DNA of 64,000 nucleotides from Lachnospiraceae bacterium (lineage in GTDB: Bacteria; Bacillota; Clostridia; Lachnospirales; Lachnospiraceae), in NCBI GenBank assembly GCA_902363825.1, contig CABJBK010000007.1, positions 62,001 to 126,000 of the forward strand, written 5' to 3'. Below are positions 1 to 64,000 of the stretch, one piece after another. The stretch's first letter is position 1. Every line of letters starts with the position of its first letter. The notes under the pieces are model-generated. The model was not told the origin of the DNA. It did no database searches and saw only the letters and a list, made by a program, of their open reading frames with translations. A program made the translations under genes and the position numbers.

Positions 1-370
1 CCGGAAGCGCTAAAAATACTGTACAGTTATTTCCGTTTAAAAAAAGTGTAAGCGTATAAGCCACACCAAACTGAATGATCATGATATGGTTTAACGTAAG
101 GCTTCTCGGATTCTGAAAATACAATACAAAAGAGACGATCTGTCCGAGCACGATCCATGCGATCGTGATCCCGACCATCACCCTGGAATTTCCTGTCACA
201 CCAAGGTATCCCATATTTAACAGCATCCCGAATTCGAGAAGCAGCTGCATCCAGAGCACGATCGTGTTTGCCAGCTTGAATCTCGGTTCTTTCTCCCGGT
301 AAATACGGGAACTTATTTTTTCACGCAGCTGCGCTACCTTTTGATCCCTTGAACGATTATCTTCCTTCAT
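1..370 (-). CDS. Membrane protein, N-terminal part only (runs off window start)
   Basis: The frame is open from an ATG at 370 to the window edge (about 123 codons) behind a GAGAGGGAAAAAACAG ribosome binding site. The first ~30 residues are charged and cytosolic (MKEDNRSRDQK...). They are followed by at least three hydrophobic spans, starting near TIVLWMQLLLEFGMLL and GITIAWIVLGQIVSFVL. This layout resembles the membrane sensor part of receptors (chemotaxis-type or GGDEF proteins) common in Lachnospiraceae. The diagnostic C-terminal domain lies outside the window, so no function is assigned. Confidence 0.6.
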   Translation of the reverse strand, partial: MKEDNRSRDQKVAQLREKISSRIYREKEPRFKLANTIVLWMQLLLEFGMLLNMGYLGVTGNSRVMVGITIAWIVLGQIVSFVLYFQNPRSLTLNHIMIIQFGVAYTLTLFLNGNNCTVFLALP

Positions 371-420
371 CTGTTTTTTCCCTCTCTTATTCTTCTGCAT
401 AATCTATAAATTTATTGATA

Positions 421-465
421 CAGCAAAACACCCGGATAAACACCTCTTACAACGTCTATCCGAGT
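421..465 (-). terminator. Possible terminator after tRNA-Gly
   Basis: The inverted repeat ACCCGGATA (430-438) / TATCCGAGT (457-465), with one mismatch, lies just after the tRNA 3' end. On the minus strand it is followed by TGTTTTGCTG. The loop is long and the stem imperfect, so this is only a candidate. Confidence 0.4.
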
Positions 466-474
466 GGTCTTATC

Positions 475-545
475 AGCAGATAGCGGGAATCGAACCCGTC
501 TCTCCAGCTTGGGAAGCTGGCATTCTACCGATGAACTATATCTGC
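475..545 (-). tRNA. tRNA-Gly (anticodon CCC)
   Basis: The minus strand folds as a complete cloverleaf. The acceptor arm is GCAGATA pairing TATCTGC, with discriminator T. The anticodon stem CCAGC/GCTGG encloses the loop TTCCCAA (anticodon CCC, glycine), and the T arm contains GGTTCGATTCC. No CCA is encoded after the discriminator; the next bases are GATAAG. The D arm is short (AGTTCATCGGTAGAAT), typical of Gly tRNAs. Confidence 0.93.
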
Positions 546-593
546 ACTCCTTTTATTATATACACATTGGAAGCAAAAGGCAATGCTATTTTT

Positions 594-989
594 CTAATTT
601 TCTTCCTCGAAATCACAGAGTGAGTCACCGCTCTCCGAACGGAACGTATACGCTTTCCGCTCTCCATCCAGCTCCATGGAAAAACTGCCTTCCATGTCAA
701 GAAAAGAATGCATATGCGCAATATCAAAAAGCAGATCCACCATATCGTCCACGAAAGCCTTTGCATCGTTTTCACTGTCACAGACATCCTCCGTGATCTC
801 CTCATCCGCATAGAGTCTCACGATAAAATCATCCATGTCATTTTCGTTTGTGACCTCTGCTCTTGCAATGTACGGGTTTGCGTGATTTTTTACGATCTCA
901 TCCACAAATGAGGTGCAGGACTGTATTCTGGACTGGGATACATCCTCCGCCTCCAGATAAATTTTATAACTGATCTTTAATGCCGCCAT
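594..989 (-). CDS. Conserved-looking small acidic protein, function unknown
   Basis: 131 residues starting MAALKISYKIYLEAED behind AAAGAGGAAAAAAG. The protein is strongly acidic, especially after residue 50, with clusters such as NENDMDD, DEEITEDVCDSEND and CDFEEEN at the C-terminus. It has no signal peptide or membrane span. The regular alternation of hydrophobic and acidic positions suggests a compact alpha/beta domain. I do not recognise the family. It sits alone between the tRNA and a DUF4422 gene, with its own ribosome binding site and no obvious operon partner. Confidence 0.7.
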   Translation of the reverse strand: MAALKISYKIYLEAEDVSQSRIQSCTSFVDEIVKNHANPYIARAEVTNENDMDDFIVRLYADEEITEDVCDSENDAKAFVDDMVDLLFDIAHMHSFLDMEGSFSMELDGERKAYTFRSESGDSLCDFEEEN

Positions 990-1026
990 TCTTTTTTCCT
1001 CTTTTTCTTTTGCAATTTATATCATA

Positions 1027-2199
1027 TTATACTGACGATTCCGGTAAATGGCAAGCCATATTTTTCGGAATCCGCCGCATCGTTTCTTCCGCTTCTCCGG
1101 GCTTTGTACAGAGCACGCGCACTGCCACATAAACTGCCGCGTCACTCACCTGTTCCCACGGAAACGCACTGCAAACATCTTTCGCGTCCCCGCCCTTTCG
1201 CACAGCCTCAACCGCCGCATTGAGCGTCCGGAAATATTCCATCAGCTCCGCAAAAGACATTCCACGGTCTAAGACACATTTTTCTGTTTTGCTCTCTGTG
1301 CCGTCAGCCACCGCATTATCCGCGCGATCACCGAATTCACGCTCACAGGTCGCGATCACCTGCATACACAACTTCAGCTCCCCGGTAATATCCGATGCTT
1401 CCATGAGCACATCCGGGCGCTTTTTTAAACGTTCCATAAAATATGTTTTCGCGCCTGCCACATCTTTCCGTTCGAAATAACCGGCAAGCTTTTCTTTCAT
1501 CTCCCGCGTCTCTGCCTTTTCCCCGATCATCCCGACCTGGCACTCATAAACCGAGAGCCTGTTCGCCCGCACCCAGACAAGTAAAAGGATCTCGGAGATA
1601 AAGCCAAACACCCGCTTATGATAATCGTCATACGAGTCAATGTCCACACGCTTTTCCACTTCGGCAAAAATGGAAAACAGCCAGTCCGCATACGCGTCGT
1701 ACAGCTTTTTGCTGCAGATCATGATATTGCCGAAATAGGTCTCTTCCCCATGTACCAGACGGTCAAAATACGGATAATAATCCGGGTACATCTCACGGAT
1801 CACCTCTCCGGTCGCATCCAGATTTTCAATGTGGTGCGTCGCCTTATATCCCTCATAATACGGATAACGCAGCTGTACTCTCTTTGTCGTGACCACATCC
1901 ACTTTCTGCAGGATCTGTTCCAATTCCCCTTTTGTAAAAACCTTGCCCTTTTCGTTGATCAGATATCTGCGATAATGGCACACCCCGACATAGTCTGTGT
2001 CTTTTACATTCTTCCATACCCAGTAAAGTCCCGTCAGCTCACTGTAGTAGCAGTTTTTTGCCGAAATGTTATCTCCGGTGTCATCCCCGGTATAACCGAG
2101 ATCTTCATGCACCGCCCGTCCAACCTGTAACGGTACATACATCGGATCCGGCGGCACCTCAAATTTCTTATGTGTCATGGTATAAATGCGGATATTCAT
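1027..2199 (-). CDS. DUF4422 family protein (putative polysaccharide glycosyltransferase)
   Basis: 390 residues from MNIRIYTMTHKKFEVP. I chose this start over an in-frame upstream one because AAAGGGGATGGAAAG lies directly before it. The N-terminal ~240 residues show the DUF4422 signature: THKKF, the acidic DTGDNIS stretch, YCYYSELTGLYWVWKN-like segment and VGVCHYRRYL, then FGNIMICSKKLYDAY. DUF4422 proteins occur in capsule/LPS clusters and are thought to be glycosyltransferases. The last ~130 residues (TCEREFGDRAD onward) look unrelated and may be an add-on helical domain. No sugar-synthesis genes are adjacent. Confidence 0.8.
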   Translation of the reverse strand: MNIRIYTMTHKKFEVPPDPMYVPLQVGRAVHEDLGYTGDDTGDNISAKNCYYSELTGLYWVWKNVKDTDYVGVCHYRRYLINEKGKVFTKGELEQILQKVDVVTTKRVQLRYPYYEGYKATHHIENLDATGEVIREMYPDYYPYFDRLVHGEETYFGNIMICSKKLYDAYADWLFSIFAEVEKRVDIDSYDDYHKRVFGFISEILLLVWVRANRLSVYECQVGMIGEKAETREMKEKLAGYFERKDVAGAKTYFMERLKKRPDVLMEASDITGELKLCMQVIATCEREFGDRADNAVADGTESKTEKCVLDRGMSFAELMEYFRTLNAAVEAVRKGGDAKDVCSAFPWEQVSDAAVYVAVRVLCTKPGEAEETMRRIPKNMACHLPESSV

Positions 2200-2265
2200 C
2201 TTTCCATCCCCTTTGTTTCTTCTTATTCCAGTATAAAAGTCCACTCCTTTTCTGTAAAGTAAAAA

Positions 2266-2301
2266 CAGGCTTTTTAAGATCTTCTCTTAAAAAGCCTGTC
2301 C
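2266..2301 (-). terminator. Rho-independent terminator after cstA
   Basis: Inverted repeat CAGGCTTTTTAAGA / TCTTAAAAAGCCTG with a 5-base loop. The minus strand continues TTTTTACTTT. It lies between the stop of the CstA gene and the start of the DUF4422 gene, so it should end the CstA transcript. Confidence 0.85.
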
Positions 2302-2329
2302 CGTTATTCTTTTTTATTCAGCCTGTCTG

Positions 2330-3772
2330 TTATGCCTTTGCGCCATCTTTCTTAAATACACTCTTTGAAAGGAAGAGGATCAGGCATGCTGCTGCTGCGA
2401 TCAGTCCGATCGGATATGCTACTTTGGTTCCAAGATTCAGGCACTCCGGAGCATAGAAGAAATATGTTACGGAAACTGCCGTCATGAAAGTAGCCGGAAG
2501 AGCGGTAACCCAGAACAGCTTTTTGTTCTTAAACAGATACATGGATGCTGTCCACAGAGCGATCATTGCAAGTGTCTGGTTCGACCAGCTGAAGTATCTC
2601 CATACAACCTGATAGTCTAACTGACTGATCAGTGTGCCTGCTGCCAGTAACGGTACGCAGATCACAAGACGTTTGCTGTAGGATTTCTGATCGATCTTGA
2701 ACCAGTCTGCAATAACAAGTCTTGCGGAACGGAAAGAAGTATCACCGGAAGTGATCGGACATGCGATAACACCGATCATTGCAAGGACAATACCAACTCC
2801 ACCCATTGTCTTTGTGCAGACATCATATACAGTACCGGCCTGACCTGCGTCAGTAAGCATCTGGGTAAGGCCTGTGGTAAGGCCACCGGTTCTCTCATAT
2901 ACAGCACATCCTGCTGCTGCCCAGATCAAAGCGATGATACCTTCACTTACCATTGCGCCGTAGAAAACGAAGTGTGACTGTTTCTCACTCTTACAGCAGC
3001 GAGCCATAAGCGGTGACTGTGTTGCGTGGAATCCGGAGATCGCGCCACACGCTACACTGACGAACATAACCGGCCAGATCGGTGTTTTTGCCGGATGCAG
3101 ATTCTGTAAGGTAATCTCAGGAATGGTATAACCATGTGTGAAAATACCTACGCCAACGCCGATCGCCATGATGATAAGGCAGATACCGAAGATCGGATAA
3201 ATCTTACCAATGATCTTATCGATCGGTACGAATGTTGCGATAAAGTAGTAAATCAGTACAACTGCCAGCCAGAAATAAGAGTTGGTCAGAAGGCCGGAAC
3301 CGCCGTTCTTACCGATCAGCATGGAGATCAGGGAAGCCGGTCCTACCGCAAATACGGTACCTACCATGACAAGCAGGATAACACTGAATACACGCATAAC
3401 CTGTTTCATAAAGTTTCCAAGATACATACCGGTCAGCTCGGAAACAGAAGTTCCATCATGACGCATGCTGATAAAACCAACACTGAAGTCATGTACCGCA
3501 CCGGCTAAAATGGTACCAAACGTGATCCAGAGGAATACTGCCGGTCCCCACTGTGCGCCTGCAAGTGCGCCGTAGATCGGTCCAAGACCTGCGATATTTA
3601 ACAGCTGTACTAAAAACAGTTTCCATTTCGGCATAACGACGAAATCGACACCATCATTGATACGAACTGCCGGAGTCTCACGGTCATCCGGACCATAGAT
3701 ATGTTCGATCACTCTACCATAGGTAAAATAACCGATAATTAAAATTGCAAGACAAACGAAAAAACTTACCAT
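2330..3772 (-). CDS. cstA: CstA family transporter (pyruvate/peptide carbon-starvation protein)
   Basis: 480 residues with about 12-14 membrane spans. It begins MVSFFVCLAILIIGYFTYG and carries the CstA family core: NDGVDFVV near residue 40, LNIAGLGPIYGALAGAQWG, and HDFSVGFISMRHDGTSVSE. This is the short clostridial form; the E. coli protein is about 700 residues. CstA/BtsT proteins import pyruvate (and possibly peptides) by proton symport. The start is supported by TAAGGAGGCG upstream. The next upstream genes on the same strand encode a LytS/LytR pair, matching the E. coli arrangement in which BtsSR controls the pyruvate transporter BtsT. Confidence 0.93.
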   Translation of the reverse strand: MVSFFVCLAILIIGYFTYGRVIEHIYGPDDRETPAVRINDGVDFVVMPKWKLFLVQLLNIAGLGPIYGALAGAQWGPAVFLWITFGTILAGAVHDFSVGFISMRHDGTSVSELTGMYLGNFMKQVMRVFSVILLVMVGTVFAVGPASLISMLIGKNGGSGLLTNSYFWLAVVLIYYFIATFVPIDKIIGKIYPIFGICLIIMAIGVGVGIFTHGYTIPEITLQNLHPAKTPIWPVMFVSVACGAISGFHATQSPLMARCCKSEKQSHFVFYGAMVSEGIIALIWAAAGCAVYERTGGLTTGLTQMLTDAGQAGTVYDVCTKTMGGVGIVLAMIGVIACPITSGDTSFRSARLVIADWFKIDQKSYSKRLVICVPLLAAGTLISQLDYQVVWRYFSWSNQTLAMIALWTASMYLFKNKKLFWVTALPATFMTAVSVTYFFYAPECLNLGTKVAYPIGLIAAAACLILFLSKSVFKKDGAKA

Positions 3773-3813
3773 AACAAAACGCCTCCTTACGTCTTTTCTT
3801 GAAGTATGGTTAT

Positions 3814-3875
3814 ATTATACAACTTTTTTCAGTTTTATCTATGCCTTTTGTATATATTGTATGTTTTTGTGTATG
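3814..3875 (-). promoter_or_regulatory. cstA promoter with direct repeats, candidate LytTR site
   Basis: The minus strand has a clear -10 TATAAT (3814-3819), but the -35 position (ATAGAT at 17 bp) is poor, as expected for an activator-dependent promoter. Upstream, CATACA-like repeats occur at 3849, 3858 and 3870, with 21 bp between the outer two. LytTR regulators usually bind direct repeats about two helical turns apart. The assignment to the adjacent regulator is inference. Confidence 0.45.
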
Positions 3876-3933
3876 AAGTGTCGTTTTTTGAGGATAATGT
3901 GAACATGAATTATGTCAACCGAAAGGTGGTTTT

Positions 3934-4662
3934 TCAAATTTCAAACAACTGCTTCAAATGACGGATCTGACTTCTGCTGACCGGCAGCAATTCGCCCGGG
4001 CAATGCTTTAAGCACACCTCATATCCATTGCTTAAATTTGGCACCAGTTCTTCCATATACTGGAGGTTTACCAGATAGCTTTTGTGGATCCGGAAGAAAT
4101 TTTTCTTTTCCAGCTTTTCCGTAAGCGCCGTCATGGTATAGTTCTCTGTGTAGACATTGTCTGCGGTATGGATCAGTGAATTTCTCTGGTTGTATTCAAT
4201 GTAGATGATATCCCGGTAATCAATGAGCCGGATCTTATCTCCGGCATTTACAGCCAGCTTATCCAGTTCCTCATATTTTTCCGTCTCTTTCTCCTCTGCG
4301 AAAAATCCCTGATCTTCCAGCCGCTTTAAGGTCTTTTTGATCCGGTCGAGATCATAAGGTTTTAAAATATAGTCAACCGCGCCCAGCTCAAATGCCTTGA
4401 CCGCGTATTCCTGGTAGGCGGTCACAAACACGATCGCCGCTTTTTTCTGATGCTCCTTGATCGCTGACGCAAGCACGGTTCCGCTCACTTCGCCCAGATT
4501 GATATCCAAAAAGATTGCCTGAAAGATATGCTCTTTCATCAGCGCATCCGCCGTCTTCACACCGTCCGCCTCAAAGATTTTCGCTTCCGGGAGAACCTGT
4601 GACAAGAGATATCTCAGTTCACTTCTTGCCGGTCTTTCGTCGTCTATGATTGCTATCTTCAT
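3934..4662 (-). CDS. LytTR family response regulator (BtsR/LytR type)
   Basis: 242 residues. The N-terminal receiver domain (1-120) has the acidic pair in IIDDERPA, the phosphoacceptor Asp in IFLDINLGEVSG, and the conserved Lys in YILKPYDLDR. After a linker, the LytTR DNA-binding domain runs from about residue 140 to 240 (DKIRLIDYRDIIYIE, FFRIHKSYLVNLQY, LPVSRSQIRHLKQLF). The first codons overlap the end of the sensor kinase gene by 4 bases (ATGA), so the two are translationally coupled. The adjacent CstA gene is its likely target. Confidence 0.93.
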   Translation of the reverse strand: MKIAIIDDERPARSELRYLLSQVLPEAKIFEADGVKTADALMKEHIFQAIFLDINLGEVSGTVLASAIKEHQKKAAIVFVTAYQEYAVKAFELGAVDYILKPYDLDRIKKTLKRLEDQGFFAEEKETEKYEELDKLAVNAGDKIRLIDYRDIIYIEYNQRNSLIHTADNVYTENYTMTALTEKLEKKNFFRIHKSYLVNLQYMEELVPNLSNGYEVCLKHCPGELLPVSRSQIRHLKQLFEI

Positions 4663-6404
4663 CTTCTGTCATCCTTCCCTGTCCGTAGTTTTTTGTCTGC
4701 ATCTGTCTGATATGCCGGTTCTTTATAAAAATGCATGGTCACACGGGTCCCATCTTCCCCGGTATCAATGAAAAGTCCGCTGTTTTCACCGTAAATGCTG
4801 CGCATTCTCGCGTCTACATTCTGCAGCCCGTACTTTCCTTCCTTTTTCCGCTGTCTGAAGTTTTCCAGTGCCTGCGGGCTTAATCCCGGCCCGTTATCCG
4901 TCACAACAACGGAATAGCCCGGTTCTTCAAAACGTCCGGTTATCGTGACCACCCCATGCTCCCGTTTCATTGCGCCATGTTTTACCGCGTTTTCCACGAT
5001 CGGCTGCAGAATTAATGTCGGCACCAAAACCTCTTTTTTTTGTTCCCCGCCGCAGGAATCCGGATCCACATTGATCTTTACGGTCAGACGTTCCTCGAAT
5101 CTTGCCTCCTCCAGTTCCAGATATGCCTTAACATGCGCAAGTTCCTTTTCCAGCGGGATCATATAGGCATCCGTCGCCTCTAATGTATTTCGGAAATAAA
5201 CGCTTAACGCAAGCAGAAGCTCTCTCGCCCGCTCCGGCTTTTCCCTGCAGAAAAACGAGATCGTATTTAAGGAATTGAATAAAAAATGCGGGTTGATCTG
5301 GGACTGCAATGCCTGATATTCCGCGCGCTGGCGCAGTTTTTTCTGTTTTTCGGCCTGCGCCAGTTCATAGTTGGTGGAAAAGAATTTGGCAAATCCCTCC
5401 AGGAAATCCATTTCCGCCTGTGTGGACAACACCTGTCTCGGCAGGAAGATCACCAGATACGCCCAGATGACCTTTCCCTGCGTGAGCGGTGCCCCAAACG
5501 CGCTGTAACGCCTGAGATAACGGTAATTCACGTCTTTTTTATCTGTCACACGGCAGAATGCCACACTTTTATTTTCCTCACAAAGCTCCAAAAACAGCTC
5601 CGGCGGGATGACTAACTTCGTATCGTTCAGCCCGGTTTTTCCATCCCGCTCCAAAAAAAGAACGCCGTTACAGTTTGCGTATTTTTTTATGATCTCCGCC
5701 ATCGCGTCATAATCACTGCGTGTCCTTGCCGTCTTCTGGATATACGGAATGCATTCATCCGCGATCGTGAGCGCCAGCCGGATCTTATTCGCCGCAAGCA
5801 GATCCTGACTGGTAAAGACTTCATCGAACACGGAAAAAAACAGGATCATCCCAAGTGAATTGACCAGTGTCATCGGCACCGCGATCACTTTTACCAGCGC
5901 AAGCGCGTCCGAAAACGGCCGGGCGATCGCAAGGATAAATCCCATCTGGGAACATTCCGCGAATGCCGTGATCAAAAACAGGGACAATGTGGTCTGCTTT
6001 CTCTCGCGCCGCTTAAAGATCAGCCATACAAAGGAGCCGATCGCCCCCTCAAAAAGCGTGGACATCGCACACGCAAGTGAGGTAAATCCGGTCGGATCGT
6101 AAAGGAACCGGTGAACCGCTCCGATCACCGCGGCTCCCATTCCGACCATCGGCCCGCCGAGCAGTCCTGCCGCCAGCGCCCCGAGCACCCTGGTATTTTG
6201 AATCGCGCCGTTCACCCGGACGCCGCTGCAGGTGGAGAAAATACAAAAACCGCCAAAGATCACCACAAGGATCAGCTGATCCATCGTGCGGTAGGCGTGT
6301 TCTTCCGCCATAGCCTGTTTTACAAATGTTATTTTCGTGAGCAGTGTTGCGATCAGTACCAGCAGACTGATATTGATGATCAGACTGGAATACAGACTGT
6401 ACAT
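4659..6404 (-). CDS. LytS-type sensor histidine kinase
   Basis: 581 residues from MYSLYSSLIINISLLVLIA. I prefer this start, preceded by AGGGGAAACGTCTT, to an ATG 19 codons upstream with only a poor site; LytS proteins also usually start just before their first span. The N-terminal 5TM-5TMR_LYT region (1-190) contains GGPMVGMGAAVIGAVHRF. A GAF-like segment is followed by the His_kinase domain with the phospho-His in QINPHFLFNSLN. The ATPase domain shows ENAVKHG, VVTDNGPGLSP and GKYGLQNVDARM. It likely senses extracellular pyruvate and phosphorylates the downstream LytTR regulator. Confidence 0.93.
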   Translation of the reverse strand: MYSLYSSLIINISLLVLIATLLTKITFVKQAMAEEHAYRTMDQLILVVIFGGFCIFSTCSGVRVNGAIQNTRVLGALAAGLLGGPMVGMGAAVIGAVHRFLYDPTGFTSLACAMSTLFEGAIGSFVWLIFKRRERKQTTLSLFLITAFAECSQMGFILAIARPFSDALALVKVIAVPMTLVNSLGMILFFSVFDEVFTSQDLLAANKIRLALTIADECIPYIQKTARTRSDYDAMAEIIKKYANCNGVLFLERDGKTGLNDTKLVIPPELFLELCEENKSVAFCRVTDKKDVNYRYLRRYSAFGAPLTQGKVIWAYLVIFLPRQVLSTQAEMDFLEGFAKFFSTNYELAQAEKQKKLRQRAEYQALQSQINPHFLFNSLNTISFFCREKPERARELLLALSVYFRNTLEATDAYMIPLEKELAHVKAYLELEEARFEERLTVKINVDPDSCGGEQKKEVLVPTLILQPIVENAVKHGAMKREHGVVTITGRFEEPGYSVVVTDNGPGLSPQALENFRQRKKEGKYGLQNVDARMRSIYGENSGLFIDTGEDGTRVTMHFYKEPAYQTDADKKLRTGKDDRR

Positions 6405-6548
6405 AAGACGTTTCCCCTTTATCGTTCCAACCGCGCGGATGAAATTCCGTATTTCATTCACCGGTTTTGTCTGTTATAATTATGTTATGTATTTTATCAT
6501 TTTCGACAGAAAAGGACAAACTATTTTATACACATCGGGGTTTTTGAT

Positions 6549-7448
6549 ATGTTAGAAAAGAATAATTTTGAAAATATCAGGTTTCACAATGACTATCCGA
6601 TCAATCTCACCTCTACCTGTCTTCCGGAAACTTTCCCGGAGCACTGGCACAACTATGCGGAGATGATCATTTCTTTACAGGAAGGGATCCGGTACAGTAT
6701 CAATAATACGGTATTTACTTTAAATACGCACGATATTCTGCTGATCCATCCCGGGGAACTGCATTCTCTTGTATACAATCCGCCGGGGACACCGTCCTAT
6801 CTGCTGATACAGTTTGACTACTCCCTGCTTTTGTATATGACCGAATTTAAAAAGCATCAGTACTGGCTTCAGAAATTCCGCTATTTTCCAAACGGTGAAA
6901 ACAGTGCGCTCACGGATACCATTGTAACATGCGCGCACGAGATGTTTGCTACCGATGCCTCGGATCTTCCGTTTAAAGATACCCGCATCTGCTGTAAACT
7001 GTATGAAATGTTTATCGCAATCGGGGAATATGTCACCTCCGAGCAGTTCATCCATTTTCTGGACAACCATTATTCTTCGGTCAAAAGCACGGCCACAAAG
7101 GGGACGCACCAATCTGAGATCACACAGAAAATGATCGATGTCTGCTCTTACCTCTCCCAGAATTGTACGGAGAACATTTCCCTTGATGACGCTGCGGATT
7201 ACGCCGGTTTCAGCCGCTATCATTTTTCCCGGCTGTTTAAGGAATTTACCGGTCTTTCCTATGTGGAATTTATTACAAAGGAGCGTTTAAACCGCGCCTG
7301 CGAGCTGCTTGCCAATGCCACGCTCTCCATCACGGACGTAGCGCTGATGTCCGGATTTGCAAGTATTTCCACATTCAACCGCTGTTTCTTAAAATACCGG
7401 AAGGATACGCCGAGTTCTTTCCGTGCGAAATATTTACAGGACAAATAA
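6549..7448 (+). CDS. AraC family transcriptional regulator
   Basis: 299 residues. The N-terminal ~140 residues form a cupin-type sensor (FPEHWHNYAEMIISLQEG, LIHPGELHSLVYNPP). The C-terminal ~100 residues hold two helix-turn-helix motifs: ISLDDAADYAGFSRYHFSRLFKEFTG-like segment and SITDVALMSGFASISTFNRCF. It is divergent from the LytS gene and convergent with the MATE gene. The ligand is unknown. Its target may be itself or the neighbouring exporter, but nothing in the sequence proves this. Confidence 0.9.
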   Translation: MLEKNNFENIRFHNDYPINLTSTCLPETFPEHWHNYAEMIISLQEGIRYSINNTVFTLNTHDILLIHPGELHSLVYNPPGTPSYLLIQFDYSLLLYMTEFKKHQYWLQKFRYFPNGENSALTDTIVTCAHEMFATDASDLPFKDTRICCKLYEMFIAIGEYVTSEQFIHFLDNHYSSVKSTATKGTHQSEITQKMIDVCSYLSQNCTENISLDDAADYAGFSRYHFSRLFKEFTGLSYVEFITKERLNRACELLANATLSITDVALMSGFASISTFNRCFLKYRKDTPSSFRAKYLQDK

Positions 7449-7490
7449 AAAGGAAGAAGGCAGGAAATTTTCCATGTCCTCTTCCTTTCT
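7449..7490. terminator. Bidirectional terminator between araC-type and MATE genes
   Basis: AAAGGAAGA (7449-7457) pairs TCTTCCTTT (7480-7488), with an inner GGAAAATTTTCC-like core. T-rich tracts follow in both directions, and are stronger on the minus strand (TTTTTATTTG). Confidence 0.75.
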
Positions 7491-7491
7491 T

Positions 7492-8877
7492 TTATGCACC
7501 CGCATGCTGTCTTTCTCTCTGAACAGGCTCGACCACACCTTTTTCTTTCCATTTTCCCTGCAGATAACGAAACAGACTGATCAGTCCGGTGATAAGCCAG
7601 GTAAGCCCGGTTGCGAGCCAGACGCCCCATACCCCGATCGCACCGATCATGGTAAGCGGTTTTGCAAGTCCGATTCTTCCGCACATCTCCATGATGCCGT
7701 TGATCAGCGAATACATCGCGTCTCCCGCGCCATTCAAAAGACCTCTGGTAATATAGATCATGCCAAGCGGGAAATAAAACCAGCTTGTGATGCGCAGTGC
7801 CTGCGTGCCGAGTACGATCACTTCCGTCTCGGAACTATTTACGAAGAGCTGTACGATCTGATGTCCGAAAAACTGTGCCATCGGAAGCATCAGCAGCGTG
7901 AACGCGCCCATGATCAGATAGCTCTTGCGGTATCCGGCTCTCACACGCTCGATCTCTCCCGCGCCCATATTCTGTCCGGCGTAGGTTGACATTGCCGTGC
8001 CAAGTGAGCCATACGGCTGCTGTACGATCTGTTCCACACGGCTTGTCACGGTAAACGCGGCAACTACGGTAGATCCAAAGGTATTTACAACGCTTTGCAA
8101 CGCGATACAGGAAACCGCGATCATCGCATTCTGGATCGCCACCGGAAAACCGAGTCTGGAGCATTTCTTTATGATCGAGGTATCCACTCTCATGTAATCC
8201 TTCCTGAACTTAAAATACGGATTTTTGCGCAATGCCCAGATCAGACATCCAATCCCGGAAATTCCCTCGGAGAGAACCGTCGCGAATCCCGCGCCAAACA
8301 CGCCCCAGTGAAACGTCAGGATAAAGATCAGATCCAGCGCAATATTTAAGAAGCTTGAGATCACGAGAAAAACAAGTGGTGTCTTAGAATCTCCAAGCGC
8401 TCTTAATATAGAAGAAACACCGTTATAAACTGCAACGGTAAAAATACCACAGCAGATCACTTTCATATATAAGGCCGCGTCCCCAAGGATATTATCCGGT
8501 GTGTGAAGTGCAATCAGAAACGGTCTCGCAAATCCGAAACCAACCACAAACATCACTGCTGCCGATGCAAGCAAAAGATACATTGCGTTTACGATCGCAC
8601 GTTTCACATACTCCTCATCCTTCGCTCCGAAATACTGGGAGATTACGATGCCGACACCGGCCGCCATTCCAAAACACAACGAAAAAATAAGGAAATTGAC
8701 GGAACCGGTCGCCCCTACCGCCGCGAGCGCATCCGCGCCGACGAACTGTCCTACGATGATCGAATCCACGATGTTATAAAGCTGCTGGAACAGATTGCCC
8801 ACTAACATAGGCATCGTAAACGAAAGCAGTAATCTGGTCGGATTGCCCTTTGTCATGTCATTTACATAGTTTTTCAT
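7492..8877 (-). CDS. MATE family multidrug/Na+ antiporter
   Basis: 461 residues from MKNYVNDMTKGNPTRLL, chosen because GAGGTGATAGCA precedes this ATG; an upstream in-frame start has no such site. Twelve membrane spans fall in two six-helix halves, each with MatE motifs (FTMPMLVGNLFQQLYNIVDS at the front, SRLGFPVAIQNAMIAVS in the second half). MATE proteins expel drugs or metabolites against Na+ or H+. The gene is monocistronic, with a -10 TATCAT about 45 bases upstream of the ribosome binding site. Confidence 0.92.
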   Translation of the reverse strand: MKNYVNDMTKGNPTRLLLSFTMPMLVGNLFQQLYNIVDSIIVGQFVGADALAAVGATGSVNFLIFSLCFGMAAGVGIVISQYFGAKDEEYVKRAIVNAMYLLLASAAVMFVVGFGFARPFLIALHTPDNILGDAALYMKVICCGIFTVAVYNGVSSILRALGDSKTPLVFLVISSFLNIALDLIFILTFHWGVFGAGFATVLSEGISGIGCLIWALRKNPYFKFRKDYMRVDTSIIKKCSRLGFPVAIQNAMIAVSCIALQSVVNTFGSTVVAAFTVTSRVEQIVQQPYGSLGTAMSTYAGQNMGAGEIERVRAGYRKSYLIMGAFTLLMLPMAQFFGHQIVQLFVNSSETEVIVLGTQALRITSWFYFPLGMIYITRGLLNGAGDAMYSLINGIMEMCGRIGLAKPLTMIGAIGVWGVWLATGLTWLITGLISLFRYLQGKWKEKGVVEPVQRERQHAGA

Positions 8878-8990
8878 TGCTATCACCTCATATCCCGTTA
8901 TTTTCTTCAAAATCTTGTTGTATGATAGCAAATTTTTTTACGGGCTACTACTCAAAATATGCAGTTTTTCTACTCACTTTTTGCGATTTT

Positions 8991-9542
8991 TTAATCAACA
9001 AGCTGTGCTTTGACAAGCTGTTTGTGGATCTGCGGTCCGATCAGAAGCGCAAGTACCATTTTGATCAGATCCTCGATGATAAACGGGATAACACCGGCTG
9101 CAAGCGCGGCTTTAAATGTCATATTTGCCTGGAATGCCAGCCATGCGGTTCCAAACAGATAACATACCCAGGTTCCTGCGATCATCGCAAGCAGGCAGAA
9201 ATACCATTTTTTCATGCACTTGTCGATCACAATGCCTGCGATCACTGCCATCGGGATAAATCCGATCAGATATCCTCCGGTCGGTCCGAATAATTTCTGT
9301 GGTCCACCGGTGAATCCGGAAAATACCGGTACGCCGACAAGTCCGATCAGAAGATAGATCAGGTAGCTGATCGTGCCACGTTTCATGCCAAGTACATACA
9401 GCGCGATGTAGATCGCAAGATTTGTAAACGAGATCGGAACCGGTCCGATCGGCAGCGAAAACGGTGCCAGGATACAAATAACCGCTGTCATAACACCAAT
9501 GACCGCAATCTGGGTAATGCTGAATTTCTTTTCTGTTTCCAT
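8991..9542 (-). CDS. bioY: Biotin transporter BioY (ECF S component)
   Basis: 183 residues from METEKKFSITQIAVIG, with GTGAGGAGAAGAACT before the ATG; the longer in-frame extension lies in the leader. Six membrane spans carry the BioY signatures: FSLPIGPVPISFTNLAIY, FTGGPQKLFGPTGGYLIGF and the C-terminal GVIPFIIEDLIKM. BioY binds biotin and works with the shared ECF energising module, which is not in this window. Upstream lies a BirA-like operator overlapping a consensus promoter, so the gene is probably repressed when biotin is plentiful. Confidence 0.95.
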   Translation of the reverse strand: METEKKFSITQIAVIGVMTAVICILAPFSLPIGPVPISFTNLAIYIALYVLGMKRGTISYLIYLLIGLVGVPVFSGFTGGPQKLFGPTGGYLIGFIPMAVIAGIVIDKCMKKWYFCLLAMIAGTWVCYLFGTAWLAFQANMTFKAALAAGVIPFIIEDLIKMVLALLIGPQIHKQLVKAQLVD

Positions 9543-9596
9543 AGTTCTTCTCCTCACGTAAAATGTTTTGTTCTCCTGTTTTTTCAGGAAATAAAA

Positions 9597-9628
9597 ATAC
9601 CGCAGGTGCATACAGCTCACCTACGGTG
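9597..9628 (-). terminator. Stem-loop between hutD and bioY, at the bioY +1
   Basis: ACCGTAGGTG pairs CACCTGCGGT (9618-9627 with 9599-9608, one G-T pair), with a 9-base loop, then ATTTTTATTT on the minus strand. It should terminate the upstream hut operon. The bioY start site predicted from its promoter (about 9626) falls on the first bases of this hairpin, so it would also sit at the extreme 5' end of bioY mRNA. Confidence 0.75.
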
Positions 9629-9632
9629 TATT

Positions 9633-9689
9633 ATTATAAAGATTCGCCTTTTGATTGTCAACTCTTTTATTGTTTATGGTTAACTATTG
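9633..9689 (-). promoter_or_regulatory. bioY promoter with BirA-type operator
   Basis: Minus-strand -35 TTGACA (9656-9661) and -10 TATAAT (9633-9638) are separated by exactly 17 bp. The operator half sites TAGTTAACC and AGTTGACAA are separated so that GTTAAC and GTTGAC are 16 bp apart, close to the Gram-positive BirA consensus TTGTTAACC-N14/15-GGTTAACAA. The operator covers the -35 and reaches into the hutD stop codon at 9680-9682. Confidence 0.75.
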
Positions 9690-10249
9690 TTTGCTTTTGC
9701 AATTACAAGTGTACAGGATTCGAATGCATGAACCACCATCTCTCCATGCGAGGAATCCTCATACAGGAAATCCCCTTTTTTCATTTTCTGATATTTTCCA
9801 TGATAAGAAACATCCAAACTGCCTGTGACAAGATAAATGCCAAGCACATCCGTTTTCACATCAAATATTTTTTTCTCCCCTGCCGTCAGTTTCAGATATT
9901 CCAGCTGACCGTCTGCCCCTTCTTTTAACATCAGATTGAAATCCTGACAGGCTCCATGACTGACCGTCTTTTCCCCTCCCGAAAATGCGTCCTGATCACC
10001 GGGACACAGCCGGACTGTCTTTCCGCTTTCGTGACACAGTTCTACCGCGCCATCAAGCACCATAAGAATTCGTTTTGTATCGGAAAGTTTCGTAAACACA
10101 GAAGTCTCATCCCTGCACACTGCCGTGCTTAAACGAACTTTAAATCTACGCTCCCTGTAACTTCCATCCGGCGGATACAGATACAGTTCGGTTGTTGTTC
10201 CGCCAGACCATTCCGATACCTTTTGTTCTGCATTTGGAACGTATCTCAT
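9680..10249 (-). CDS. hutD: HutD family cupin protein
   Basis: 189 residues from MRYVPNAEQKVSEWSGG, preceded by GAGGAGGATTACGAT. HutD features are visible: the early SEWSGGTTTELYLYPPDGSY segment, VRLSTAVCRDETSVFTKL, and a second-barrel motif FNLMLKEGADGQ. HutD is a small bicupin linked to histidine utilisation, thought to limit pathway flux by binding a pathway intermediate such as formylglutamate. It is the last gene of the long operon that starts at the aconitase X genes, 15 bases after the ABC ATPase gene. Confidence 0.88.
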   Translation of the reverse strand: MRYVPNAEQKVSEWSGGTTTELYLYPPDGSYRERRFKVRLSTAVCRDETSVFTKLSDTKRILMVLDGAVELCHESGKTVRLCPGDQDAFSGGEKTVSHGACQDFNLMLKEGADGQLEYLKLTAGEKKIFDVKTDVLGIYLVTGSLDVSYHGKYQKMKKGDFLYEDSSHGEMVVHAFESCTLVIAKANNS

Positions 10250-10263
10250 ATCGTAATCCTCCT

Positions 10264-11097
10264 CTATTCTACCGCTGTGATCAGTTTCATACTTTCTTCC
10301 CGGATAATATCGGAGCAATGCATTTTGTATTCCATAAATTTCTGTGTGTTTTTAATATGATAGTCTCTCGGCCGCTCCAGATCAATGTCAATTACTTCAC
10401 GGACAGTTCCCGGCCTTGATGTCATAACTACTACCCGGTCTGCAAGGAAAACAGCTTCTTCAATATCATGTGTTACCATGATGATCGTCTTCGGCGATTT
10501 CTGCCATACATTTAAAAGCAGTTCCTGCATGACACCTCGCGTCTGCATATCCAGTGCGCCAAACGGCTCGTCCAACAACAGAACATCCGGATCATTCGCC
10601 AGTGCTCTCGCAATCGCGACACGCTGTTTCATACCACCGGAAAGAGATTTCGGATACTGCTTTTCAAATCCTCTGAGTCCGACAAGATCAATATAGGAAT
10701 TGACGATCTCGTTAATCTCTTCTTTTGTCTTGTTTTTTCTCTGATTCAATCCAAACGCAATATTTTTTTCCACTGTCATCCATGGAAATAAAGTATAAGA
10801 CTGAAATACCATTCCAATATCAGCACCCGGTTTTGTAATTTCTTCTTTTTTAAACATGATCTTTCCGGTTGACGGATGCTCCAGACCGCCAATCATCCGA
10901 AGCAGTGTAGACTTTCCACATCCGCTGGTTCCTAAAAGTGTAACAAATTCTTTGCTGCGCACATGAAGATTTGTTTCCGCAAGCGCCTGTACCGTTCGCT
11001 CTTTGGTCGCAAATGTTTTTGTTACACCGATGATATCCACTCCTTCATGCAATTTTATTACTTTTCCATTTGCCTCTTCGATATATTCTCTACTCAT
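10264..11097 (-). CDS. ABC transporter ATPase, TauB/SsuB type
   Basis: 277 residues. Walker A is [12 protein letters not shown] (about residues 56-67), the Q-loop lies in [13 protein letters not shown], the ABC signature is LSGGMKQRV, and Walker B is [12 protein letters not shown]. The switch His is in [10 protein letters not shown]. This is the nitrate/sulfonate/taurine importer subfamily. It pairs with the permease at 12110-12934 and the lipoprotein at 16242-17315 in the same operon, an importer whose substrate is most likely urocanate or a related imidazole compound given the surrounding hut genes. Confidence 0.92.
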
Positions 11098-11125
11098 AAT
11101 TCAGCCTCCTGTCTGTTTTCGCGAC

Positions 11126-12097
11126 TTATCCATTGACCAGATCGTCCGGTCTTTCTCCGTTAAACATCTTATACGCATTTTCTACAGTTCTGACTTTTAA
11201 TGTATGGAAAGATTCCTCTGAAATATAAGAAATATGTGGTGTCACAATAATGTCGCTGCACTTCCAGATATTTTCATCACCCTTCGGTGGCTCTACGGAT
11301 ATCACATCTACTGTCGCACCTGCAATTTCTTTCTTTTCCACCGCCTCGATCAGATCTGTCTCATTTAAGATATTTCCTCTCGCTGTATTGATCAGATATG
11401 CCGTTGGCTTCATCTCGGCAAATTCTTTTTCCCCGATAATATGATGGGTTTCCTTTGTATACTTCACATGTACGCTTACATAATCTGCCATCTGAAATCC
11501 TTCATCCCAGGAAACCGGCTCAATGCCAGCTTCTTTTAAGATTTCCGGTGGTACATGGAGATCATAACCGATTACTTTCATACCGGCACCGGCTGCATAC
11601 TTTGCAAGTGTTCTTCCGATCGTTCCGCAACCAACAATAAATAACGTAGCTGCACTCACGCGGTGTACAATGTGCGACACCGCACCGGCGCCCCATACAC
11701 CCTTTCCATCGGTAATCCGATAAGACAGGATCTTCTTATTATAATTATAAATCGCAGCCATGACGTACTCTGCCAGATCATCTGCGCAATAGCCCTGCAC
11801 ATTTGTCACCATGATTCCCTTTTCTCTGGCTGCGTCAATATCAATTCTGTCATAACCGCCACCATAAACTGCAATTCCACGACATTTTTCCAGACGATCA
11901 ATCACTTCTTTGTCAATCTTTGTATAAACCTGTGCAAGGATCAGGTCTGCCTGATATCCAAACTCTTCAAGATCTTTTTTATAGTCATACCCGGAATGAC
12001 GGATTTTTGCATCCGGAAGCAGCTTTTTTATAAGTTCCTTTTCCACTTCATAATCCGACCACTCTTCGTCAATAATCCATACCAGTAAATCATTCAT
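11126..12097 (-). CDS. D-isomer specific 2-hydroxyacid dehydrogenase (CtBP-like)
   Basis: 323 residues with an excellent GGGGGAAGATAAA site. The NAD-binding motif is IVGCGTIGRTLAKYAAG (about residues 150-170), followed by the acidic D of VIGYD that selects NAD. Catalytic residues are the Arg in LINTARGN, the Glu near SVEPPKG and the His in VTPHISY. The family reversibly reduces 2-oxoacids to D-2-hydroxyacids. Its place between the ATPase and permease genes shows it belongs to the hut/AcnX operon. The substrate is unknown; an imidazole-lactate type acid is one possibility. Confidence 0.9.
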   Translation of the reverse strand: MNDLLVWIIDEEWSDYEVEKELIKKLLPDAKIRHSGYDYKKDLEEFGYQADLILAQVYTKIDKEVIDRLEKCRGIAVYGGGYDRIDIDAAREKGIMVTNVQGYCADDLAEYVMAAIYNYNKKILSYRITDGKGVWGAGAVSHIVHRVSAATLFIVGCGTIGRTLAKYAAGAGMKVIGYDLHVPPEILKEAGIEPVSWDEGFQMADYVSVHVKYTKETHHIIGEKEFAEMKPTAYLINTARGNILNETDLIEAVEKKEIAGATVDVISVEPPKGDENIWKCSDIIVTPHISYISEESFHTLKVRTVENAYKMFNGERPDDLVNG

Positions 12098-12109
12098 TTT
12101 ATCTTCCCC

Positions 12110-12934
12110 CTATTCTTCGTTCCACGGAAACAGTACTTTGCGTAAGAACATACAAAACATATCGAGCGCAAGACCAATGATACCAATCGTAATAATTCCG
12201 ACAAATATTTTTGAGATCATAAACTGCCGTCCTGCCTGTGTGATCATAAATCCAATTCCCTTGGATGCACCGATCATCTCTGCCACAATAATATAGGTCC
12301 ATGCCCAGCCAAGCACAATACGCAGGGTATCCACAATATCCGGCAGACATTTCGGCAGGATTACCTTAAAAAACACACCAAACCTGGAAACGCCAAGCGT
12401 ATAGGATACTTCAATCAGGGAAATGCTCACATTTCTTACATTCGTCGCAACCATTAAAATGATCTGTGCAACGCTTCCTACAATAATGATCGCCACTTTC
12501 GAAGATTCTCCGATTCCGATCCATAAAATAAACAGCTGAATAAACGCGGATGCCGGAAGGTAACGGAAAAATGAGAAAAATGGTTCTAAAAATGCAGCAA
12601 ACGGTGCATAAGTTCCGATCAGCAGGCCAAGTGGAATACCGACCACTGCTGAAATTAAAAATCCAATCAATACACGCTGCACAGACATGCGGATATCCGT
12701 AAGAAATCCTCCGGTTAAAAACATGTTTTTTGCCGATTCAAAAGTTTTTGCCGGCGATGGTAAAAACATACTGTCTACATGTTTTACATAAACGGCATAC
12801 GCCCAATATAAAAAAATAAGCACAAAAGACAGCACTGCCAAAAGTGCATATGCCTTTTTTGAAATGGATGCCTTCGGTGTAAAAGCATCTTCCAGACGAA
12901 CTTTTGCGCTTTTCTTTTTTGTATCATTCGCCAT
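12110..12934 (-). CDS. ABC transporter permease, TauC/SsuC type
   Basis: 274 residues with six predicted spans. The first is AYALLAVLSFVLIFLYWAYAVYV. The BPD_transp_1 core contains GFLISAVVGIPLGLLIGTY and the EAA-type loop LIEVSYTLGVSRFGVFFKVILPKCLPD-like segment, which contacts the ATPase. The start is 2 bases after the hutI stop and its GGTGAGG site lies inside hutI, so translation is coupled. It is the membrane channel of the operon's importer. Confidence 0.92.
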   Translation of the reverse strand: MANDTKKKSAKVRLEDAFTPKASISKKAYALLAVLSFVLIFLYWAYAVYVKHVDSMFLPSPAKTFESAKNMFLTGGFLTDIRMSVQRVLIGFLISAVVGIPLGLLIGTYAPFAAFLEPFFSFFRYLPASAFIQLFILWIGIGESSKVAIIIVGSVAQIILMVATNVRNVSISLIEVSYTLGVSRFGVFFKVILPKCLPDIVDTLRIVLGWAWTYIIVAEMIGASKGIGFMITQAGRQFMISKIFVGIITIGIIGLALDMFCMFLRKVLFPWNEE

Positions 12935-12936
12935 AA

Positions 12937-14193
12937 TTACACCTCACCTTTCTGATATACAGTTTTTCCGTTCTTTATTACCTCACAGACCAGATTTTTT
13001 GCGGTATGATAAACAAGGAATTCATATTTGGGGTCGGAAAGAACTACCAGATCCGCTTTCTTTCCGACTTCAATACTGCCGATCTCCTTCTCCATGCCAA
13101 CTGCCGCTGCTCCGTTTAAGGTAAGCGCGCACAGTGCCTCTTCCAGTGTCATGCCCATGTGAATGACTGCCAGCGCAAACATGAGTGGAATCGAGTTTGT
13201 AAAGCAGCTGCCCGGATTGTAATCACTTGCCAGCGCCACCGCGCATCCGGCATCGATCATTTTTCTCGCCGGTGCATATGGTTTCTTCAGACAGAATGCG
13301 GTACACGGAAGCAATGTGGCGATTGTCTCGCTTTTTGCCATGTCACAAATGCCCTGCTCTGAAACAGCAAGCAGGTGATCCGCCGATACTGCCCCAAGCT
13401 CCGCCGCCAGTTCGGCGCTTCCCGTAGATACGATCTCATCCGCATGGATCTTTAGTCCAAAACCAACTTCTTTTGCCGCAGACAGCAGTCTTTTTGACTG
13501 TTCTCTGGTAAACACGCCTTCCTCACAGAACACATCGGTAAACTCCGCAAGGTTTTCTTTTTTTATCTCCGGCAGCATCTCCGCGATCATAAAATCCAGA
13601 TAAGAATCCGGATCCTTTTTATATTCCAGCGGAATGGAATGCGCACCGAGATATGTATTTACCACGGAAACAGGCTGTGCTCCATTTAGTTTTTTCATCA
13701 CCTGAAGCTGTCTTATCTCACAGTCATGGTCAAGTCCATAACCACTCTTTCCTTCCACCGTTGTAACTCCCATAGACAGCATATCTTTTAACCGCATCTC
13801 TCCCAGCCGGTACATTTCCCCATCATCAAGTGCCCTGGTGGCCTCTACCGTATTCTGGATGCCGCCGCCTGCCTTATGAATCTCGATATACGGAACGCCC
13901 TTCTGGCGCATCATAAATTCCTCCGGACGATAGCCGCCAAAAATAAAATGGGTATGCGAATCCACAAATCCCGGCAAAACGGTATGTCCATGCATATCCC
14001 TGACATGTTCTCCGTCCAGCTGATAAGCATTCTTCACTTCTGCCGTCGTGCCGACGAACGCGATCCGTCCATCTTCCACGACGACTGCGGCATCCATAAT
14101 CTTTTTGGATTCATTCATTGCACTGCCATGCTTCGCCGCACGGCCTTCCGGCGTGACCAGTTGTGAAATATTTATCAATATCTGTCTTTCCAT
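12937..14193 (-). CDS. hutI: Imidazolonepropionase
   Basis: 418 residues from MERQILINISQLVTPEG. This ATG is 7 bases from AGGGG, whereas the ATG two codons upstream is too close. HutI signatures are present: the metal-binding VDSHTHFIFGGYRPEEF, the substrate Arg region RQKGVPYIEIHKAGGGI, GKSGYGL, the catalytic KIHADEI, and the metal Asp in ASDYNPGS. It opens the imidazolone ring to N-formimidoyl-L-glutamate, the third step of histidine breakdown. It follows hutU by 17 bases in the operon. Confidence 0.96.
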   Translation of the reverse strand: MERQILINISQLVTPEGRAAKHGSAMNESKKIMDAAVVVEDGRIAFVGTTAEVKNAYQLDGEHVRDMHGHTVLPGFVDSHTHFIFGGYRPEEFMMRQKGVPYIEIHKAGGGIQNTVEATRALDDGEMYRLGEMRLKDMLSMGVTTVEGKSGYGLDHDCEIRQLQVMKKLNGAQPVSVVNTYLGAHSIPLEYKKDPDSYLDFMIAEMLPEIKKENLAEFTDVFCEEGVFTREQSKRLLSAAKEVGFGLKIHADEIVSTGSAELAAELGAVSADHLLAVSEQGICDMAKSETIATLLPCTAFCLKKPYAPARKMIDAGCAVALASDYNPGSCFTNSIPLMFALAVIHMGMTLEEALCALTLNGAAAVGMEKEIGSIEVGKKADLVVLSDPKYEFLVYHTAKNLVCEVIKNGKTVYQKGEV

Positions 14194-14210
14194 ATGCATT
14201 CCCCTGTTCT

Positions 14211-16220
14211 TTAATGAAAATGCGCTTTCACTGCATCTGCAACCAGATCTTCATCTGCGAGATACGGGATCGTGATCTGGCTTTCTCCTTCGTAGGTCTT
14301 GTTGTAAGAAATCGCTGTCTCCATGGAATGTTCATTTCTCGCCCAGTTTCTTCTTGCAACGCCGCCCATGACGTCCCAGAGAAGACCGCTTTTTACCACT
14401 TCATCTGCGCGTTTGCTTCCATCCAGCACCAGTCCGAATCCGCCGTTAATGGATTTTCCGATTCCGACACCGCCGCCATTGTGAAGTGCCACAAGGCTCA
14501 TGCCGCGCGCTGCATTTCCGACGTAGCACTGTACTGCCATATCTGCCATAACATTACTGCCGTCTTTGATGTTTGCTGTTTCACGGAACGGAGAATCTGT
14601 ACCGGAAACATCATGATGATCACGTCCCATCATAACCGATCCGATTTCACCGTTTCTTACCATCTCATTGAATTTCAGGGCGATCTTCACACGTCCAACG
14701 GCATCCTGATACAGGATTCTCGCCTGTGTGCCGACGACCAGCTTATTCTCCTCTGCCTCTTTGATCCAGTTGTAGTTATCGAGATCCTGATAACGTCTGT
14801 CCTTATCAATACAAGCCATTGCTGCCTGATCAGTCTTCTTTAAATCTTCCGGTTTCCCACTTAAACATACCCAGCGGAACGGTCCATAACCATAATCAAA
14901 CAGATGCGGTTCCATAATGTCTTCCACATAAGACGGATAAATAAAGCCGTCTTTATCATCCACGCCGTTCTTAGAGATTTCCTTTACACCTGCGTCATAA
15001 ATTGCCTTTAAGAAAGAATTTCCATAATCAAAGAAATAGGTACCGCGGTCTACACAGGTCTTTACGAGTTCATAATGTTTACGCAGCGACTGATCCACTA
15101 ATTTTGCATACTGATCCTGATCCTCCGCAAGCATTTTTGTTCTCTCTTCAAAGGTAAGACCCTGCGGGCAGTAGCCACCTTCGTATGCTGCATGGCAGGA
15201 GGTCTGATCAGAAAGAAGATCGATCTTTATCTCATGATCCACCGCATACTGCAAAAGATCTACGATATTTCCATAGTAGGCAATCGAGCGCGGCTGTTTC
15301 TTGTCCATATATTCTTTCGCTGTTGTAAATACCTTTTCCAGATCATCGGACCATTCCGATACCCAGCCCTGATCCAGGCGGGTCTCTATTCTTGAAAAAT
15401 CAACCTCCGCAATGATACCAACACCTCTTGCGATCTCAACTGCTTTTGGCTGTGCACCACTCATGCCTCCCAGTCCGGAACTTACAAATAAATGTCCGCT
15501 CAGATCCCCGTCATTCGGTATGCCAAGCTGCTGTCTTCCCGCATTTAATAACGTATTATAGGTTCCATGTACGATACCCTGCGGACCGATGTACATCCAG
15601 CCTCCGGCTGTCATCTGCCCGTAGTTTGCGACACCCATTTCTTCCGCGATCTCCCAGTCTTTCATATTGTCAAACATACCGACCATCAGCGCATTTGTGA
15701 TCGTAACTCTCGGGGCCTCCGGCCGGGACTTGAAAAGTCCCAGCGGATGTCCGCTCTCCACAACAAGTGTGGTATCTTCAGTCAGTTCTTCCAGGTATTT
15801 TTTGATCAGCCGGTACTGCATCCAGTTCTGACATACACTACCGGTCTCTCCATAAGTAACCAGTTCGTAGGGATACAGAGCTACTTCAAAATCCAGATTG
15901 TTATCGATCATGACCTGAAACGCTTTTCCCTCGATACATTTTCCCTTGTATTCGTCAATCGGCTTTCCATAGATACGTCCTGCCGGACGGAAACGATATC
16001 CATAAATACGTCCTTTTGTATACAGTTCATCCAGGAATTCCGGTATCAGCTGTTTATGGTACTCCGGTTTTATATAACGAAGTGCATTTTTCAAGGCTGT
16101 TTTTGTCTGTTCCTCTGTCAGATGAAATCCTCTGGACGGCGCACGCCGGATCCCCGGCTCAAATTCCGGCATTTCCGGTAATTCATCATCCAATGTAATT
16201 AACATATATTCACTGCTCAT
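14211..16220 (-). CDS. hutU: Urocanate hydratase
   Basis: About 669 residues, full length for the long clostridial type. The start at MSSEYMLITLDDELPEMP has better spacing to AAAGGA than an ATG three codons upstream. Signatures include GIRRAPSRGF, the NAD-binding SSGLGGMSGAQPKA, the catalytic-loop region DQTSCHAAYEGGYCPQGL, and MGRDHHDVSGTDSPFRET. It converts urocanate to imidazolonepropionate using tightly bound NAD+. No histidine ammonia-lyase gene occurs in this window, so urocanate must come from elsewhere or be imported. Confidence 0.96.
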   Translation of the reverse strand: MSSEYMLITLDDELPEMPEFEPGIRRAPSRGFHLTEEQTKTALKNALRYIKPEYHKQLIPEFLDELYTKGRIYGYRFRPAGRIYGKPIDEYKGKCIEGKAFQVMIDNNLDFEVALYPYELVTYGETGSVCQNWMQYRLIKKYLEELTEDTTLVVESGHPLGLFKSRPEAPRVTITNALMVGMFDNMKDWEIAEEMGVANYGQMTAGGWMYIGPQGIVHGTYNTLLNAGRQQLGIPNDGDLSGHLFVSSGLGGMSGAQPKAVEIARGVGIIAEVDFSRIETRLDQGWVSEWSDDLEKVFTTAKEYMDKKQPRSIAYYGNIVDLLQYAVDHEIKIDLLSDQTSCHAAYEGGYCPQGLTFEERTKMLAEDQDQYAKLVDQSLRKHYELVKTCVDRGTYFFDYGNSFLKAIYDAGVKEISKNGVDDKDGFIYPSYVEDIMEPHLFDYGYGPFRWVCLSGKPEDLKKTDQAAMACIDKDRRYQDLDNYNWIKEAEENKLVVGTQARILYQDAVGRVKIALKFNEMVRNGEIGSVMMGRDHHDVSGTDSPFRETANIKDGSNVMADMAVQCYVGNAARGMSLVALHNGGGVGIGKSINGGFGLVLDGSKRADEVVKSGLLWDVMGGVARRNWARNEHSMETAISYNKTYEGESQITIPYLADEDLVADAVKAHFH

Positions 16221-16241
16221 TTCATTCATATCCTTTCTGTT

Positions 16242-17315
16242 TTATTCAAGACCTGTCAGATATTCGCCATCGATCATTGCGTCAATATCCGGTTTTGCAT
16301 CGATCAGTCCCATCTCGACCCAGAGATCTCCCGCTTTGGATGCAATATCCTGGATTTCTCCGTTAAAATACTCCTCATTCCCTGCTTTGTCATAGAAAGA
16401 AACTTCTTTCATGGATTCCTGTAATGCTTCCGGTGTCTCATCTCCGGTATATTCCATCATGATCTTATAGGCATCATCCGGATTGGATTCCATATAAGCC
16501 AGCGCATCGTACCATCCACTTATGATCGCTTTTACTGTATCCGGATACTCTTTCGCAAACTCTTTGTCCATTGCCAGTGCATCTACGATAACACCCGGAG
16601 TACTTGAACTGTCTACCAGAACACTTCCGTTTTCTGCCTCTTTTGCTTTGGAAAGCCATGGCTCCCAGGTAACTGCCGCATCAACTTCTCCCGCAACAAA
16701 CGCTGCGCCGGCATCACCGGAACTCATATTTACAACCTGGACATCATCCAATGTCATCCCCTCCTGCTGAAGCAGATACTGGAACCAGAAATAAGACGCT
16801 CCACCGGAAGTATCAAGTGCTACGGTATGTCCTGCCAGAGACTTGACATCCTGAATGTCAGATTTTGCAGAAACACCGTCGCCACCATCTGAAGTATCAA
16901 GCGCTAATACAACACTTAAATCCATGCCGGAAGCCTCACTCATGACATGTGTATCAACGGTTGTTGACATACCCTGAATTTTTCCCGCTGCAAGTGCGCT
17001 CTTGGAATCTGTCTTCGATTCAAAGAATTCTACATCCACATCCGCACCATGATCATCGAAAAATCCTTTTTTGTCTGCCAGATAAAGTGGTGCGTATCCA
17101 ATCCAGGAAGCCTGACCAAGCAGTACTTTTCCATCATACATGCCAGAAGCTGCTGCCTCTGTTCCGGCTTCGCCCGGTGTTGTTTCTCCGGTATCTGCAG
17201 TTTCTTCCTTTGTATCTGTTGCTGTACTTGCCTCATTGCTGCTGTCACCACATCCGGTTACCATGGCAGCTATCATTGCCGTTGTCATTAAGGCCGCTAA
17301 AATTCTTTTTTTCAT
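16242..17315 (-). CDS. ABC importer substrate-binding lipoprotein (TauA/NrtA type)
   Basis: 357 residues from MKKRILAALMTTAMIA, after ACAGGAGGAAACAATT. The lipobox MVTGC gives a lipid-anchored mature protein, followed by a Thr/Glu-rich linker. The NMT1/THI5-like fold is indicated by GQASWIGYAPLYLADKKGFF, GKIQGMSTTVDTHVMS, and VKSLAGHTVALDTSGGASYF. The region AAVTWEPWLSKAKE is typical of the taurine/sulfonate group. It delivers the substrate to the permease and ATPase encoded further down the operon. The hut gene context suggests an imidazole carboxylate, but ligand residues cannot be read reliably. Confidence 0.9.
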   Translation of the reverse strand: MKKRILAALMTTAMIAAMVTGCGDSSNEASTATDTKEETADTGETTPGEAGTEAAASGMYDGKVLLGQASWIGYAPLYLADKKGFFDDHGADVDVEFFESKTDSKSALAAGKIQGMSTTVDTHVMSEASGMDLSVVLALDTSDGGDGVSAKSDIQDVKSLAGHTVALDTSGGASYFWFQYLLQQEGMTLDDVQVVNMSSGDAGAAFVAGEVDAAVTWEPWLSKAKEAENGSVLVDSSSTPGVIVDALAMDKEFAKEYPDTVKAIISGWYDALAYMESNPDDAYKIMMEYTGDETPEALQESMKEVSFYDKAGNEEYFNGEIQDIASKAGDLWVEMGLIDAKPDIDAMIDGEYLTGLE

Positions 17316-17389
17316 AATTGTTTCCTCCTGTCTTTTGTGACTGTTTTCCAAGTGTCTCTATAAATGAAAATCGCAAGGATTCACATTTT

Positions 17390-18715
17390 TTATCCAAGGC
17401 GCCTCATGGTTTTTCGAACCTTTTCTTTGATAAGCTCCTCATCCACCGTTTTAAGCTGCCCGTCTAAAATCGTCGTTTTTCCCTGTACGATCACGGTCTT
17501 TACCGCCTGCGGTTCCATCGAATAAACAATGTTTGGAAGTACCTGTTCCAGATTTTCACTGACTGGCATCATAGAAAGATCATTCAGATCGATACCGGTA
17601 AAATCTGCCTCCAAACCTTCCTCGATCTTTCCTGCCGTAAAGCCCAGAAGATCCGCTCCGTTTGCAGTTCCCATCTCAAATGCCTGCATATAGTTCACAC
17701 AAAGTGCATCACAGGTATTCGCCTTCTGAAGCAGGGATACCATCCGCATCTCCTCAAAAACGCTGATCCGGTTATTGCTGCATGCCCCGTCACTGCCAAG
17801 CGCGATCCTGACACCGGATTTCATCATAAGTGGAATGTCTGTAATACCGTCTGCCAGAAACATATTGCTGGACGGGCAATAGACCAATCCACCGCCCTTT
17901 GCCCCAAGCGTTTTAATCTCTTCCGGTTTTAACCAGACGCCGTGAATGATGACCATCGTGTCATCCACGACTCCGATCTTATCAAGGTATTCAAGCGGTG
18001 TCAGACCGTCATGCTCCTTTTTGACCTGCTCAACCTCAAAAGGCTCCTCCGCCACATGCATATGGAATTTCGTACCGAGTTCTTTTGCCAGTTCATGACC
18101 GGCCAAAACCATATCCGTTGATGCTGCATGCAGACTGTGTGGTGCCGGGATCACATTTACCATCGGATCCGCTTTGTATTTATTTGCCAGAGTTTTTGTA
18201 TTTTCCACAGCTTTTGGAATAGTCTCCACATAACCCGCCGGAGCTCCGTCCCAGTCATACATCGTCCGGACCAATCCAAGCCGCATACCCAGATCTTTCG
18301 CAGCCTGAATAATGGCTTCATCACTGTCCGTTCCATAATTATGTAAATAGAAGAAATCACCTACACAGGTCACTCCCCGCTTCATCATTTCGCCAAACGC
18401 GAACAATGCTCCCGTGTAAATGTCTTCCAACGTCATAAGCGGGGAATAGTGATACAGGGAACGGTCTCTCCACTCGAGAAACGGCCGGTCTGCTGCAATT
18501 CCACGAAGGAGGCTCTGGAAGCAGTGGTTATGTGCGTTGACAGTTCCAGGTACCAGCACCTGATGTGGAAGTTCCAAGATTTCGGCTCCTTCTGCCTCTT
18601 TTTTTAACTCAGAAGCAGGACCAATCCTTCTGATCTTTGTTCCATCTACGGTTACCGCATATTCTTTTTTGAATTCTCCGCCTGTATATAATAATTCAGG
18701 AATTATTATTTTCAT
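17390..18715 (-). CDS. Amidohydrolase/deaminase, HutF/SAH-deaminase-like
   Basis: 441 residues of the COG0402 amidohydrolase barrel. The first metal motif is VNAHNHCFQSLLRG; then come PHSLHAAS, the HMHVAEEPFEVE motif, the HG of MVIIHGVWLKPEE, and the metal Asp in LGSDGACSNNRISVFEEM. The PHSL...HVAEE..EVE combination resembles formimidoylglutamate deiminase (HutF), while SDGACSNN resembles the SAH/triazine deaminase branch. In this operon, deimination of formimidoylglutamate to formylglutamate is the economical guess. Its ATG touches the preceding stop (TAGATG), so it is translationally coupled. Confidence 0.85.
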   Translation of the reverse strand: MKIIIPELLYTGGEFKKEYAVTVDGTKIRRIGPASELKKEAEGAEILELPHQVLVPGTVNAHNHCFQSLLRGIAADRPFLEWRDRSLYHYSPLMTLEDIYTGALFAFGEMMKRGVTCVGDFFYLHNYGTDSDEAIIQAAKDLGMRLGLVRTMYDWDGAPAGYVETIPKAVENTKTLANKYKADPMVNVIPAPHSLHAASTDMVLAGHELAKELGTKFHMHVAEEPFEVEQVKKEHDGLTPLEYLDKIGVVDDTMVIIHGVWLKPEEIKTLGAKGGGLVYCPSSNMFLADGITDIPLMMKSGVRIALGSDGACSNNRISVFEEMRMVSLLQKANTCDALCVNYMQAFEMGTANGADLLGFTAGKIEEGLEADFTGIDLNDLSMMPVSENLEQVLPNIVYSMEPQAVKTVIVQGKTTILDGQLKTVDEELIKEKVRKTMRRLG

Positions 18716-19969
18716 CTAATCCAGCTCCTTATCCAGTTTTAATAATGCATAAAATAATGCATCCGCCGCTTTTTTGATATCCTCGGGTTTCGAATACTCC
18801 TGTCTGCAGTGTCCTTTTCCACCGACACTCTGAACAAATATCATCCCGGCTTTTGTGATCAGCTCCATATTGGAAGCATCATGTCCAGCCATACTGACCA
18901 TCTGTTTTTTCGGTTCTCCGATATCTTCAATTCCGGCATTTATCGCCGCAATCACATCCTTATCCATTTTTCTGCACGGCTGATTTAATATTTCCTTACG
19001 TTTTACAATAACCTGGCGTTTTTTCTCTATCTTTTCAACCGCCTCTGTGATCTTTTCTAAGATCTGATCCTGGATATTTCTTTCACATGTCCTGATATCA
19101 ATGATAGCCTTCGCCTGCCCGGGAATAATACTCGCCTCATTCGGTATGATCTTTACATATCCCATAGTTGCCACTACATCCGGATTTTCAAATTCGATTG
19201 CTGCCTCTTCAATCTCAAGCGCAATCTCACTGAGTGCAAGCAATGCATCCTTTCGATCCTGCATCATTGTTGTCCCTGCGTGATTTGCTTCGCCAAGCAC
19301 TGTGATCTCTTCCCGGTAAATGCCGGTGATACAGCTCACAGATCCAACCGAAAGATCTTCTGCCTCTAAATGTCTGCCAAGCTCATTGTGCGGTTCTAAG
19401 AATGCCGCGATCGTTCCTTTTTCAATTCTTGCCTCATCCAGACGTTCAAAATCCCCGCCCAGCTTTGCAATCGCATCCTTTAAGCTCTCGCCGGTCTCTC
19501 TGTTTTTGCAGTTCACAAGATCTTCCTTCTTTAATCTTCCGCTGATCACCTTACTGCCCAGTGTTGAAAGGTTAAACGGATTCGGTTCCTCTCCTGTAAA
19601 GGATATGATCCAGACCGGATGCCTGAGAGAAATATTATCTTCCACAATACGCTGCATGATCTCAGTTGCGATCAGTACTCCCATTGCGCCGTCATATTTT
19701 CCTCCATCCGGTACGGCATCATGATGAGAACCGAGCACGATCGGCAGCAAAGGCTCACTGCCTTCCCGCTTCACCCACATATTGGCAATCGGATCCACAA
19801 CCGGATGAATCTTAAAATTTCTTTCCCAATAAGAAAGCAGCCACTGTCTGGTCTCGTAATCTGCCCGGCTTCCCAGCGCCCGGTCGATTCCACCCTGTTC
19901 GTTCATTCCTATTTTTGCCATTTCAAAGAGGTTTGTCATCAGTCTGTCAATGTTGATTTCCATACCCAT
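18716..19969 (-). CDS. M20 family amidase (carbamoylase/allantoate amidohydrolase-like)
   Basis: 417 residues. Zinc-site motifs are VLGSHHDAVPDGGKYDGAMG (His and Asp ligands, residues ~75-95) and SFTGEEPNPF (catalytic and metal Glu). The lid domain carries GEANHAGTTMMQDRKDAL, and the last zinc His lies in SMAGHDASNM or GKGHCRQEYS. The family cleaves N-carbamoyl amino acids, ureidoglycolate-type compounds or allantoate. Between a HutF-like deaminase and AcnX, and with no HutG in the window, it could hydrolyse N-formyl- or N-carbamoyl-glutamate. That assignment is inference. Confidence 0.87.
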   Translation of the reverse strand: MGMEINIDRLMTNLFEMAKIGMNEQGGIDRALGSRADYETRQWLLSYWERNFKIHPVVDPIANMWVKREGSEPLLPIVLGSHHDAVPDGGKYDGAMGVLIATEIMQRIVEDNISLRHPVWIISFTGEEPNPFNLSTLGSKVISGRLKKEDLVNCKNRETGESLKDAIAKLGGDFERLDEARIEKGTIAAFLEPHNELGRHLEAEDLSVGSVSCITGIYREEITVLGEANHAGTTMMQDRKDALLALSEIALEIEEAAIEFENPDVVATMGYVKIIPNEASIIPGQAKAIIDIRTCERNIQDQILEKITEAVEKIEKKRQVIVKRKEILNQPCRKMDKDVIAAINAGIEDIGEPKKQMVSMAGHDASNMELITKAGMIFVQSVGGKGHCRQEYSKPEDIKKAADALFYALLKLDKELD

Positions 19970-20034
19970 TTTCTCACCTCGCTCAATATTGGAATTATTC
20001 TATTCTTTTAATGTTGATTTTTTCCGCCTTTGCT

Positions 20035-20439
20035 TTATAAGATCTCGATTGTTCCGGCATCTGCATCGATCCGGATGCGGTCACCGCTTTTTATCGTCTC
20101 ATAAAATTCCTTATCCACTTTGTCCACCATTGGAATATCCATAATGATGGCACTGGATACCAGCACCGTTTCCGGATACTGGATAATCATTGCCTTTGGA
20201 AGATTTCCTTCCTTATTTAACTGGAACAGACCGTCCGCCTGTACCACACTGCTTCCTTTTCCTCCAGGAAAGATCAAAATCTTTCCCGCCATGGACTGTC
20301 CTTCCAACGCATGCGCCGGTTCGATCACAACACCGGTCTTTGGATCGATCAGATAAAACATGATCTCATCGGAGGATAGCAAAGCCTCTCCTTCTGCCAC
20401 TCCTTCTGAAATCTTATGACATGAAAACTTCTTTCCCAT
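20035..20439 (-). CDS. Aconitase X swivel domain (small subunit, DUF126)
   Basis: 134 residues. The family motif FPGGKGSSVVQADGLFQL lies near the middle, with the Ser-rich loop expected to hold substrate. DPKTGVVIEP and the C-terminal SGDRIRIDADAGTIEIL complete the swivelling beta-barrel. It starts 1 base after the large-subunit stop. AcnX proteins are Fe-S hydro-lyases; known members dehydrate cis-3-hydroxy-L-proline (bacteria) or mevalonate 5-phosphate (archaea). The substrate in this operon is unknown. Confidence 0.92.
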   Translation of the reverse strand: MGKKFSCHKISEGVAEGEALLSSDEIMFYLIDPKTGVVIEPAHALEGQSMAGKILIFPGGKGSSVVQADGLFQLNKEGNLPKAMIIQYPETVLVSSAIIMDIPMVDKVDKEFYETIKSGDRIRIDADAGTIEIL

Positions 20440-20440
20440 A

Positions 20441-21646
20441 TTATTTTACCTCCCCACATAATGCTGCATCGATGCAGGTGTCAAGATCACGGATTACAAA
20501 TTCGATTCCACGGCGCTTCGGGTAATAAGCACATTTCGGAGATTCCGTTACGCCGATCTTGCCTTTCAGGCCATGCCAGCAAGGCTGATCCGGACAGGTA
20601 TCCGGAACAATAAATGCGCCCGCTTTCTCGATTTTTTCTGTAATATCCATCCGGTCTGCAAGTTCTTTTACATGATAGGAAGTTAAGATCCACATCGGAA
20701 CTGCCAGCTTCTTTCCGTCGATACGTTCTGCAATATGCATCGCCTGATCCAGCGTGAAATGCGGACATCCGAACATTGCAAAATCAATCTTACGATTTCC
20801 CGGATTGGAAATTTCCTCTAAAATTTCCTGTAAATCATCATTTGTGATCACCACTTTGCGCTCCGGCTCTTTGCCTCCAAAAGCTGCCTCAACAGTAGGT
20901 GCTTCCGGCGTAAAACCTGCGATATGATACATGCCATACGCCCCCGATGTATTAAGCTGCGCTCCGAGATTGGTTAAAGCCTCCTTTCCGATATGTTTCG
21001 GAAGTCCGGTAAACACCGGTATACCCGGTCCGATCTTCTTTCCGCAGTAACCCAAAAGATGATATTCAAAATCAGATTTCATATCTGCCTGAACTTCCAC
21101 CAGAACATTTCCTTTCCGGTTTTCATCCAGCAAAAGTCCGTATTCTGGTACATATCCGGTAATCGCGGCACATAAAGCACTGTTTGCGCCCTCTCTGTTG
21201 CTTCTTGCTCCCCAGACCGAATTGATATACGGAGTAGCGCTGGATTCGGAGAAAGCGCAGATCTCACCGAAGTTCGGCACATTCGTTGCAACATATGGCG
21301 TACAGTTATAGGTAAGCGTTGCTCCAAGTCCTTTGTATGCATTGTGCGTCCGCTGCATCATTTCCGTGTCTTCATCTGAAACCATGTTATGCTGCTTGAA
21401 AAAGGAAATGCAAAATCCCGGATTTACGGTAGGTGATACTCTGCAGTGTGCTCCCGCATGCAGCAATTTTTCCGCAAACCAGAGATCTGCATCCTGATTG
21501 CTCAATGCAACGTGAGCTCTTGTGATCGGAACCATACGTGGTGCGTCAAAAGACTCTCCGATCGCAACCTGGATCTTCATTGCATACGCGGTTCCTTCCC
21601 CATACTTTCCATTCAGCATGTCTTTCTGTTCTTCTGTCAGTTCCAT
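20441..21646 (-). CDS. Aconitase X catalytic subunit (DUF521)
   Basis: 401 residues from MELTEEQKDMLNG, preceded by GAGGAGATGATTTC; the longer in-frame extension runs through a terminator stem. AcnX motifs are RMVPITRAHVALSNQDADLW, TYNCTPYV, the SESSATPYINSVWGARSNRE segment, FGCPHFTLDQ, and the C-terminal PDTCPDQPCWHG with candidate Fe-S cysteines. It forms a two-subunit enzyme with the adjacent swivel protein. It is the first gene of the operon behind a strong promoter and a leader terminator. A dehydratase leading a hut operon is unusual. Confidence 0.92.
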   Translation of the reverse strand: MELTEEQKDMLNGKYGEGTAYAMKIQVAIGESFDAPRMVPITRAHVALSNQDADLWFAEKLLHAGAHCRVSPTVNPGFCISFFKQHNMVSDEDTEMMQRTHNAYKGLGATLTYNCTPYVATNVPNFGEICAFSESSATPYINSVWGARSNREGANSALCAAITGYVPEYGLLLDENRKGNVLVEVQADMKSDFEYHLLGYCGKKIGPGIPVFTGLPKHIGKEALTNLGAQLNTSGAYGMYHIAGFTPEAPTVEAAFGGKEPERKVVITNDDLQEILEEISNPGNRKIDFAMFGCPHFTLDQAMHIAERIDGKKLAVPMWILTSYHVKELADRMDITEKIEKAGAFIVPDTCPDQPCWHGLKGKIGVTESPKCAYYPKRRGIEFVIRDLDTCIDAALCGEVK

Positions 21647-21662
21647 GAAATCATCTCCTCTG

Positions 21663-21711
21663 AAAATAAAAAACAGCGCTCCGACCATAACTGGTCTCTT
21701 TGAGCGCCGTT
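21663..21711 (-). terminator. Leader terminator/attenuator candidate before acnX genes
   Basis: On the minus strand AACGGCGCTC pairs GAGCGCTGTT over 10 bp. There is an asymmetric internal loop (AAAGA against G), then GACC/GGUC closed by AGTTAT, and finally TTTTTTATTTTC. The structure lies between the promoter at 21748-21776 and the acnX ribosome binding site. It can therefore end rpiR readthrough or attenuate the operon. Confidence 0.8.
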
Positions 21712-21747
21712 GCCTTTTGTTTCCTGTTTATTTTTGCTGTTGTATGT

Positions 21748-21776
21748 ATGATACTATCATTATTTGATTGTGTCAA
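21748..21776 (-). promoter_or_regulatory. Promoter of the acnX-hut operon
   Basis: Minus-strand -35 TTGACA (21771-21776), 17 bp, -10 TATCAT (21748-21753). The -10 lies inside the 13-bp perfect palindrome ATGATAGTATCAT (21748-21760), a possible operator. The predicted transcript has a leader of about 90 bases containing the terminator-like hairpin. Confidence 0.8.
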
Positions 21777-21792
21777 GAATATTTTTATTATT

Positions 21793-22659
21793 TTAAGAAA
21801 AATAAATTTTCTGCTGATTATCGATCTGCTCGATCTTTGCCAGACGTTCCTCCATTTCCGGAAGCTGTTTTGAAACATCCGTGATCAAAAGATTGATAAA
21901 CGCCATCGGTGTACTGTAAAGATCAAAAACAGATGCGACTGTCGTTGGTATAAAAACCTTCGTATCCGCATACTTACACAACGGTGAAAAACGACTGTCT
22001 GTGATAACGTCTATCTTATACCCGTCTTTTCGTAATTCTTTTACTTTTTCGACCAGGACTCTCGGATAGCGCGGAAGTCCCATCGCAATCACCCGTACCC
22101 GCTCTTTTTTATATTTTACCTGAAAATAATCCCAGTCGTTGCCATCCGGTGTTACCAGTCGCACATTGTCCCGCAGTTTGTCCAACGTATAGCGCATATA
22201 AGGCAGCAGGGTAGCTGACATACGGGCAGAAAGCAAAACGATCTCTTCTGCATTTACAATCGTGTCTACCAGCTTATGATAATCCGCTCCCGCTGTAATC
22301 TCCTTTAACGTACGAAGGTTTTCAATCTCACGCTCGATCACATCATCTGTATGGTGCGTGCTCACGGAAGTATAGTGATAGCGTTCCGGTGCGGTAATTT
22401 CTTTTCCGACAAATTTCTGTAAATTGCGCAGGAAATCCGCATATCCACGATAGCCCAGTGCAATACAGAATTTTGATACACTGCCCTGACTGACGGAAAG
22501 CTGCAAAGCCAGTTCACCTGCTGTCATAAAAATAATCTGCATATAATACTGTTCAATATATGCGGCAATCTTTTTGTAGACGGTGGAATCCGCGGATACT
22601 ACCAGCATGCGGTTCACCAGTCCTTCCATGTCTTTAATCTCTGTCACTTTTTTTGTCAA
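21793..22659 (-). CDS. RpiR/MurR family transcriptional regulator
   Basis: 288 residues starting at a TTG codon 3 bases after AGGAGGGATTG. The N-terminal HTH_6 domain contains FMTAGELALQLSVSQGSVSKFC and ALGYRGYADFLRNL. The C-terminal ~150 residues form a SIS-type ligand domain (EIVLLSARMSATLLPYMRYTL, RVIAMGLPRYPRVLVEKV, IDVITDSRFSPLCKYAD). RpiR regulators usually sense phosphosugars or acids of the pathway they control. It lies between the divergent ThDP enzyme gene and the acnX-hut operon, and is the natural regulator of both. Confidence 0.92.
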   Translation of the reverse strand: MTKKVTEIKDMEGLVNRMLVVSADSTVYKKIAAYIEQYYMQIIFMTAGELALQLSVSQGSVSKFCIALGYRGYADFLRNLQKFVGKEITAPERYHYTSVSTHHTDDVIEREIENLRTLKEITAGADYHKLVDTIVNAEEIVLLSARMSATLLPYMRYTLDKLRDNVRLVTPDGNDWDYFQVKYKKERVRVIAMGLPRYPRVLVEKVKELRKDGYKIDVITDSRFSPLCKYADTKVFIPTTVASVFDLYSTPMAFINLLITDVSKQLPEMEERLAKIEQIDNQQKIYFS

Positions 22660-22706
22660 ACAATCCCTCCTACTTTATTTATGCTGCCCTTTATCGCTTT
22701 ATCTGA

Positions 22707-22821
22707 GAATGAAATCATTCCTTATATGCTAAATATTACTTGTTCTATAAAACGCTGTCAATAAATAATTTCATTTTTATTCAAAAAAAATATTGACATC
22801 ATTCCTGTTTTGCTCTACTAT
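22707..22821 (+). promoter_or_regulatory. Divergent rpiR/ThDP-enzyme control region
   Basis: The plus-strand promoter is TTGACA (22793-22798), 17 bp, TACTAT (22816-22821), and serves the ThDP enzyme gene. The perfect inverted repeat GAATGA-AA-TCATTC lies at 22707-22720, and TCATTC recurs at 22800-22805 between the -35 and -10. These TGAAT/ATTCA-type repeats are candidate RpiR operators. Confidence 0.6.
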
Positions 22822-22872
22822 GTGGTGGAAAAATATTACAATTCATTTTTTACAATAGAAGAAGGGGTCATT

Positions 22873-24543
22873 ATGAGTCAAAAAAAAGAAACTTCTCTGT
22901 CCGCAGCAGAAGTATTAGTAAAATGTCTGGAGAACGAAGGCGTTCAATATATCTTTGGTATTCCCGGAGAGGAAAACCTGGATGTAATGAACGCCTTAAA
23001 ATTTTCAACGATCAAATTTATCACTGTACGCCATGAGCAGGGGGCAGCCTTTATGGCAGACGTATATGGAAGACTGACCGGAAAAGCCGGTGTCTGCCTT
23101 TCCACTTTAGGTCCGGGCGCAACCAACCTGATCACCGGTGTTGCAGATGCCAACAGTGATGGTGCCCCACTCGTTGCTATCACTGGTCAGGTCGGCACCG
23201 AGCGCATGCATCTTACCTCGCATCAGTTTCTTGAACTGGTCAAGCTGTTTGAGCCGATCACCAAGCGAAGCAAGCAGATTGTCCGCCCGGATACGGTAAA
23301 TGAGATTGTCCGTATTGCATTTAAGTATGCGGAAAACGAAAAACCTGGCGCTGCGCTGATCGATCTGCCAACCGATATTGCAAAACTGCCAGTCGAGGGG
23401 CTGCCTGCACAGACACCTTTAAAGCGCAAGCTTCCAAACCGTGAATTTGCATCCATTGACAGAATTGAAGCAGCCGCGAAACTGATCAACGAGGCAAAAA
23501 TGCCGGTAATTTTAGTTGGACATTCTGCAGTACGCGACAAAGCCAGCCGTGCTCTCACTGTTTTGGCAGAGCAGCTTCGTATTCCTGTCATTAATACTAT
23601 GATGGCCAAAGGCATGATTCCGTATACCAGCAAATACGCTATGTGGACCGTTGGTATTCCTCAAAAAGATTATACCAATAAGGTTTTAGAGGATGCCGAT
23701 CTTGTCATTGCAATCGGATATGATATTGTAGAGTACGCTCCCGGAAAATGGAATGCCAACGGCAGCAAAAAAATTCTGCACATCGATCAACGGCCTGCAC
23801 ACATTAATAAGCTTTACCAGCCGGAAACGGAGGTGATTGGTGATATTTCCGATTCTCTGATCCAGCTTCTCAGACTCTGTGAACCAAAGGCAGAACCTGT
23901 CTGCGCGCTTTCAATCAAAGCGGAAATGGAAAAAGAATTTGAAAGTTATGAAAGTGACAACGCATTCCCTCCCAAACCTCAGAAAATCCTCAGTGATATC
24001 CGCAAAGTTATGGGAAAAGATGATATTTTGATTTCAGATGTAGGAGCCCATAAGATGTGGATTGCCAGACATTACAACTGCTATAAGCCCAATACCTGCA
24101 TCATATCAAACGGTTTCGCTACTATGGGAATTGCGGTTCCCGGATCTATTGCTGCCAAACTGGTCCATCCGGATAAAAAAATCCTTGCCGTCACCGGTGA
24201 CGGAGGGTTTATGATGAATTGCCAGGAACTGGAAACGGCATGCCGCATTGGTACTCCGATTGTAATTTTGATTTTTAATGACTCAAGCTATGGTCTGATC
24301 AAATGGAAACAGGAGGATCGCTTTGGCAGCCATTGCTTTGTAGATTTTACAAACCCGGATTTTGTAAAATTTGCGGAAAGTATGCATGCAAAAGGTTACC
24401 GTATCGAGAAAACAGAAGACTTTATTCCAACATTAAAAGATGCATTCAAGCAGAATGTTCCCTGCATTATAGACTGTCCGATCGACTATCGTGAAAACAC
24501 CAAGCTGACGCAGCATCTTCAGGAAATTTACGAAGAAATTTAA
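22873..24543 (+). CDS. ThDP-dependent acetolactate-synthase-like enzyme
   Basis: 556 residues from MSQKKETSLSAAEVLVK after GAAGAAGGGG; longer in-frame extensions run into the promoter. The N-terminal ThDP domain has the activating Glu in VRHEQGAAFMADVYGRLTGK. The central domain binds FAD or its remnant, and the C-terminal ThDP/Mg motif runs VTGDGGFMMNCQELETAC to FNDSSYG. It resembles the stand-alone large-subunit branch of acetolactate synthases (TLGPGATNLITGVADAN). No small subunit is nearby. Divergence from rpiR suggests it handles a 2-oxoacid from the neighbouring pathway rather than branched-chain synthesis. Confidence 0.88.
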   Translation: MSQKKETSLSAAEVLVKCLENEGVQYIFGIPGEENLDVMNALKFSTIKFITVRHEQGAAFMADVYGRLTGKAGVCLSTLGPGATNLITGVADANSDGAPLVAITGQVGTERMHLTSHQFLELVKLFEPITKRSKQIVRPDTVNEIVRIAFKYAENEKPGAALIDLPTDIAKLPVEGLPAQTPLKRKLPNREFASIDRIEAAAKLINEAKMPVILVGHSAVRDKASRALTVLAEQLRIPVINTMMAKGMIPYTSKYAMWTVGIPQKDYTNKVLEDADLVIAIGYDIVEYAPGKWNANGSKKILHIDQRPAHINKLYQPETEVIGDISDSLIQLLRLCEPKAEPVCALSIKAEMEKEFESYESDNAFPPKPQKILSDIRKVMGKDDILISDVGAHKMWIARHYNCYKPNTCIISNGFATMGIAVPGSIAAKLVHPDKKILAVTGDGGFMMNCQELETACRIGTPIVILIFNDSSYGLIKWKQEDRFGSHCFVDFTNPDFVKFAESMHAKGYRIEKTEDFIPTLKDAFKQNVPCIIDCPIDYRENTKLTQHLQEIYEEI

Positions 24544-25619
24544 TGCCCCTGGATCTGCCAGCGCTCCTGCTCCGCCTGTGCGATCTCCTCTGGTGTCGCT
24601 GTATCCTCGTTTGCCTGACATACGATCGTGAGGGTACTGTAACGATGCATATCCGTAAGGTCAATGTCAAGTCCGTCCACCATACGCACCACCGGGCGCA
24701 GGCTGGAAATATGGTTGTTGCGCACGATCACGCCTTTTCTGCCATCCGAGAGAAGCACCTGCATTCCTTTCGGATAGATCGGAACATACTTCATGAACAC
24801 GTCAACCACTTTTTCATCAAACAGTGTCGCGGTTCCGCCCATCAGATATTCGAGTGCCTCTGAGCAGGCATATGCCTTTTTATAGGAACGCTTTGAAGTA
24901 AGCGCGTCATAGACATCCACCACATGCAGGATCTTCGCGAAGATATTGATCTTATCCCCGGTCAGTCCGCGCGGATAACCACTGCCATCCTCGTTCTCAT
25001 GATGGCACAGAACACCCATGCGGACATTGGAAGAAAGTTCAAAACGATCCGCAAGCAGATCATAAGACTTCTGCGGATGTTTCTTTATGATATCATATTC
25101 CTCCGTTGTCAGCTTCGATGGTTTATTTAAGATTTCAGCCGGAACCTCAAGTTTCCCCATGTCATGAAACATTCCCGCGATGCACAGTTCCTTTAGCTTG
25201 TCTGCGGAAAAGCCCATTCCCATTCCGACGATCGTCGCAAGAACCGCCACATTCACGGAGTGCTGATACGTATAACTGTCAAAGGTCTTCAAGTCTACCA
25301 TGTCAATGGAAACCGATTCCGCACTAAGGATCCGTTCTACGATCGCTTCTGCCACTTTCTTTGCCTCATCCAGATCAAAATTGCGGATGGACTGGCATGC
25401 CTCACTGCGGATTTCCGGTGACAAAATGTCATCGATCCGGATATCCCTTGTAAGATTATCCTGGATATAAATCCCCGCATAACCCAGTTCGCGCAGTCTC
25501 GTCACATTCAGCTCTGAAAGTCTTTTTCCCTGACACAGCAAAATACTGTCATTCGCGTCATAAATATCTTTTCCGATGATCATTCCGGAGGTTACCGCTT
25601 CGATCAGCATATATCTCAT
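24540..25619 (-). CDS. HD-GYP domain protein (cyclic di-GMP phosphodiesterase)
   Basis: 359 residues. The HD-GYP domain (about 140-300) carries the metal motif MFHDMGKLEVP, then HHENEDGSGYPRGL and the DVYDALTSKRSYKKA motif. The N-terminal ~130 residues are an uncharacterised regulatory region (VTSGMIIGKDIYDAND), common in Clostridia, with no membrane span. The C-terminus adds a small PilZ-like or DUF segment (GVIVRNNHISSLRPVVRMVD). It probably degrades c-di-GMP. Its stop codon overlaps that of the convergent ThDP gene within TTAA, leaving no intergenic space. Confidence 0.92.
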   Translation of the reverse strand: MRYMLIEAVTSGMIIGKDIYDANDSILLCQGKRLSELNVTRLRELGYAGIYIQDNLTRDIRIDDILSPEIRSEACQSIRNFDLDEAKKVAEAIVERILSAESVSIDMVDLKTFDSYTYQHSVNVAVLATIVGMGMGFSADKLKELCIAGMFHDMGKLEVPAEILNKPSKLTTEEYDIIKKHPQKSYDLLADRFELSSNVRMGVLCHHENEDGSGYPRGLTGDKINIFAKILHVVDVYDALTSKRSYKKAYACSEALEYLMGGTATLFDEKVVDVFMKYVPIYPKGMQVLLSDGRKGVIVRNNHISSLRPVVRMVDGLDIDLTDMHRYSTLTIVCQANEDTATPEEIAQAEQERWQIQGH

Positions 25620-25776
25620 TTTTCAATGTCCCCTTATTCAAAACATCAACAACTATTCTACACAATAATATTTATTATAACATGATTTTCCACGAATAGA
25701 CTGTTCCAGATTTTTTTCTCTGTTTTTCCCAGTTCCTTCATCCTTTTTTTCCCTTTTTCGTCTTTTTGACGATGTA

Positions 25777-26463
25777 TCAGGAGAGTTTCTCTACCTTTTC
25801 CACAAGTAAAGTATCCCCTTTTACCCGAAATTTAATCTCATATCCGGCAAAGCCAAAACCGTATACTCTCATCTCATCATTCTGATAGGACGGTCTTGGA
25901 TCCTCTGAAAGAACCGCCAGCAGTGCCTCTCTTTTTTCTTCCGGCAGTTTATAAAGCAGCTCATCCGGGCAAGAAACTTTTAAGGCATAGTCTTTCACCC
26001 GTCCCGCAAATCCCGCGGCTGCGTCCGGCACCGCCTCAATGTGCGGAAGATACGGCTTGATATCATAAACCGGGGTCTGATCCATCAGATCCGCCCCGGA
26101 CACGATCAGCACGTCTCCGTATTTTTCGGTATGTCTCACTTCTTCAAGCGCAACTAACGAAAGCCCGATCGGATTCGGGCGGAACGGCGAGCGTGTCGCA
26201 AAAACGCCGACCCTCGTATTGCCGCCGAGTCTTGGCGGTCGAACGGTCGGCGACCACTGTTTTCCCGCATTCTCGGAAAATCCCCAGATCAGCCAGAGGT
26301 GGGAATACTCTTCGATCCCGCGCAGAGCATCCGGTGTCCGGTATTCTTTTTCAAAAACAAGCATCGCCTTTAATTCCGGCACCAGATTTCCCTGCCTAGG
26401 GATTCCAAATTTGGAAGGGAAATCGGTGTGGATAAAGGCGATCGGTTTTAATACAGTATCCAT
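25777..26463 (-). CDS. trmO: tRNA (N6-threonylcarbamoyladenosine-37-N6)-methyltransferase TrmO
   Basis: 228 residues of the TsaA/YaeB/TrmO family. The signatures FPSKFGIPRQGNLVPELKA, GIEEYSHLWLIWGFSENAG, RLGGNTRVGVFATRSPFRPNPIGLS and GADLMDQTPVYDIKPYLP are all present, with a C-terminal TrmO_C segment. It methylates t6A37 of threonine tRNA using S-adenosylmethionine. It begins 2 bases after the alaX stop, so it is the last gene of the nadB-nadC-niaR-alaX-trmO operon. Confidence 0.93.
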   Translation of the reverse strand: MDTVLKPIAFIHTDFPSKFGIPRQGNLVPELKAMLVFEKEYRTPDALRGIEEYSHLWLIWGFSENAGKQWSPTVRPPRLGGNTRVGVFATRSPFRPNPIGLSLVALEEVRHTEKYGDVLIVSGADLMDQTPVYDIKPYLPHIEAVPDAAAGFAGRVKDYALKVSCPDELLYKLPEEKREALLAVLSEDPRPSYQNDEMRVYGFGFAGYEIKFRVKGDTLLVEKVEKLS

Positions 26464-26465
26464 TA

Positions 26466-27629
26466 TTATTCCAGTACGCTGCGGATGTCCGCCTCAGACG
26501 CAGTAACAGACCCCTGCACCATCTCCGGTTTTCCTCCGCCCTTTGCTCCAAATTTTTCCCGCAGGGCAGCAGCCGCCTCACGGCAGTCTTTCGATCTGCT
26601 TCCGACAATATAATGATAGCCGTCCGCATCGGATCCCGCAAAGATCCCGCAGATCCCACTGTGTGCCTCGACCAGCGCGTTTACCGCATTGCGCATGACC
26701 GGGACATCCAGATCTTCTTCAAATAAAAGTGCATCGTCCTGTTCCGCCGGGATCTCCGAAAGTTTCTGCTGCATCATCTTTTCATTTGCCGCCGCAAGCT
26801 TTGCCTTCATCGCCTGATTCGTATTCTTTAACTTGTCCACTGCCTCGCCAAGTCCCTCCTGGTTGGCAGAAAGCTTTGCGGAAAGTTCCGAGAGCACTTC
26901 CGCTTTTTTCCGAAACTCCAGGAGTGCGCGGAACCCGCACAGGATGCTGATACGGACGCCGCCCTTATAACTCTGGACATTTAATACTTTTAACATTCCG
27001 ATCTCGCCGGTGCGCTTCACATGCGGCGCACAGCAGGCGCAGACATCATAACCTGGTATCGTCACGATACGGACCTGTCCCTCGATCTCGATCTTGCTGC
27101 GATAATCGAGCGTCTCTAATTCCTCTTTTGTCGGAAATGTTACTTCAATCGGAATATTTTTAATAATTGCTTCATTTACGGCATATTCGACCTCAGCCAC
27201 ATCCGCTTCGGATAATACGCCGTTAAAATCCATCGTCACCGTCTGGTCGCTCAGATGAAATCCGACATTTTCATAGCCAAAACGGCTGTGAACCAGACCG
27301 GAAAAAATATGCTCGCCGGAATGCTGCTGCATGTTGTAAAAGCGATGTTTCCAGTCGATCTTTCCTTTTACCGTGCTTCCCACCTCGACCGGAGCAGCGA
27401 GCGTATGGATGATCACGTCTTTTTTTATCTGGACATCCAGAACCGAAATACCGTTTATCGTTCCCTGATCCGGGCTCTGTCCTCCCTCTTCCGGGAAAAA
27501 CAGCGTCTGGTCCAGTGTTACCGCATAACCTGTGGTATCCTTCTTTTTTACCTCTTCGCAGGTAAGTACCTTTGCTTCAAATTCTGTCCCATATGCATCC
27601 AGATCATACAATTTTTTTGTTGTTTCCAT
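26466..27629 (-). CDS. alaX: Alanyl-tRNA editing protein AlaX-L
   Basis: 387 residues from METTKKLYDLDAYGTEF after AGAAGAGGGAATAT. The editing core resembles the AlaRS second additional domain: zinc motif QQHSGEHIFSGL (HxxxH) and CACCAPHVKRTGEIG (CxxxH). A coiled-coil region and a DHHA1-type C-terminal domain (GICGIFAGSDADGYHYIVG, GGGKPEMVQGS) follow. Trans-editing AlaX-L clears Ser- or Gly-tRNA-Ala. It is sandwiched between niaR and trmO with short gaps. Confidence 0.93.
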   Translation of the reverse strand: METTKKLYDLDAYGTEFEAKVLTCEEVKKKDTTGYAVTLDQTLFFPEEGGQSPDQGTINGISVLDVQIKKDVIIHTLAAPVEVGSTVKGKIDWKHRFYNMQQHSGEHIFSGLVHSRFGYENVGFHLSDQTVTMDFNGVLSEADVAEVEYAVNEAIIKNIPIEVTFPTKEELETLDYRSKIEIEGQVRIVTIPGYDVCACCAPHVKRTGEIGMLKVLNVQSYKGGVRISILCGFRALLEFRKKAEVLSELSAKLSANQEGLGEAVDKLKNTNQAMKAKLAAANEKMMQQKLSEIPAEQDDALLFEEDLDVPVMRNAVNALVEAHSGICGIFAGSDADGYHYIVGSRSKDCREAAAALREKFGAKGGGKPEMVQGSVTASEADIRSVLE

Positions 27630-27651
27630 ATATTCCCTCTTCTGTTTCTGT

Positions 27652-28203
27652 TTACTCCGTTTTTTCGCTCCAGAAATCCACCGGCTCATAGTCCTGCAGT
27701 TTTGCAAGAAAACCGAGTTCCTGCAGTTTTTCCTGGATCATGTCAAGGATCTCCTCACTGTCTGCCGTGATCGTATGATAATGATAACCCGATGTCACAT
27801 TTTTAAGCAGGCTCGATTTTCCGGTGCGAAGATCGTTTAAATATTCGCGTATATCCATACGGGATTTTATATTCATATCTGCCTTGACCACACCATAGAC
27901 TTTGTGATAGACAAACACATTCTGCACTTTTCCGCCCATATCCACGATCGTATTCAGTTCCTTCTCCACATCCTCATCGGAATGGATCACCTTTAACACG
28001 CGGACGGCTTCTTTCTTTTTTTCCACCAGATAACCACGGTTTGTCGAATAGATGGAATAACCGTTTGCACGGAGCAGCGCCATGTCCTGAACAATGACCT
28101 GTCTGCTGACCTGCATTTTTTTGGAAAGCATCAGACCGGAAACCGGCTTCTCACTCTTTTCCAGGATCTGTATGATCTCCTTCCTTCTGTCTTCTCCACT
28201 CAT
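27652..28203 (-). CDS. niaR: NiaR, niacin-responsive repressor (HTH_11 plus 3H domain)
   Basis: 183 residues. The N-terminal winged helix-turn-helix (1-60) includes VSGLMLSKKMQVSRQVIVQD. The C-terminal 3H domain keeps the metal ligands expected from the family: His74, Glu82, and His141/His143 in GYHYHT. NiaR represses NAD synthesis and niacin uptake genes when nicotinic acid is bound. It sits in the nadB-nadC operon it presumably controls, and two inverted GACAGGTGTC sites overlap that operon's promoter. Confidence 0.93.
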   Translation of the reverse strand: MSGEDRRKEIIQILEKSEKPVSGLMLSKKMQVSRQVIVQDMALLRANGYSIYSTNRGYLVEKKKEAVRVLKVIHSDEDVEKELNTIVDMGGKVQNVFVYHKVYGVVKADMNIKSRMDIREYLNDLRTGKSSLLKNVTSGYHYHTITADSEEILDMIQEKLQELGFLAKLQDYEPVDFWSEKTE

Positions 28204-28223
28204 GCCCGAAACTCCTTTTTTAT

Positions 28224-29078
28224 TTATACCGCATGCAGATTTTTCAAAGAAATATCAAGGATCGGCGCCGAATGGGTAAGCGCGCCGCTTGAGATGTAGT
28301 CCACGCCAAGATCGGTAAGACGCGCGATGTTTTCTTTTGTCACGTTGCCGGAAACTTCCACCTCAGCCTTTCCGTCTATGATCTTCATTGCTTCTTCCAT
28401 ATCCTCATGCTTCATATTATCCAACATAATAATGTCCGCGCCCGCTTCTACCGCTTCTCTTACCATGTCAAGGTTCTCAACTTCCACCTCGATCTTGCGG
28501 ACAAACGGAGCGTATTCCTTTGCCATCTCGATCGCCTTTTTCACGCCGCCGGCTGCTCCGATGTGGTTATCCTTTAACATCACACCATCGGAAAGATTAT
28601 ATCTGTGATTGTTTCCGCCGCCGATGCGCACCGAATATTTCTCAAAAATACGGTTGTTCGGTGTCGTCTTTCTGGTGTCGAGCAGTTTGGTCTTTGTTCC
28701 CTTCAACAGAGCAGCTACGGAATGCGTATAGGTCGCGATCCCGCTCATGCGCTGTAAATAATTGAGCGCGGTGCGCTCGCCGCATAAGAGCGTGCGGATA
28801 TCTCCGTATACTTTTGCCATAAGGTCACCTTTTTTTACCTCATCGCCGTCTTTTACGAAAAATTCCACCTTTGTATTTTCATCTAACAGCGTAAAGGTGC
28901 GCTCAAACACCTGCAGTCCGCAGATGATGCCGTCCTCTTTACAGATCAGATCGACCTCTCCTGCCTGCGGATGCGGCATTACACTGTTGGTCGATACATC
29001 TTCGCTTGTGATATCTTCTTTTAACGCGCTCAAAATAAGCGGATCTACATTTAATTTTAACGTTACCTGATCGTACAT
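28224..29078 (-). CDS. nadC: Nicotinate-nucleotide pyrophosphorylase, carboxylating
   Basis: 284 residues, the normal family length. Motifs: RTALNYLQRMSGIATYT, LLDTRKTTPNNRIFEKYSVRIGGGNNHR, LKDNHIGAAGG, and the C-terminal barrel EVEVENLDMVREAVEAGADI, MLDNM, EVSGNVT. It makes nicotinate mononucleotide from quinolinate and PRPP. It starts 33 bases after nadB and is followed by niaR. Confidence 0.96.
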   Translation of the reverse strand: MYDQVTLKLNVDPLILSALKEDITSEDVSTNSVMPHPQAGEVDLICKEDGIICGLQVFERTFTLLDENTKVEFFVKDGDEVKKGDLMAKVYGDIRTLLCGERTALNYLQRMSGIATYTHSVAALLKGTKTKLLDTRKTTPNNRIFEKYSVRIGGGNNHRYNLSDGVMLKDNHIGAAGGVKKAIEMAKEYAPFVRKIEVEVENLDMVREAVEAGADIIMLDNMKHEDMEEAMKIIDGKAEVEVSGNVTKENIARLTDLGVDYISSGALTHSAPILDISLKNLHAV

Positions 29079-29111
29079 GATTTTCCTCTTTCTCTTTTTA
29101 TTTTCCCCGGC

Positions 29112-30413
29112 CTATGCGGACTTGGATGCCTGATTGGCCTTTTCGATTTCTTTTAATACCTGTTTTTTATAGGATTCTTCCAACAGGTCCTCATTTTCGT
29201 AATTGTCCAGATCCACCGCATCGACTACTGCCTGATCTTTGCGGATCAACGGATAATTTAACTGCATATCCTTTGCGGCGCGCTTTGCAAACACCAGACT
29301 CTCCAACAGGGAATTGCTTGCGAGACGGTTCTTGCCGTGAACGCCGTTACATGCGGTCTCGCCGACTGCGTAGAGCTGTTCCATGGACGTGCGGCTTCTG
29401 TGATTGACCCTGATACCGCCCATAAAATAATGCTGCGCCGGGACTACCGGGATACATTCCTTAGTTACATCATACCCCATTTCCCTGCAATGTTCCACAA
29501 TATTTGGAAAATGTGACTTCAATTCATTCTCCGGGATCGTTCTTAAATCTTCCCATACGAACTCCGTCTGATCTTTTTCCATCTGTGCCAGGATCGCCTC
29601 TGTGAGAAGATCCCTCGGCAACAGTTCGTTGACAAAACGGTTCATGTTTTTATCGTAAAGTTTCGCGCCTTCCCCACGGACAGACTCCGAGATCAGGAAA
29701 CTGCGGTCTTCCGGCTTCTCCGAATACAGCGTCGTCGGATGGATCTGTATGTAATTGATATCTTTTAAATCAATGTGATGACGGATGGAAACTGCCAGCG
29801 CATCTCCAGTCAGATGCCGGAAGTTTGTGGAATGACGGTAAAGTCCGCCGACACCGCCCGTTGCAAATACCGTATAATCTGCCGCGGCTTTTTCGAGTGT
29901 GCCGTCCGCGTGACGGATCACTGCGCCATAGCAGATATTTTCACGACAGATGATATCGACCATCGTCGTGTGTTCTAAGATCGTCACATTCGGTAACTTC
30001 TGTACCGCCGCTAAAAGCTTGCTTGTGATCTCTTTTCCGGTGATATCCTCGTGGAACAGGATACGCTTCGTAGAATGCGCCCCTTCTCTGGTAAACGCAA
30101 GGGCTCCGTCTTCATCGCGTTTGAAATCCACCCCATAAGAGAGGAGATCTTTTACGACATCCTGTGAGGAACGGATCATAATATCTACGGATTTTTTATC
30201 GTTCTCATAATGTCCTGCCTTCATCGTATCTTCAAAATAGCTGTCATAATCACTGTCGCTCTTTAACATGCACATACCGCCCTGCGCAAGGAAAGAGTCA
30301 CTGCTCTCCAAGTCTGCTTTTGTGATGATCGTGATCTGTTTGTCAGCCGGAAGCTGCAATGCACAGTAAAGTCCGGAACATCCGCTTCCAATAATTAAAA
30401 TATCTGTTTTCAT
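29112..30413 (-). CDS. nadB: L-aspartate oxidase
   Basis: 433 residues. The FAD-binding motif is IIGSGCSGLYCALQL at the N-terminus; next come DSFLAQGGMCMLKSDSD, the ATGGVGGLYRHSTN motif, and the substrate segment QIHPTTLYSEKPEDRSFLISESVRGEGAKL. It oxidises aspartate to iminoaspartate, the first step of de novo NAD synthesis. The partner nadA (quinolinate synthase) is missing from this operon and window, although Clostridia often place it beside nadB. It is the first gene after the NiaR-like promoter region. Confidence 0.95.
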   Translation of the reverse strand: MKTDILIIGSGCSGLYCALQLPADKQITIITKADLESSDSFLAQGGMCMLKSDSDYDSYFEDTMKAGHYENDKKSVDIMIRSSQDVVKDLLSYGVDFKRDEDGALAFTREGAHSTKRILFHEDITGKEITSKLLAAVQKLPNVTILEHTTMVDIICRENICYGAVIRHADGTLEKAAADYTVFATGGVGGLYRHSTNFRHLTGDALAVSIRHHIDLKDINYIQIHPTTLYSEKPEDRSFLISESVRGEGAKLYDKNMNRFVNELLPRDLLTEAILAQMEKDQTEFVWEDLRTIPENELKSHFPNIVEHCREMGYDVTKECIPVVPAQHYFMGGIRVNHRSRTSMEQLYAVGETACNGVHGKNRLASNSLLESLVFAKRAAKDMQLNYPLIRKDQAVVDAVDLDNYENEDLLEESYKKQVLKEIEKANQASKSA

Positions 30414-30529
30414 ATTCTTCTTCTGCCAGTGAAGGGCAACTGCCCAAAGGAACTATCGCGCGCTTTTTATCTTCCTACACTGACGCACACCTCGTTTTCT
30501 TTATTTTTCAAACGCCTGCGATTTTGTGT

Positions 30530-30597
30530 ATTATAGCACGTTTCTTTTTAACTGACAAGACACCTGTCAAACAATTATGTTGACAGGTGTCTTGTCC
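30530..30597 (-). promoter_or_regulatory. nad operon promoter with two inverted NiaR-like sites
   Basis: The minus-strand -35 is TTGTCA (30553-30558), 17 bp, -10 TATAAT (30530-30535). Two 17-base copies of TGACAGGTGTCTTGTC[A/C] lie head-to-head at 30553-30569 and 30581-30597, 11 bases apart; each is itself partly palindromic. One covers the -35. The sites match a repressor operator better than a terminator, because no U-run follows. The rest of the gap to nadB holds nothing recognisable. Confidence 0.75.
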
Positions 30598-30615
30598 AGA
30601 TGTAAACCTATGAAA

Positions 30616-31089
30616 TTAACAGATCTTATTTCCGTTTGCCGTCATTTTAAAACGCATCCCGAGCACTTCCGCCGCCCGCTTGCACATCAGTCTTGTCCGC
30701 GAGGATCAGAGCCGCCGAGATCGGATTGACCGCACATCCGGTCTTTTCATCATGCTAACCGATCGCGTTCATGACAAGCGCGATCTCCGTATAGTTCATG
30801 CCGCACTCTTTTAAAATGTCCTTTGCGAGGAGCGCGCCAAGATGCGCGTGATCCGTGCGGTTGATGCAGTTTCCGAGATCATGCGGTATCCGGCTATTTT
30901 TGCAAGCTCGATATCACGTTTCCCATAATTTAATTTCTGTAAGATCTTTCCCGCCTTTGTTGCCACAATGAGCGCGTGTTCCGTGGAATGATCCGTAAAG
31001 CCCAGTGCCCCGAGCATCTCGTTGCCCTGGCGGATATATTCGTTTACTTCTTCTAAATTTTTGATTTCCTTATAAGTTACCTGACCCAT
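30616..31089 (-). pseudogene. HD-domain phosphohydrolase pseudogene
   Basis: The first ~65 codons (MGQVTYKEIKNLEEVNEYI... to KIAGYR) are intact behind a normal start. A one-base deletion then shifts the frame just before the HD motif. In the next frame the homologous sequence continues as HDLGNCINRTDHAHLGALLA up to an in-frame TAG where family members read GNHDE, then HDEKTGCAVNPISAALILADKTD. There an internal deletion joins it to the C-terminal CKRAAEVLGMRFKMTANGNKIC and a stop. Intact relatives are about 200 residues. Three separate lesions show it is long dead. Confidence 0.85.
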
Positions 31090-31185
31090 ATTCCTTACCT
31101 TCTTTTCTTTCTGATATTTCTGTATTTTACTGTATCAGTAAAGAAAGGGAGAAACTATCGTGTTTTTGAAAAATTGGGGTAAAAA

Positions 31186-31719
31186 CTAAGTAAATTTTTT
31201 TGATCCGATCCAGCCGACAAACAGCGCGATCCCTGTTCCGATCAGCGCTCCTCCAAGCACATCCGACGGATAATGCACACCCACATAGAGTCTGGAAAAT
31301 CCGATCAAAAACGCAAGGATCAGTGCCGGTACGCCAAATTTTTTAGGAAGTCCGCGGAACATGACCACCGCCACCGCAAAAGAGCTCCCGGTATGTCCCG
31401 ATGGGAATGAGAAATCCTTCTGTATTCCAATGAGCGAGGTCAGTCCTCCGATCACCTCATAGGGTCTTGTCCGCGCAACCACATTTTTCAGTATCACATT
31501 ATCGATCAGAACGGAACCTGCGAGTGCCGCCAGCGCCATCACCCCGATCTTTCTGGTTTTCTTTGGCGCAAGAAGCAGGATGGAACCAAGGATCCATATA
31601 AAACCGCCATTTCCAAGTCTTGTAATAAATATAAAAACAGGCGTCAGCCATTCATTTCTCAGATTGCTCTGTATCCCAAGCAGGATACTTTCTTCCAGCG
31701 TTGCAAGATTCTGCAACAT
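31186..31719 (-). CDS. PAP2 family phosphatase
   Basis: 177 residues, membrane protein with about five spans. The three PAP2 motifs are intact: KNVVARTRPYE, FPSGHTGSS and SRLYVGVHYPSDVLGG. Members of this size dephosphorylate undecaprenyl pyrophosphate or phosphatidate at the outer face of the membrane. It has a good GAAGGAGTTGATTTT site and appears monocistronic. Confidence 0.92.
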   Translation of the reverse strand: MLQNLATLEESILLGIQSNLRNEWLTPVFIFITRLGNGGFIWILGSILLLAPKKTRKIGVMALAALAGSVLIDNVILKNVVARTRPYEVIGGLTSLIGIQKDFSFPSGHTGSSFAVAVVMFRGLPKKFGVPALILAFLIGFSRLYVGVHYPSDVLGGALIGTGIALFVGWIGSKKFT

Positions 31720-31821
31720 AAAATCAACTCCTTCTTTATCATTTTACTCAGAATACCATAAAAAAATAAAAAAAGAGAGGATAGATTCTAAACTTTTTCT
31801 AAATAAACCTCAAACCACGAG

Positions 31822-33198
31822 TTACCAGTTCTTCCGCAGGCCTTTCGGATAATGGTTCTTCATGATACCGCCGGCAAGTTTGCCCCAGCCGATGCTGTAC
31901 CCGTCTGTAGTGATCAGATACCAGCCCTTTTCTCCCTCGCGGTTTATCGTCTGACCGTTTAAGTAAGCGCAGATCTCTGCACCATCCGAAGGAAGATCTG
32001 TGCTGTATGTCACATCGGAAGCCTTTGACGCAAGCGCAAGCGCGTGGGATGGCTCAAACCGGTTCTTTTTTACGGTGCCAAGGTGCAGTCCCGGCCGAAG
32101 CACTTTTAACCCTTTCAAAGAAGGCGCGCCCTCCGGTGCCAGATAGATCTGGTCTCCGAATTTCACCAGAATCCCCGTCGGTTTCTTCTTGAAATAAGTA
32201 TCCAGAAATTCCATGCACTCTTTGCAGTCTTTTTCTTTTAAGCCTGTCTGCTCTCCGTTTCTGCATCCACCGCGATAATCATCCGGAAGCTCTCCGGCTT
32301 TTTTTAAGACAGCCAGATAATGCCCCTCCCCTTTTAATCTGTGCGGCCACAAACGGATCGTATGCCCGATGCCATCCGCCGGCCTGGAGATCCACTCCGG
32401 CACACCGGCTGACATGCCGTCCCATTTCTCCACCGCCTCGATCAAAAACTCCGGGTGTTTTTCAAGGAAACGGCTGATCGATCCCTCATTTTCCTCCGGC
32501 GCAAAGGTACAGGTAGAATAAACTAACCGCCCGCCCGGGCGCAGCATGGACGCTGCATGGGACAGGATCCCATCCTGTCTTTCGGCGCAGAGCATGACAT
32601 TCTCTTTGCTCCACTCTGTCATTGCATCCTCGTTTTTGCGGAACATTCCTTCCCCGGAACACGGTGCGTCCACAAGGATCCGGTCAAAGTACTCCACGAA
32701 AATCTCTGAGAGATGTTCCGGTGTCTCATTTGTCACGATCGCGTTTCGGATACCCATACGCTCGATATTTTCCGATAATATCTTTGCGCGCGCCGGATGG
32801 ATCTCATTGGAAATAAGAAGTCCCTCACCGTTTAATGCTGCTCCGATCTGTGTGCTCTTTCCGCCCGGTGCCGCACAAAGGTCAAGGATCCGTTCGCCCG
32901 GCTTTGCCTCTAAATATTCTGCCGGTGCCATGGCACTCGGCTCCTGGATATAATACACGCCCGCCTCGTGATACGGATGTTTGCCCGGCTGGTCTGCACT
33001 GTCATAATAAAATCCGTGTGCCGCCCACGGAACCTTCGTCAGCGAAAACGGCGCTTTTTCTTCGACTGCCGCATCTTTGGCCTTTAACGGATTTACGCGC
33101 AGCGCCTGATATTTTTCGTTCTCATAGCTTTTTAAAAACGCGTCATAGCCCTCTTTTAACATATCTTTCATTCGTTCTGCAAAATCTTGTGGTAACAT
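31822..33198 (-). CDS. RsmF/NOP2-Sun family 16S rRNA m5C methyltransferase
   Basis: 458 residues. The SAM-binding core starts at LDLCAAPGGKSTQIGAAL (about 105-122), with the paired catalytic cysteines in VDAPCSGEGMFRK and VYSTCTFAPEENE. The C-terminal ~150 residues form the RsmF-type add-on and PUA-like domains (YLAPEGAPSLKGLKVLRPGL, ICAYLNGQTI). It methylates a cytosine in 16S rRNA; the exact position cannot be assigned. It lies between PAP2 and the thi operon on its own transcript. Confidence 0.9.
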   Translation of the reverse strand: MLPQDFAERMKDMLKEGYDAFLKSYENEKYQALRVNPLKAKDAAVEEKAPFSLTKVPWAAHGFYYDSADQPGKHPYHEAGVYYIQEPSAMAPAEYLEAKPGERILDLCAAPGGKSTQIGAALNGEGLLISNEIHPARAKILSENIERMGIRNAIVTNETPEHLSEIFVEYFDRILVDAPCSGEGMFRKNEDAMTEWSKENVMLCAERQDGILSHAASMLRPGGRLVYSTCTFAPEENEGSISRFLEKHPEFLIEAVEKWDGMSAGVPEWISRPADGIGHTIRLWPHRLKGEGHYLAVLKKAGELPDDYRGGCRNGEQTGLKEKDCKECMEFLDTYFKKKPTGILVKFGDQIYLAPEGAPSLKGLKVLRPGLHLGTVKKNRFEPSHALALASKASDVTYSTDLPSDGAEICAYLNGQTINREGEKGWYLITTDGYSIGWGKLAGGIMKNHYPKGLRKNW

Positions 33199-33255
33199 GG
33201 ATTCAACTGCCTTTTCCTTTTTATTTATAACTTTTTCTTATTTCCTATCATAGCA

Positions 33256-33293
33256 TACGAAAAAATCGGGAGCAATATCCGCCCCCGATTTTT
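33256..33293 (-). terminator. thi operon terminator
   Basis: AAAAATCGGG (33261-33270) pairs CCCGATTTTT (33284-33293). On the minus strand the stem ends in CCCGATTTTTTCG. It lies 10 bases after the thiE stop. Confidence 0.85.
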
Positions 33294-33301
33294 CAGGCTT
33301 T

Positions 33302-33907
33302 TTAAATTTTCATGAGGTTCGACATCATGCAGACCTTATCTGCACCGGCATCCAGACAGGACGCCATATTATCCGCATGGATCCCGCCGATCGCAAACAC
33401 CGGTATATTCACACCCGCACAAATCTCCCGAAGATAGGAAAGCCCGCGCGGCGGAACGCCCTTTTTACAGTCCGTCACGAAAATATGCCCGGCGGTCACA
33501 TAGGACGCACCAAGACGCTCACACTGTCTTGCTTCATCCAGTGAATGGACAGACACGCCAAGCAGTGGGATCTGCTTTTTTTGTTCTTCCATCAGCGCGA
33601 GAAATTTCCCGATCGGAAGATGAAGCCCCGCCGGCTGGTAGATTGTTTTATCCTGCCACAGCTTTTCCGCGACTTCCGAAAAATTGTGCAGCATACACTT
33701 CGTCTGATATTTTTCGCAGATCAAAAGCACCTCCCGCGCCAGCTTTTCGTACTCTGCCGCTTTTAAATCTTTTTCGCGCAGGATGATCGTCTGTATCCCC
33801 ATTGCCGCCACTTTTTCCACCTGGGGAAGAAGATCTTCTGCCAGATGCCGGTTCGTCACACATACGATCCTGTCTTTTCTTTGTAAGGATGGCTTAGACA
33901 TACACAT
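33302..33907 (-). CDS. thiE: Thiamine phosphate synthase (ThiE/TenI type)
   Basis: 201 residues. TIM-barrel motifs of ThiE are visible: VTNRHL at the start, IQTIILREKDL (residue ~40), HNF, GVSVHSLDEARQCERLGASYVTAGHIFVT, and FAIGGIHADNM with MSNLMKI at the end. It joins hydroxymethylpyrimidine pyrophosphate and thiazole phosphate. The start overlaps the thiH end by 14 bases; ATGs at 33907 and 33901 are both possible and no separate ribosome site is seen, so it is coupled to thiH. Confidence 0.88.
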   Translation of the reverse strand: MCMSKPSLQRKDRIVCVTNRHLAEDLLPQVEKVAAMGIQTIILREKDLKAAEYEKLAREVLLICEKYQTKCMLHNFSEVAEKLWQDKTIYQPAGLHLPIGKFLALMEEQKKQIPLLGVSVHSLDEARQCERLGASYVTAGHIFVTDCKKGVPPRGLSYLREICAGVNIPVFAIGGIHADNMASCLDAGADKVCMMSNLMKI

Positions 33908-35147
33908 AATCGTTTAAGACCGGCTGCAGACCGCTCTCCTCCATGTCATGGTACATAGCGTCAAAGCTGCGGTCATCCGAGATCTCAAACTGCTCATCCC
34001 CGGTGTCCTTTTCTTCTTTTCCGCTGTATTTGCTCTCATGGTCGCCGATTCCGGTCGAAACACCGGCAGATACCTTGGTCGCCGCGATCTTTACGATGCC
34101 ATCCCTGAAATGCTCCTGTTCTCTTGAAGAAACCGTGATCCCGACAAACGGAAGGAAGATACGGTATGCGCAGAGCACCTGACAGAGCTCCTTCTCGTGC
34201 ACATCAAGCGGGTTGATCTTTTCGTTGTTGATGATCGGGCGCAGTCTCGGACATGACAGGGAATACTCGACATACGGATATTTCCGCTGCAGATAATAAA
34301 CATGCAGTGCCGTTGCAAGTGCATCTTTTCTGAAATCCGAAAGTCCGAGCAGTGCGGAGAATCCGACTCCGCGCATACCACCCATGATCGCGCGCTCCTG
34401 CGCCTCAAAACGATATGGAAAGACACGTTTGTGTCCCATCAGATGCAGCGTCTCATACTTGTCGGAATTGTAGGTCTCCTGAAATACGGTCACATAGTCA
34501 GCACCGCACTCATGGAGATAACGGTATTCGTCACTGTTGACCGGATAGATCTCAAGTCCCACATTGCGGAAATATTTAGCGGCAAGCTTACATGCTTCCC
34601 CGATGTATTTCACGTCACTCATGCTGCGGCTCTCACCGGTCAGCATCAGGATCTCCTCGATACCGGAATCCGCAATAATCTTCATTTCTTTTTCGATCTC
34701 TTCCTGATTCAGCTTTTTGCGCTTGATGTCATTGTAGCAGTTGAATCCACAATAGATACAATAGTTTTCACAGTAGTTGGCTATGTAAAGCGGTGTGAAG
34801 ATATAGACGGTATTTCCGAAATGTTTGCTGGTCTCGATCTTCGCTTTTCTCGCCATCTCCTCCAAGTGTGGCTTTGCAGCCGGAGAAAGCAGTGCCTTGA
34901 AATCTTCGATATCACAGGTCTCATGCATCAGCGCACGGCGCACATCCGCATCCGTATACTTGTCATAATCGTACGCTTTCATTGCGGTCAGCACCTTGTC
35001 CATGATGTCAGAATCTATACGTTCCATACCTTCCATATATTCCATATGATTTGTACGGGAAGACGGATCGTTCTCCAGGCGGTGTTTCCGCTCCAGCGCT
35101 TTTTCATTCAGTTTATCGGAATCAATAAAAAAATTATTTTCTGCCAT
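33894..35147 (-). CDS. thiH: 2-iminoacetate synthase ThiH (radical SAM)
   Basis: 417 residues. The radical-SAM cluster motif is YCENYCIYCGF (CxxxCxxC, about residues 120-130), followed by EEILMLTGESR and the C-terminal ThiH/BATS domain (LSCPRLRPI, SAGVSTGIGDHE). It cleaves tyrosine to dehydroglycine for thiazole formation, the anaerobic route. It follows thiG with a 15-base gap and an AAGAGGGTGAAAAC site. Confidence 0.95.
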   Translation of the reverse strand: MAENNFFIDSDKLNEKALERKHRLENDPSSRTNHMEYMEGMERIDSDIMDKVLTAMKAYDYDKYTDADVRRALMHETCDIEDFKALLSPAAKPHLEEMARKAKIETSKHFGNTVYIFTPLYIANYCENYCIYCGFNCYNDIKRKKLNQEEIEKEMKIIADSGIEEILMLTGESRSMSDVKYIGEACKLAAKYFRNVGLEIYPVNSDEYRYLHECGADYVTVFQETYNSDKYETLHLMGHKRVFPYRFEAQERAIMGGMRGVGFSALLGLSDFRKDALATALHVYYLQRKYPYVEYSLSCPRLRPIINNEKINPLDVHEKELCQVLCAYRIFLPFVGITVSSREQEHFRDGIVKIAATKVSAGVSTGIGDHESKYSGKEEKDTGDEQFEISDDRSFDAMYHDMEESGLQPVLNDYVYV

Positions 35148-35162
35148 GTTTTCACCCTCTTT

Positions 35163-35936
35163 TTAGTCTCTTAAGAATCCGGTCAGCGGATCGGATGCGC
35201 TCGCCCCACGCTCCAACACTCTTCCAAGTCCGGCAAGATGCGCCGCACGTCCTGCTTCGATCGCGTTCTTAAAGGCATATGCCATGGCAGGGATATCGCC
35301 GGCCGTTGCGATCGCCGTATTAGCCATAACCGCTGCAGCACCCATTTCCATTGCCTCACACGCCTGGGAAGGTCTGCCGATGCCCGCGTCCACGATAACC
35401 GGAAGATCGATCTCGTCAATTAAGATCTGGATGAATTCTTTTGTTGCAAGTCCCTTGTTAGAACCGATCGGAGACGCAAGCGGCATTACCGCGGCTGCAC
35501 CGGCATTTACCAGATCTCTCGCTGCATACAGATCCGGATACATGTACGGCAATACGACAAATCCTTCTTTCGCAAGGATTTCCGTTGCTTTTACCGTCTC
35601 ATTGTTGTCCGGCAGCAGATATTTGGAATCCTTCATGATCTCGATCTTTACGAAATCACCGCAGCCAAGTTCTCTTGCCATACGCGCGATCCGGACTGCC
35701 TCATCCGCATTTCTCGCACCGGAAGTGTTTGGCAGAAGCGTAACGCCCTCCGGGATATAATCTAAGATATTTTCCTGCTTTTTGGTGTTGGTGCGGCGTA
35801 CCGCAAGTGTGATGATCTCAGCCTTTGCGTAATCAACAGCCGCTTTGATCAGATCCATGGAATATTTTCCGGATCCCAGAATAAAACGGGAAGAAAATTC
35901 CTTTCCGCCCAGACAAAATGTATCTTTCTTTTCCAT
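35163..35936 (-). CDS. thiG: Thiazole synthase
   Basis: 257 residues from [18 protein letters not shown] after GAAGGAAAAAACA. ThiG signatures: [64 protein letters not shown], and [20 protein letters not shown]. It builds the thiazole ring from deoxyxylulose phosphate, dehydroglycine and ThiS-thiocarboxylate. Gene order thiS-thiF-thiG-thiH-thiE is the standard clostridial operon. Confidence 0.96.
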
Positions 35937-35964
35937 TGTTTTTTCCTTCTTTCTCATTTTCTTG

Positions 35965-36645
35965 TTATACTTCTGTCTCCCCGAGGATCAGCCGTAGGAT
36001 CATGTTTGCCTGATGCGCGGCACAGAGCATGACGCGGGGCGCCATCAGGCCGTAATGCTCCGTGATACCGGTCGTACCATCTCCACACAGATAGTAACGC
36101 CCCATGATATGTCTCATCTTTATCGTGTTGCCGCTCTCATATCCCGCCATTCCGGATGCCCCGACCAGCCAGGTCTGTGGCATATGCTCCAGCACATAGT
36201 TGGTAAGCATCGCTTTTTGCTCCGGGGCATCGAACGCCTCGCAGACAAACGGCTCTGTTACAACAGTTCCGATATTTTCTTCGGTCAGCTTTTCATAATC
36301 CGTCGTGATCTCACAATATGGAGCAAACTGTAACAGTTCTTCCTTTAATGCCGCAGGTTTCGGCTGTCCGAGCTGCGCGATCCCATACTGCTGCCGGTTT
36401 AAATTGGTAAGATCCACCGTGTCAAAATCTATGAGGTGCAAGTGCCCGACACCGCAGCGCGCCAGCGCGATCGCGATATTGGAACCCAGTCCTCCGAGAC
36501 CGCAGACCGCCACATGCGCATCCGAGATCTTATCCTGCACTGCTTTTGTATGGCGCAGTTCCAGCGCCGCACGCATTTCCTCTTTCGTCGGGATTTCCTG
36601 TATCGGAGCAGAAGACGTGTGAACAGGCGGCTTTTGCTTTTCCAT
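35965..36645 (-). CDS. thiF: ThiS adenylyltransferase ThiF
   Basis: 226 residues from [14 protein letters not shown]; this ATG lies behind GGGAGGGGGCTGATCAC, which overlaps the thiS stop. The ATP-binding motif is [19 protein letters not shown], then [18 protein letters not shown]. It activates the ThiS C-terminus as acyl-adenylate. It is of the short clostridial form, lacking the CxxC zinc pairs of E. coli ThiF. Confidence 0.93.
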
Positions 36646-36649
36646 GTGA

Positions 36650-36844
36650 TCAGCCCCCTCCCACAAAACTTACGATCTCAATCACATCATCCGGATTTAA
36701 GACTGCTGTCTCATACTGCGCTTTCGGAAGGATCTCCCCATTGCGCTCTACCGCGATCGTTGTAAGCGTATATCCGTTTTCTAACAGATAATCTTTTAAA
36801 ATCTTTCCGTCTGCGGAAACATCTTCACCATTGATTCGAACCAT
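36650..36844 (-). CDS. thiS: Sulfur carrier protein ThiS
   Basis: 64 residues from MVRINGEDVSADGKILKD after AAAAGGGAGGAATAAAA. It is a ubiquitin-like fold ending in the essential diglycine (IEIVSFVGGG), which becomes thiocarboxylate to donate sulfur to the thiazole ring. It is the first gene of the thi operon; the upstream leader carries a terminator-like hairpin. Confidence 0.95.
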   Translation of the reverse strand: MVRINGEDVSADGKILKDYLLENGYTLTTIAVERNGEILPKAQYETAVLNPDDVIEIVSFVGGG

Positions 36845-36875
36845 TTTTATTCCTCCCTTTTCCTCGTCACTATAA

Positions 36876-36933
36876 CAAAAAAAGCCACACAAAGGAAACC
36901 TGCACCCGTGGTGGTGCACCCCTTCGTGTGACT
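36876..36933 (-). promoter_or_regulatory. Structured thiS leader (candidate attenuator/riboswitch)
   Basis: On the minus strand AGTCACACGAAGG pairs CCTTTGTGTGGCT. Inside, UGCACC pairs GGUGCA around ACCACG, leaving an asymmetric internal loop (GG against GGUUU). Seven T residues follow directly, so it can act as an intrinsic terminator between the promoter and thiS. It lacks the CUGAGA and ACCUGA elements of TPP riboswitches. The fold and position suggest transcription attenuation by an unknown signal. Confidence 0.65.
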
Positions 36934-36955
36934 CTTGTCATTCACTCTGTGTGTT

Positions 36956-36984
36956 ATTGTAGCATGGAGGGAATGAAAATGCAA
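36956..36984 (-). promoter_or_regulatory. thi operon promoter
   Basis: Minus-strand -35 TTGCAT (36979-36984), 17 bp spacer, -10 TACAAT (36956-36961). Predicted start is about 36949, immediately before the structured leader. The 200 bases further upstream (to 37185) hold no recognisable gene or repeat. Confidence 0.65.
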
Positions 36985-37185
36985 GTGGAAAACGTTGATT
37001 TTCCTAGTGTTTTCGCTGTTTTCCCTGATTTTGCAGGAATTTCAAGCACTGTCACTTTTAATTTTTTTGCCTGCCCAATAACTGGATAACTTGCCATATC
37101 TTGCTATATCTTTACACTAATTTGGTGTCAAACTGAGGTGGATTGTTGCGGAACTTTTTTAATATGTCATATACAAAGCCAAAAT

Positions 37186-37479
37186 CTAAGCATGTGAATT
37201 TGGTTTTAAAGGAACAATTTTTAACGTATACCCCAGCGGAACCAATACCTTTAAAAGTGTATCAAGCTGCGGCGTAGATTTCATACTCTCTATCCTTGCA
37301 ATCGCTGGTTGCTTGACTCCACTGATTTCCGCAAGTTCCCTTTGCGACAGACCTCTTGCTTCCCTTGCTTCAACCATTTTTCCAATCAAAGCCACCTCCA
37401 AATTGATCTGTTCCCTATCTTCTGGACTCACCATTTCGTCATCATTAAACATTTCATCAAATGTCTGATACTTTTTCAT
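37186..37479 (-). CDS. HTH (XRE/HigA-like) antitoxin-type protein
   Basis: 97 residues from MKKYQTFDEMFNDDEM with a GGAAAGGAATTGATAAT region upstream. The HTH_3 domain (about 40-95) has GLSQRELAEISGVKQPAIARIE. The N-terminal acidic stretch plus HTH is the usual HigA-type antitoxin plan. No intact toxin gene is adjacent. The short open frame directly upstream resembles the end of a RelE/HigB toxin, so this may be a surviving antitoxin. Confidence 0.8.
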   Translation of the reverse strand: MKKYQTFDEMFNDDEMVSPEDREQINLEVALIGKMVEAREARGLSQRELAEISGVKQPAIARIESMKSTPQLDTLLKVLVPLGYTLKIVPLKPNSHA

Positions 37480-37483
37480 ATTA

Positions 37484-37555
37484 TCAATTCCTTTCCAACC
37501 AGTCCTTAATATTACGCTTTGCCTTCCCTTCTTTACTTGTATGATAAGATATTTG
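37484..37555 (-). pseudogene. Possible toxin-gene relic (C-terminal remnant)
   Basis: A 23-codon stretch ends in TGA 4 bases before the HTH gene and reads ISYHTSKEGKAKRNIKDWLE-RN. A basic, helical end of this kind is typical of HigB/Gp49-family toxins, which precede HigA genes at just this spacing. Stops lie directly upstream, so any toxin has been deleted. The similarity is from memory and weak. Confidence 0.3.
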
Positions 37556-37627
37556 TTATCATTTTTCAACCCACCTACTCCGCTTCTGTCAGGATATTTC
37601 TGTACTGCTACACGTTACAAATTACTG

Positions 37628-37969
37628 TCATTCTCCTTCCTCTCCACAGATATGCAGAATATCGTCAAACCGGACTTTTGTATTGACAATCTGAATCACA
37701 CGGCTCGTTTCATCAATCCGTGCTACCAGCCCGGTCACTTTCACATACTCCCCATTGCTGAAATAAATAACCGTCACCATTTTCCCTTTTTCAAGCAGAT
37801 GCATCTTGTAATCCAGCTCTTCTGCCATTTCCGGCGATAATTCCACTTTGGGGACAACAATTTTCTCTTTTGCTCTTAACGCCTCATCCAGTCCTTTCAG
37901 TGCTGAAAACGGCATAAATTGTTTCGCCCGGTCACTGACCGGCATTTTATTCCTCGGTCTTTTTGGCAT
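37628..37969 (-). CDS. YolD-like family protein
   Basis: 113 residues. YolD family features: basic start MPKRPRNKMPVSDRAKQFMPFSALKG, then a small beta-rich domain (VTVIYFSNGEYVKVTGLVARIDE, IVNTKVRFDDILHICG). YolD proteins accompany Y-family polymerases of the UvrX/YqjW type. The ATG overlaps the polymerase stop by one base (TAATG), so both are made from the SOS-controlled transcript. Confidence 0.88.
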   Translation of the reverse strand: MPKRPRNKMPVSDRAKQFMPFSALKGLDEALRAKEKIVVPKVELSPEMAEELDYKMHLLEKGKMVTVIYFSNGEYVKVTGLVARIDETSRVIQIVNTKVRFDDILHICGEEGE

Positions 37970-39243
37970 TACTTATCCCTCTCTCCTGCTTTATGTCCGC
38001 CAATCTGCTGATTGCGTTCCATTGTTGTCGCAGCTTTTTCCAGATTCATTCCTTTTAAAATAGCATTCTTACCAAACTTATTCTTTATTTCAACCACAGC
38101 TTCCTGCACCTTATGATTCTTTTCTAACGTTGCCGCATCTGCAAAGAAACTGTATTGGTGATACTCTTCCGGAACAACATGATTGCATGTTATATTGACA
38201 CGCCGAATTGCACATGCCGGGTTCACGATTCTTCGATACAGCCTGACAACTTCCGGAATAATAGCCATATCGGAATTTGTTTCGTCGTTAAAACTCACGG
38301 TACCATGCGCAGGGTTCAAATCCAGCTGATTCGAATACCCCACATGCAATGTGATCGATTTACAGACCAGCTTTTTTGCGACCAGATCCAGACACAGCAG
38401 ATCGGTCATTTCTTTTATGATCAGTTCCCCCTCCGTATAATTATAGTCACATGCCAGAACCTGACCATTGGTTATGCTGTTCGTACCGGGCTTATATGCC
38501 TTGATATCAGCTATCGTTACCGGCTCTCTCCCCCAAGCATGGTCGATCAGTAATTCTGCATCTACCCCAAACAACCGATACAAAAAATCTTCATCCGTTT
38601 TTGCGATATCTTCCATCGTATAAATTCCGTAATTTGCGAGCTTCTTTGCGGTTCCCGCACCTATTCTCCAAAAATCAGTCAGCGGTCTGTGCCTCCATAA
38701 GGATCTCCGATACGACTCTTCATCCAGCTCTCCGATAAAATCCGTTGCATGCTTTGCCATGATGTCCAGTGCTATCTTGGTCAGATACAGGTTCGTCCCG
38801 ATTCCACATGTCGCTCTCACACCAACTTTTTCACTGATATCATTCATGATCCGCTGCCCCAGTTCCCTTGCGGTCATATGATACAGACCAAGATAGTCCG
38901 TCACATCCATAAATGCCTCATCGATTGAATACACATGGATATCTTCCTTTGAGACATATTTCAGATAGATCTCGTAGATTTCCGCCGCATAATCTATATA
39001 TTTCTGCATCCGGGGCTGCGCCATAATATAATCCACACCTTTTGGAATTTCAAAAACCCGGCAGCGGTTTTTTATCCCCATCTTTTTCATTGCCGGTGTA
39101 ATTGCCAGACAGATCGTCTTATCCGTCCTCTCAGGATCCGCGACAACAAGATTCGTCGTCATCGGGTCAAGTTTTCTTTCCACGCATTCTATTGACGCGT
39201 AAAATGACTTTAAGTCAATGCAAATATATTTTCTCTCATTCAT
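37969..39243 (-). CDS. Y-family DNA polymerase (UmuC/UvrX/DinB-like)
   Basis: 424 residues from MNERKYICIDLKSFYASIEC after AGGAGATCCGGTGGT. Catalytic acidic residues are in ICIDLKSFYAS and HVYSIDEAFMDVT. The palm motif and the GIGTNLYLTKIALDIMAKH segment are followed by a HhH region (DFWRIGAGTAKKLANYGIY) and the little-finger domain. It is an error-prone translesion polymerase. A LexA box lies between the -35 and -10, and yolD follows in the same operon. Confidence 0.92.
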   Translation of the reverse strand: MNERKYICIDLKSFYASIECVERKLDPMTTNLVVADPERTDKTICLAITPAMKKMGIKNRCRVFEIPKGVDYIMAQPRMQKYIDYAAEIYEIYLKYVSKEDIHVYSIDEAFMDVTDYLGLYHMTARELGQRIMNDISEKVGVRATCGIGTNLYLTKIALDIMAKHATDFIGELDEESYRRSLWRHRPLTDFWRIGAGTAKKLANYGIYTMEDIAKTDEDFLYRLFGVDAELLIDHAWGREPVTIADIKAYKPGTNSITNGQVLACDYNYTEGELIIKEMTDLLCLDLVAKKLVCKSITLHVGYSNQLDLNPAHGTVSFNDETNSDMAIIPEVVRLYRRIVNPACAIRRVNITCNHVVPEEYHQYSFFADAATLEKNHKVQEAVVEIKNKFGKNAILKGMNLEKAATTMERNQQIGGHKAGERDK

Positions 39244-39297
39244 ACCACCGGATCTCCTGTACATTTATTTTGCCAAATACCATGCATGCGTAGTGTA

Positions 39298-39326
39298 ATT
39301 ATATGTCCGAACATGTGTTTTGTAAA
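39298..39326 (-). promoter_or_regulatory. SOS promoter with LexA box
   Basis: Minus-strand -35 TTTACA (39321-39326), 17 bp, -10 TATAAT (39298-39303). The plus strand between them reads CGAACATGTGTTTT (39308-39321), matching the Gram-positive LexA consensus CGAACRNRYGTTYC at 13 of 14 positions. Confidence 0.85.
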
Positions 39327-39509
39327 GTTGAAATTTCTGCCAAAAATAAATCTTTTACCGATACTATTGAAACGGCGGGAAAGCATCCTCTGTGCAATCG
39401 GATGACAGATAAAGGCAGATATATTGTATAATAGATACTATTCTTCTACCAAACGAAAGACTTTAGATAAATCTGAATTGGAAATCAACTGAAAATATTT
39501 AAAAAGATT

Positions 39510-39515
39510 TGAAAC
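39510..39515 (+). promoter_or_regulatory. Possible ECF-type -35 (TGAAAC) of sigV
   Basis: TGAAAC followed by a T-run matches the -35 of SigV/SigX-type ECF promoters. The expected CGTC -10 is not clear (TATC or CATCTA at slightly wrong spacing). Autoregulation is plausible but weakly supported. Confidence 0.35.
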
Positions 39516-39574
39516 TTTTTTATCCGTTTCTATCATCTAATAAGCAGAACAACGAAAAGGAGGTATCCATCTTC

Positions 39575-40072
39575 GTGATACAAAAAACGGAAAAGAAAAA
39601 AGAAAGCACTGTGGAGCAGCTGCTTTTACAAAATTACAACCAATACTACCGGCTGGCATACAGCTACGTCAAAAATGACGCTGATGCCGGAGACATCGTA
39701 CAGACCGGGGCGTACAAAGCGATCAAAAACTGCGGCACTTTAAAAGACACTGCATATGCCGGTACCTGGCTCTACCGCATCATGTTAAATGAGATCTTTG
39801 CTTTTTACCGGCAGCGGAAAGAGGAAACGCTGGACTCTGTGACTGAGGAACCACATTCCGAAGACATTTATGAGGATATCGATCTAAAACGCGCATTGGA
39901 AACACTGTCGGACCGCGACCGCATGATCGTGGAACTGAAATACTTTGAAGATATGAAACTTGAGGATATCGCGGCTGTTATGGACGAGAACATCAACACG
40001 GTAAAAAGCAGGCTCTACCGCAGCCTGCAAAAATTAAAAAACTGTCTGAAAGATGACCGGATATTCTCATAA
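39575..40072 (+). CDS. sigV: ECF RNA polymerase sigma factor (SigV-like)
   Basis: About 165 residues from a GTG start (VIQKTEKKKESTVEQL) 11 bases after AAGGAGG. Sigma region 2 runs YNQYYRLAYSYVKNDADAGDIVQ to GTWLYRIMLNEI; region 4 contains LSDRDRMIVELKYFEDMKLEDIAAVM and NTVKSRLYRSLQKLK. The next gene encodes an RsiV-type anti-sigma factor 29 bases downstream. In B. subtilis the SigV/RsiV pair responds to lysozyme. Confidence 0.88.
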   Translation: MIQKTEKKKESTVEQLLLQNYNQYYRLAYSYVKNDADAGDIVQTGAYKAIKNCGTLKDTAYAGTWLYRIMLNEIFAFYRQRKEETLDSVTEEPHSEDIYEDIDLKRALETLSDRDRMIVELKYFEDMKLEDIAAVMDENINTVKSRLYRSLQKLKNCLKDDRIFS

Positions 40073-40101
40073 AAAGCTGCCAAAAGAAAGGATTTTATCA
40101 T

Positions 40102-41010
40102 ATGGAAAACAAAAATAAAAACTGGGATCAGATAAAACAGGAATATAAAGAGCACACCATGTCCGAAGAACAGGTGCTTGCAATGAAAGAAAAGATCAAA
40201 CAGGCGAAAAAAGAAAATCGCAGGAAACAGACTTCCCATCTCCGGCGAAAGATTACCGGCGCCGCTGCTGCCATTGTGGTTCTTCTCACTGTTCTGCCAA
40301 ACACCTCACAGTCCGTTGCTTACGCGATGAGTCGCGTTCCGCTTCTGTCCCAGTGGGTTAAGGTTGTTACGTTCCGGGATTATCAGTATTCGGATGACCG
40401 TAACAGCGCCAATATCCAGGTACCGGAGATCACTTTGGATACAGAAGCAACTAAGCAGCCCGATCCGGCAGTCTCTGAACAGACGAAAAAAACAACGGAT
40501 GAGATCAATGCCGAGATCCAGGCCATCACGGATCAGCTTATTGCTGAATTTGAAGAGAGTAAGAAAAACGAAGAGGGTTATCAGAACATGACGGTGGAAT
40601 CCGAGATTCTTGCCACAACTGACCAGTATTTCACCCTAAAGCTCACCTGTTATCAGGCCGCCGGAAGTGGTGCGGAATGGGATTATTACTACACCATTGA
40701 CCTTGATACCGGAAAACGTATATCCTTGCCGGATCTCTTTCGCGCGGACAGTGATTATATCAACGTCATCAGCGATAATATCAAAGAACAGATGAAATCT
40801 CAGATGGCAGCGGATGAAAATGTCCGTTACTGGCTGGATTCTGATATGCCGGAATGGGATTTTAAATCCATCACTGACGATACTTCTTTTTATCTGAATG
40901 AAAATGGTGAAGTTGTCATCTGCTTTAACGAGGGCGATGTCGCACCCATGTCTATGGGGTGTGTTACCTTCGTGATCCCAAATGACGTTCTGGCGGATAT
41001 CCGCAGGTAA
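40102..41010 (+). CDS. rsiV: RsiV-like anti-sigma factor (DUF3298 domain)
   Basis: 302 residues. A cytosolic N-terminus of ~50 basic residues is followed by one membrane span (ITGAAAAIVVLLTVLP, about 51-68) and an extracellular part. That part carries the RsiV-type DUF4163/DUF3298 domain: NMTVESEILATTDQYFTLKLTCYQ, YYYTIDLDTGKRISLPDLF, SFYLNENGEVVICFNEGDVAP. In RsiV this domain binds lysozyme and triggers site-1/site-2 cleavage that frees the sigma factor. Such sensing would fit a gut or mucosal bacterium. Confidence 0.88.
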   Translation: MENKNKNWDQIKQEYKEHTMSEEQVLAMKEKIKQAKKENRRKQTSHLRRKITGAAAAIVVLLTVLPNTSQSVAYAMSRVPLLSQWVKVVTFRDYQYSDDRNSANIQVPEITLDTEATKQPDPAVSEQTKKTTDEINAEIQAITDQLIAEFEESKKNEEGYQNMTVESEILATTDQYFTLKLTCYQAAGSGAEWDYYYTIDLDTGKRISLPDLFRADSDYINVISDNIKEQMKSQMAADENVRYWLDSDMPEWDFKSITDDTSFYLNENGEVVICFNEGDVAPMSMGCVTFVIPNDVLADIRR

Positions 41011-41023
41011 AGATGAAAAAAAC

Positions 41024-41073
41024 AGAGGGGTTATAAATCATTCCTGATCCGGAATTTTTTATAACCCCTCTTA
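41024..41073 (+). terminator. Terminator after sigV-rsiV
   Basis: AGAGGGGTTATAAA (41024-41037) pairs TTTATAACCCCTCT (41058-41071) perfectly over 14 bp, followed by TATTTAT. It overlaps the 3' end of the convergent pseudogene. Confidence 0.75.
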
Positions 41074-41336
41074 TTTATCTTCGCCCATCACCGCTTTTTT
41101 GATGATATGCTTGAAACGCGGACGATATAATATCCGGTTATTCCGGGTTTTCCGCGAAATTCCCATGCAAATGCGTCACTGCACAAAAGTATTGCCGTGG
41201 ACAGCTGCATCAGCAACATCCATTTCCTTTTTTTCCTGTCAAAATTTTTTCCAACAAACATACATACTGCCGCGATCAGGCAAAAAATAAAGCCCCAGAG
41301 AAGTAACGCGACATGTATAGATTGACGGTCAAACAT
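41071..41336 (-). pseudogene. Truncated membrane sensor (both ends kept, middle deleted)
   Basis: The open start MFDRQSIHVALLLWGFIFCL plus a second span (LLMQLSTAILLCSDAFAW) looks like the beginning of the large membrane-bound GGDEF/sensor proteins of Lachnospiraceae. After ~75 codons the frame ends in ISSKKR. In the next frame a short tail (FKHIIKKAVMGEDK, stop 41071-41073) looks like the end of a longer protein. A large internal deletion with frameshift explains both pieces. The parent family is inferred from the N-terminus only. Confidence 0.6.
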
Positions 41337-41374
41337 CGTTTATCTTTTCCTCTTGTCATTTCCATAGCTGTCTC

Positions 41375-41974
41375 CTAGCCGAGCAGCACCGCAAGCTCCT
41401 GCTTTGCCTGTTCATAATTTTCAAACACAATACCCAGGATGCCGTTTCTGCGCGCACCCTCCACATTTACTTTGCGGTCATCAAAAAATACACATTCTCC
41501 GGCAGCTAACTGATAACGCCGCAGAATGAGTTGATAGATCGCGTCATCCGGCTTTATGACTTTTTCCCTCCAGGAAAATACCGCGCCGTCCACCAGTTTG
41601 GTGAAATCCATTTTGCTGCCGCAATCATGATAGCACTTTGATCCGTAATTGGAAAGGATATAAACATGAAGCCCCTTCGCTTTCATCGCACGGATCCACT
41701 CTTCGGCATACGGATATACCTCTATGACACCGCTTAAATTTTCGACATACATGCGGATCTCTTTTTCCACGCCGGGATCGTTTTCAATAAAACGGTTTAA
41801 AACCTCCGCGTCCGTCAGCACACCACGGTCATACTCTTCCCAGTCTTCACTCAGCGCAGTCGCCTTCGCCACACGCTCTGCAATGTCCGCCGGAAATCCA
41901 AAGGAAGCCAGGTGTTTTTCCCAACAATAATCTACCAGTACATTTCCCACATCCAGAATTACATTTTTGATCAT
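41375..41974 (-). CDS. HAD-superfamily hydrolase (YihX-like)
   Basis: 199 residues. HAD motifs: ILDVGNVLVDY (motif I, the aspartate nucleophile), ILSNYGSK (motif II Ser), KPDDAIYQLIL (motif III Lys) and CVFFDDRKVNVEGARRNG (motif IV). The cap is helical (HAD-IA). Such enzymes dephosphorylate sugar phosphates or related metabolites; the exact substrate cannot be read. It has a GAGGAGAAAAAT site and is monocistronic. Confidence 0.9.
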   Translation of the reverse strand: MIKNVILDVGNVLVDYCWEKHLASFGFPADIAERVAKATALSEDWEEYDRGVLTDAEVLNRFIENDPGVEKEIRMYVENLSGVIEVYPYAEEWIRAMKAKGLHVYILSNYGSKCYHDCGSKMDFTKLVDGAVFSWREKVIKPDDAIYQLILRRYQLAAGECVFFDDRKVNVEGARRNGILGIVFENYEQAKQELAVLLG

Positions 41975-42045
41975 ATTTTTCTCCTCACGTCACTGTATTC
42001 TGCTTCCATAATACTATGGCTTTTTCGCAACGGCAAGCGGTCTTT

Positions 42046-42702
42046 TTATTTTTTACTTTTACATTCTTTGATCTGCCTCCGCAGGTGAAGCATCTGTTTA
42101 TCCATCTTTACCACCAGTGCCGAATATTCCTTCAATTCCTCTTCCACATACGCGGTATTCAGGAAATCTTTCTTGTAGCAGAGCTGATTATCAAGTTCCG
42201 CCCAGGAATCCATGATCGCGGTACGAAGCTGTACTTCTATTTTTATGTAAGTACATTTCTCTCTGTCAAAAAAAGGAACCTGCATGATCAGATGCAGGCT
42301 CTGGTAACCGTTTTTCTTCGGCTCTCTGATATAATCTTTTTCCTTTAAAAGTATAAGATCGCCCTGGTTCTTTAAGTATTCGGCGATCTCATAAACATCA
42401 TCGACAAAGAAGCAGACTGCCCGGATCCCTGCAATATCATTTAATTTTTCCACTGCAGCAGCATAAGAAATGTCATAGGATTTTCGCTGAAGCTTTTTTA
42501 AGATACTGTCATAGGACTTGATCCTGCTGTCAATATTACGCACCACCGCGCGGGCGTATTTCTGCTCCAGCTCAATATTTATCATTTTCAATTTGAACAT
42601 AAGCAGGCTGATCGCATATTCATTTTTTAAGATCACACCCGCATCATCAAGACATTCTTTTAAGGCAAGGGCTTTTTTCCCCATATGATTTTTCCCATCC
42701 AT
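42046..42702 (-). CDS. Small alarmone synthetase ((p)ppGpp synthetase, RelQ/YjbM type)
   Basis: 218 residues, a synthetase-only RelA/SpoT domain with no hydrolase HD, TGS or ACT. Motifs: SRIKSYDSILKKLQRKSY (ATP/GTP site), LNDIAGIRAVCFFVDDVYEI, DYIREPKKNGYQSLHLIM (substrate G-loop region), and VQLRTAIMDSWAELDNQLCYK with the catalytic Glu-Gln. It makes (p)ppGpp or pGpp under stress. The gene follows the Hsp70 gene after 99 bases and has its own AGAGGAGGTTACAAT site. Confidence 0.92.
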   Translation of the reverse strand: MDGKNHMGKKALALKECLDDAGVILKNEYAISLLMFKLKMINIELEQKYARAVVRNIDSRIKSYDSILKKLQRKSYDISYAAAVEKLNDIAGIRAVCFFVDDVYEIAEYLKNQGDLILLKEKDYIREPKKNGYQSLHLIMQVPFFDREKCTYIKIEVQLRTAIMDSWAELDNQLCYKKDFLNTAYVEEELKEYSALVVKMDKQMLHLRRQIKECKSKK

Positions 42703-42801
42703 ATTGTAACCTCCTCTGATAAGGTCATCAGATTATTATATGCGTTATGGGTAAAATCTATACTTCTAAATCTGTAAATTCCAGGTAAATTTTTTATAAA
42801 T

Positions 42802-44517
42802 TTATTCGTCTTCCTTCCAGAACTGATCCGCATTTATCGTTTCTTTTTCCTGCTCTAACATGTCAAGCAGCATGGTAAATTTTACGATGCTTTCCCTGCG
42901 CAGTTTCGGATCGGTCTCATTTTGCTGTATTGCCCGGTATTTTCGCATTTCTTCCAGCAGAATCTGCTTTTCGGATTCCCCGGCTTCCTGATACATACGA
43001 TTTGCGCGGTACACAAGATAGTTGGATTTCATCACAATATCATTCTGGATCTTTAAATTTTCCAGTCTGTCTTTGCGCTCTTTCAGTTCATCCGCGCTCA
43101 TTCCCATATTTCCAACGACCAGAGAACGGTGTATGTTTACGTCGCAGTCCCTGCACTCGATATCCACATCAAAGATCCCATTGATGTCGTAGGAAAATGT
43201 GACTTCCACCTGGATCTCTCCCGCAGGTCTTGGCGGAATGTCAATCCGTATCTCGTCAAGAAGCTCATTTGCCTTCGCAATCATATTTTCGCCCTGATAG
43301 ATTGGAAACGCGATCCGCCGCTGATTATCTTCCACCGTTGTATACATCCTGGTTCTGCTGTATGGAAGGATCACATTTTTCTCAATGTGAACCGCAAAAG
43401 ATCCATCGCTCACGCAGGTTCCAAGCGAAAACGGACAGATATCCGAAAGCAGCATATCTTTGATCCCCGCCTTGCGTTCCTTGATCCCGACTGCGGTTCC
43501 GACTCCAAGGGCAATGATCTCATCCGGATTTTTGTCCACCTGCACACGCTCATGAAAGACCGACCGCATAAACTCCTGCACTAACGGCATCTTGGAAGAA
43601 CCGCCGACCAGAATGACCTGATCGATCTCAGAAAGGGAAAATCCGCTCATCGTTACAGCCTTCTGGATCGGTTCGAGCATACGCCGGAACACAAAATCCG
43701 CCTGTTTTTTTAACTGCGCCCGGGTAAGCGACAGTACCATATTCTGTCCGTCAAGGACAATACTCCGCTCCACAGAGTCCTGCACGGAGAGGCATTTTTT
43801 TAAGTCTTCTGCCTCTTTGTAGAGCAGTTCAATCTGCTCTTTGCCGAGTTTTTTCCGGTTCAGCCGGTTTTCGGCGCAAAAACAGTCTACGATCGCATCG
43901 TTAAAATCCTTGCCACCCAGCTTGTTATCCCCGGCAACCGCACGGATCTCCACAATATTATCAAACGCTTCGACGATCGAAATATCCAGTGTTCCACCGC
44001 CGAAATCCGAGATCAGATAGATGGCGTGGTCTGCCATTCGATCCACATGATAGGAAAGTGCCGCTGCGGAAGGCTCATTGATAATCCGCTTTACCGAAAG
44101 TCCCGCAAGCTGTCCTGCCACGCGGGTCGCACAGCGCTGTTTATCCGTGAAATAAGCCGGTACACTGATCACCGCCTCATCTACCGGTTCCCCGAAATAA
44201 GCTTCCGCGTCCTGCTTTAACTGGCGCAGTACAAAGGAAGAGAGTTCTTCCGGCAGATAACTTTTTCTATCTACCCGGTATTTGGTTTTGGTGCCCATAT
44301 CACGCTTGAATTCGCGGAATGCCCGGTCCGGCTCGTTTATCAGCATTTCCTTTGCCGCTTTTCCGACTAAGACCTCTGCTCCTTTCGGGAATCCGACGAC
44401 CGAAGGCGTTAACGTATCACCAAATTCATTCGGGATCAGTTTTACCTTTCCCTCTGTCTCATCCCAGTAGCTGACCAGACTGTTTGTCGTTCCAAGATCA
44501 ATTCCTATACAATGCAT
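42802..44517 (-). CDS. Hsp70 family chaperone (HscC/DnaK-like)
   Basis: 571 residues, shorter than DnaK (about 610-640). The ATPase domain has IGIDLGTTNSLVSYW, IINEPSAAALSYH, LISDFGGGTLDISIVE and ILVGGSSKMPLVQEF. The substrate domain begins near DICPFSLGTCVSDGSF, and the lid is short. This is the alternative Hsp70 branch (HscC-like) found beside housekeeping DnaK. No DnaJ or GrpE gene is nearby. It follows carD by 15 bases, an unusual pairing. Confidence 0.92.
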   Translation of the reverse strand: MHCIGIDLGTTNSLVSYWDETEGKVKLIPNEFGDTLTPSVVGFPKGAEVLVGKAAKEMLINEPDRAFREFKRDMGTKTKYRVDRKSYLPEELSSFVLRQLKQDAEAYFGEPVDEAVISVPAYFTDKQRCATRVAGQLAGLSVKRIINEPSAAALSYHVDRMADHAIYLISDFGGGTLDISIVEAFDNIVEIRAVAGDNKLGGKDFNDAIVDCFCAENRLNRKKLGKEQIELLYKEAEDLKKCLSVQDSVERSIVLDGQNMVLSLTRAQLKKQADFVFRRMLEPIQKAVTMSGFSLSEIDQVILVGGSSKMPLVQEFMRSVFHERVQVDKNPDEIIALGVGTAVGIKERKAGIKDMLLSDICPFSLGTCVSDGSFAVHIEKNVILPYSRTRMYTTVEDNQRRIAFPIYQGENMIAKANELLDEIRIDIPPRPAGEIQVEVTFSYDINGIFDVDIECRDCDVNIHRSLVVGNMGMSADELKERKDRLENLKIQNDIVMKSNYLVYRANRMYQEAGESEKQILLEEMRKYRAIQQNETDPKLRRESIVKFTMLLDMLEQEKETINADQFWKEDE

Positions 44518-44532
44518 AACTTCTCCCCTTTT

Positions 44533-45066
44533 TTATTCGGATGCTGTCACCGCGCCCTTTTCCTCTGCGCTTTTCACCCGTTCTATCACATATTTTTCTG
44601 TCTCTTCTTTTGTCATATCAAGTGCCATGGCAAATTCGCCATAAAGATTTTCTTCCGCGATCCGCAGATATTTTTCATCCCCGGACGTCACCTTTTTTCC
44701 CGCCTGTATGCGTGCTTTTTTCCGTAAGAACAGGGTCTTAATGATTCTGATCCACTCTGCCGGGTCACATTTTCTGACCACTTCTTTATACAAAGTCTCT
44801 CTGCGCTTTTCGTCCGGGATCCAGATCGTTTCCGCCTCCGGCATCCGGTCGATATACGCAAGCGCTTCCTCGCGTGACACCAACGGACGTATTACCGTTT
44901 TGACATTGTCGACCGGCGTGAAAAGCCGGCATCCCGACTGGTAAACCGGTATCAGCGTGTAGTACAATCTGTCCTTTGGCATTCCGGACATTTCCATTGT
45001 TCCTACTGCCTCTACTCTGCATACTCCATTCAAACCATAAATCAGATAATCTCCTACTTCAAACAT
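44533..45066 (-). CDS. CarD family transcriptional regulator
   Basis: 177 residues from MFEVGDYLIYGLNGVCRVEA after GAAGGAGTGTGTAAA. The N-terminal CarD/TRCF RNA-polymerase-interaction domain (1-60) has YTLIPVYQSGCRLFTPVDNVKTVIRP. The C-terminal part is helical (RRETLYKEVVRKCDPAEWIRIIKTLF, KYLRIAEENLYGEFAMAL). CarD proteins bind the RNA polymerase beta subunit and stabilise open promoters, notably at rRNA genes. Here it precedes an Hsp70 gene in an apparent operon. Confidence 0.92.
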   Translation of the reverse strand: MFEVGDYLIYGLNGVCRVEAVGTMEMSGMPKDRLYYTLIPVYQSGCRLFTPVDNVKTVIRPLVSREEALAYIDRMPEAETIWIPDEKRRETLYKEVVRKCDPAEWIRIIKTLFLRKKARIQAGKKVTSGDEKYLRIAEENLYGEFAMALDMTKEETEKYVIERVKSAEEKGAVTASE

Positions 45067-45198
45067 TTTACACACTCCTTCATTACCTATTTTAGCAGAT
45101 TTTTGCTGTTTCGGTAAGACGGATTCCCGCACGCCCCGATTTTTGGTGATTCTGCGCATGAAATCCCCGAAAAGGCCTGTGCAAAATGACGACAGATC

Positions 45199-45900
45199 TT
45201 ATCGCTTTTTCTCTTTTACAATGACTAACGTCAGATATCCTTCTTCCGATGTCAGACTCTCTGCACTGTAAAACAGTTTTTCGTCCGGCATCCCGCAGTT
45301 GGAAACGGCGTAAACCTCCCACTTTGCTCTGGCATCTTCCGTTAAAAGCATCTGTTTTAGTTCGGAGAGCTTTTTCCCCGCTTTCATGTATACCTTTGTT
45401 CCCGGCAGTCCGAGGCTCTCCTCGATCTCATAAGATCCCGGAATGATATGGATCTGTTCTTTTCCTTCGCCCAGCGCAATGCCAAGCCTTGCGCACGCCG
45501 CGCAGAAGGAAGGTATGCCGCTTAAGGTACACACCTCTTTCTGATCCGCCGCTGCCCGCTTTTTGATATAGTCAAACGTCGAATAGACCATCGGATCTCC
45601 GATCGTAAGAAATGCCACATCCACGCCGGCTGCAAGCCGCCTGCCGATCTTTTCATAGATCGCGTCATGGACCTTTGCCAGCTCCTTTTTATCTTTTTTC
45701 ATTGGGAAATCAAAAAAGAGCAGTTCTTTTTTGTCGATTTCCGGACAGATCTGCGCCGCGATCTGATAGGCGTAGCAGTTTTCTTTTGTTTTGGAAGGAA
45801 ATACCAGTGTCCCGCACGCACTGATCGCGCGATATGCTTTTACTGTGATAAGTTCCGGATCCCCGGGCCCGACACCGATGCCGTAAAATGTTCCGTTCAT
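45199..45900 (-). CDS. cbiL: Precorrin-2/cobalt-factor II C20-methyltransferase
   Basis: 233 residues from MNGTFYGIGVGPGDPELIT. Tetrapyrrole methylase motifs: GVGPGDPELITVKA at the start, LTIGDPMVYSTFDYI, LSGIPSFCAACARLGIALGEG and the C-terminal TSEEGYLTLVIV. It transfers a methyl group to C20 in cobalamin ring synthesis. It stands alone; other cob/cbi genes are not in the window, which is unusual because they normally cluster. Confidence 0.93.
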   Translation of the reverse strand: MNGTFYGIGVGPGDPELITVKAYRAISACGTLVFPSKTKENCYAYQIAAQICPEIDKKELLFFDFPMKKDKKELAKVHDAIYEKIGRRLAAGVDVAFLTIGDPMVYSTFDYIKKRAAADQKEVCTLSGIPSFCAACARLGIALGEGKEQIHIIPGSYEIEESLGLPGTKVYMKAGKKLSELKQMLLTEDARAKWEVYAVSNCGMPDEKLFYSAESLTSEEGYLTLVIVKEKKR

Positions 45901-46076
45901 GTTTTTTGTTCTTCTTTCGTCTGTATGATAAAAACGGCAAACTGCCATTTATTTTCCTAATCAGTATAAATGTCCTTCTTCCGCCCGTCAATTTTTCTTT
46001 TATCAAAAAATCAAACGATCATACCAGCCACCAGAACAGCCATATTTAATGTCCGGTAACTATCCGACGGTTCCAG

Positions 46077-46505
46077 CTATGGTGAAGTATCCTTCGTCAT
46101 ATAATAGATATGCCAGGAAAGCTTAAACAGTTCAAGCTCCATCCAGAATTCCAGCGTACAGAGTATAAACGCCTGCGCGAACCATAAAAAAACGGTTATA
46201 CGAAATATCATATCTTCACTGTCCCAGATGCTGCTTTCCTCGTAATAAGACTGGTAGGTGAGTAACGCAGAACGGATCAGTTCCGGGCTGTACTTTGCGT
46301 CCGGAGCATCCACCAGTGTATGCATTGGCACGGTAGATACCAAATCTAATGTCTCTTCTTCGGTATCCGTTATACCCATACTGTTTAATATTGCTGCGGC
46401 AGACCCGGCGGCTTCTTCCTCACGCATGATCCCCCAATAATAACTGCTTTCTTTATCTATATAATAGACATTTCCATCCGGGAATGTAACCTCATAATCC
46501 CCCAT
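46077..46505 (-). CDS. Unknown protein, probable membrane-anchored C-terminus; start possibly frameshifted
   Basis: 142 residues (MGDYEVTFPDGNVYYI...), ending in a hydrophobic span (ITVFLWFAQAFILCTLEFWM). I do not recognise the family. The ATG used here has no ribosome binding site. A good site (GGGGAGTATAAA) instead precedes an ATG 13 bases upstream in another frame, MRQKYGGL-stop. Removing one base from the GGGGG run (46499-46503 region) would fuse it into MRQKYGDYEVTFPDG. So the gene may be frameshifted or switch by G-tract slippage. It follows a 54-codon membrane peptide gene. Confidence 0.5.
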   Translation of the reverse strand: MGDYEVTFPDGNVYYIDKESSYYWGIMREEEAAGSAAAILNSMGITDTEEETLDLVSTVPMHTLVDAPDAKYSPELIRSALLTYQSYYEESSIWDSEDMIFRITVFLWFAQAFILCTLEFWMELELFKLSWHIYYMTKDTSP

Positions 46506-46558
46506 ACTTCTGTCTCATTTTATACTCCCCATTTTTTCAAAACACTTTCGTCATCTGA

Positions 46559-46723
46559 CTAATGCATATGTATGTAAAAATAAATCATTGAGATATAGCC
46601 CGCCGCAAGTATCACCTGCTTATAATAACCGTTTAAGAAAAATGCCGGTACCATATAGATTACCATCAATACCAGGAATAAAATTCCTTTGTCTGTCCAT
46701 ATCTTTTTTAATATCTGTTTCAT
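46559..46723 (-). CDS. Small membrane peptide (54 aa)
   Basis: A short frame with an excellent GGAGGAACTGAAAG site. It starts MKQILKKIWTDKGILFLVLM and continues with a second hydrophobic stretch (QVILAAGYISMIYFYI), giving two membrane spans with a basic N-terminus. It directly precedes the unknown gene at 46077-46505, with a 53-base gap, and both probably form one transcript. No family recognised. Confidence 0.6.
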   Translation of the reverse strand: MKQILKKIWTDKGILFLVLMVIYMVPAFFLNGYYKQVILAAGYISMIYFYIHMH

Positions 46724-46845
46724 CTTTCAGTTCCTCCAACAACTATAATACCTTTTTCTGTTATTTGTGGTTTCATTTTTTTTATTTTTCTGCTAAAATA
46801 TGCATTGCGAATTTAGGATTTTACAGTACAAAGGAGATCTTTTTC

Positions 46846-47766
46846 ATGAATCAGGGAAAAAATTATTATAAGGGTATGCTCATCGCAAGTACCGGTGCGA
46901 TCAGCTGGGGGCTCTCCGGAACCATGAGCCAGTACCTTTTTATGAATTACAATCTGAATCCGGCATGGCTTACGATGGTCCGTATGCTTGGCGCCGGAGC
47001 TTTTCTGCTTGTGCTCTCGCTCATCCGGCAAAAGGGCGAGGCATTTGCGATCTTTAAAAACAAAAAGGACACTCTGCATCTCATTGTTTTTGCCATCCTG
47101 GGACTTTTGTTCTGTCAGTATGCATATCTGTCCGCCATTGAGAATTCCAACTCCGGGACTGCCACTGTACTGCAGACTTTAAGTGTCGTTATGGTACCGT
47201 TCTTTGTTTGTATTTCCAAAAAGAAAAAGCCGGAGGTAAAAGAAATCTTTTCCATTGCGCTGGCGCTCCTCGGTGTCTTTTTGATCGCCACACACGGAAA
47301 TCCTTCCCAGATGGTATTGTCGAAAGGCGGTCTTTTCTGGGGACTCTGCGCTGCGCTGGCTGCCGTATTTTATTCCACGCTGTCTGAGCGTCTGGTTGCC
47401 ACCTGGGGCAGTCAGATCGTCACCGGATTTGGCATGTTGATCGGTGGTGTTGCTTTTACCGCACTCGGCAGACCGTGGCATTTCTATGTTCCTCTGGACA
47501 AAAAAGGGATCTTTGTGCTGATCCTCATTATTCTGATCGGCACCACCATGGCATTCCTCTGCTTTTTAAAGGGGGTCAGCGTGATCGGTCCGGACAAGGC
47601 GCTTTTGATCGGAGCCCTGGAACCTGTCTCCGCAACAGTCATTTCCTTTTTATGGCTGCATACCGCTTTTACGATCGCGGATATCATCGGCTTTGTCTGC
47701 ATCCTTGCAACGGTGGTTATCCTCACCGGTTCGGGAAATAAAGAAGAAAACAAAGCACAGGCTTAA
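46846..47766 (+). CDS. EamA/DMT family transporter
   Basis: 306 residues from MNQGKNYYKGMLIASTGAIS after AAAGGAGATCTTTTTC; an in-frame upstream extension has no support. Ten membrane spans lie in two EamA repeats (first GAISWGLSGTMSQYLF, second KGGLFWGLCAALAAVFYSTLSE). The end of each repeat shows the typical IENSNSGTATVLQ and LEPVSATVISFLWL motifs. Drug/metabolite exporters of this type move amino acids, nucleosides or similar solutes. It is monocistronic. Confidence 0.92.
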   Translation: MNQGKNYYKGMLIASTGAISWGLSGTMSQYLFMNYNLNPAWLTMVRMLGAGAFLLVLSLIRQKGEAFAIFKNKKDTLHLIVFAILGLLFCQYAYLSAIENSNSGTATVLQTLSVVMVPFFVCISKKKKPEVKEIFSIALALLGVFLIATHGNPSQMVLSKGGLFWGLCAALAAVFYSTLSERLVATWGSQIVTGFGMLIGGVAFTALGRPWHFYVPLDKKGIFVLILIILIGTTMAFLCFLKGVSVIGPDKALLIGALEPVSATVISFLWLHTAFTIADIIGFVCILATVVILTGSGNKEENKAQA

Positions 47767-47771
47767 CGCGA

Positions 47772-47801
47772 AAAGGGATATGGCAAACGTCATATCCCTT
47801 T
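47772..47801. terminator. Stem-loop after the EamA gene
   Basis: AAAGGGATATG (47772-47782) pairs CATATCCCTTT (47791-47801). The U-tract is modest on the plus strand (CTCTATG) and slightly better on the minus strand (TTTTCGCG), where it follows the epimerase pseudogene. Confidence 0.55.
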
Positions 47802-47848
47802 CTCTATGTCCTGTGGCATCTGTTTTGGTATGATGCAAAATATTGCTC

Positions 47849-48157
47849 TTAAACAAAATGTTCATCAATATAAGAAATAAAATCCTTACGCCTTACGCAG
47901 TCTGCATGCGTCTGATACCATTCATACGCTTCTTTCAATCCATCCGCAAGCAGCATTGTGTCCGGCATCCACTGTTTCTGTGCAGATACATCCAGACGAT
48001 ACTCATAGTCATAAAAGCTGAAATAGTTCCGCTGTTCTACCGGCTACGTGTGGTGATTCCGGTTTAAAACGTAGACTTCGTCTCCTTTCTTCGCATAATA
48101 CTCCGCGACATATCTGCTGACAAATACGGTTCCGCCTGTGACAAGTAATTTTCTCAT
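47849..48157 (-). pseudogene. NAD-dependent epimerase pseudogene
   Basis: The start is intact (MRKLLVTGGTVFVSRYVAEY..., the GxxGxxx Rossmann motif of extended SDR epimerases), up to VYVLNRNHHT and a TAG stop. Immediately after it the frame continues as PVEQRNYFSFYDYEYRLDVS... KQWMPDTMLLADGLKEAYEW to a stop at 47849, which reads as the C-terminal end of the same protein class. Roughly two thirds of a ~300-residue enzyme is missing from the middle. One deletion plus a nonsense codon explains the structure. Confidence 0.82.
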
Positions 48158-48173
48158 TTCCAGTGATCTCCTA

Positions 48174-48202
48174 TTGCGAATATATTACAGAATTGTTACA
48201 AT
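48174..48202 (+). promoter_or_regulatory. Promoter of the small Cys-peptide gene
   Basis: TTGCGA (48174-48179), 17 bp, TACAAT (48197-48202). The -10 lies in the 13-bp palindrome AATTGTTACAATT (48191-48203), which could be an operator. Predicted start is about 48209, giving a ~50-base 5' leader. Confidence 0.6.
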
Positions 48203-48260
48203 TCTATTGTGCTTAGCTAACACATACAAAATAAAATCTAAAAATAAGGAGGACAAAACT

Positions 48261-48332
48261 ATGTGTTTCAATTTTAATAGCTGTTCCGAGTTATTCAATA
48301 AGATCTGTAAATATTTTAACCTCGGTTGTTAA
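48261..48332 (+). CDS. 23-residue cysteine-rich peptide gene
   Basis: The ATG follows a textbook site (AAGGAGGACAAAACT) and the frame ends at TAA 48330-48332. The peptide begins MCFNFNSC and ends CKYFNLGC, with Cys at positions 2, 8, 16 and 23 and an amphipathic middle (SELFNKI). It has its own promoter and a strong terminator 4 bases after the stop, so the ~160-base transcript encodes only this peptide. I know no family. It could be a signalling peptide, a small toxin or a metal-binding peptide. Confidence 0.65.
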   Translation: MCFNFNSCSELFNKICKYFNLGC

Positions 48333-48336
48333 TCCA

Positions 48337-48372
48337 AATAAGCTCCGGCAAATGCCGGAGCTTATTTTTTTA
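48337..48372. terminator. Strong terminator between peptide gene and coiled-coil gene
   Basis: AATAAGCTCCGGC (48337-48349) pairs GCCGGAGCTTATT (48354-48366) with a 4-base loop, followed by TTTTT on the plus strand. It also serves the convergent gene, whose stop lies at 48370. Confidence 0.9.
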
Positions 48373-48786
48373 CGCGATTCTGTCTTTCATTTCAGCGACT
48401 TCTTTTTCAAGGCTGTCCACACGTATTCTTAAACCGGATATCTGCACTTCATTCAGAAGTGCCTTATCCGCCACCGGAATCGCCTGATTCAGCTTATCTA
48501 CGAGGTCACAATGATTCTCTGCCAGAAGCTGAATGTTGTGATTGGTCTCGTTTTCCAGAGAAAGTTTCATTTCTGTCACATCCTGTTTCAGATCTGCCAC
48601 GTCTTGCTTTACTTCTGTCACATCCTGTTTCAGATCTGCCACGTCTTGCTTTACTTCTGTCATGTCCTGCTTCAGATCTGCCACGTCTTGCTTTACTTCC
48701 GTCATACCCTGTTCCAGCTTTGCTGTCCGCTGATTCAGTTCCGACATGCCCTCGTAAACCGCAAGCAGTAATTCACTGTCTGTCAT
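48370..48786 (-). CDS. Coiled-coil protein with 14-residue tandem repeats
   Basis: 138 residues from MTDSELLLAVYEGMSELNQR after AAAGGGGGAGTACGCGA. Residues ~20-75 repeat the 14-residue unit MTEVKQDVADLKQD about three and a half times, two heptads each, predicting a parallel coiled coil. The C-terminus (ISGLRIRVDSLEKEVAEMKDRI) is also coiled coil. Similar small heptad-repeat proteins are widespread in Clostridia without known function. A promoter TAGACT-N17-TATACT lies about 40-70 bases upstream of the start. Confidence 0.75.
   Translation of the reverse strand: MTDSELLLAVYEGMSELNQRTAKLEQGMTEVKQDVADLKQDMTEVKQDVADLKQDVTEVKQDVADLKQDVTEMKLSLENETNHNIQLLAENHCDLVDKLNQAIPVADKALLNEVQISGLRIRVDSLEKEVAEMKDRIA
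48577..48702 (-). repeat. 42-bp tandem repeat inside the coiled-coil gene
   Basis: Three 42-bp units begin at 48577, 48619 and 48661, with partial units on both sides. The first two are almost identical at DNA level, showing recent expansion. Each encodes 14 residues, so copy number can change without breaking the frame. Confidence 0.9.
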
Positions 48787-48964
48787 TCGCGTACTCCCCC
48801 TTTCATTACTGTATTTTCGCTCTCTCAATGTAATAAAAAGTATAGCACACGAAAAAAACAAAGTCTATGTGAAAATTCTTAAATTTTTATGCTTTTTTTG
48901 TTTTCATGAACGACTGACCAGTCTTTTGCTGCCTCTTGTTGCAACCATCTTTGTTACATCATAT

Positions 48965-49001
48965 ATATTATCACCGTTCCGTTGTAATGTCAATGGTTAC
49001 A
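48965..49001 (-). promoter_or_regulatory. Promoter with Rrf2-type operator, copy A
   Basis: Minus-strand TTGACA (48988-48993), 17 bp, TAATAT (48965-48970). The 19-base partial palindrome TGTAATGTCAATGGTTACA (48983-49001) overlaps the -35. The same arrangement occurs at 49521-49557. No gene starts close to this promoter; the next coding start is the coiled-coil gene ~180 bases on. Confidence 0.65.
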
Positions 49002-49013
49002 TCTGTTTTTTTC

Positions 49014-49056
49014 AAAAAAATTTAAGACCCTGAAAACGTATTGCTTTCAAAGTCTC
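49014..49056 (-). terminator. Terminator after Rrf2 regulator
   Basis: AGACTTTGAAA pairs TTTTCAGGGTCT (11 bp with G-U pairs, 49025-49055). The minus strand continues TAAATTTTTTTG. It lies just after the stop at 49062. Confidence 0.75.
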
Positions 49057-49061
49057 AAATA

Positions 49062-49496
49062 TCACATCTGTATATATTTTTGGGCATCTTCATGCACATC
49101 CGCAAGTGTAATGGACGCAAGCTCCCGCTCCATCGCCTCCTGCACCCGCTGTAATTTTTCATCCAGTATCTTATGAATGTTCTTTCCCACCGGGCAGTTC
49201 GGATTGGGATTGTCATGGAAATGAAATAATTCTCCGCCCTCCACGCATTCCACCGCACGGTAGATATCAAGAAAGGTAATCTCGTTTAACGGTTTTGCGA
49301 TCGAAGCCCCTCCCGAGCCTCTCGCGACTTCTACCAGACCTGCCGCCTTTAGCTGCCCCAATATTTTTCTCACAATGACGGGATTCACATTCGTACTCCC
49401 GGCAAGAAACTCACTGGTCACTTTATAATCATCTTTGAATGTATCGATACAGGCAAAAATATGAACTGCCAATGTAAATCTGCTTGAAATCTGCAT
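49062..49496 (-). CDS. Rrf2 family transcriptional regulator
   Basis: 144 residues from MQISSRFTLAVHIFACID after GAGGAGGCTTCTTGTT; longer in-frame extensions are unsupported. The winged helix includes VTSEFLAGSTNVNPVIVRKILGQLKAAGLVEVARGSGGASI, then the helical ITFLDIYRAVECVEGGELF. Only isolated Cys residues (CVEGG, NPNCPVG) are present, so it is not the classic three-Cys IscR type. Two copies of a 19-base operator flank the gene, one over its own promoter, indicating autoregulation and a second target. Confidence 0.9.
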   Translation of the reverse strand: MQISSRFTLAVHIFACIDTFKDDYKVTSEFLAGSTNVNPVIVRKILGQLKAAGLVEVARGSGGASIAKPLNEITFLDIYRAVECVEGGELFHFHDNPNPNCPVGKNIHKILDEKLQRVQEAMERELASITLADVHEDAQKYIQM

Positions 49497-49520
49497 AACA
49501 AGAAGCCTCCTCATCCGCAT

Positions 49521-49557
49521 ATTATAAAATGGCTCTGTTGTAATGTCAACATTTACA
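49521..49557 (-). promoter_or_regulatory. Rrf2 gene promoter with operator, copy B
   Basis: Minus-strand TTGACA (49544-49549), 17 bp, TATAAT (49521-49526), a consensus promoter. The operator TGTAATGTCAACATTTACA (49539-49557) matches copy A at 16 of 19 positions and overlaps the -35. Confidence 0.8.
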
Positions 49558-50057
49558 TCCAGGACTGGTCTTGATAAATCTTCTTCTGTCTCATATCTAC
49601 CTTTGCCATAGCTCCATACTGTAAGACGCATCTCGGTGTCGCATGTCCGAAATTTACATTATAGACAACCGGAAGCCTTTCATTGTCTATCACTTTTGTG
49701 AGAATACTTTTATACGCTTCATAATAAGCTTCATCCTGCGGCTTTCCGACTAAAACACCATGAACCACATCAAATACGCCCGTTTCTTTCAGCGCCACCG
49801 ATTGCACAGATGATCCCCCGGATCGAGTCATCGAAAAAAGCATCTTTCAGATCCTGTGCCCGCGCCTCGGGATGCGCCTTTAAATATGTGATTCCCTTTC
49901 GCGCGTTTGGCATAAATACAGGCAGAAGTCCATATTCTTTCAGTCTTTTTACGCCGATTTCTATATTGTGGCTGCAAAATTCTTCGCCCAGCATCCCGCT
50001 TGACAGGCTTACGATCGCAACTTTATCACCCTTTTTCAATTTCTCTGCATACTTCAT
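49553..50057 (-). pseudogene. S66 (LD-carboxypeptidase/MccF-like) pseudogene
   Basis: The N-terminal part is intact (MKYAEKLKKGDKVAIVSLSS... to SIRGIICAIGG, including the nucleophile region start) after GAAAAAGGGGGATTACA. The frame then stops. From the same point another frame reads the C-terminal part: LKETGVFDVVHGVLVGKPQDE ... PVVYNVNFGHATPRCVLQYG, which includes the catalytic His of FGHATP. About 150 residues of a ~330-residue peptidase are missing. An internal out-of-frame deletion at about 49805 explains it. Confidence 0.85.
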
Positions 50058-50221
50058 TGTAATCCCCCTTTTTCAGATGCAAGCTGCCATCCGACAGCTC
50101 CATTCTAACACATGTTATAAATAACACAAGAAATACCGTTCTTTTATTTTCATACGATACACACCAAATCTCTTCTCTCTGAAACTTACGGCGCAAAAAC
50201 GGCAACATACTGCAAGCCCCC

Positions 50222-50250
50222 TTGGCTTCGCATTCCACATCTGATAGAAT
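50222..50250 (+). promoter_or_regulatory. Promoter of the LytTR-DUF3021-ABC operon
   Basis: TTGGCT (50222-50227), 17 bp, TAGAAT (50245-50250), 25 bases before the first start codon. Both hexamers are moderate matches, and no operator repeat is obvious. Confidence 0.45.
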
Positions 50251-50274
50251 CGGATCTGTCAGGAGGTGCATTAC

Positions 50275-50715
50275 TTGCAAATCAATGTTGAAATAAAAGA
50301 AGAACTGACCGAACCCGTCGTCACGATCCAATGCGGCAAAAAAGATCATTTTATCGAGCAGCTGATCGCCGCGCTGCGCATCATGGACCGGCAGTTGACG
50401 GTAAGTTTTCATGGCGCTGCGACCACACTCGCGCTGTCTGAAATTTTATATATCGAGTCGGTGGATCGCAAATGTTTTGTATACACGAAGGACAACGTTT
50501 TTGAAACCACAAAACGTCTGTATGAGCTCGAACAGCAGCTGGTTTCTTTTTTGTTCCTGCGTATCAACAAGTCCTGTATCGTAAACCTGAAAAATATCGA
50601 TGCGATCCGGGCTTACCTTGACCGTCGGCTGTTGATCACCATGTCAAACGGGGAGCAGCTCATCGTATCCCGGCAATACGCGCCGGAACTCAAACATTTA
50701 CTGGGGGTGAAATAA
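50275..50715 (+). CDS. LytTR DNA-binding regulator (no receiver domain)
   Basis: About 146 residues from a TTG 8 bases after AGGAGG (a GTG three codons earlier is also possible). The first ~50 residues are a short unknown domain (EPVVTIQCGKKDHFIEQLIAAL). The LytTR domain follows (LSEILYIESVDRKCFVYT, FLRINKSCIVNLKNIDAI, LIVSRQYAPELKHLL). This receiver-less LytTR type always pairs with a DUF3021 membrane partner, encoded next with its start touching this stop. Together they likely control the ABC transporter genes of the same operon. Confidence 0.9.
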   Translation: MQINVEIKEELTEPVVTIQCGKKDHFIEQLIAALRIMDRQLTVSFHGAATTLALSEILYIESVDRKCFVYTKDNVFETTKRLYELEQQLVSFLFLRINKSCIVNLKNIDAIRAYLDRRLLITMSNGEQLIVSRQYAPELKHLLGVK

Positions 50716-51209
50716 TGGACAACAAAAAACATTTTTTAGACTATCTTGCACAGATTTTCCGGATCTTTGGGATCACAATCCTTATCCTTGCGGTATTTGC
50801 CTGTATGATCGGAGATCAGGCTGCTACTTACTCGACCATGTTTGTTCTGGGGCACAGCGGACTTTCCGTTTCCACGCTGTTTCAGTTCCTGCTGTCCTCT
50901 GCATGCATCACCGCATTTCGCTTCGTATTTTTTACAGATACATTTTTCAAAAAAATGTCACTTGCCATACGAACGATCCTCATGATACTCTGCGTCATTT
51001 TTCTGGCCGGCGTATTTGCCTACTTATTCGGATGGTTTCCGGTCAGCGAGCCCCGATGCTGGCTTGCCTTTTTCATCTGTTTTGGTATCTGCTTTGCAGT
51101 CAGCGCTGTTCTTTCCGTGCTGAAAGAATCCGCCGACAACAGACATCTTGCAAAAGGTCTGAAATCTCTCAAGGAGGATACATCCGATGGAATTACTCAC
51201 TGCAAATGA
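50715..51209 (+). CDS. DUF3021 membrane protein, LytTR partner
   Basis: 164 residues with four membrane spans: FRIFGITILILAVFACMIG, STLFQFLLSSACITAFRFVFF, LAIRTILMILCVIFLAGVFAYL and LAFFICFGICFAVSAVLSVL. It carries a short cytosolic C-terminus. DUF3021 proteins hold their LytTR partner inactive at the membrane until a signal arrives. Start codon overlap (ATAATGG) with the regulator and a 23-base overlap with the ATPase gene show tight coupling. Confidence 0.88.
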   Translation: MDNKKHFLDYLAQIFRIFGITILILAVFACMIGDQAATYSTMFVLGHSGLSVSTLFQFLLSSACITAFRFVFFTDTFFKKMSLAIRTILMILCVIFLAGVFAYLFGWFPVSEPRCWLAFFICFGICFAVSAVLSVLKESADNRHLAKGLKSLKEDTSDGITHCK

Positions 51210-52005
51210 TCTGTGCTGTTCCTATGGCACAAAATCGGTACTGCATAATATCTCATTTTCGATAAACTCCGGCACGATCACCGGTCTGCTCGGTCCGTCC
51301 GGTGCCGGGAAAACAACGCTTGTCAATCTCTTAACCGGTCAGTTAAAACCGGATAAAGGCGTGATAACGCAGGCGGTTCCCTCTCCTGCTGCCGGCGTAA
51401 TGATGGACGATCTCGGCCTGTATGAGCGCCTGACTGTCTGGGATAATCTGGCACTGTTTGCGGAGCTTTACCGCGTTTCCAGAAAACGGATCGAGCCGCT
51501 TCTTATAAAAACCGGTCTGATCCACGCAAAAAAGCAGACCGTAAGCAGTCTTTCCAAAGGCATGCGCAACCGGGTAAATTTTTGCCGCGCGCTGTTAAAA
51601 GACGTTCAGATCTTATATCTCGATGAGCCAACGTCCGGTCTTGATCCGGCGACCACCGAAAAAATTCATGAACTGATCCTGGAAGAAAGAAAAAAGGGTA
51701 CTGCTGTTTTTCTGACTACGCACAATATGTATGAAGCCCAAAAGCTCTGTGACAATATTCTTTTGCTAAATAATGGAACGATCATAGAGCAGGGGAAACC
51801 AGAAGATATCTGCTTAAAATACAATCAGAAAAATGTGATGACCCTGACCCTGAAAGATGGAAAGAAGCTGGTATTTCCAAATGCGCCCGCATATGCCGCC
51901 CATGTTGCAAGACTGATACAGGAAGAACAGATCACAAGTATCCACTCTTCGGAACCCACTTTGGAACAGGTATTTTTACATCTCACCGGAAGGAGTCTGC
52001 TATGA
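51187..52005 (+). CDS. ABC transporter ATPase (exporter type)
   Basis: 272 residues. Walker A LLGPSGAGKTTLVNLL, signature LSKGMRNRVNFCRALL (a variant of LSGGQ), Walker B ILYLDEPTSGLDP, and switch His in FLTTHNMYEAQ. The Q-loop is atypical: AAGVMMDDLGLYERLTVWDN. The C-terminal ~60 residues (MTLTLKDGKKLVFPNA...) form an extra domain. With the ABC-2 permease it probably exports a lipid, peptide or antibiotic, as in bacitracin-type resistance transporters. Confidence 0.9.
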   Translation: MELLTANDLCCSYGTKSVLHNISFSINSGTITGLLGPSGAGKTTLVNLLTGQLKPDKGVITQAVPSPAAGVMMDDLGLYERLTVWDNLALFAELYRVSRKRIEPLLIKTGLIHAKKQTVSSLSKGMRNRVNFCRALLKDVQILYLDEPTSGLDPATTEKIHELILEERKKGTAVFLTTHNMYEAQKLCDNILLLNNGTIIEQGKPEDICLKYNQKNVMTLTLKDGKKLVFPNAPAYAAHVARLIQEEQITSIHSSEPTLEQVFLHLTGRSLL

Positions 52006-52709
52006 ATCCGATTTTTATCATCTTGAAAAAACAGTTCAAAGATACGTTTAAAAACAAAAGCATCCTGATCCAGTTTGTCATGTTTCCGCTGCTCACGGTC
52101 ATTATGACAAATGCGATCTCTCTGGAAAATATGCCTGCCAATTTTTTTGGCACACTGTTTGCTTCCATGTACGTCGGAATGGCTCCGCTCACCGGCATTT
52201 CCGCCATTATTTCCGAAGAAAAAGAGAAACACACGCTCCGCGTTCTGCTGATGGCGGGTGTTTCTCCTGTTCAATATCTGCTTGGAACCGGCTGCTATGT
52301 ATTTCTCGCATGCATGCCCGGCAGCATCCTGTTCAGCTGTCTGCTCACCGGCGTAACTTTCGCTTCACGCCTTTTCTTTTTACTGATCCTTTCGACCGGC
52401 ATTCTGGTTTCCATTGTTGTCGGCGCCACGATCGGCATTCAGTGCAAAAATCAGATGACCGCAGCCTCTGTCACGGTTCCCGTTATGATGGTCTTTTCTT
52501 TTTTACCGATGCTTTCCATGTTCAATGATACGATCGCAAAAATTGCACGTTTCACCTACACCGAGCAGATCCGGCTCCTGATCGGTGAGATCCAGGTTTC
52601 TTCCGGTCACATCCCGGATGTTCGCATCCTGCTGCTTAATATTGCGGTGTTTGGAACGATGTTTTCGTTTTTTTATCGAAAACAGGGGAAGATGGAGATA
52701 TTGTGCTAA
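52002..52709 (+). CDS. ABC-2 type permease
   Basis: 235 residues with six spans and the ABC-2 layout: N-terminal amphipathic start (IFIILKKQFKDTFKNKSIL), the cytosolic EEKEKHTLRVLLMAGVSPVQYLLG coupling loop, and GATIGIQCKNQMTAASVTVPVMM. It overlaps the ATPase gene by 4 bases (ATGA-type junction). Its stop codon overlaps that of the convergent toxin gene within CTAA. Confidence 0.9.
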   Translation: MNPIFIILKKQFKDTFKNKSILIQFVMFPLLTVIMTNAISLENMPANFFGTLFASMYVGMAPLTGISAIISEEKEKHTLRVLLMAGVSPVQYLLGTGCYVFLACMPGSILFSCLLTGVTFASRLFFLLILSTGILVSIVVGATIGIQCKNQMTAASVTVPVMMVFSFLPMLSMFNDTIAKIARFTYTEQIRLLIGEIQVSSGHIPDVRILLLNIAVFGTMFSFFYRKQGKMEILC

Positions 52710-53029
52710 ACATGTCCCTGTAATTTACTTTTATAATCCTCCAACTGATGAAATATCCCCACTATATTTACAATATTTTTTCTGACATCAAATATCACAA
52801 TATAATTCATCTGTGATACAACTGCCTCACGATAACCACTTTTCGCCAAGTAGGCATCTTTACAGATTGGAAACTGAAATGGATCTGTTTCCAATCTGTC
52901 ATATATATGTTCCATACCGTCCAGCAAGTGTCTTGCTGCCTGCTCATTTTTTATTCTATATAACAAATAGCAAACAAGCTTATCCAGCAATTCATGGGCA
53001 TGTTCCGTCACTACTAATTTATAAGCCAT
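52706..53029 (-). CDS. RelE/ParE family toxin
   Basis: 107 residues with the ParE-type plan: LVVTEHAHELLDKLVCYLLY, then LETDPFQFPICKDAYLAKSGYREAV, and the C-terminal core YIVIFDVRKNIVNIVGIFHQLEDY. RelE members cut mRNA at the ribosome; ParE members poison gyrase. The sequence alone does not decide which. Its start overlaps the antitoxin end by 11 bases. Confidence 0.87.
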   Translation of the reverse strand: MAYKLVVTEHAHELLDKLVCYLLYRIKNEQAARHLLDGMEHIYDRLETDPFQFPICKDAYLAKSGYREAVVSQMNYIVIFDVRKNIVNIVGIFHQLEDYKSKLQGHV

Positions 53030-53279
53030 ACTTTCCCCGCATCTCTCTTAATGCAATTCTTGCATCCTGTACCTGACCGGTTTCAATCTGTTTCTCAGAT
53101 ACTTCTATATCTTTGTACATAGAAAAGCGCTGCATTACAGACTCATAAATCTCCATGCTCATAATCACCATATCACCATAACCATTCTTTGTGATATATA
53201 TCGGTTCGTCCGACTTATGACACATATCAGAAATTTCTGATGTATTTTTTAGATCTTTAATAGGAATAATCTGCGGCAT
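53019..53279 (-). CDS. Phd/YefM family antitoxin
   Basis: 86 residues. The Phd DNA-binding fold is seen in IIPIKDLKNTSEISDMCHKSDEPIYITKNGYGDMVIMSMEIYES; the C-terminal ~35 residues are the flexible toxin-binding tail (SEKQIETGQVQDARIALREM). It precedes the toxin in the operon behind AAGGAGGTATACATT. An inverted repeat over the promoter suggests autoregulation. Confidence 0.9.
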   Translation of the reverse strand: MPQIIPIKDLKNTSEISDMCHKSDEPIYITKNGYGDMVIMSMEIYESVMQRFSMYKDIEVSEKQIETGQVQDARIALREMRGKYGL

Positions 53280-53303
53280 AATGTATACCTCCTTATTATG
53301 GCT

Positions 53304-53322
53304 TAATTATACCATAATTATA
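53304..53322 (-). promoter_or_regulatory. Toxin-antitoxin operator/promoter
   Basis: The palindrome AATTATGGTATAATT (53305-53319) contains TATAAT on the minus strand, 25-30 bases before the antitoxin start. Placement over the -10 is typical for Phd/YefM autorepression. Confidence 0.6.
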
Positions 53323-53340
53323 TCCCATTTCAACTTTTTC

Positions 53341-54456
53341 TTACAAGACCAGCTTTTTCCCTGCTGTATCGGTATCAATCATCGCCCGGATAAATTTTTC
53401 TTTCGTCGGTGTTCCCGGAACATACGTCCATTCAACCACGCTCTCTGCCTTATCCGCGATCTTTGTAAGATCCTCTTTGGATATCTCAAGCTCGTCCAAT
53501 GTGACCGGAAGCCCGACACTCTTATTAAACTGCATGATCCGGTCACGCTCTTTTATCTGTCCGTCATAAGTCAGAAGGCAGAGCACACCGAAGGAAACAA
53601 TTTCGCCATGAAGATGCCGTTCACACTGCGGAAGCGTCGATGCCCCGTAATATACGCAATGCGCAAGCGAACTGTTGTAATAGTAATTGTCTTTCGGATC
53701 CGGCTGATTTTCGTGGGTCGCGAAATTGGAGACAATTCCGGTTGACATAATGATATCAAGTGCTACCTGCTCAAGCGCAAAATCTGCTTCATTTTTTCTG
53801 CATGCTTCCAGTGCCGCCGCTCCATACTCGATCAAAGGCGTGGTACAGACTTTTGCAACACACTGTCCCATAAGCGGCGTATGATAGATAAATTTGTCAC
53901 GGCTTGCAAACAGCACTTCGCATTCCTTGGAAAGCGCATCTCCGATTCCCGCCCACAGCAGTTTCTCCGGAGAATCCGCAATGATCTTTGTATTGACAAA
54001 GGTGTGATACGCCGGTCCGTGCATGTAGTAATATTCTTTAAAGGAACCGTCTGCATTGTAAATAACTGTGATCGCCGTACAGGCCGCGCAGTTGGATGCC
54101 AGCGTCGGAAATGTAAAAAACGGCTTGTCCAGCATATCTGCCAGTGTCTTTACCGTATCGCAGGCACGTCCGCCGCCTACGCCAAAAAGCATATCCGCAT
54201 TCTGCACCGTCTCGTTTGCTTTTAACTTCTCAATGTTTTCATAGTTGGAATCTCCACCGTACCATATATAATCAACGATCTCTACCTTAGAGCCCCGGAT
54301 CGCTGTCTCCAGTTCCGGCTTTGCTTTCTGCATGGCTGTCTTACCGCCGATCACAACTGCCTTTGTTCCATATTTTCTTGTGACATACGGAATCTCCCGG
54401 TAACAATCCGTTCCCACACTGTAACTTGGCAAAAATACGCTGTAACTGCTTAACAT
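53341..54456 (-). CDS. GldA-like iron/zinc-dependent alcohol dehydrogenase
   Basis: 371 residues. NAD site MLFGVGGGRACDTVKTLAD and PTLASNCAACTAITVIY; metal ligands Asp in GIGDALSKECEV and two His in SLAHCVYYGAS and ERHLHGEIVSFG. It fits the glycerol dehydrogenase branch, oxidising glycerol or 1,2-diols with NAD+, but substrate choice is uncertain. It has a AAAAGGGGTCATTAGAG site and seems monocistronic. Confidence 0.87.
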   Translation of the reverse strand: MLSSYSVFLPSYSVGTDCYREIPYVTRKYGTKAVVIGGKTAMQKAKPELETAIRGSKVEIVDYIWYGGDSNYENIEKLKANETVQNADMLFGVGGGRACDTVKTLADMLDKPFFTFPTLASNCAACTAITVIYNADGSFKEYYYMHGPAYHTFVNTKIIADSPEKLLWAGIGDALSKECEVLFASRDKFIYHTPLMGQCVAKVCTTPLIEYGAAALEACRKNEADFALEQVALDIIMSTGIVSNFATHENQPDPKDNYYYNSSLAHCVYYGASTLPQCERHLHGEIVSFGVLCLLTYDGQIKERDRIMQFNKSVGLPVTLDELEISKEDLTKIADKAESVVEWTYVPGTPTKEKFIRAMIDTDTAGKKLVL

Positions 54457-54667
54457 CTCTAATGACCCCTTTTCTTTTTTATGTTATTGCATATTATAGC
54501 ACTTCTTATTATAATTTCAAGTTATAGTTTTTGTTTTTTATATTCCAGAATATACGATATTTCTTTTCCATCAATTCCCATGCCGGATTCCCTTGCTTCC
54601 TCTCCGAAATTCTGTTATCATCCAGTTAGTTTTTGCTAACCAATATTTTTCGTAAAGGAGCTTCCAC

Positions 54668-54865
54668 ATGCATAACAACAAACGCAAAATTATTTCTACG
54701 ATGCTTTTTCTTTCTGTTATTGCTGCTTTTATCACCGGCATCCTGCTGCATCCTTTTGCAGATATCCATGCTTTAAAACTTGCACATGCTGTTTCTTCGC
54801 TGCTGCTTGTCATCTTCTGCCTGATACATACCATGCAATACAAACGCAGCTCCCTCAAAAAATAA
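54668..54865 (+). CDS. Small two-span membrane protein
   Basis: 65 residues with two hydrophobic spans (ISTMLFLSVIAAFITGILL and LKLAHAVSSLLLVIFCLIHT), each ending in a histidine-rich boundary (HPFADIHALKLAH, IHTMQYK). The spaced histidines resemble DUF4405-type cytochrome-b-like membrane proteins, but this is not certain. AAAGGAGCTTCCAC precedes the ATG. The next gene (DUF454) is 19 bases downstream, so the two are one operon. Confidence 0.75.
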   Translation: MHNNKRKIISTMLFLSVIAAFITGILLHPFADIHALKLAHAVSSLLLVIFCLIHTMQYKRSSLKK

Positions 54866-54884
54866 ATATCACGGAGGATTATTC

Positions 54885-55286
54885 ATGATTAAAAAATTGC
54901 TTTTTCTTTCACTCGGTTTCCTGTGTCTGATTCTCGGAAGTATCGGAATCGTTCTTCCGCTTCTTCCGACCGTTCCATTTTACCTTGTAACCGTATTCTG
55001 CTTTGCAAGAAGTTCCGAAAAGCTGTATGACTGGTTTACGCACACTTCTATGTACAAAAAACATCTGGAATCCTTCGTTCAAAAAAAAGGCATGACACTG
55101 CGCACTAAGTTTACGATCACCGGAAGTGCCTCTTTTCTGATGGGCATCGGCTTCCTTATGATGAAATCTGTTCCGGTCGGCAGGATCTTACTCGCCATCG
55201 TATGGATCTGCCACATCATTTATTTCTTTTTTGTTGTAAAAACTATAAAAGAAACGGAAGACGATATTTTCCCGGAAACAGAATAA
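54885..55286 (+). CDS. YbaN/DUF454 family inner membrane protein
   Basis: 133 residues. The DUF454 signature is clear: LGFLCLILGSIGIVLPLLPTVPFYLVTVFCFARSSEKLYDWF, then HTSMYKKHLESF and a C-terminal pair of spans. Function is unknown; relatives are often beside haem or respiration genes. Ribosome site GGAGGATTATTC. Confidence 0.9.
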   Translation: MIKKLLFLSLGFLCLILGSIGIVLPLLPTVPFYLVTVFCFARSSEKLYDWFTHTSMYKKHLESFVQKKGMTLRTKFTITGSASFLMGIGFLMMKSVPVGRILLAIVWICHIIYFFFVVKTIKETEDDIFPETE

Positions 55287-55324
55287 AAAAGCTGATACTT
55301 TGTATTCTGCATCGTGTACCAGCT
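55286..55324 (-). terminator. Terminator of the AbiE operon
   Basis: AGCTGGTAC (55316-55324) pairs GTATCAGCT (55290-55298); the minus strand continues TTTTTATTC. It lies 9 bases after the AbiEii stop and overlaps the end of the convergent YbaN gene region. Confidence 0.75.
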
Positions 55325-55332
55325 ATATTGCT

Positions 55333-56241
55333 CTATTCCCTGTAAAGAAAGACTTTGGATTTTGCAACTATCGCAATTCCATTTTCCACTGCGTAATCAT
55401 AATCCATATTTTCATACAACAGTTTTTGCGTAACATTTTTATAGTCAGACTCGTAAAATCTACTCTGAATGATTTCGTCTAACATTTCAGGAATAATATA
55501 CTTTAACTGAGCGGATGGATTGTTTTTTGAACACATTCTATCATTCCGAACTGTATCTGCCAAAGCATCCAGTTCATCATCCAGTTCCACCTGTCCCATC
55601 AATTTGCATATATCATAAAGATGGCGTGAATCTCTATCCTGCATATGCTGTATTCGATAATCACAAATTGCAAAAATTTTATCCACGAAAGTTCTTTTCA
55701 CAGACTGTACATTCATATATACCTTAGCAGCCTCAAAGGATAACGGTAAAGTAATATCTCTTTCATTACAAAAACGACCAACAAAACTTCCCACTTCATG
55801 CTTTTCTGTCGGATATGCCGTTTGATAATAACTTGTCTCTATAATAATTTCCATTGGCATCGAAGCGAATAACGAAACATACTGAAACACATACATGTTG
55901 TAATCATACCTGGATCTGATCCTGTCAGGGTTTGCTAACGCCATACCTAAAGATTCCGCTATATCTATTATCAGTTTCTTGGACGCTTTTCTTTCCGCTT
56001 CCGTTGGTTTTCGGTTCATTGACAAATCTATATCTTCTGAAAATCTATCAATCAGATTATATGCCTTTGACAGCGATGTTCCTCCTTTAAAGACCAGAGG
56101 CAATTCCGATTTTGATAATTCCAGTAAAAACATTGATTGAATCGTATCCTTTTCAACCATCAGTTCTGTTCTTCCCAATTCACGGGCTACGGTTTCAATT
56201 ATTTCTTTCCATTCAGCTGCGTTATTCCTATACCAGTTCAC
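55333..56241 (-). CDS. AbiEii/AbiGii family nucleotidyltransferase toxin
   Basis: 302 residues from a GTG inside the antitoxin gene (14-base overlap). The nucleotidyltransferase motif GGTSLSKAYNLIDRFSEDIDLSM (about residues 52-75) has the G-S and D-x-D catalytic pattern; KLIDIAES, VKRTFVDKIFAICDYR and DSRHLYDICKL follow. AbiEii blocks growth by transferring nucleotides to RNA (tRNA in studied members) and underlies phage abortive infection. It is paired with an AbiEi-type antitoxin as in type IV toxin-antitoxin systems. Confidence 0.9.
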   Translation of the reverse strand: MNWYRNNAAEWKEIIETVARELGRTELMVEKDTIQSMFLLELSKSELPLVFKGGTSLSKAYNLIDRFSEDIDLSMNRKPTEAERKASKKLIIDIAESLGMALANPDRIRSRYDYNMYVFQYVSLFASMPMEIIIETSYYQTAYPTEKHEVGSFVGRFCNERDITLPLSFEAAKVYMNVQSVKRTFVDKIFAICDYRIQHMQDRDSRHLYDICKLMGQVELDDELDALADTVRNDRMCSKNNPSAQLKYIIPEMLDEIIQSRFYESDYKNVTQKLLYENMDYDYAVENGIAIVAKSKVFLYRE

Positions 56242-56845
56242 TCATGAGACCTCCTTGATAGATATTTCTATATACCCTGTCAGGAAACAACGAAATATAT
56301 TCTTTCACTTTTCCAAAATCAATGTTAAGCTGTTTCACAAAATCCTTTAGCTTTTTTTGAAGATCTTCACCTGATAATTCACTGTATCTGTCAATCGTTG
56401 ACATCAGATCCAAAAACTGTAATGCAGATCTGTTTTCCTCTGTAATTTGCGCAAGTGGTTTATATACAATTATCTTTCTACCTGCTACATCCAACTTCCG
56501 TTGTCTCGTTGTGGCCTCATTTGAGCACACCTCGATATATGCCGGATTCTGTGTGGTAAATCCATACATATTTGCAAACTGTATTCCTGTAATATAACCT
56601 GAAACCACTCCTTTCGGAGATATATATTTTTTCTCTACAAACTTATTAATTGACACCTTCCCTTTTGTACCGAGAATCGTTGTATATGCCAGATAGTACA
56701 CACCGTTGTACAAACGTTCAATCTTTCCTTCATCAACCAGCTGCTTCATTTCCTGCCGAATATAATCTTTGGAATTTCCCGGAAGCTCTGATAAAAAAAT
56801 CGGTTCATCCTTATCATAATTGTTGATTAAATAATCATACAGCAT
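56228..56845 (-). CDS. AbiEi-type antitoxin (DUF6088-like)
   Basis: 205 residues. The N-terminal winged helix (IFLSELPGNSKDYIRQEMKQLVDEGKIERLYNGVYY) is followed by the AbiEi C-terminal domain (GVVSGYITGIQFANMYGFTTQNPAYIEVCSNEAT, KIIVYKPLAQITEENRSALQFLDLM). It represses the operon and counteracts the toxin. Start behind GAGGTGCCGCT. The pair is the only clear defence module in the window. Confidence 0.87.
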   Translation of the reverse strand: MLYDYLINNYDKDEPIFLSELPGNSKDYIRQEMKQLVDEGKIERLYNGVYYLAYTTILGTKGKVSINKFVEKKYISPKGVVSGYITGIQFANMYGFTTQNPAYIEVCSNEATTRQRKLDVAGRKIIVYKPLAQITEENRSALQFLDLMSTIDRYSELSGEDLQKKLKDFVKQLNIDFGKVKEYISLFPDRVYRNIYQGGLMSELV

Positions 56846-57025
56846 AGCGGCACCTCACAAATTAGAAATTCATATTTTCTATTTTATTATACAATATAGA
56901 TCTCAACTGTCAAAGACTTTTTAATAGTATTTTTAACCTGCCAGTCCATTATTCAATCGCCGTCAGCCAACACGGATAACGGACATTTACTTTTGATTTT
57001 CACCTGCACAATATATAAAAAAAAC

Positions 57026-57078
57026 ACCGGTATTCCATGCTCCCCTTTCCGGAGCAATGAAATACCGGTACTTTTCCT
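57026..57078. terminator. Terminator after the IscR-like gene
   Basis: ACCGGTATT (57026-57034) pairs AATACCGGT (57061-57069), extended inwards by CATGCTCC/GGAGCAATG. The minus strand then reads GTGTTTTTTTTATAT. Confidence 0.85.
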
Positions 57079-57139
57079 TTCACCTGTTACAATCTGCATA
57101 CCATAATGTATTCTTCTGTATTTTCGTCTACGATCTCTC

Positions 57140-57571
57140 TTAGATCACATAGTTGTCCGCACCCTGATCATCATTGACCAGATCCGCAATCGTGATATTG
57201 TCAAAATAGTCTTCCATCACTTTCTGAAAGCCTTCCCACATCTGAAGCGTCTTGCAGCCAACCGCACGCGTGCAGTGGTTCGGTTTCTTTTCCAGGCATG
57301 CGACCGGTGCAAAGGAACCTTCTGTGAGCCGCAGGATCTCGCCGACCTGATACTCCTGTGGCTGTCTTGCCAGCTTATACCCGCCGCCCTTTCCGCGCAG
57401 GGAAATGAGCAGATCATTTTTACTTAAAACCGCTACGATAGATTCCAGATATTTTTCTGATATCTCCTGTCTTCCCGCGATATCCATAAGCGGAATATAT
57501 TCACCTGTGTTATGTTCTGCAAGGTCGATCATCACGCGGATCGCGTAACGCCCTTTTGTCGATATTTTCAT
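57140..57571 (-). CDS. Rrf2/IscR-like Fe-S regulator
   Basis: 143 residues from MKISTKGRYAIRVMIDLAEH after ATGGAGGTATATGTAAT. The winged helix has ISEKYLESIVAVLSKNDLLISLRGKGGGYKLAR. Three cysteines in ACLEKKPNHCTRAVGC (C-x7-C-x5-C) match the [2Fe-2S] ligand pattern of IscR-type proteins, unlike the other Rrf2 protein in the window. It probably controls Fe-S or cysteine metabolism. No isc/suf/nif genes are adjacent in the window. Confidence 0.9.
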   Translation of the reverse strand: MKISTKGRYAIRVMIDLAEHNTGEYIPLMDIAGRQEISEKYLESIVAVLSKNDLLISLRGKGGGYKLARQPQEYQVGEILRLTEGSFAPVACLEKKPNHCTRAVGCKTLQMWEGFQKVMEDYFDNITIADLVNDDQGADNYVI

Positions 57572-57687
57572 ATTACATATACCTCCATTAACATACTTTA
57601 TCACAGGGTTTATGTTTTTTTCAAGTGCTATTTTTTGTCAGGGAACTTTCCACAGGATATTTTTCATCAGACCTTCCACACGTCCGT

Positions 57688-58371
57688 TTAAATACAGTAA
57701 TCGCTCCACCCGCTTTCTTCCACCGGCGTACAGCTGTTGCGGATCATCAGCTTTCCCTCCAGTTCCATACGCACCACACTTTTGTGTCCGCCGCGCATAC
57801 GGTCAAGCAGAAGATTCAGCGCAAATTTGCCCATTTCCTCTTTGGGCAGACCTACGGTAGTCAGCATCGGATGCGTATACTGTGCCTCCTCAATGTCATC
57901 ACTGGATATGATGGACGGCATATAATAATGGTTTTTATATTTGCTGAGGCACTTTAACATGCCGATCGCTGTAATATCATTGGCGCAGTAAATTCCGGTC
58001 GGGCAGTCCCTGGACTGTAAGAATTTTTTCATTGCTTCAAAGCCCTCTGCCTCGGTCTGGCTCGTCTGTATGATATAGCATGACTCCGGCTCGATCTCAT
58101 GCCGGTGCAGCGTTTCTAAGAATCCGCGGTAACGCGCCTCATTATAGCAGTCACCCACATATCCGATACTCCGGTGTCCAAGCTCGATCAAATGCTCCAC
58201 CGCCATCGACGCAACCTTTTTTCCATCACAGAGCACCTCATCCACCTCATAATTTGTTGAGTTGCGGTTGACGGAGACAACGCTCTTATATTTGCGGTTC
58301 AGCTTTTTTAACGCCTCTTTATTACATTTTCCAATGATGATCAACCCGTCACACTTACATTCTGTCTTATT
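57688..58371 (-). pseudogene. LacI family regulator lacking its DNA-binding domain
   Basis: The open frame holds only the effector-binding part: ECKCDGLIIIGKCNKEAL, DEVLCDGKKVASMAVEHLIELGHRSIGYVGD, then IYCANDITAIGMLKCL and SIISSDDIEEAQYTHPMLTTV. A TAG stop lies 9 codons before CDGLIIIG, and no start codon with a ribosome site or LacI helix-turn-helix occurs upstream. The 5' ~110 codons are gone. It once belonged to the ABC operon upstream, whose promoter still carries a LacI-type palindrome. Confidence 0.8.
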
Positions 58372-58430
58372 CTATATTTCTATTTACATACTGTTTTTAT
58401 ATGTTTATATGTATTGTTACGCTCCGAAGG

Positions 58431-59265
58431 CTATTTGTCAAGACTTTTTACAGCCTTTTCATAATATGACGTGTCCACAAAGCCATCCAGATCCAGCTTC
58501 TCTTTGAGCAGCTTATGATCCACCAGCCACTGATTGAAATTCTCAAAGTATTCCCGCTCAGAATCTGTGATCTCCGGTGTCAGATAGGAAAAGGAGGTAT
58601 CATAGGCATATACTTTTTCCCACTCCTCCGCCGGAAGATTCGTTCCTGCACTGGACGTATAAAGCACATTCGCATCCCAGGGATGCCGCGTCTTCTACCG
58701 CATTGATCGTGTTGACTTTTGACGTATCGATCCCTTTTTCTGCCGCATAATTTTCCCAGAAATACTGGATCGCTGTTCCTTCCGGCACGATCACATTTTT
58801 GCCTTCCAGATCTTTCGGATCCTGGATTTCATCATTTGCAACCACAATGCCATACTGTAAATCCGCATTGACTGAAGCGATAAGCGTTGTATCTGCCCCG
58901 TTGCTCTTTCCCACAAATGCCGGAAGATCTCCGTAAACAACGGCATCCAGTTCACCGGCGGCAAGCGCTTCATTCAACGCAGGGCCTCCGCCCGGAAAGA
59001 ATGTAAAATCTAACCGGTATCCCGCCTTCTTTAATTCATCTTCCAGATACCCCTGTTTGTATGCCACATTCATCAGCTCCAGATTCATTGCGGAATCCTC
59101 GGAACCGGAACCGCCGATCCGGATCACCTTTTCGTTTTCCTCTGACGGAGTTTCAGCTTCCGTTGCCACAACTGTACTGTCCTTTTTTGCGCCGCAGCCG
59201 ACAAGTCCGAATGTCATCGCTGCTGCCAGTAAAACGGTTCCTATTTTTTTCATCTGTTTTCTCAT
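58431..59265 (-). pseudogene. ABC substrate-binding lipoprotein pseudogene (TauA/SsuA type)
   Basis: Starts normally (MRKQMKKIGTVLLAAAMTFG, lipobox LVGCG) and runs through VIRIGGSGSEDSAMNLELMN, AALAAGELDAVVYGDLPAF-like segment and NVIVPEGTAIQYFWENYA to NAVEDAASL. There the frame switches: GCECALYV in the first frame, while VLYTSSAGTNLPAEEWEKVYAYDTSF continues in another to the stop at 58431. An internal out-of-frame deletion (about 50-70 codons relative to usual length) is the likely cause. The importer encoded upstream has thus lost its binding protein. Confidence 0.85.
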
Positions 59266-59287
59266 AATTGATCTCCTCTTTTCTTTC

Positions 59288-60577
59288 TTATTCTACCGGT
59301 AATACGGTAGGGAATTCCCATTTCTTTTCTAACAGTTCCTCTGATGGCCCATAGATCCGCATCAGAAGCGTGAAAGAATCTTCCTCATACGGAGACGGGA
59401 TCCAGTTCGCAAAATACCGTTCATCCTCCGGTTTCTTCGGACCTATGATGACATCCAATGATCCATCCGCATTAAAGCAGAAATCCCGAAGTCCATGGCT
59501 GTTGATCAGATATTTTTTATACGGATTGATGACCAGCTGTTCACTGGGCGAGCCGTATAAAATGACAGACCAGAAATATTTTGCCTGTGGCAGACCGTCT
59601 TTTTTGAAATGCAGCCGGTAGGTTTTCCTGCTGTCTAGTTTGTTCCCGTTTGAATCTGTTTCGAGATTTGGATAGATCGTATCGGTATACAGGTTCGGCA
59701 TAACCGCAAAATAGTTGATGTATGCCCGGTAGCGGTACTTTTTCCCGTAATCGCCTACGGAATCAATATATGCATGCCATCCGTTTGACTCATAGCCTTC
59801 GGTTCCCGTGTAGTTTAATATCGCCTGAAGCCCGTCTGCAAATCCCGCACGGATCTCTTCCTGCAACTGCGGCGGCAACGAATCATAAGTAACATCCGCG
59901 TCTGTCAGTTTCAGATCTCTCATATATCCGAGCATCTGATCATCATGCCTGGTATCTGCAAGCGTTCCAAGGAGCCGCTTTATAAATTCATCCGGCTTCA
60001 TCTCTGTCATAAAAGAAGACTGTCCGTTGTAGTCCGCCGGGAGCGCCGGCCGCTCCCTGATACGATCCGGATACAGCGCCCGCATCACAAACTGATCCTG
60101 GATGGCATTGGCGGTTTTATAGTCTTTTTCCCCGTACGATTCCAACCGGATGATAAAATAATTTCTGGAATCCTCACTCCGAACCGGAATATAATCTTTG
60201 TATGCTTCCGGGATCTCGGCATCCCGATACAGAATAATGTATTTTCCGGCACCGTTTTTCTCATTCTTGGTTCCTTTCGTCAATACCATTTCTGTTTTCA
60301 GATTTAGGATATTGACTAACAGATATCTGCTCTTATCCTCCAGCTCCGGTATTTCCAGTATGTATGGCGTGTGTTCCAGCTGGATCGGCAGGAAGGAATA
60401 CAGCGTATCCTGATTCGGCTTATACATCCTGCGTTCCGCCTCAATAAATTTCCGGTTGTGCCGCAGCGTTGTATAAAACGCCCTGTCACCACTCGTCATT
60501 GCGTCTGTCCACACGATCGTAAACGCATATTCATATAGTTTCTGTGCTTTTTCCCGTAACGTCATCTCTTTTTGCAT
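59288..60577 (-). CDS. DUF1254/DUF1214 domain protein
   Basis: 429 residues, without signal peptide here. The N-terminal DUF1254 half includes NQDTLYSFLPIQLEHTPYILEIPELEDKSRYLLVNILNLKT; the C-terminal DUF1214 half has YRLHFKKDGLPQAKYFWSVILYGSPSEQLVINPYKKYLI and FANWIPSPYEEDSFTLLMRIYGPSEELLEKKW. These proteins have no proven function, though they resemble sugar- or ester-handling beta-sandwich enzymes. It is placed 2 bases after the ABC permease and before the binding protein, so it belongs to that operon. Confidence 0.9.
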   Translation of the reverse strand: MQKEMTLREKAQKLYEYAFTIVWTDAMTSGDRAFYTTLRHNRKFIEAERRMYKPNQDTLYSFLPIQLEHTPYILEIPELEDKSRYLLVNILNLKTEMVLTKGTKNEKNGAGKYIILYRDAEIPEAYKDYIPVRSEDSRNYFIIRLESYGEKDYKTANAIQDQFVMRALYPDRIRERPALPADYNGQSSFMTEMKPDEFIKRLLGTLADTRHDDQMLGYMRDLKLTDADVTYDSLPPQLQEEIRAGFADGLQAILNYTGTEGYESNGWHAYIDSVGDYGKKYRYRAYINYFAVMPNLYTDTIYPNLETDSNGNKLDSRKTYRLHFKKDGLPQAKYFWSVILYGSPSEQLVINPYKKYLINSHGLRDFCFNADGSLDVIIGPKKPEDERYFANWIPSPYEEDSFTLLMRIYGPSEELLEKKWEFPTVLPVE

Positions 60578-60579
60578 CG

Positions 60580-61365
60580 TTATCCCTCTTTTCTCTGCGC
60601 CTGTTCAATTCTTCTCCACGGGGTCAGTGCCTCAAAGATCATTCCGATCCCCTTATCCATCAAAACTCCGACGATCCCAACAACGATCATGCAGACGATC
60701 ACGACATCCGACTGCATATTGCTTCTTGCGGAGCTCATCCGATATCCGATCCCGCTGGTCGCCGCTATCAGTTCCGCCGCCACGACCGCCATCCAGGAAC
60801 CGCCAAGTCCAAGCCTTAACCCGACCAGGATCTGCGGAATGGCATGCGGCAGATACACCTTTACAAAGGTCTGCCATCTTCCGAGCTTATACAGCCTTGC
60901 CACCTCGAGGTAGCCGCCCGGCGTGCGCTCGATCCCGCTCTGCGTATTTACCAGGATCTGAAAAAAAGCGACCAGGACGATGATGACCACCTTGGATGCC
61001 TCTCCGATCCCGCACCATAAAATGATAAGCGGAATCCATGCGATCATCGGGATCTGGCGGATCACTGTGATGATAGGAACAAACAGCTCTTTTACCGGGC
61101 GGTACATTCCGATGAGTGAACCTAAAAATATGCCGAGAACCGCTGATATCAGGTAACCCTTTAATACACGCGACATGCTGACAAAAAGGTCTTCTTTCAG
61201 CTGCCCGCTCCGAAGCATTTCCAAAAACGTCTGACCGACATCCGGTATCGATGGAAGAATCCCACCCGGGATGGACGTATAAGTCGTTGCATACAGCCAG
61301 ACAAGTACAATAACTGCTGGGATCACAAGCGCAAGTACTACTTTTCGGATCCAATCTGTTTTCAT
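60580..61365 (-). CDS. ABC transporter permease, SsuC/TauC type (second system)
   Basis: 261 residues from MKTDWIRKVVLALVIPAVIV after AGGAGGTGCGAAAG. Six spans; the core has GYLISAVLGIFLGSLIGMYRPVKE and the coupling loop EVARLYKLGRWQTFVKVYLPHAIPQ-like segment. It pairs with the ATPase encoded 12 bases upstream. It is a paralogue of the permease in the hut operon. Confidence 0.92.
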   Translation of the reverse strand: MKTDWIRKVVLALVIPAVIVLVWLYATTYTSIPGGILPSIPDVGQTFLEMLRSGQLKEDLFVSMSRVLKGYLISAVLGIFLGSLIGMYRPVKELFVPIITVIRQIPMIAWIPLIILWCGIGEASKVVIIVLVAFFQILVNTQSGIERTPGGYLEVARLYKLGRWQTFVKVYLPHAIPQILVGLRLGLGGSWMAVVAAELIAATSGIGYRMSSARSNMQSDVVIVCMIVVGIVGVLMDKGIGMIFEALTPWRRIEQAQRKEG

Positions 61366-61377
61366 CTTTCGCACCTC

Positions 61378-62187
61378 CTAGATCACATAATCCGTTTCAA
61401 TTTCCTGCTCGGAATTTTCAAACAGGTAATCATAGATTTTCTTTTTCACATAGGTAAAATCCACGCTGTTCCGGCTTCTCGCCGCTTCTGTGACCGTGAT
61501 GATATCCCTGATCTCTCCCGGTCTCGCGCTCATCACCACTATGCGGTTTCCAAGCACGATCGCCTCGTCGATATCATGTGTCACCATGACCATCGTGGTT
61601 CCCTCTTTTTTCTGGATCTTTAAGATCTCCTTCTGCATCTGTATCCTTGTCAGCGCATCCAGAGCGCCAAACGGTTCATCCAAAAGCAGGATCGTCGGAT
61701 TGTTCGCAAGCCCCCGCGCGATCGCCGCCCGCTGTGACATTCCTCCCGACAGCTGACTCGGATAACTGTTTTCAAATCCGTTTAGTCCAACCAGTTCCAG
61801 ATGCTTTCTGACCTTCTCTTCTTTTTCCGCTTTCGAGATCCCGCGCAGCCCGAATCCCACATTATCTTTGATCTTAAGCCAGGGCAGAAGCCTGTGATCC
61901 TGAAACACCATTCCACAGTTGGGACCGGGTCCTTCTACTGCATGTCCGTTCCGCTCTACGATCCCGGTTTCATAATCTACAAGCCCGCACATGATTTTTA
62001 ATAATGTACTCTTGCCACATCCGCTGTGTCCGACAATCGTAATAAATTCGCCCTTTTTTACTTTCAGATTGATGTCCCGCAAAACCTCCATCAGCTGTTT
62101 ATCCACGAAAAACTGTTTGCTTAAATGTTCCACATTGATGATGAAGTTGTCATCGTTTTCTGTTTTCTCATTCGTTGTACCGTTCAT
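61378..62187 (-). CDS. ABC transporter ATPase, SsuB/TauB type (second system)
   Basis: 269 residues. Walker [17 protein letters not shown]-loop GMVFQDHRLLPWL, signature LSGGMSQRAAIARGL, Walker [15 protein letters not shown] and switch His in MVTHDIDEAI. It is the first gene of the operon ATPase-permease-DUF1254-binding protein, behind AACAGGAGGGAAGGTC. Confidence 0.92.
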   Translation of the reverse strand: MNGTTNEKTENDDNFIINVEHLSKQFFVDKQLMEVLRDINLKVKKGEFITIVGHSGCGKSTLLKIMCGLVDYETGIVERNGHAVEGPGPNCGMVFQDHRLLPWLKIKDNVGFGLRGISKAEKEEKVRKHLELVGLNGFENSYPSQLSGGMSQRAAIARGLANNPTILLLDEPFGALDALTRIQMQKEILKIQKKEGTTMVMVTHDIDEAIVLGNRIVVMSARPGEIRDIITVTEAARSRNSVDFTYVKKKIYDYLFENSEQEIETDYVI

Positions 62188-62212
62188 GACCTTCCCTCCT
62201 GTTCATGGGACA

Positions 62213-62266
62213 ATTATATACACAGGTGCTCCGCTTCTTCAAAACCGATTCGTGAAAACGTGTTCA
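62213..62266 (-). promoter_or_regulatory. Promoter and LacI-type operator of the second ABC operon
   Basis: Minus-strand -35 TTGAAG (62237-62242), 18 bp, -10 TATAAT (62213-62218). Just upstream lies TGAAAACGTGTTCA (62253-62266), a near-perfect LacI-family palindrome centred on CG. The LacI gene found at the operon's end is truncated. Confidence 0.6.
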
Positions 62267-62275
62267 GCCGCATTT

Positions 62276-62318
62276 TTGCACAGAGACGGGATGCGTTCCG
62301 CATCCCGTCTCTGTGCAA
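62276..62318. repeat. 20-bp perfect inverted repeat with 3-base loop
   Basis: TTGCACAGAGACGGGATGCG (62276-62295) pairs exactly with 62299-62318 around TTC. Neither strand has a U-tract after it, so it is not a normal terminator. It lies between the tcdA terminator and the ABC operon promoter. A smaller hairpin (GACGCTCGTGC / GCACGGCGTC) follows at about 62332-62354. No second copy is seen in the window. Confidence 0.85.
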
Positions 62319-62373
62319 CGGTCGTCAAATGGACGCTCGTGCAAGCACGGCGTCTATTTTCCTCGTCGTCATT

Positions 62374-62422
62374 ACAAAAAAGAGCATCCAGATCCGGTTT
62401 TTCTCCGGTTTTGAATGCCCTT
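62374..62422 (-). terminator. tcdA terminator
   Basis: AAGGGCATTC pairs GGATGCTCTT (62413-62422 with 62380-62389), with CCGG/CCGG pairing inside; the minus strand continues TTTTTTG. Confidence 0.8.
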
Positions 62423-62444
62423 TTTGATATTTCCCAGTATTCTT

Positions 62445-63212
62445 TTACTCTGCTTTTCTTTGAATGGTCAGATCCTTTACGACCTCGCCCGCAATGATCA
62501 GTCCCACCACAGATGGCACAAACGCCACACTGCCCGGGATATCCCGGCGCTCGGTACACTTGTGCGCCGCTCCCGGCGGACAGATACAGTTTGTCCGGCA
62601 GCTCACGCTCATATCGTCAAGCGGTCTGGTCGGCTTTTCGGTTGAATAGACTACCTTTAATTTCTTTACTCCGCGTTTCTTTAACTCACGGCGCATGACC
62701 TTTGCAAGCGGACACATGCTGGTCTTATAAATGTCAGCTACCTGGAATTTGGTCGGATCGAGCTTGTTTCCGGCTCCCATACTGCTGATGACCGGTACCC
62801 CGCACTCCTTCGCGCGCATGATGATCTCCAGCTTCGCCGTCACGGTATCCACTGCGTCCACGACATAGGAATACTCGTTAAAGTCAAATTCATCCGCATT
62901 TTCCGGAAGATAGAAACATTTTCTTACCTCCACCTCCGCGTCCTGATTGATCTCTAAAATACGGTCGCGCATTACTTCCGCCTTGTATTTTCCGACTGTC
63001 TTACGCGTCGCAATGATCTGGCGGTTCAGGTTGGTAAGACATACCTTATCATCATCTACCAGAACAAAGGAACCAACGCCGCTTCTCGCAAGTGCCTCTG
63101 CCACATAACCGCCGACTCCGCCGATACCAAAGATCGCCACCTTTGCCTCTGCCAGCCGGTCCATATTGTCTTTCCCCAGTAAAAGCTGGGTTCTCGAAAA
63201 CTGATTTAACAT
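62445..63212 (-). CDS. tcdA: tRNA threonylcarbamoyladenosine dehydratase (TcdA/YgdL)
   Basis: 255 residues of the E1-like/ThiF superfamily. ATP site IFGIGGVGGYVAEALARSGVG, then DDDKVCLTNLNRQIIATRKTVG and DAVDTVTAKLEII. The C-terminal CRTNCICPPGAAHKC segment is typical of the TcdA group. It cyclises t6A37 to ct6A in tRNA. It starts 3 bases after the larE stop, so the two are co-transcribed. This is the second ThiF-fold protein in the window, distinct from the true ThiF. Confidence 0.9.
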   Translation of the reverse strand: MLNQFSRTQLLLGKDNMDRLAEAKVAIFGIGGVGGYVAEALARSGVGSFVLVDDDKVCLTNLNRQIIATRKTVGKYKAEVMRDRILEINQDAEVEVRKCFYLPENADEFDFNEYSYVVDAVDTVTAKLEIIMRAKECGVPVISSMGAGNKLDPTKFQVADIYKTSMCPLAKVMRRELKKRGVKKLKVVYSTEKPTRPLDDMSVSCRTNCICPPGAAHKCTERRDIPGSVAFVPSVVGLIIAGEVVKDLTIQRKAE

Positions 63213-63215
63213 GAT

Positions 63216-64000
63216 CTACTCCTTTTTTTCTATTTTTGTATCAATCGTCTCATTCATGCTGCCGGTGCGATACCCCTGCAGATCCAGTGTAACATAGGAA
63301 AATCCAAGTTTTTTCAGATACGCATAAATCTGTGTACGCGTCTTTTCTTCGATCAGCCGTGGGAATTCCTCCGGCATGATCTCGATCCGCGCGATGAGCC
63401 CGCTCTCATTTCCATGGATGCGCACCCGCACCTGATGAAATCCGAGATCCAAAAGCAGCTGTTCTGCCGCATCCAACATGCCAAGCTTCTCCTCGCTTAT
63501 GGTTTCCCCATAGACAAACCGGGAAGAAAGACAGGCAAACGACTGTTTATTCCAGGTCGGAAGTCCAAGCTCCTTTGAAAGCTCACGGATCTCCTCTTTA
63601 TAAAGCTTCGCATAGCGCAGCGGACTTTTGATCTCAAGCTCCTTCACTGCGACAAGCCCCGGCCGGTAATCCCCGTTATCATCCATGTTCGAGCCTTCTG
63701 CCACAGCCTTTATCTGATGCTCCTCCGCGATTGCCAGTATCTTTTCAAATAATTCATGCTTGCAGAGATAACAGCGATTCTTCGGATTGTTCCGAAATCC
63801 CTCAATATCCAGCTCCTCCGACTGACAGACGATATGCCGGATCTGATTTTTTTCACAGAACTCCTTTGCCTCATTTAATTCCCGCTTCGGAAACGAACAG
63901 GAAGACGCTGTGACCGCGATCACGTTTTCTCTGCCAAGCGTATCCAGTGCCGCTTTCAACAGAAACGTAGAATCCACACCGCTGGAAAACGCGACTGCCA
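63216..64000 (-). CDS. larE: LarE-type ATP-dependent sacrificial sulfur transferase (5' end outside window)
   Basis: At least 261 codons; the frame stays open to the window edge through AVAFSSGVDSTFLLKAAL, the PP-loop ATP site. Then come TASSCSFPKRELNEAKEF, NPKNRCYLCKHELFEKIL (with the sulfur-donor Cys region), EGSNMDDNGDYRPG and WNKQSFACLSSRF. LarE supplies sulfur to the nickel-pincer cofactor of lactate racemase; related proteins of this family occur without larA. Only ~10 N-terminal codons should be missing. Confidence 0.9.
   Translation of the reverse strand, partial: AVAFSSGVDSTFLLKAALDTLGRENVIAVTASSCSFPKRELNEAKEFCEKNQIRHIVCQSEELDIEGFRNNPKNRCYLCKHELFEKILAIAEEHQIKAVAEGSNMDDNGDYRPGLVAVKELEIKSPLRYAKLYKEEIRELSKELGLPTWNKQSFACLSSRFVYGETISEEKLGMLDAAEQLLLDLGFHQVRVRIHGNESGLIARIEIMPEEFPRLIEEKTRTQIYAYLKKLGFSYVTLDLQGYRTGSMNETIDTKIEKKE

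Follow-up and report, generated by a model that had tools for sequence, protein, structure and literature searches.

The bacterial hut pathway proceeds through HutH, HutU and HutI and is completed by HutG, by HutF together with HutG, or by FtcD. Bacteria also degrade N-methylhistidine and ergothioneine, and imidazole lactate is formed by fermenting bacteria. The second family of interest here is aconitase X (AcnX), of which the characterised bacterial substrate is cis-3-hydroxyproline, as stated in a passage of PMC5144071. According to passages of a 2021 structural paper, both described AcnX reactions abstract the C2 proton and lose the beta-hydroxyl, and Types IIc to IIf are devoid of the landmark residues of the known enzymes and are uncharacterised (PMC8184944).

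In the window, that is, the whole 64,000-nucleotide stretch of Lachnospiraceae DNA that was analysed, a minus-strand gene cluster of a gut bacterium brings these two families together. It runs from 22659 to 9680 and is listed below in gene order, followed by the divergent neighbour gene and a leader element.

21793..22659, minus strand: RpiR-family regulator, rpiR (HTH_6 and SIS; PF01418 36.0 bits, PF01380 32.9 bits)
20441..21646, minus strand: AcnX large subunit, ORF opening at 21688 (PF04412 450.6 bits; 7cnr_A E 4.6e-66)
20035..20439, minus strand: AcnX small subunit, swivel domain (PF01989 96 bits; 2hi6_A E 2.5e-29; 7cnr_B E 2e-27)
18716..19969, minus strand: M20 hydantoinase/carbamoylase-family amidase (TIGR01879 299.1, cut-off 204)
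17390..18715, minus strand: deaminase-type amidohydrolase (PF01979 210.9 bits)
16242..17351, minus strand: substrate-binding protein of an ABC importer, SsuA/TauA type (TIGR01728 177.9, cut-off 163.5)
14211..16229, minus strand: HutU, urocanate hydratase of the long (672 aa) type (TIGR01228 455.9, cut-off 375)
12937..14199, minus strand: HutI, imidazolonepropionase (TIGR01224 447, cut-off 298.15)
12110..12934, minus strand: permease of an ABC importer, TauC type (PF00528 85.9 bits)
11126..12097, minus strand: D-2-hydroxyacid dehydrogenase (PF02826 168.6 bits, PF00389 77.9 bits)
10264..11097, minus strand: ATPase of an ABC importer (PF00005 121.8 bits)
9680..10318, minus strand: HutD, cupin-type Hut accessory protein (PF05962 83.6, cut-off 25)
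22810..24543, plus strand: ThDP enzyme of the acetolactate-synthase type, divergent (NF006187 820.7, cut-off 509)
21672..21711, minus strand: leader hairpin followed by a T run, between a promoter-like site and acnX (fold -24.6 kcal/mol, z -3.65 over 200 shuffles)

Every gene that the initial annotation had named for the operon was found by a family-model scan of the operon proteins, and its description of the island as fused does not hold in the literal sense, no gene being fused to another. From acnX to hutD, consecutive ORFs are spaced from a 55-base overlap up to a 65-base gap, so that a single acnX-hutD transcript is plausible. The large subunit more likely starts at the ATG at 21646, which is preceded by the ribosome-binding site GAGGAG, than at 21688. 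A promoter-like site at 21776-21748 upstream of acnX agrees at 11/12 positions, such sites overall being not commoner in the sequence than in its shuffles. The RpiR protein is probably the regulator of the operon and the leader hairpin is possibly an attenuator; as for known RNA elements in the acnX leader, an Rfam scan of the window returned a tRNA alone. The ThDP enzyme, to which a role had also been assigned, was dropped as a pathway member, since its gene adjoins acnX at only one (L001) of 70 loci.

Gene content, family identity, the AcnX catalytic residues and a statistical linkage to urocanase are direct observations and are detailed below. We regard it as an even call whether the operon forms a self-contained catabolic pathway by which an imidazole 2-hydroxyacid, most probably imidazole lactate, is imported and converted through AcnX to urocanate and then to glutamate. 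In such a route, the Tau-type ABC importer would take up imidazole lactate, and the two-subunit Fe-S AcnX would dehydrate the 2-hydroxyacid to urocanate. HutU would then convert urocanate into imidazolone propionate and HutI would convert the latter into N-formimino-L-glutamate. The deaminase-type amidohydrolase would carry out the HutF step, giving N-formyl-L-glutamate, from which the M20 amidase would release formate and glutamate. The D-2-hydroxyacid dehydrogenase may interconvert imidazole pyruvate and imidazole lactate, and thereby link the other enantiomer or imidazole pyruvate to the route. Compared with the hut pathway, HutU, HutI and HutD are shared, and urocanate is converted into N-formimino-glutamate in the same way, whereas the operon has no hutH, hutG or ftcD; AcnX is proposed as the supplier of urocanate, and an amidohydrolase outside the HutF models and the M20 amidase are proposed for the last two steps. 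If AcnX makes urocanate, histidine ammonia-lyase would therefore be dispensable.

The window AcnX belongs to the same fold family as the characterised enzymes and carries the same catalytic set of Cys ligands, Glu, Ser, Lys and Tyr. It is of Type II, with separate large (domains 1-3) and small (swivel) subunits encoded by adjacent genes and matching chains A and B of 7cnr. As mapped by alignment, the large subunit has the cluster ligands C129, C308 and C365 together with E148, S149, K385 and Y389, and the small subunit has the catalytic serine Ser63, which is invariant in 75 small subunits. When large-subunit rows shorter than 350 aa were excluded, the catalytic residues were invariant in 61 close rows, except that S149 is Ser or Thr; among 15 remoter rows, one stops short of C365. 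The Synergistota AcnX proteins (43-50% identical) are included in the counts below and lie outside the pocket-residue check. Unlike in the characterised enzymes, the hydroxyproline-enzyme landmarks Trp35, Thr72 and Asp203 are replaced by Tyr29, Val65 and a gap. The score with NF051439 is 218.7 against a cut-off of 700. Together with the linkage to urocanase, these features led us to reject hydroxyproline as the main reading. A mevalonate role was rejected because the phosphate-binding loop Gly48-Val49-Ser50 of mevalonate 5-phosphate dehydratase (Type-IIb) falls in a three-residue gap in the window AcnX when aligned to 7cnr_A. The window-type group is large, comprising 1853 homologues at E<=1e-100. 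A different, sister AcnX clade is paired with a divergent urocanase that is nearer the S-methyl-thiourocanate model, the urocanase types having been judged visually on the bit scores and lengths of the matches and the clade sampled non-exhaustively.

A single pattern-based scan gave 70 acnX loci in 66 genomes, the shared genomes being those of L024 with L003, L057 with L021, L060 with L015 and L068 with L058. Urocanase was searched with PF01175 in 50 of these genomes and with PF17391 in 16, and was found in 63/66: 47/50 with the former, and 15/16 plus a contig-end fragment in G048 with the latter. The three genomes with no match are G037, G047 and G555. In Lachnospiraceae, urocanase is present in 4/4 genomes with AcnX at least 60% identical, in 0/17 with only a 31-38% identical AcnX, in 11/295 without this AcnX and in 15/299 overall. 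In Oscillospiraceae, the values are 2/2 with this subfamily, 2/37 with only other AcnX and 13/200 overall. When both families are pooled, urocanase accompanies this subfamily in 6/6 genomes versus 2/54 with other AcnX alone (p 5.6e-7), and in Synergistota it occurs in 34/35 AcnX-positive genomes versus 57/114 (p 4.6e-8). Of the amino-acid pathways, these statistics cover the hut pathway alone. A quick tree built from 77 AcnX rows, with 20/74 inner branches unsupported, shows at least nine changes of hut linkage. It could be argued that the AcnX substrate is an unrelated hydroxy acid, such as hydroxyproline or 2-hydroxyglutarate, and that AcnX travels with hut genes since both mark amino-acid fermenters. 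Indeed, many acnX loci have TRAP, LarA and GntR genes alongside and no hut gene near, the characterised bacterial enzyme uses hydroxyproline, and urocanase is common in Synergistota anyway (91/149). However, the sharp difference between this subfamily and other AcnX, the recurrence of hut linkage on the tree and the missing hydroxyproline landmarks make this explanation unlikely.

The preferred reading, imidazole lactate as substrate, draws on the genes around acnX in relatives. Genes often found nearby encode LarA-type racemases, 2-hydroxyacid dehydrogenases and TRAP importers or belong to the hut set. LarA is encoded at 39 of the 69 anchored loci, at 38 of them on the same strand as acnX; D-2-hydroxyacid dehydrogenases are encoded at 18/69, and 49/69 carry at least one gene of the three kinds LarA, 2-hydroxyacid dehydrogenase and HisC-like aminotransferase. 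Because such racemases and dehydrogenases adjoin AcnX in many relatives, imidazole lactate is favoured among the candidate substrates named in the initial annotation. In relatives, the role of linking the other enantiomer or imidazole pyruvate may fall to LarA racemases, to an L-lactate-type dehydrogenase or to a HisC-like aminotransferase. LarA proteins are nickel-pincer 2-hydroxyacid racemases; PF09861 is found in both LarA clusters of the relatives' loci, and larA2 retains residues matching LarA R75, H108, H174, K184 and H200 in a by-eye alignment. Passages from two LarA surveys, among the papers PMC11770544, PMC12611868 and PMC7583248, contain no mention of imidazole lactate, aconitase or urocanate. 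Several points stand against the proposed route. The described AcnX enzymes lose a beta-hydroxyl, but the hydroxyl of imidazole lactate is on the alpha carbon. Moreover, the operon has no larA, and blastp of neighbour LarA sequences against the window ORFs found none; most AcnX-positive genomes keep a HutH-family lyase, and the three genomes noted above have no urocanase.

The known chemistry would be retained if AcnX fed the hut route from a beta-hydroxy substrate, either 3-hydroxy-3-(imidazolyl)propanoate, giving urocanate, or a beta-hydroxy amino acid, for example beta-hydroxyhistidine, giving an enamine and then imidazole pyruvate. RidA, which acts on enamines and imines, is encoded at 6 loci and an Ldh_2-family dehydrogenase at 3; these neighbours, and the MttB methyltransferases at 5 loci, are also compatible with other imino- or amino-acid chemistries. 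The frequent LarA and D-2-hydroxyacid dehydrogenase genes indicate an alpha-hydroxyacid instead, and we know of no plentiful natural source of these beta-hydroxy compounds. A beta-hydroxy substrate is thus improbable.

The initial annotation had made conservation of the gene set as a unit a check of the pathway, and the combination of acnX, amidohydrolase, M20 and hut genes does recur at L001, L004, L005 and L081. It is rearranged there; the L001 locus has no hutU, and the L004 M20 protein is just 32% alike. No hutH, hutG or ftcD was found among the operon proteins scanned, and HutH-like and FtcD neighbour sequences gave no blastp match to the ORFs of the window. HutH was searched in 52 AcnX-positive genomes, FtcD in 19 plus 5 controls, and the PF05013 deformylase in 12, where it had no match (0/12). 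The PF00221 lyase is absent in 3/4 relatives with the window gene set versus 1/48 other AcnX-positive genomes (p 7e-4), and FtcD is absent in 4/4 such relatives (L001, L004, L005, L081) versus 1/20 (p 5e-4); these absences are drawn mostly from metagenome assemblies of unreported completeness. In genome G001, whose gene set is of the window type, one HutH-family lyase lies beside hutU. Across the whole sample, a HutH-family lyase is present in 48/52 AcnX-positive genomes, and its absence from 4/49 urocanase-positive ones (G004, G005, G044 and G219) versus 0/22 controls is not significant (p 0.22). Histidine can therefore be converted into urocanate in those 48 genomes, and hydro-lyases are reversible. 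AcnX might thus hydrate urocanate to imidazole lactate, which the dehydrogenase or racemase would then remove, giving histidine fermentation an overflow or redox branch. The binding-protein-dependent importer and the full path from urocanate to glutamate in the operon, and the four genomes that lack a HutH-family lyase although they have both urocanase and AcnX, render this reversal quite unlikely.

For the last two steps, enzyme roles are proposed from genomic context. The amidohydrolase had been called HutF-like: the protein is indeed present, but it stays below the curated HutF cut-offs (TIGR02022 190.7/413.05, NF006681 233.4/362), and its best solved relatives are of MTA/SAH and TRZ/ATZ type, with HutF 3mdu last of 15. 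Its orthologues at the hut-acnX loci L001, L004, L005 and L081 are 66-73% identical, and a HutF-like role as N-formimino-L-glutamate deiminase is proposed. The M20 protein, proposed as N-formyl-L-glutamate deformylase, is a sub-threshold relative of ErtE, the N-carbamoyl-L-glutamate hydrolase of ergothioneine degradation (NF058540, 341.5, cut-off 520), a pathway that also has a urocanase-family hydratase. The ErtE score would suit a substrate that is a modified imidazole of N-methyl, thio or hydantoin type, with M20 as an N-carbamoyl-glutamate hydrolase, and HutU also matches thiourocanate hydratase models, as any urocanase would. This reading is very unlikely: the scores fall under the curated cut-offs (341.5/520, 341/880, 301.7/930) while those of hutU and hutI exceed theirs, and the urocanase nearer the S-methyl-thiourocanate model goes with a different AcnX clade. 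An ergothioneine operon is likewise not supported, all Ert models being below their cut-offs; hutI is present, a difference from the Ert system. Comparative genomics thus supports the core of the initial suggestion, that an imidazole acid is imported and enters the hut route at urocanate by a variant pathway, through the urocanase co-occurrence, the recurrent hut linkage and the HutH/FtcD gaps in relatives; for hydantoin or thio derivatives, nothing over a curated cut-off in the operon points there.

In the open-licence PMC literature, no paper was found on aconitase X together with urocanate, on imidazole lactate with urocanate and a dehydratase, or on ergothioneine with thiourocanate and a hydratase; subscription papers may exist. 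By title and abstract opening, open-licence matches for imidazole lactate with urocanate or gut clostridia and for DUF521 with histidine were off topic, as was one for bacterial methylhistidine degradation via urocanase, which concerned histidine ammonia-lyase. Tentatively, and short of an even chance, we propose that a large two-subunit AcnX clade, so far without an assigned function, is an imidazole-lactate dehydratase. Its loss of the alpha-carbon hydroxyl would be the third chemistry of AcnX and would provide an ammonia-lyase-free urocanate entry in anaerobic bacteria; the sister clade, with its divergent urocanase, would act likewise on a modified imidazole lactate. One uncharacterised Type-II AcnX group is now tied to urocanate metabolism. 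If the proposal is true, an entry independent of ammonia-lyase would be added to histidine-type catabolism, two groups of LarA homologues would gain a candidate substrate, and imidazole lactate would have a fate in anaerobic and gut communities.

All genes named in the initial annotation were found in the window by ORF and domain scans. On the minus strand, from 22659 down to 9680, they are ordered rpiR, acnX (aconitase X) large subunit, acnX small subunit, M20 amidase, deaminase-type amidohydrolase, substrate-binding protein, hutU, hutI, permease, D-2-hydroxyacid dehydrogenase, ATPase and hutD, which ends at 9680. From acnX to hutD, ORF coordinates give intergenic spacings between a 55-base overlap and 65 bases. 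The AcnX large subunit has an identical protein-collection entry named Roseburia sp. CAG:182. Two features are located in the leader:

21776-21748, minus strand: promoter-like site between rpiR and acnX, TTGACA-17-TATCAT, 11/12 consensus match
21711-21672, minus strand: hairpin followed by a T run, before acnX; fold -24.6 kcal/mol, z -3.65 (200 shuffles)

This promoter-like site and T-run hairpin suggest that transcription starts, and is attenuated, between rpiR and acnX; across the whole region, the frequency of promoter- and terminator-like sites is not above that in shuffles. Hairpins with T runs, read by eye, also precede acnX in two other acnX loci (L001 and L005). In L005 rpiR is divergent. 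Past hutD and ahead of bioY there is a 12/12 promoter-like site, and therefore the operon may end at hutD. Elsewhere in the window (28224-30413), a quinolinate phosphoribosyltransferase gene adjoins that of an FAD_binding_2 protein, perhaps an NAD-synthesis pair.

Window-type AcnX goes together with urocanase. A single scan of genome contigs yielded 70 acnX loci, one of them partial, in 66 genomes (54-87% identity over the best segment). Urocanase was searched with PF01175 in 50 of these genomes (47 positive) and with PF17391 in the other 16 (15 positive); PF17391 also picked up a contig-end fragment in G048 that had escaped PF01175, so that 63 of 66 carry it, the exceptions being G037, G047 and G555. 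Among control genomes, urocanase was found in 15 of 299 Lachnospiraceae and, over cut-off, in 13 of 200 Oscillospiraceae. AcnX matches occur in 21 of the Lachnospiraceae; those with identity of at least 60% all have urocanase (4/4), and those with only 31-38% have none (0/17). In Oscillospiraceae the counts are 2/2 for window-type AcnX and 2/37 for only other AcnX. Pooled, this is 6/6 versus 2/54 (Fisher p 5.6e-7), although co-occurrence p values are guides only because related genomes are not independent. Synergistota have urocanase in 91 of 149 genomes: 34 of 35 with AcnX of at least 43% identity (sole miss, G567), and 57 of 114 outside these, including 5 of the 7 whose AcnX is all more distant.

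The neighbourhoods of 69 loci with an anchored acnX point to 2-hydroxyacids. LarA homologues (PF09861) are present in 39 loci, on the acnX strand in 38 and within 3 kb in 29; D-2-hydroxyacid dehydrogenases of one cluster are found in 18, and 49 loci have at least one of LarA, a 2-hydroxyacid dehydrogenase and a HisC-like aminotransferase. GntR (33) and TRAP genes (30) are also frequent. Genes for hut, including HutH-like lyases, accompany acnX in 18 loci, for example:

L062: ftcD-hutU-hutI-dctPQM-acnX-larA
L059: dehydrogenase-acnX-larA-ftcD-hutI
L065: hutH-GntR-acnX-hutU-dehydrogenase-hutI

HutH-like neighbours score under the equivalog cut-off of 539.15 in L011 (516.3), L020 (512.2) and L024 (486.2), and over it in L065 (661.2) and L069 (649.4). 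In a quick tree built from 77 AcnX rows, linkage to hut, scored by hutU, hutI, ftcD or fchA at the locus, changed at least nine times. The window clusters with L001, L004 and L005, each hut-linked; the adjoining L003 and L002 have acnX and LarA, with no hut gene in the locus. Other combinations were also seen. MttB-family methyltransferases stand beside acnX in L053, L054 and L056, also in L006 and L024, and in L053-L056 a betaine-type OpuAC importer and hutU accompany acnX and MttB; the MttB loci L053, L054 and L056 possibly degrade a histidine betaine such as hercynine. L017, L020 and L024 hold clusters of RidA, acnX, Ldh_2 dehydrogenase and HutH-like lyase, in the first two also with an iron hydrogenase and a diaphorase-like protein.

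The usual entry to the hut route is missing in some relatives. Of 52 genomes with window-type AcnX searched, G004, G005, G044 and G219 have no PF00221 lyase, and all four carry urocanase. The lyase is present in all 22 urocanase-positive controls without window-type AcnX; absence in 4/49 urocanase-positive AcnX genomes versus 0/22 is not significant alone (p 0.22). Four relatives combine acnX, amidohydrolase and M20 at one locus (L001, L004, with an M20 only 32% alike, L005, and L081, where M20, amidohydrolase, acnX and hutU are consecutive). With this grouping, chosen post hoc among genomes of unreported completeness, the lyase is missing in 3/4 window-type versus 1/48 other AcnX genomes (p 7e-4), and none of the four has FtcD (PF02971), against 19 of 20 other genomes searched that do (p 5e-4). 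The fourth relative, G001, has one 409.6-bit lyase beside hutU, on a different contig from its acnX locus. No PF05013 deformylase was found in 12 genomes searched. G015 and G024 have 14 and 11 PF00221 matches, i.e., many HutH-family paralogues.

Matches of the AcnX large subunit are the Type-II enzyme 7cnr from an archaeon (E 4.6e-66) and fused cis-3-hydroxyproline dehydratase (E 1.1e-39 to 2.5e-38); those of the small subunit are 2hi6 and 7cnr_B. Residues named in PMC8184944 were transferred by hand via alignments to 7cnr, cis-3-hydroxyproline dehydratase and 2hi6. The large subunit keeps the cluster cysteines C129, C308 and C365 as well as E148, S149/S150, N89, K385 and Y389, and these do not vary across 61 close and 15 more distant rows, with two exceptions: S149 is Thr in two close and one distant subunits, and one distant row lacks C365, K385 and Y389 (gap). 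S63 of the small subunit is invariant in 48 + 27 sequences. In the alignments, Tyr29 and Val65 stand where the hydroxyproline enzyme has Trp35 and Thr72, its Asp203 faces a gap, and the mevalonate enzyme's phosphate loop is not present. Types IIc to IIf carry none of the landmark residues of the two characterised enzymes (PMC8184944). The AcnX group of the window has its own near-invariant residues, H59, S63, Q65, D367 and W371 (large) and Y29, Q67 and D69 (small), which are candidates for the pocket.

The initial annotation proposed a variant pathway for an imported imidazole acid that differs from the standard hut pathways. Urocanase linkage, neighbourhoods and missing enzymes largely bear this out, and imidazole lactate is favoured among the substrates: production of urocanate by AcnX from this imported 2-hydroxyacid would fit best. 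Malate and isocitrate chelate the open iron of related Fe-S dehydratases via hydroxyl and carboxylate. The same groups of imidazole lactate would chelate the open iron of AcnX, and its imidazole ring would serve as electron sink. This would be a departure, and the weakest step, because in both described AcnX reactions the hydroxyl that is lost sits beta to the carboxylate (PMC8184944). HutU and then HutI would lead to N-formimino-glutamate, which the amidohydrolase and M20, as the remaining operon genes, would convert to glutamate. Neither reaches a curated HutF or ErtE cut-off, and their putative roles are assigned by context, not by family membership.

A sister AcnX clade (44-59% identity) is present in at least 12 of the 66 genomes (L025, L033, L035, L041, L057, L060, L061, L062, L065, L066, L068 and L069). 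With urocanase classes read by eye from PF01175/PF17391 matches, a second, divergent urocanase was found in 12/12 of these genomes versus 7/54 others (p 1e-8). Both lie in one locus in L061, L062, L065 and L069. Four divergent urocanases were scored: they come closest to the S-methyl-thiourocanate hydratase model (634.6-653.4), below its cut-off of 880, and reach 612.7-628.2 with the hutU model (cut-off 375). One guess in keeping with this is a parallel route whose substrate is a modified imidazole lactate. What is new is a putative, testable function for the so far unassigned AcnX group of the window: formation of urocanate, with imidazole lactate as the favoured substrate.
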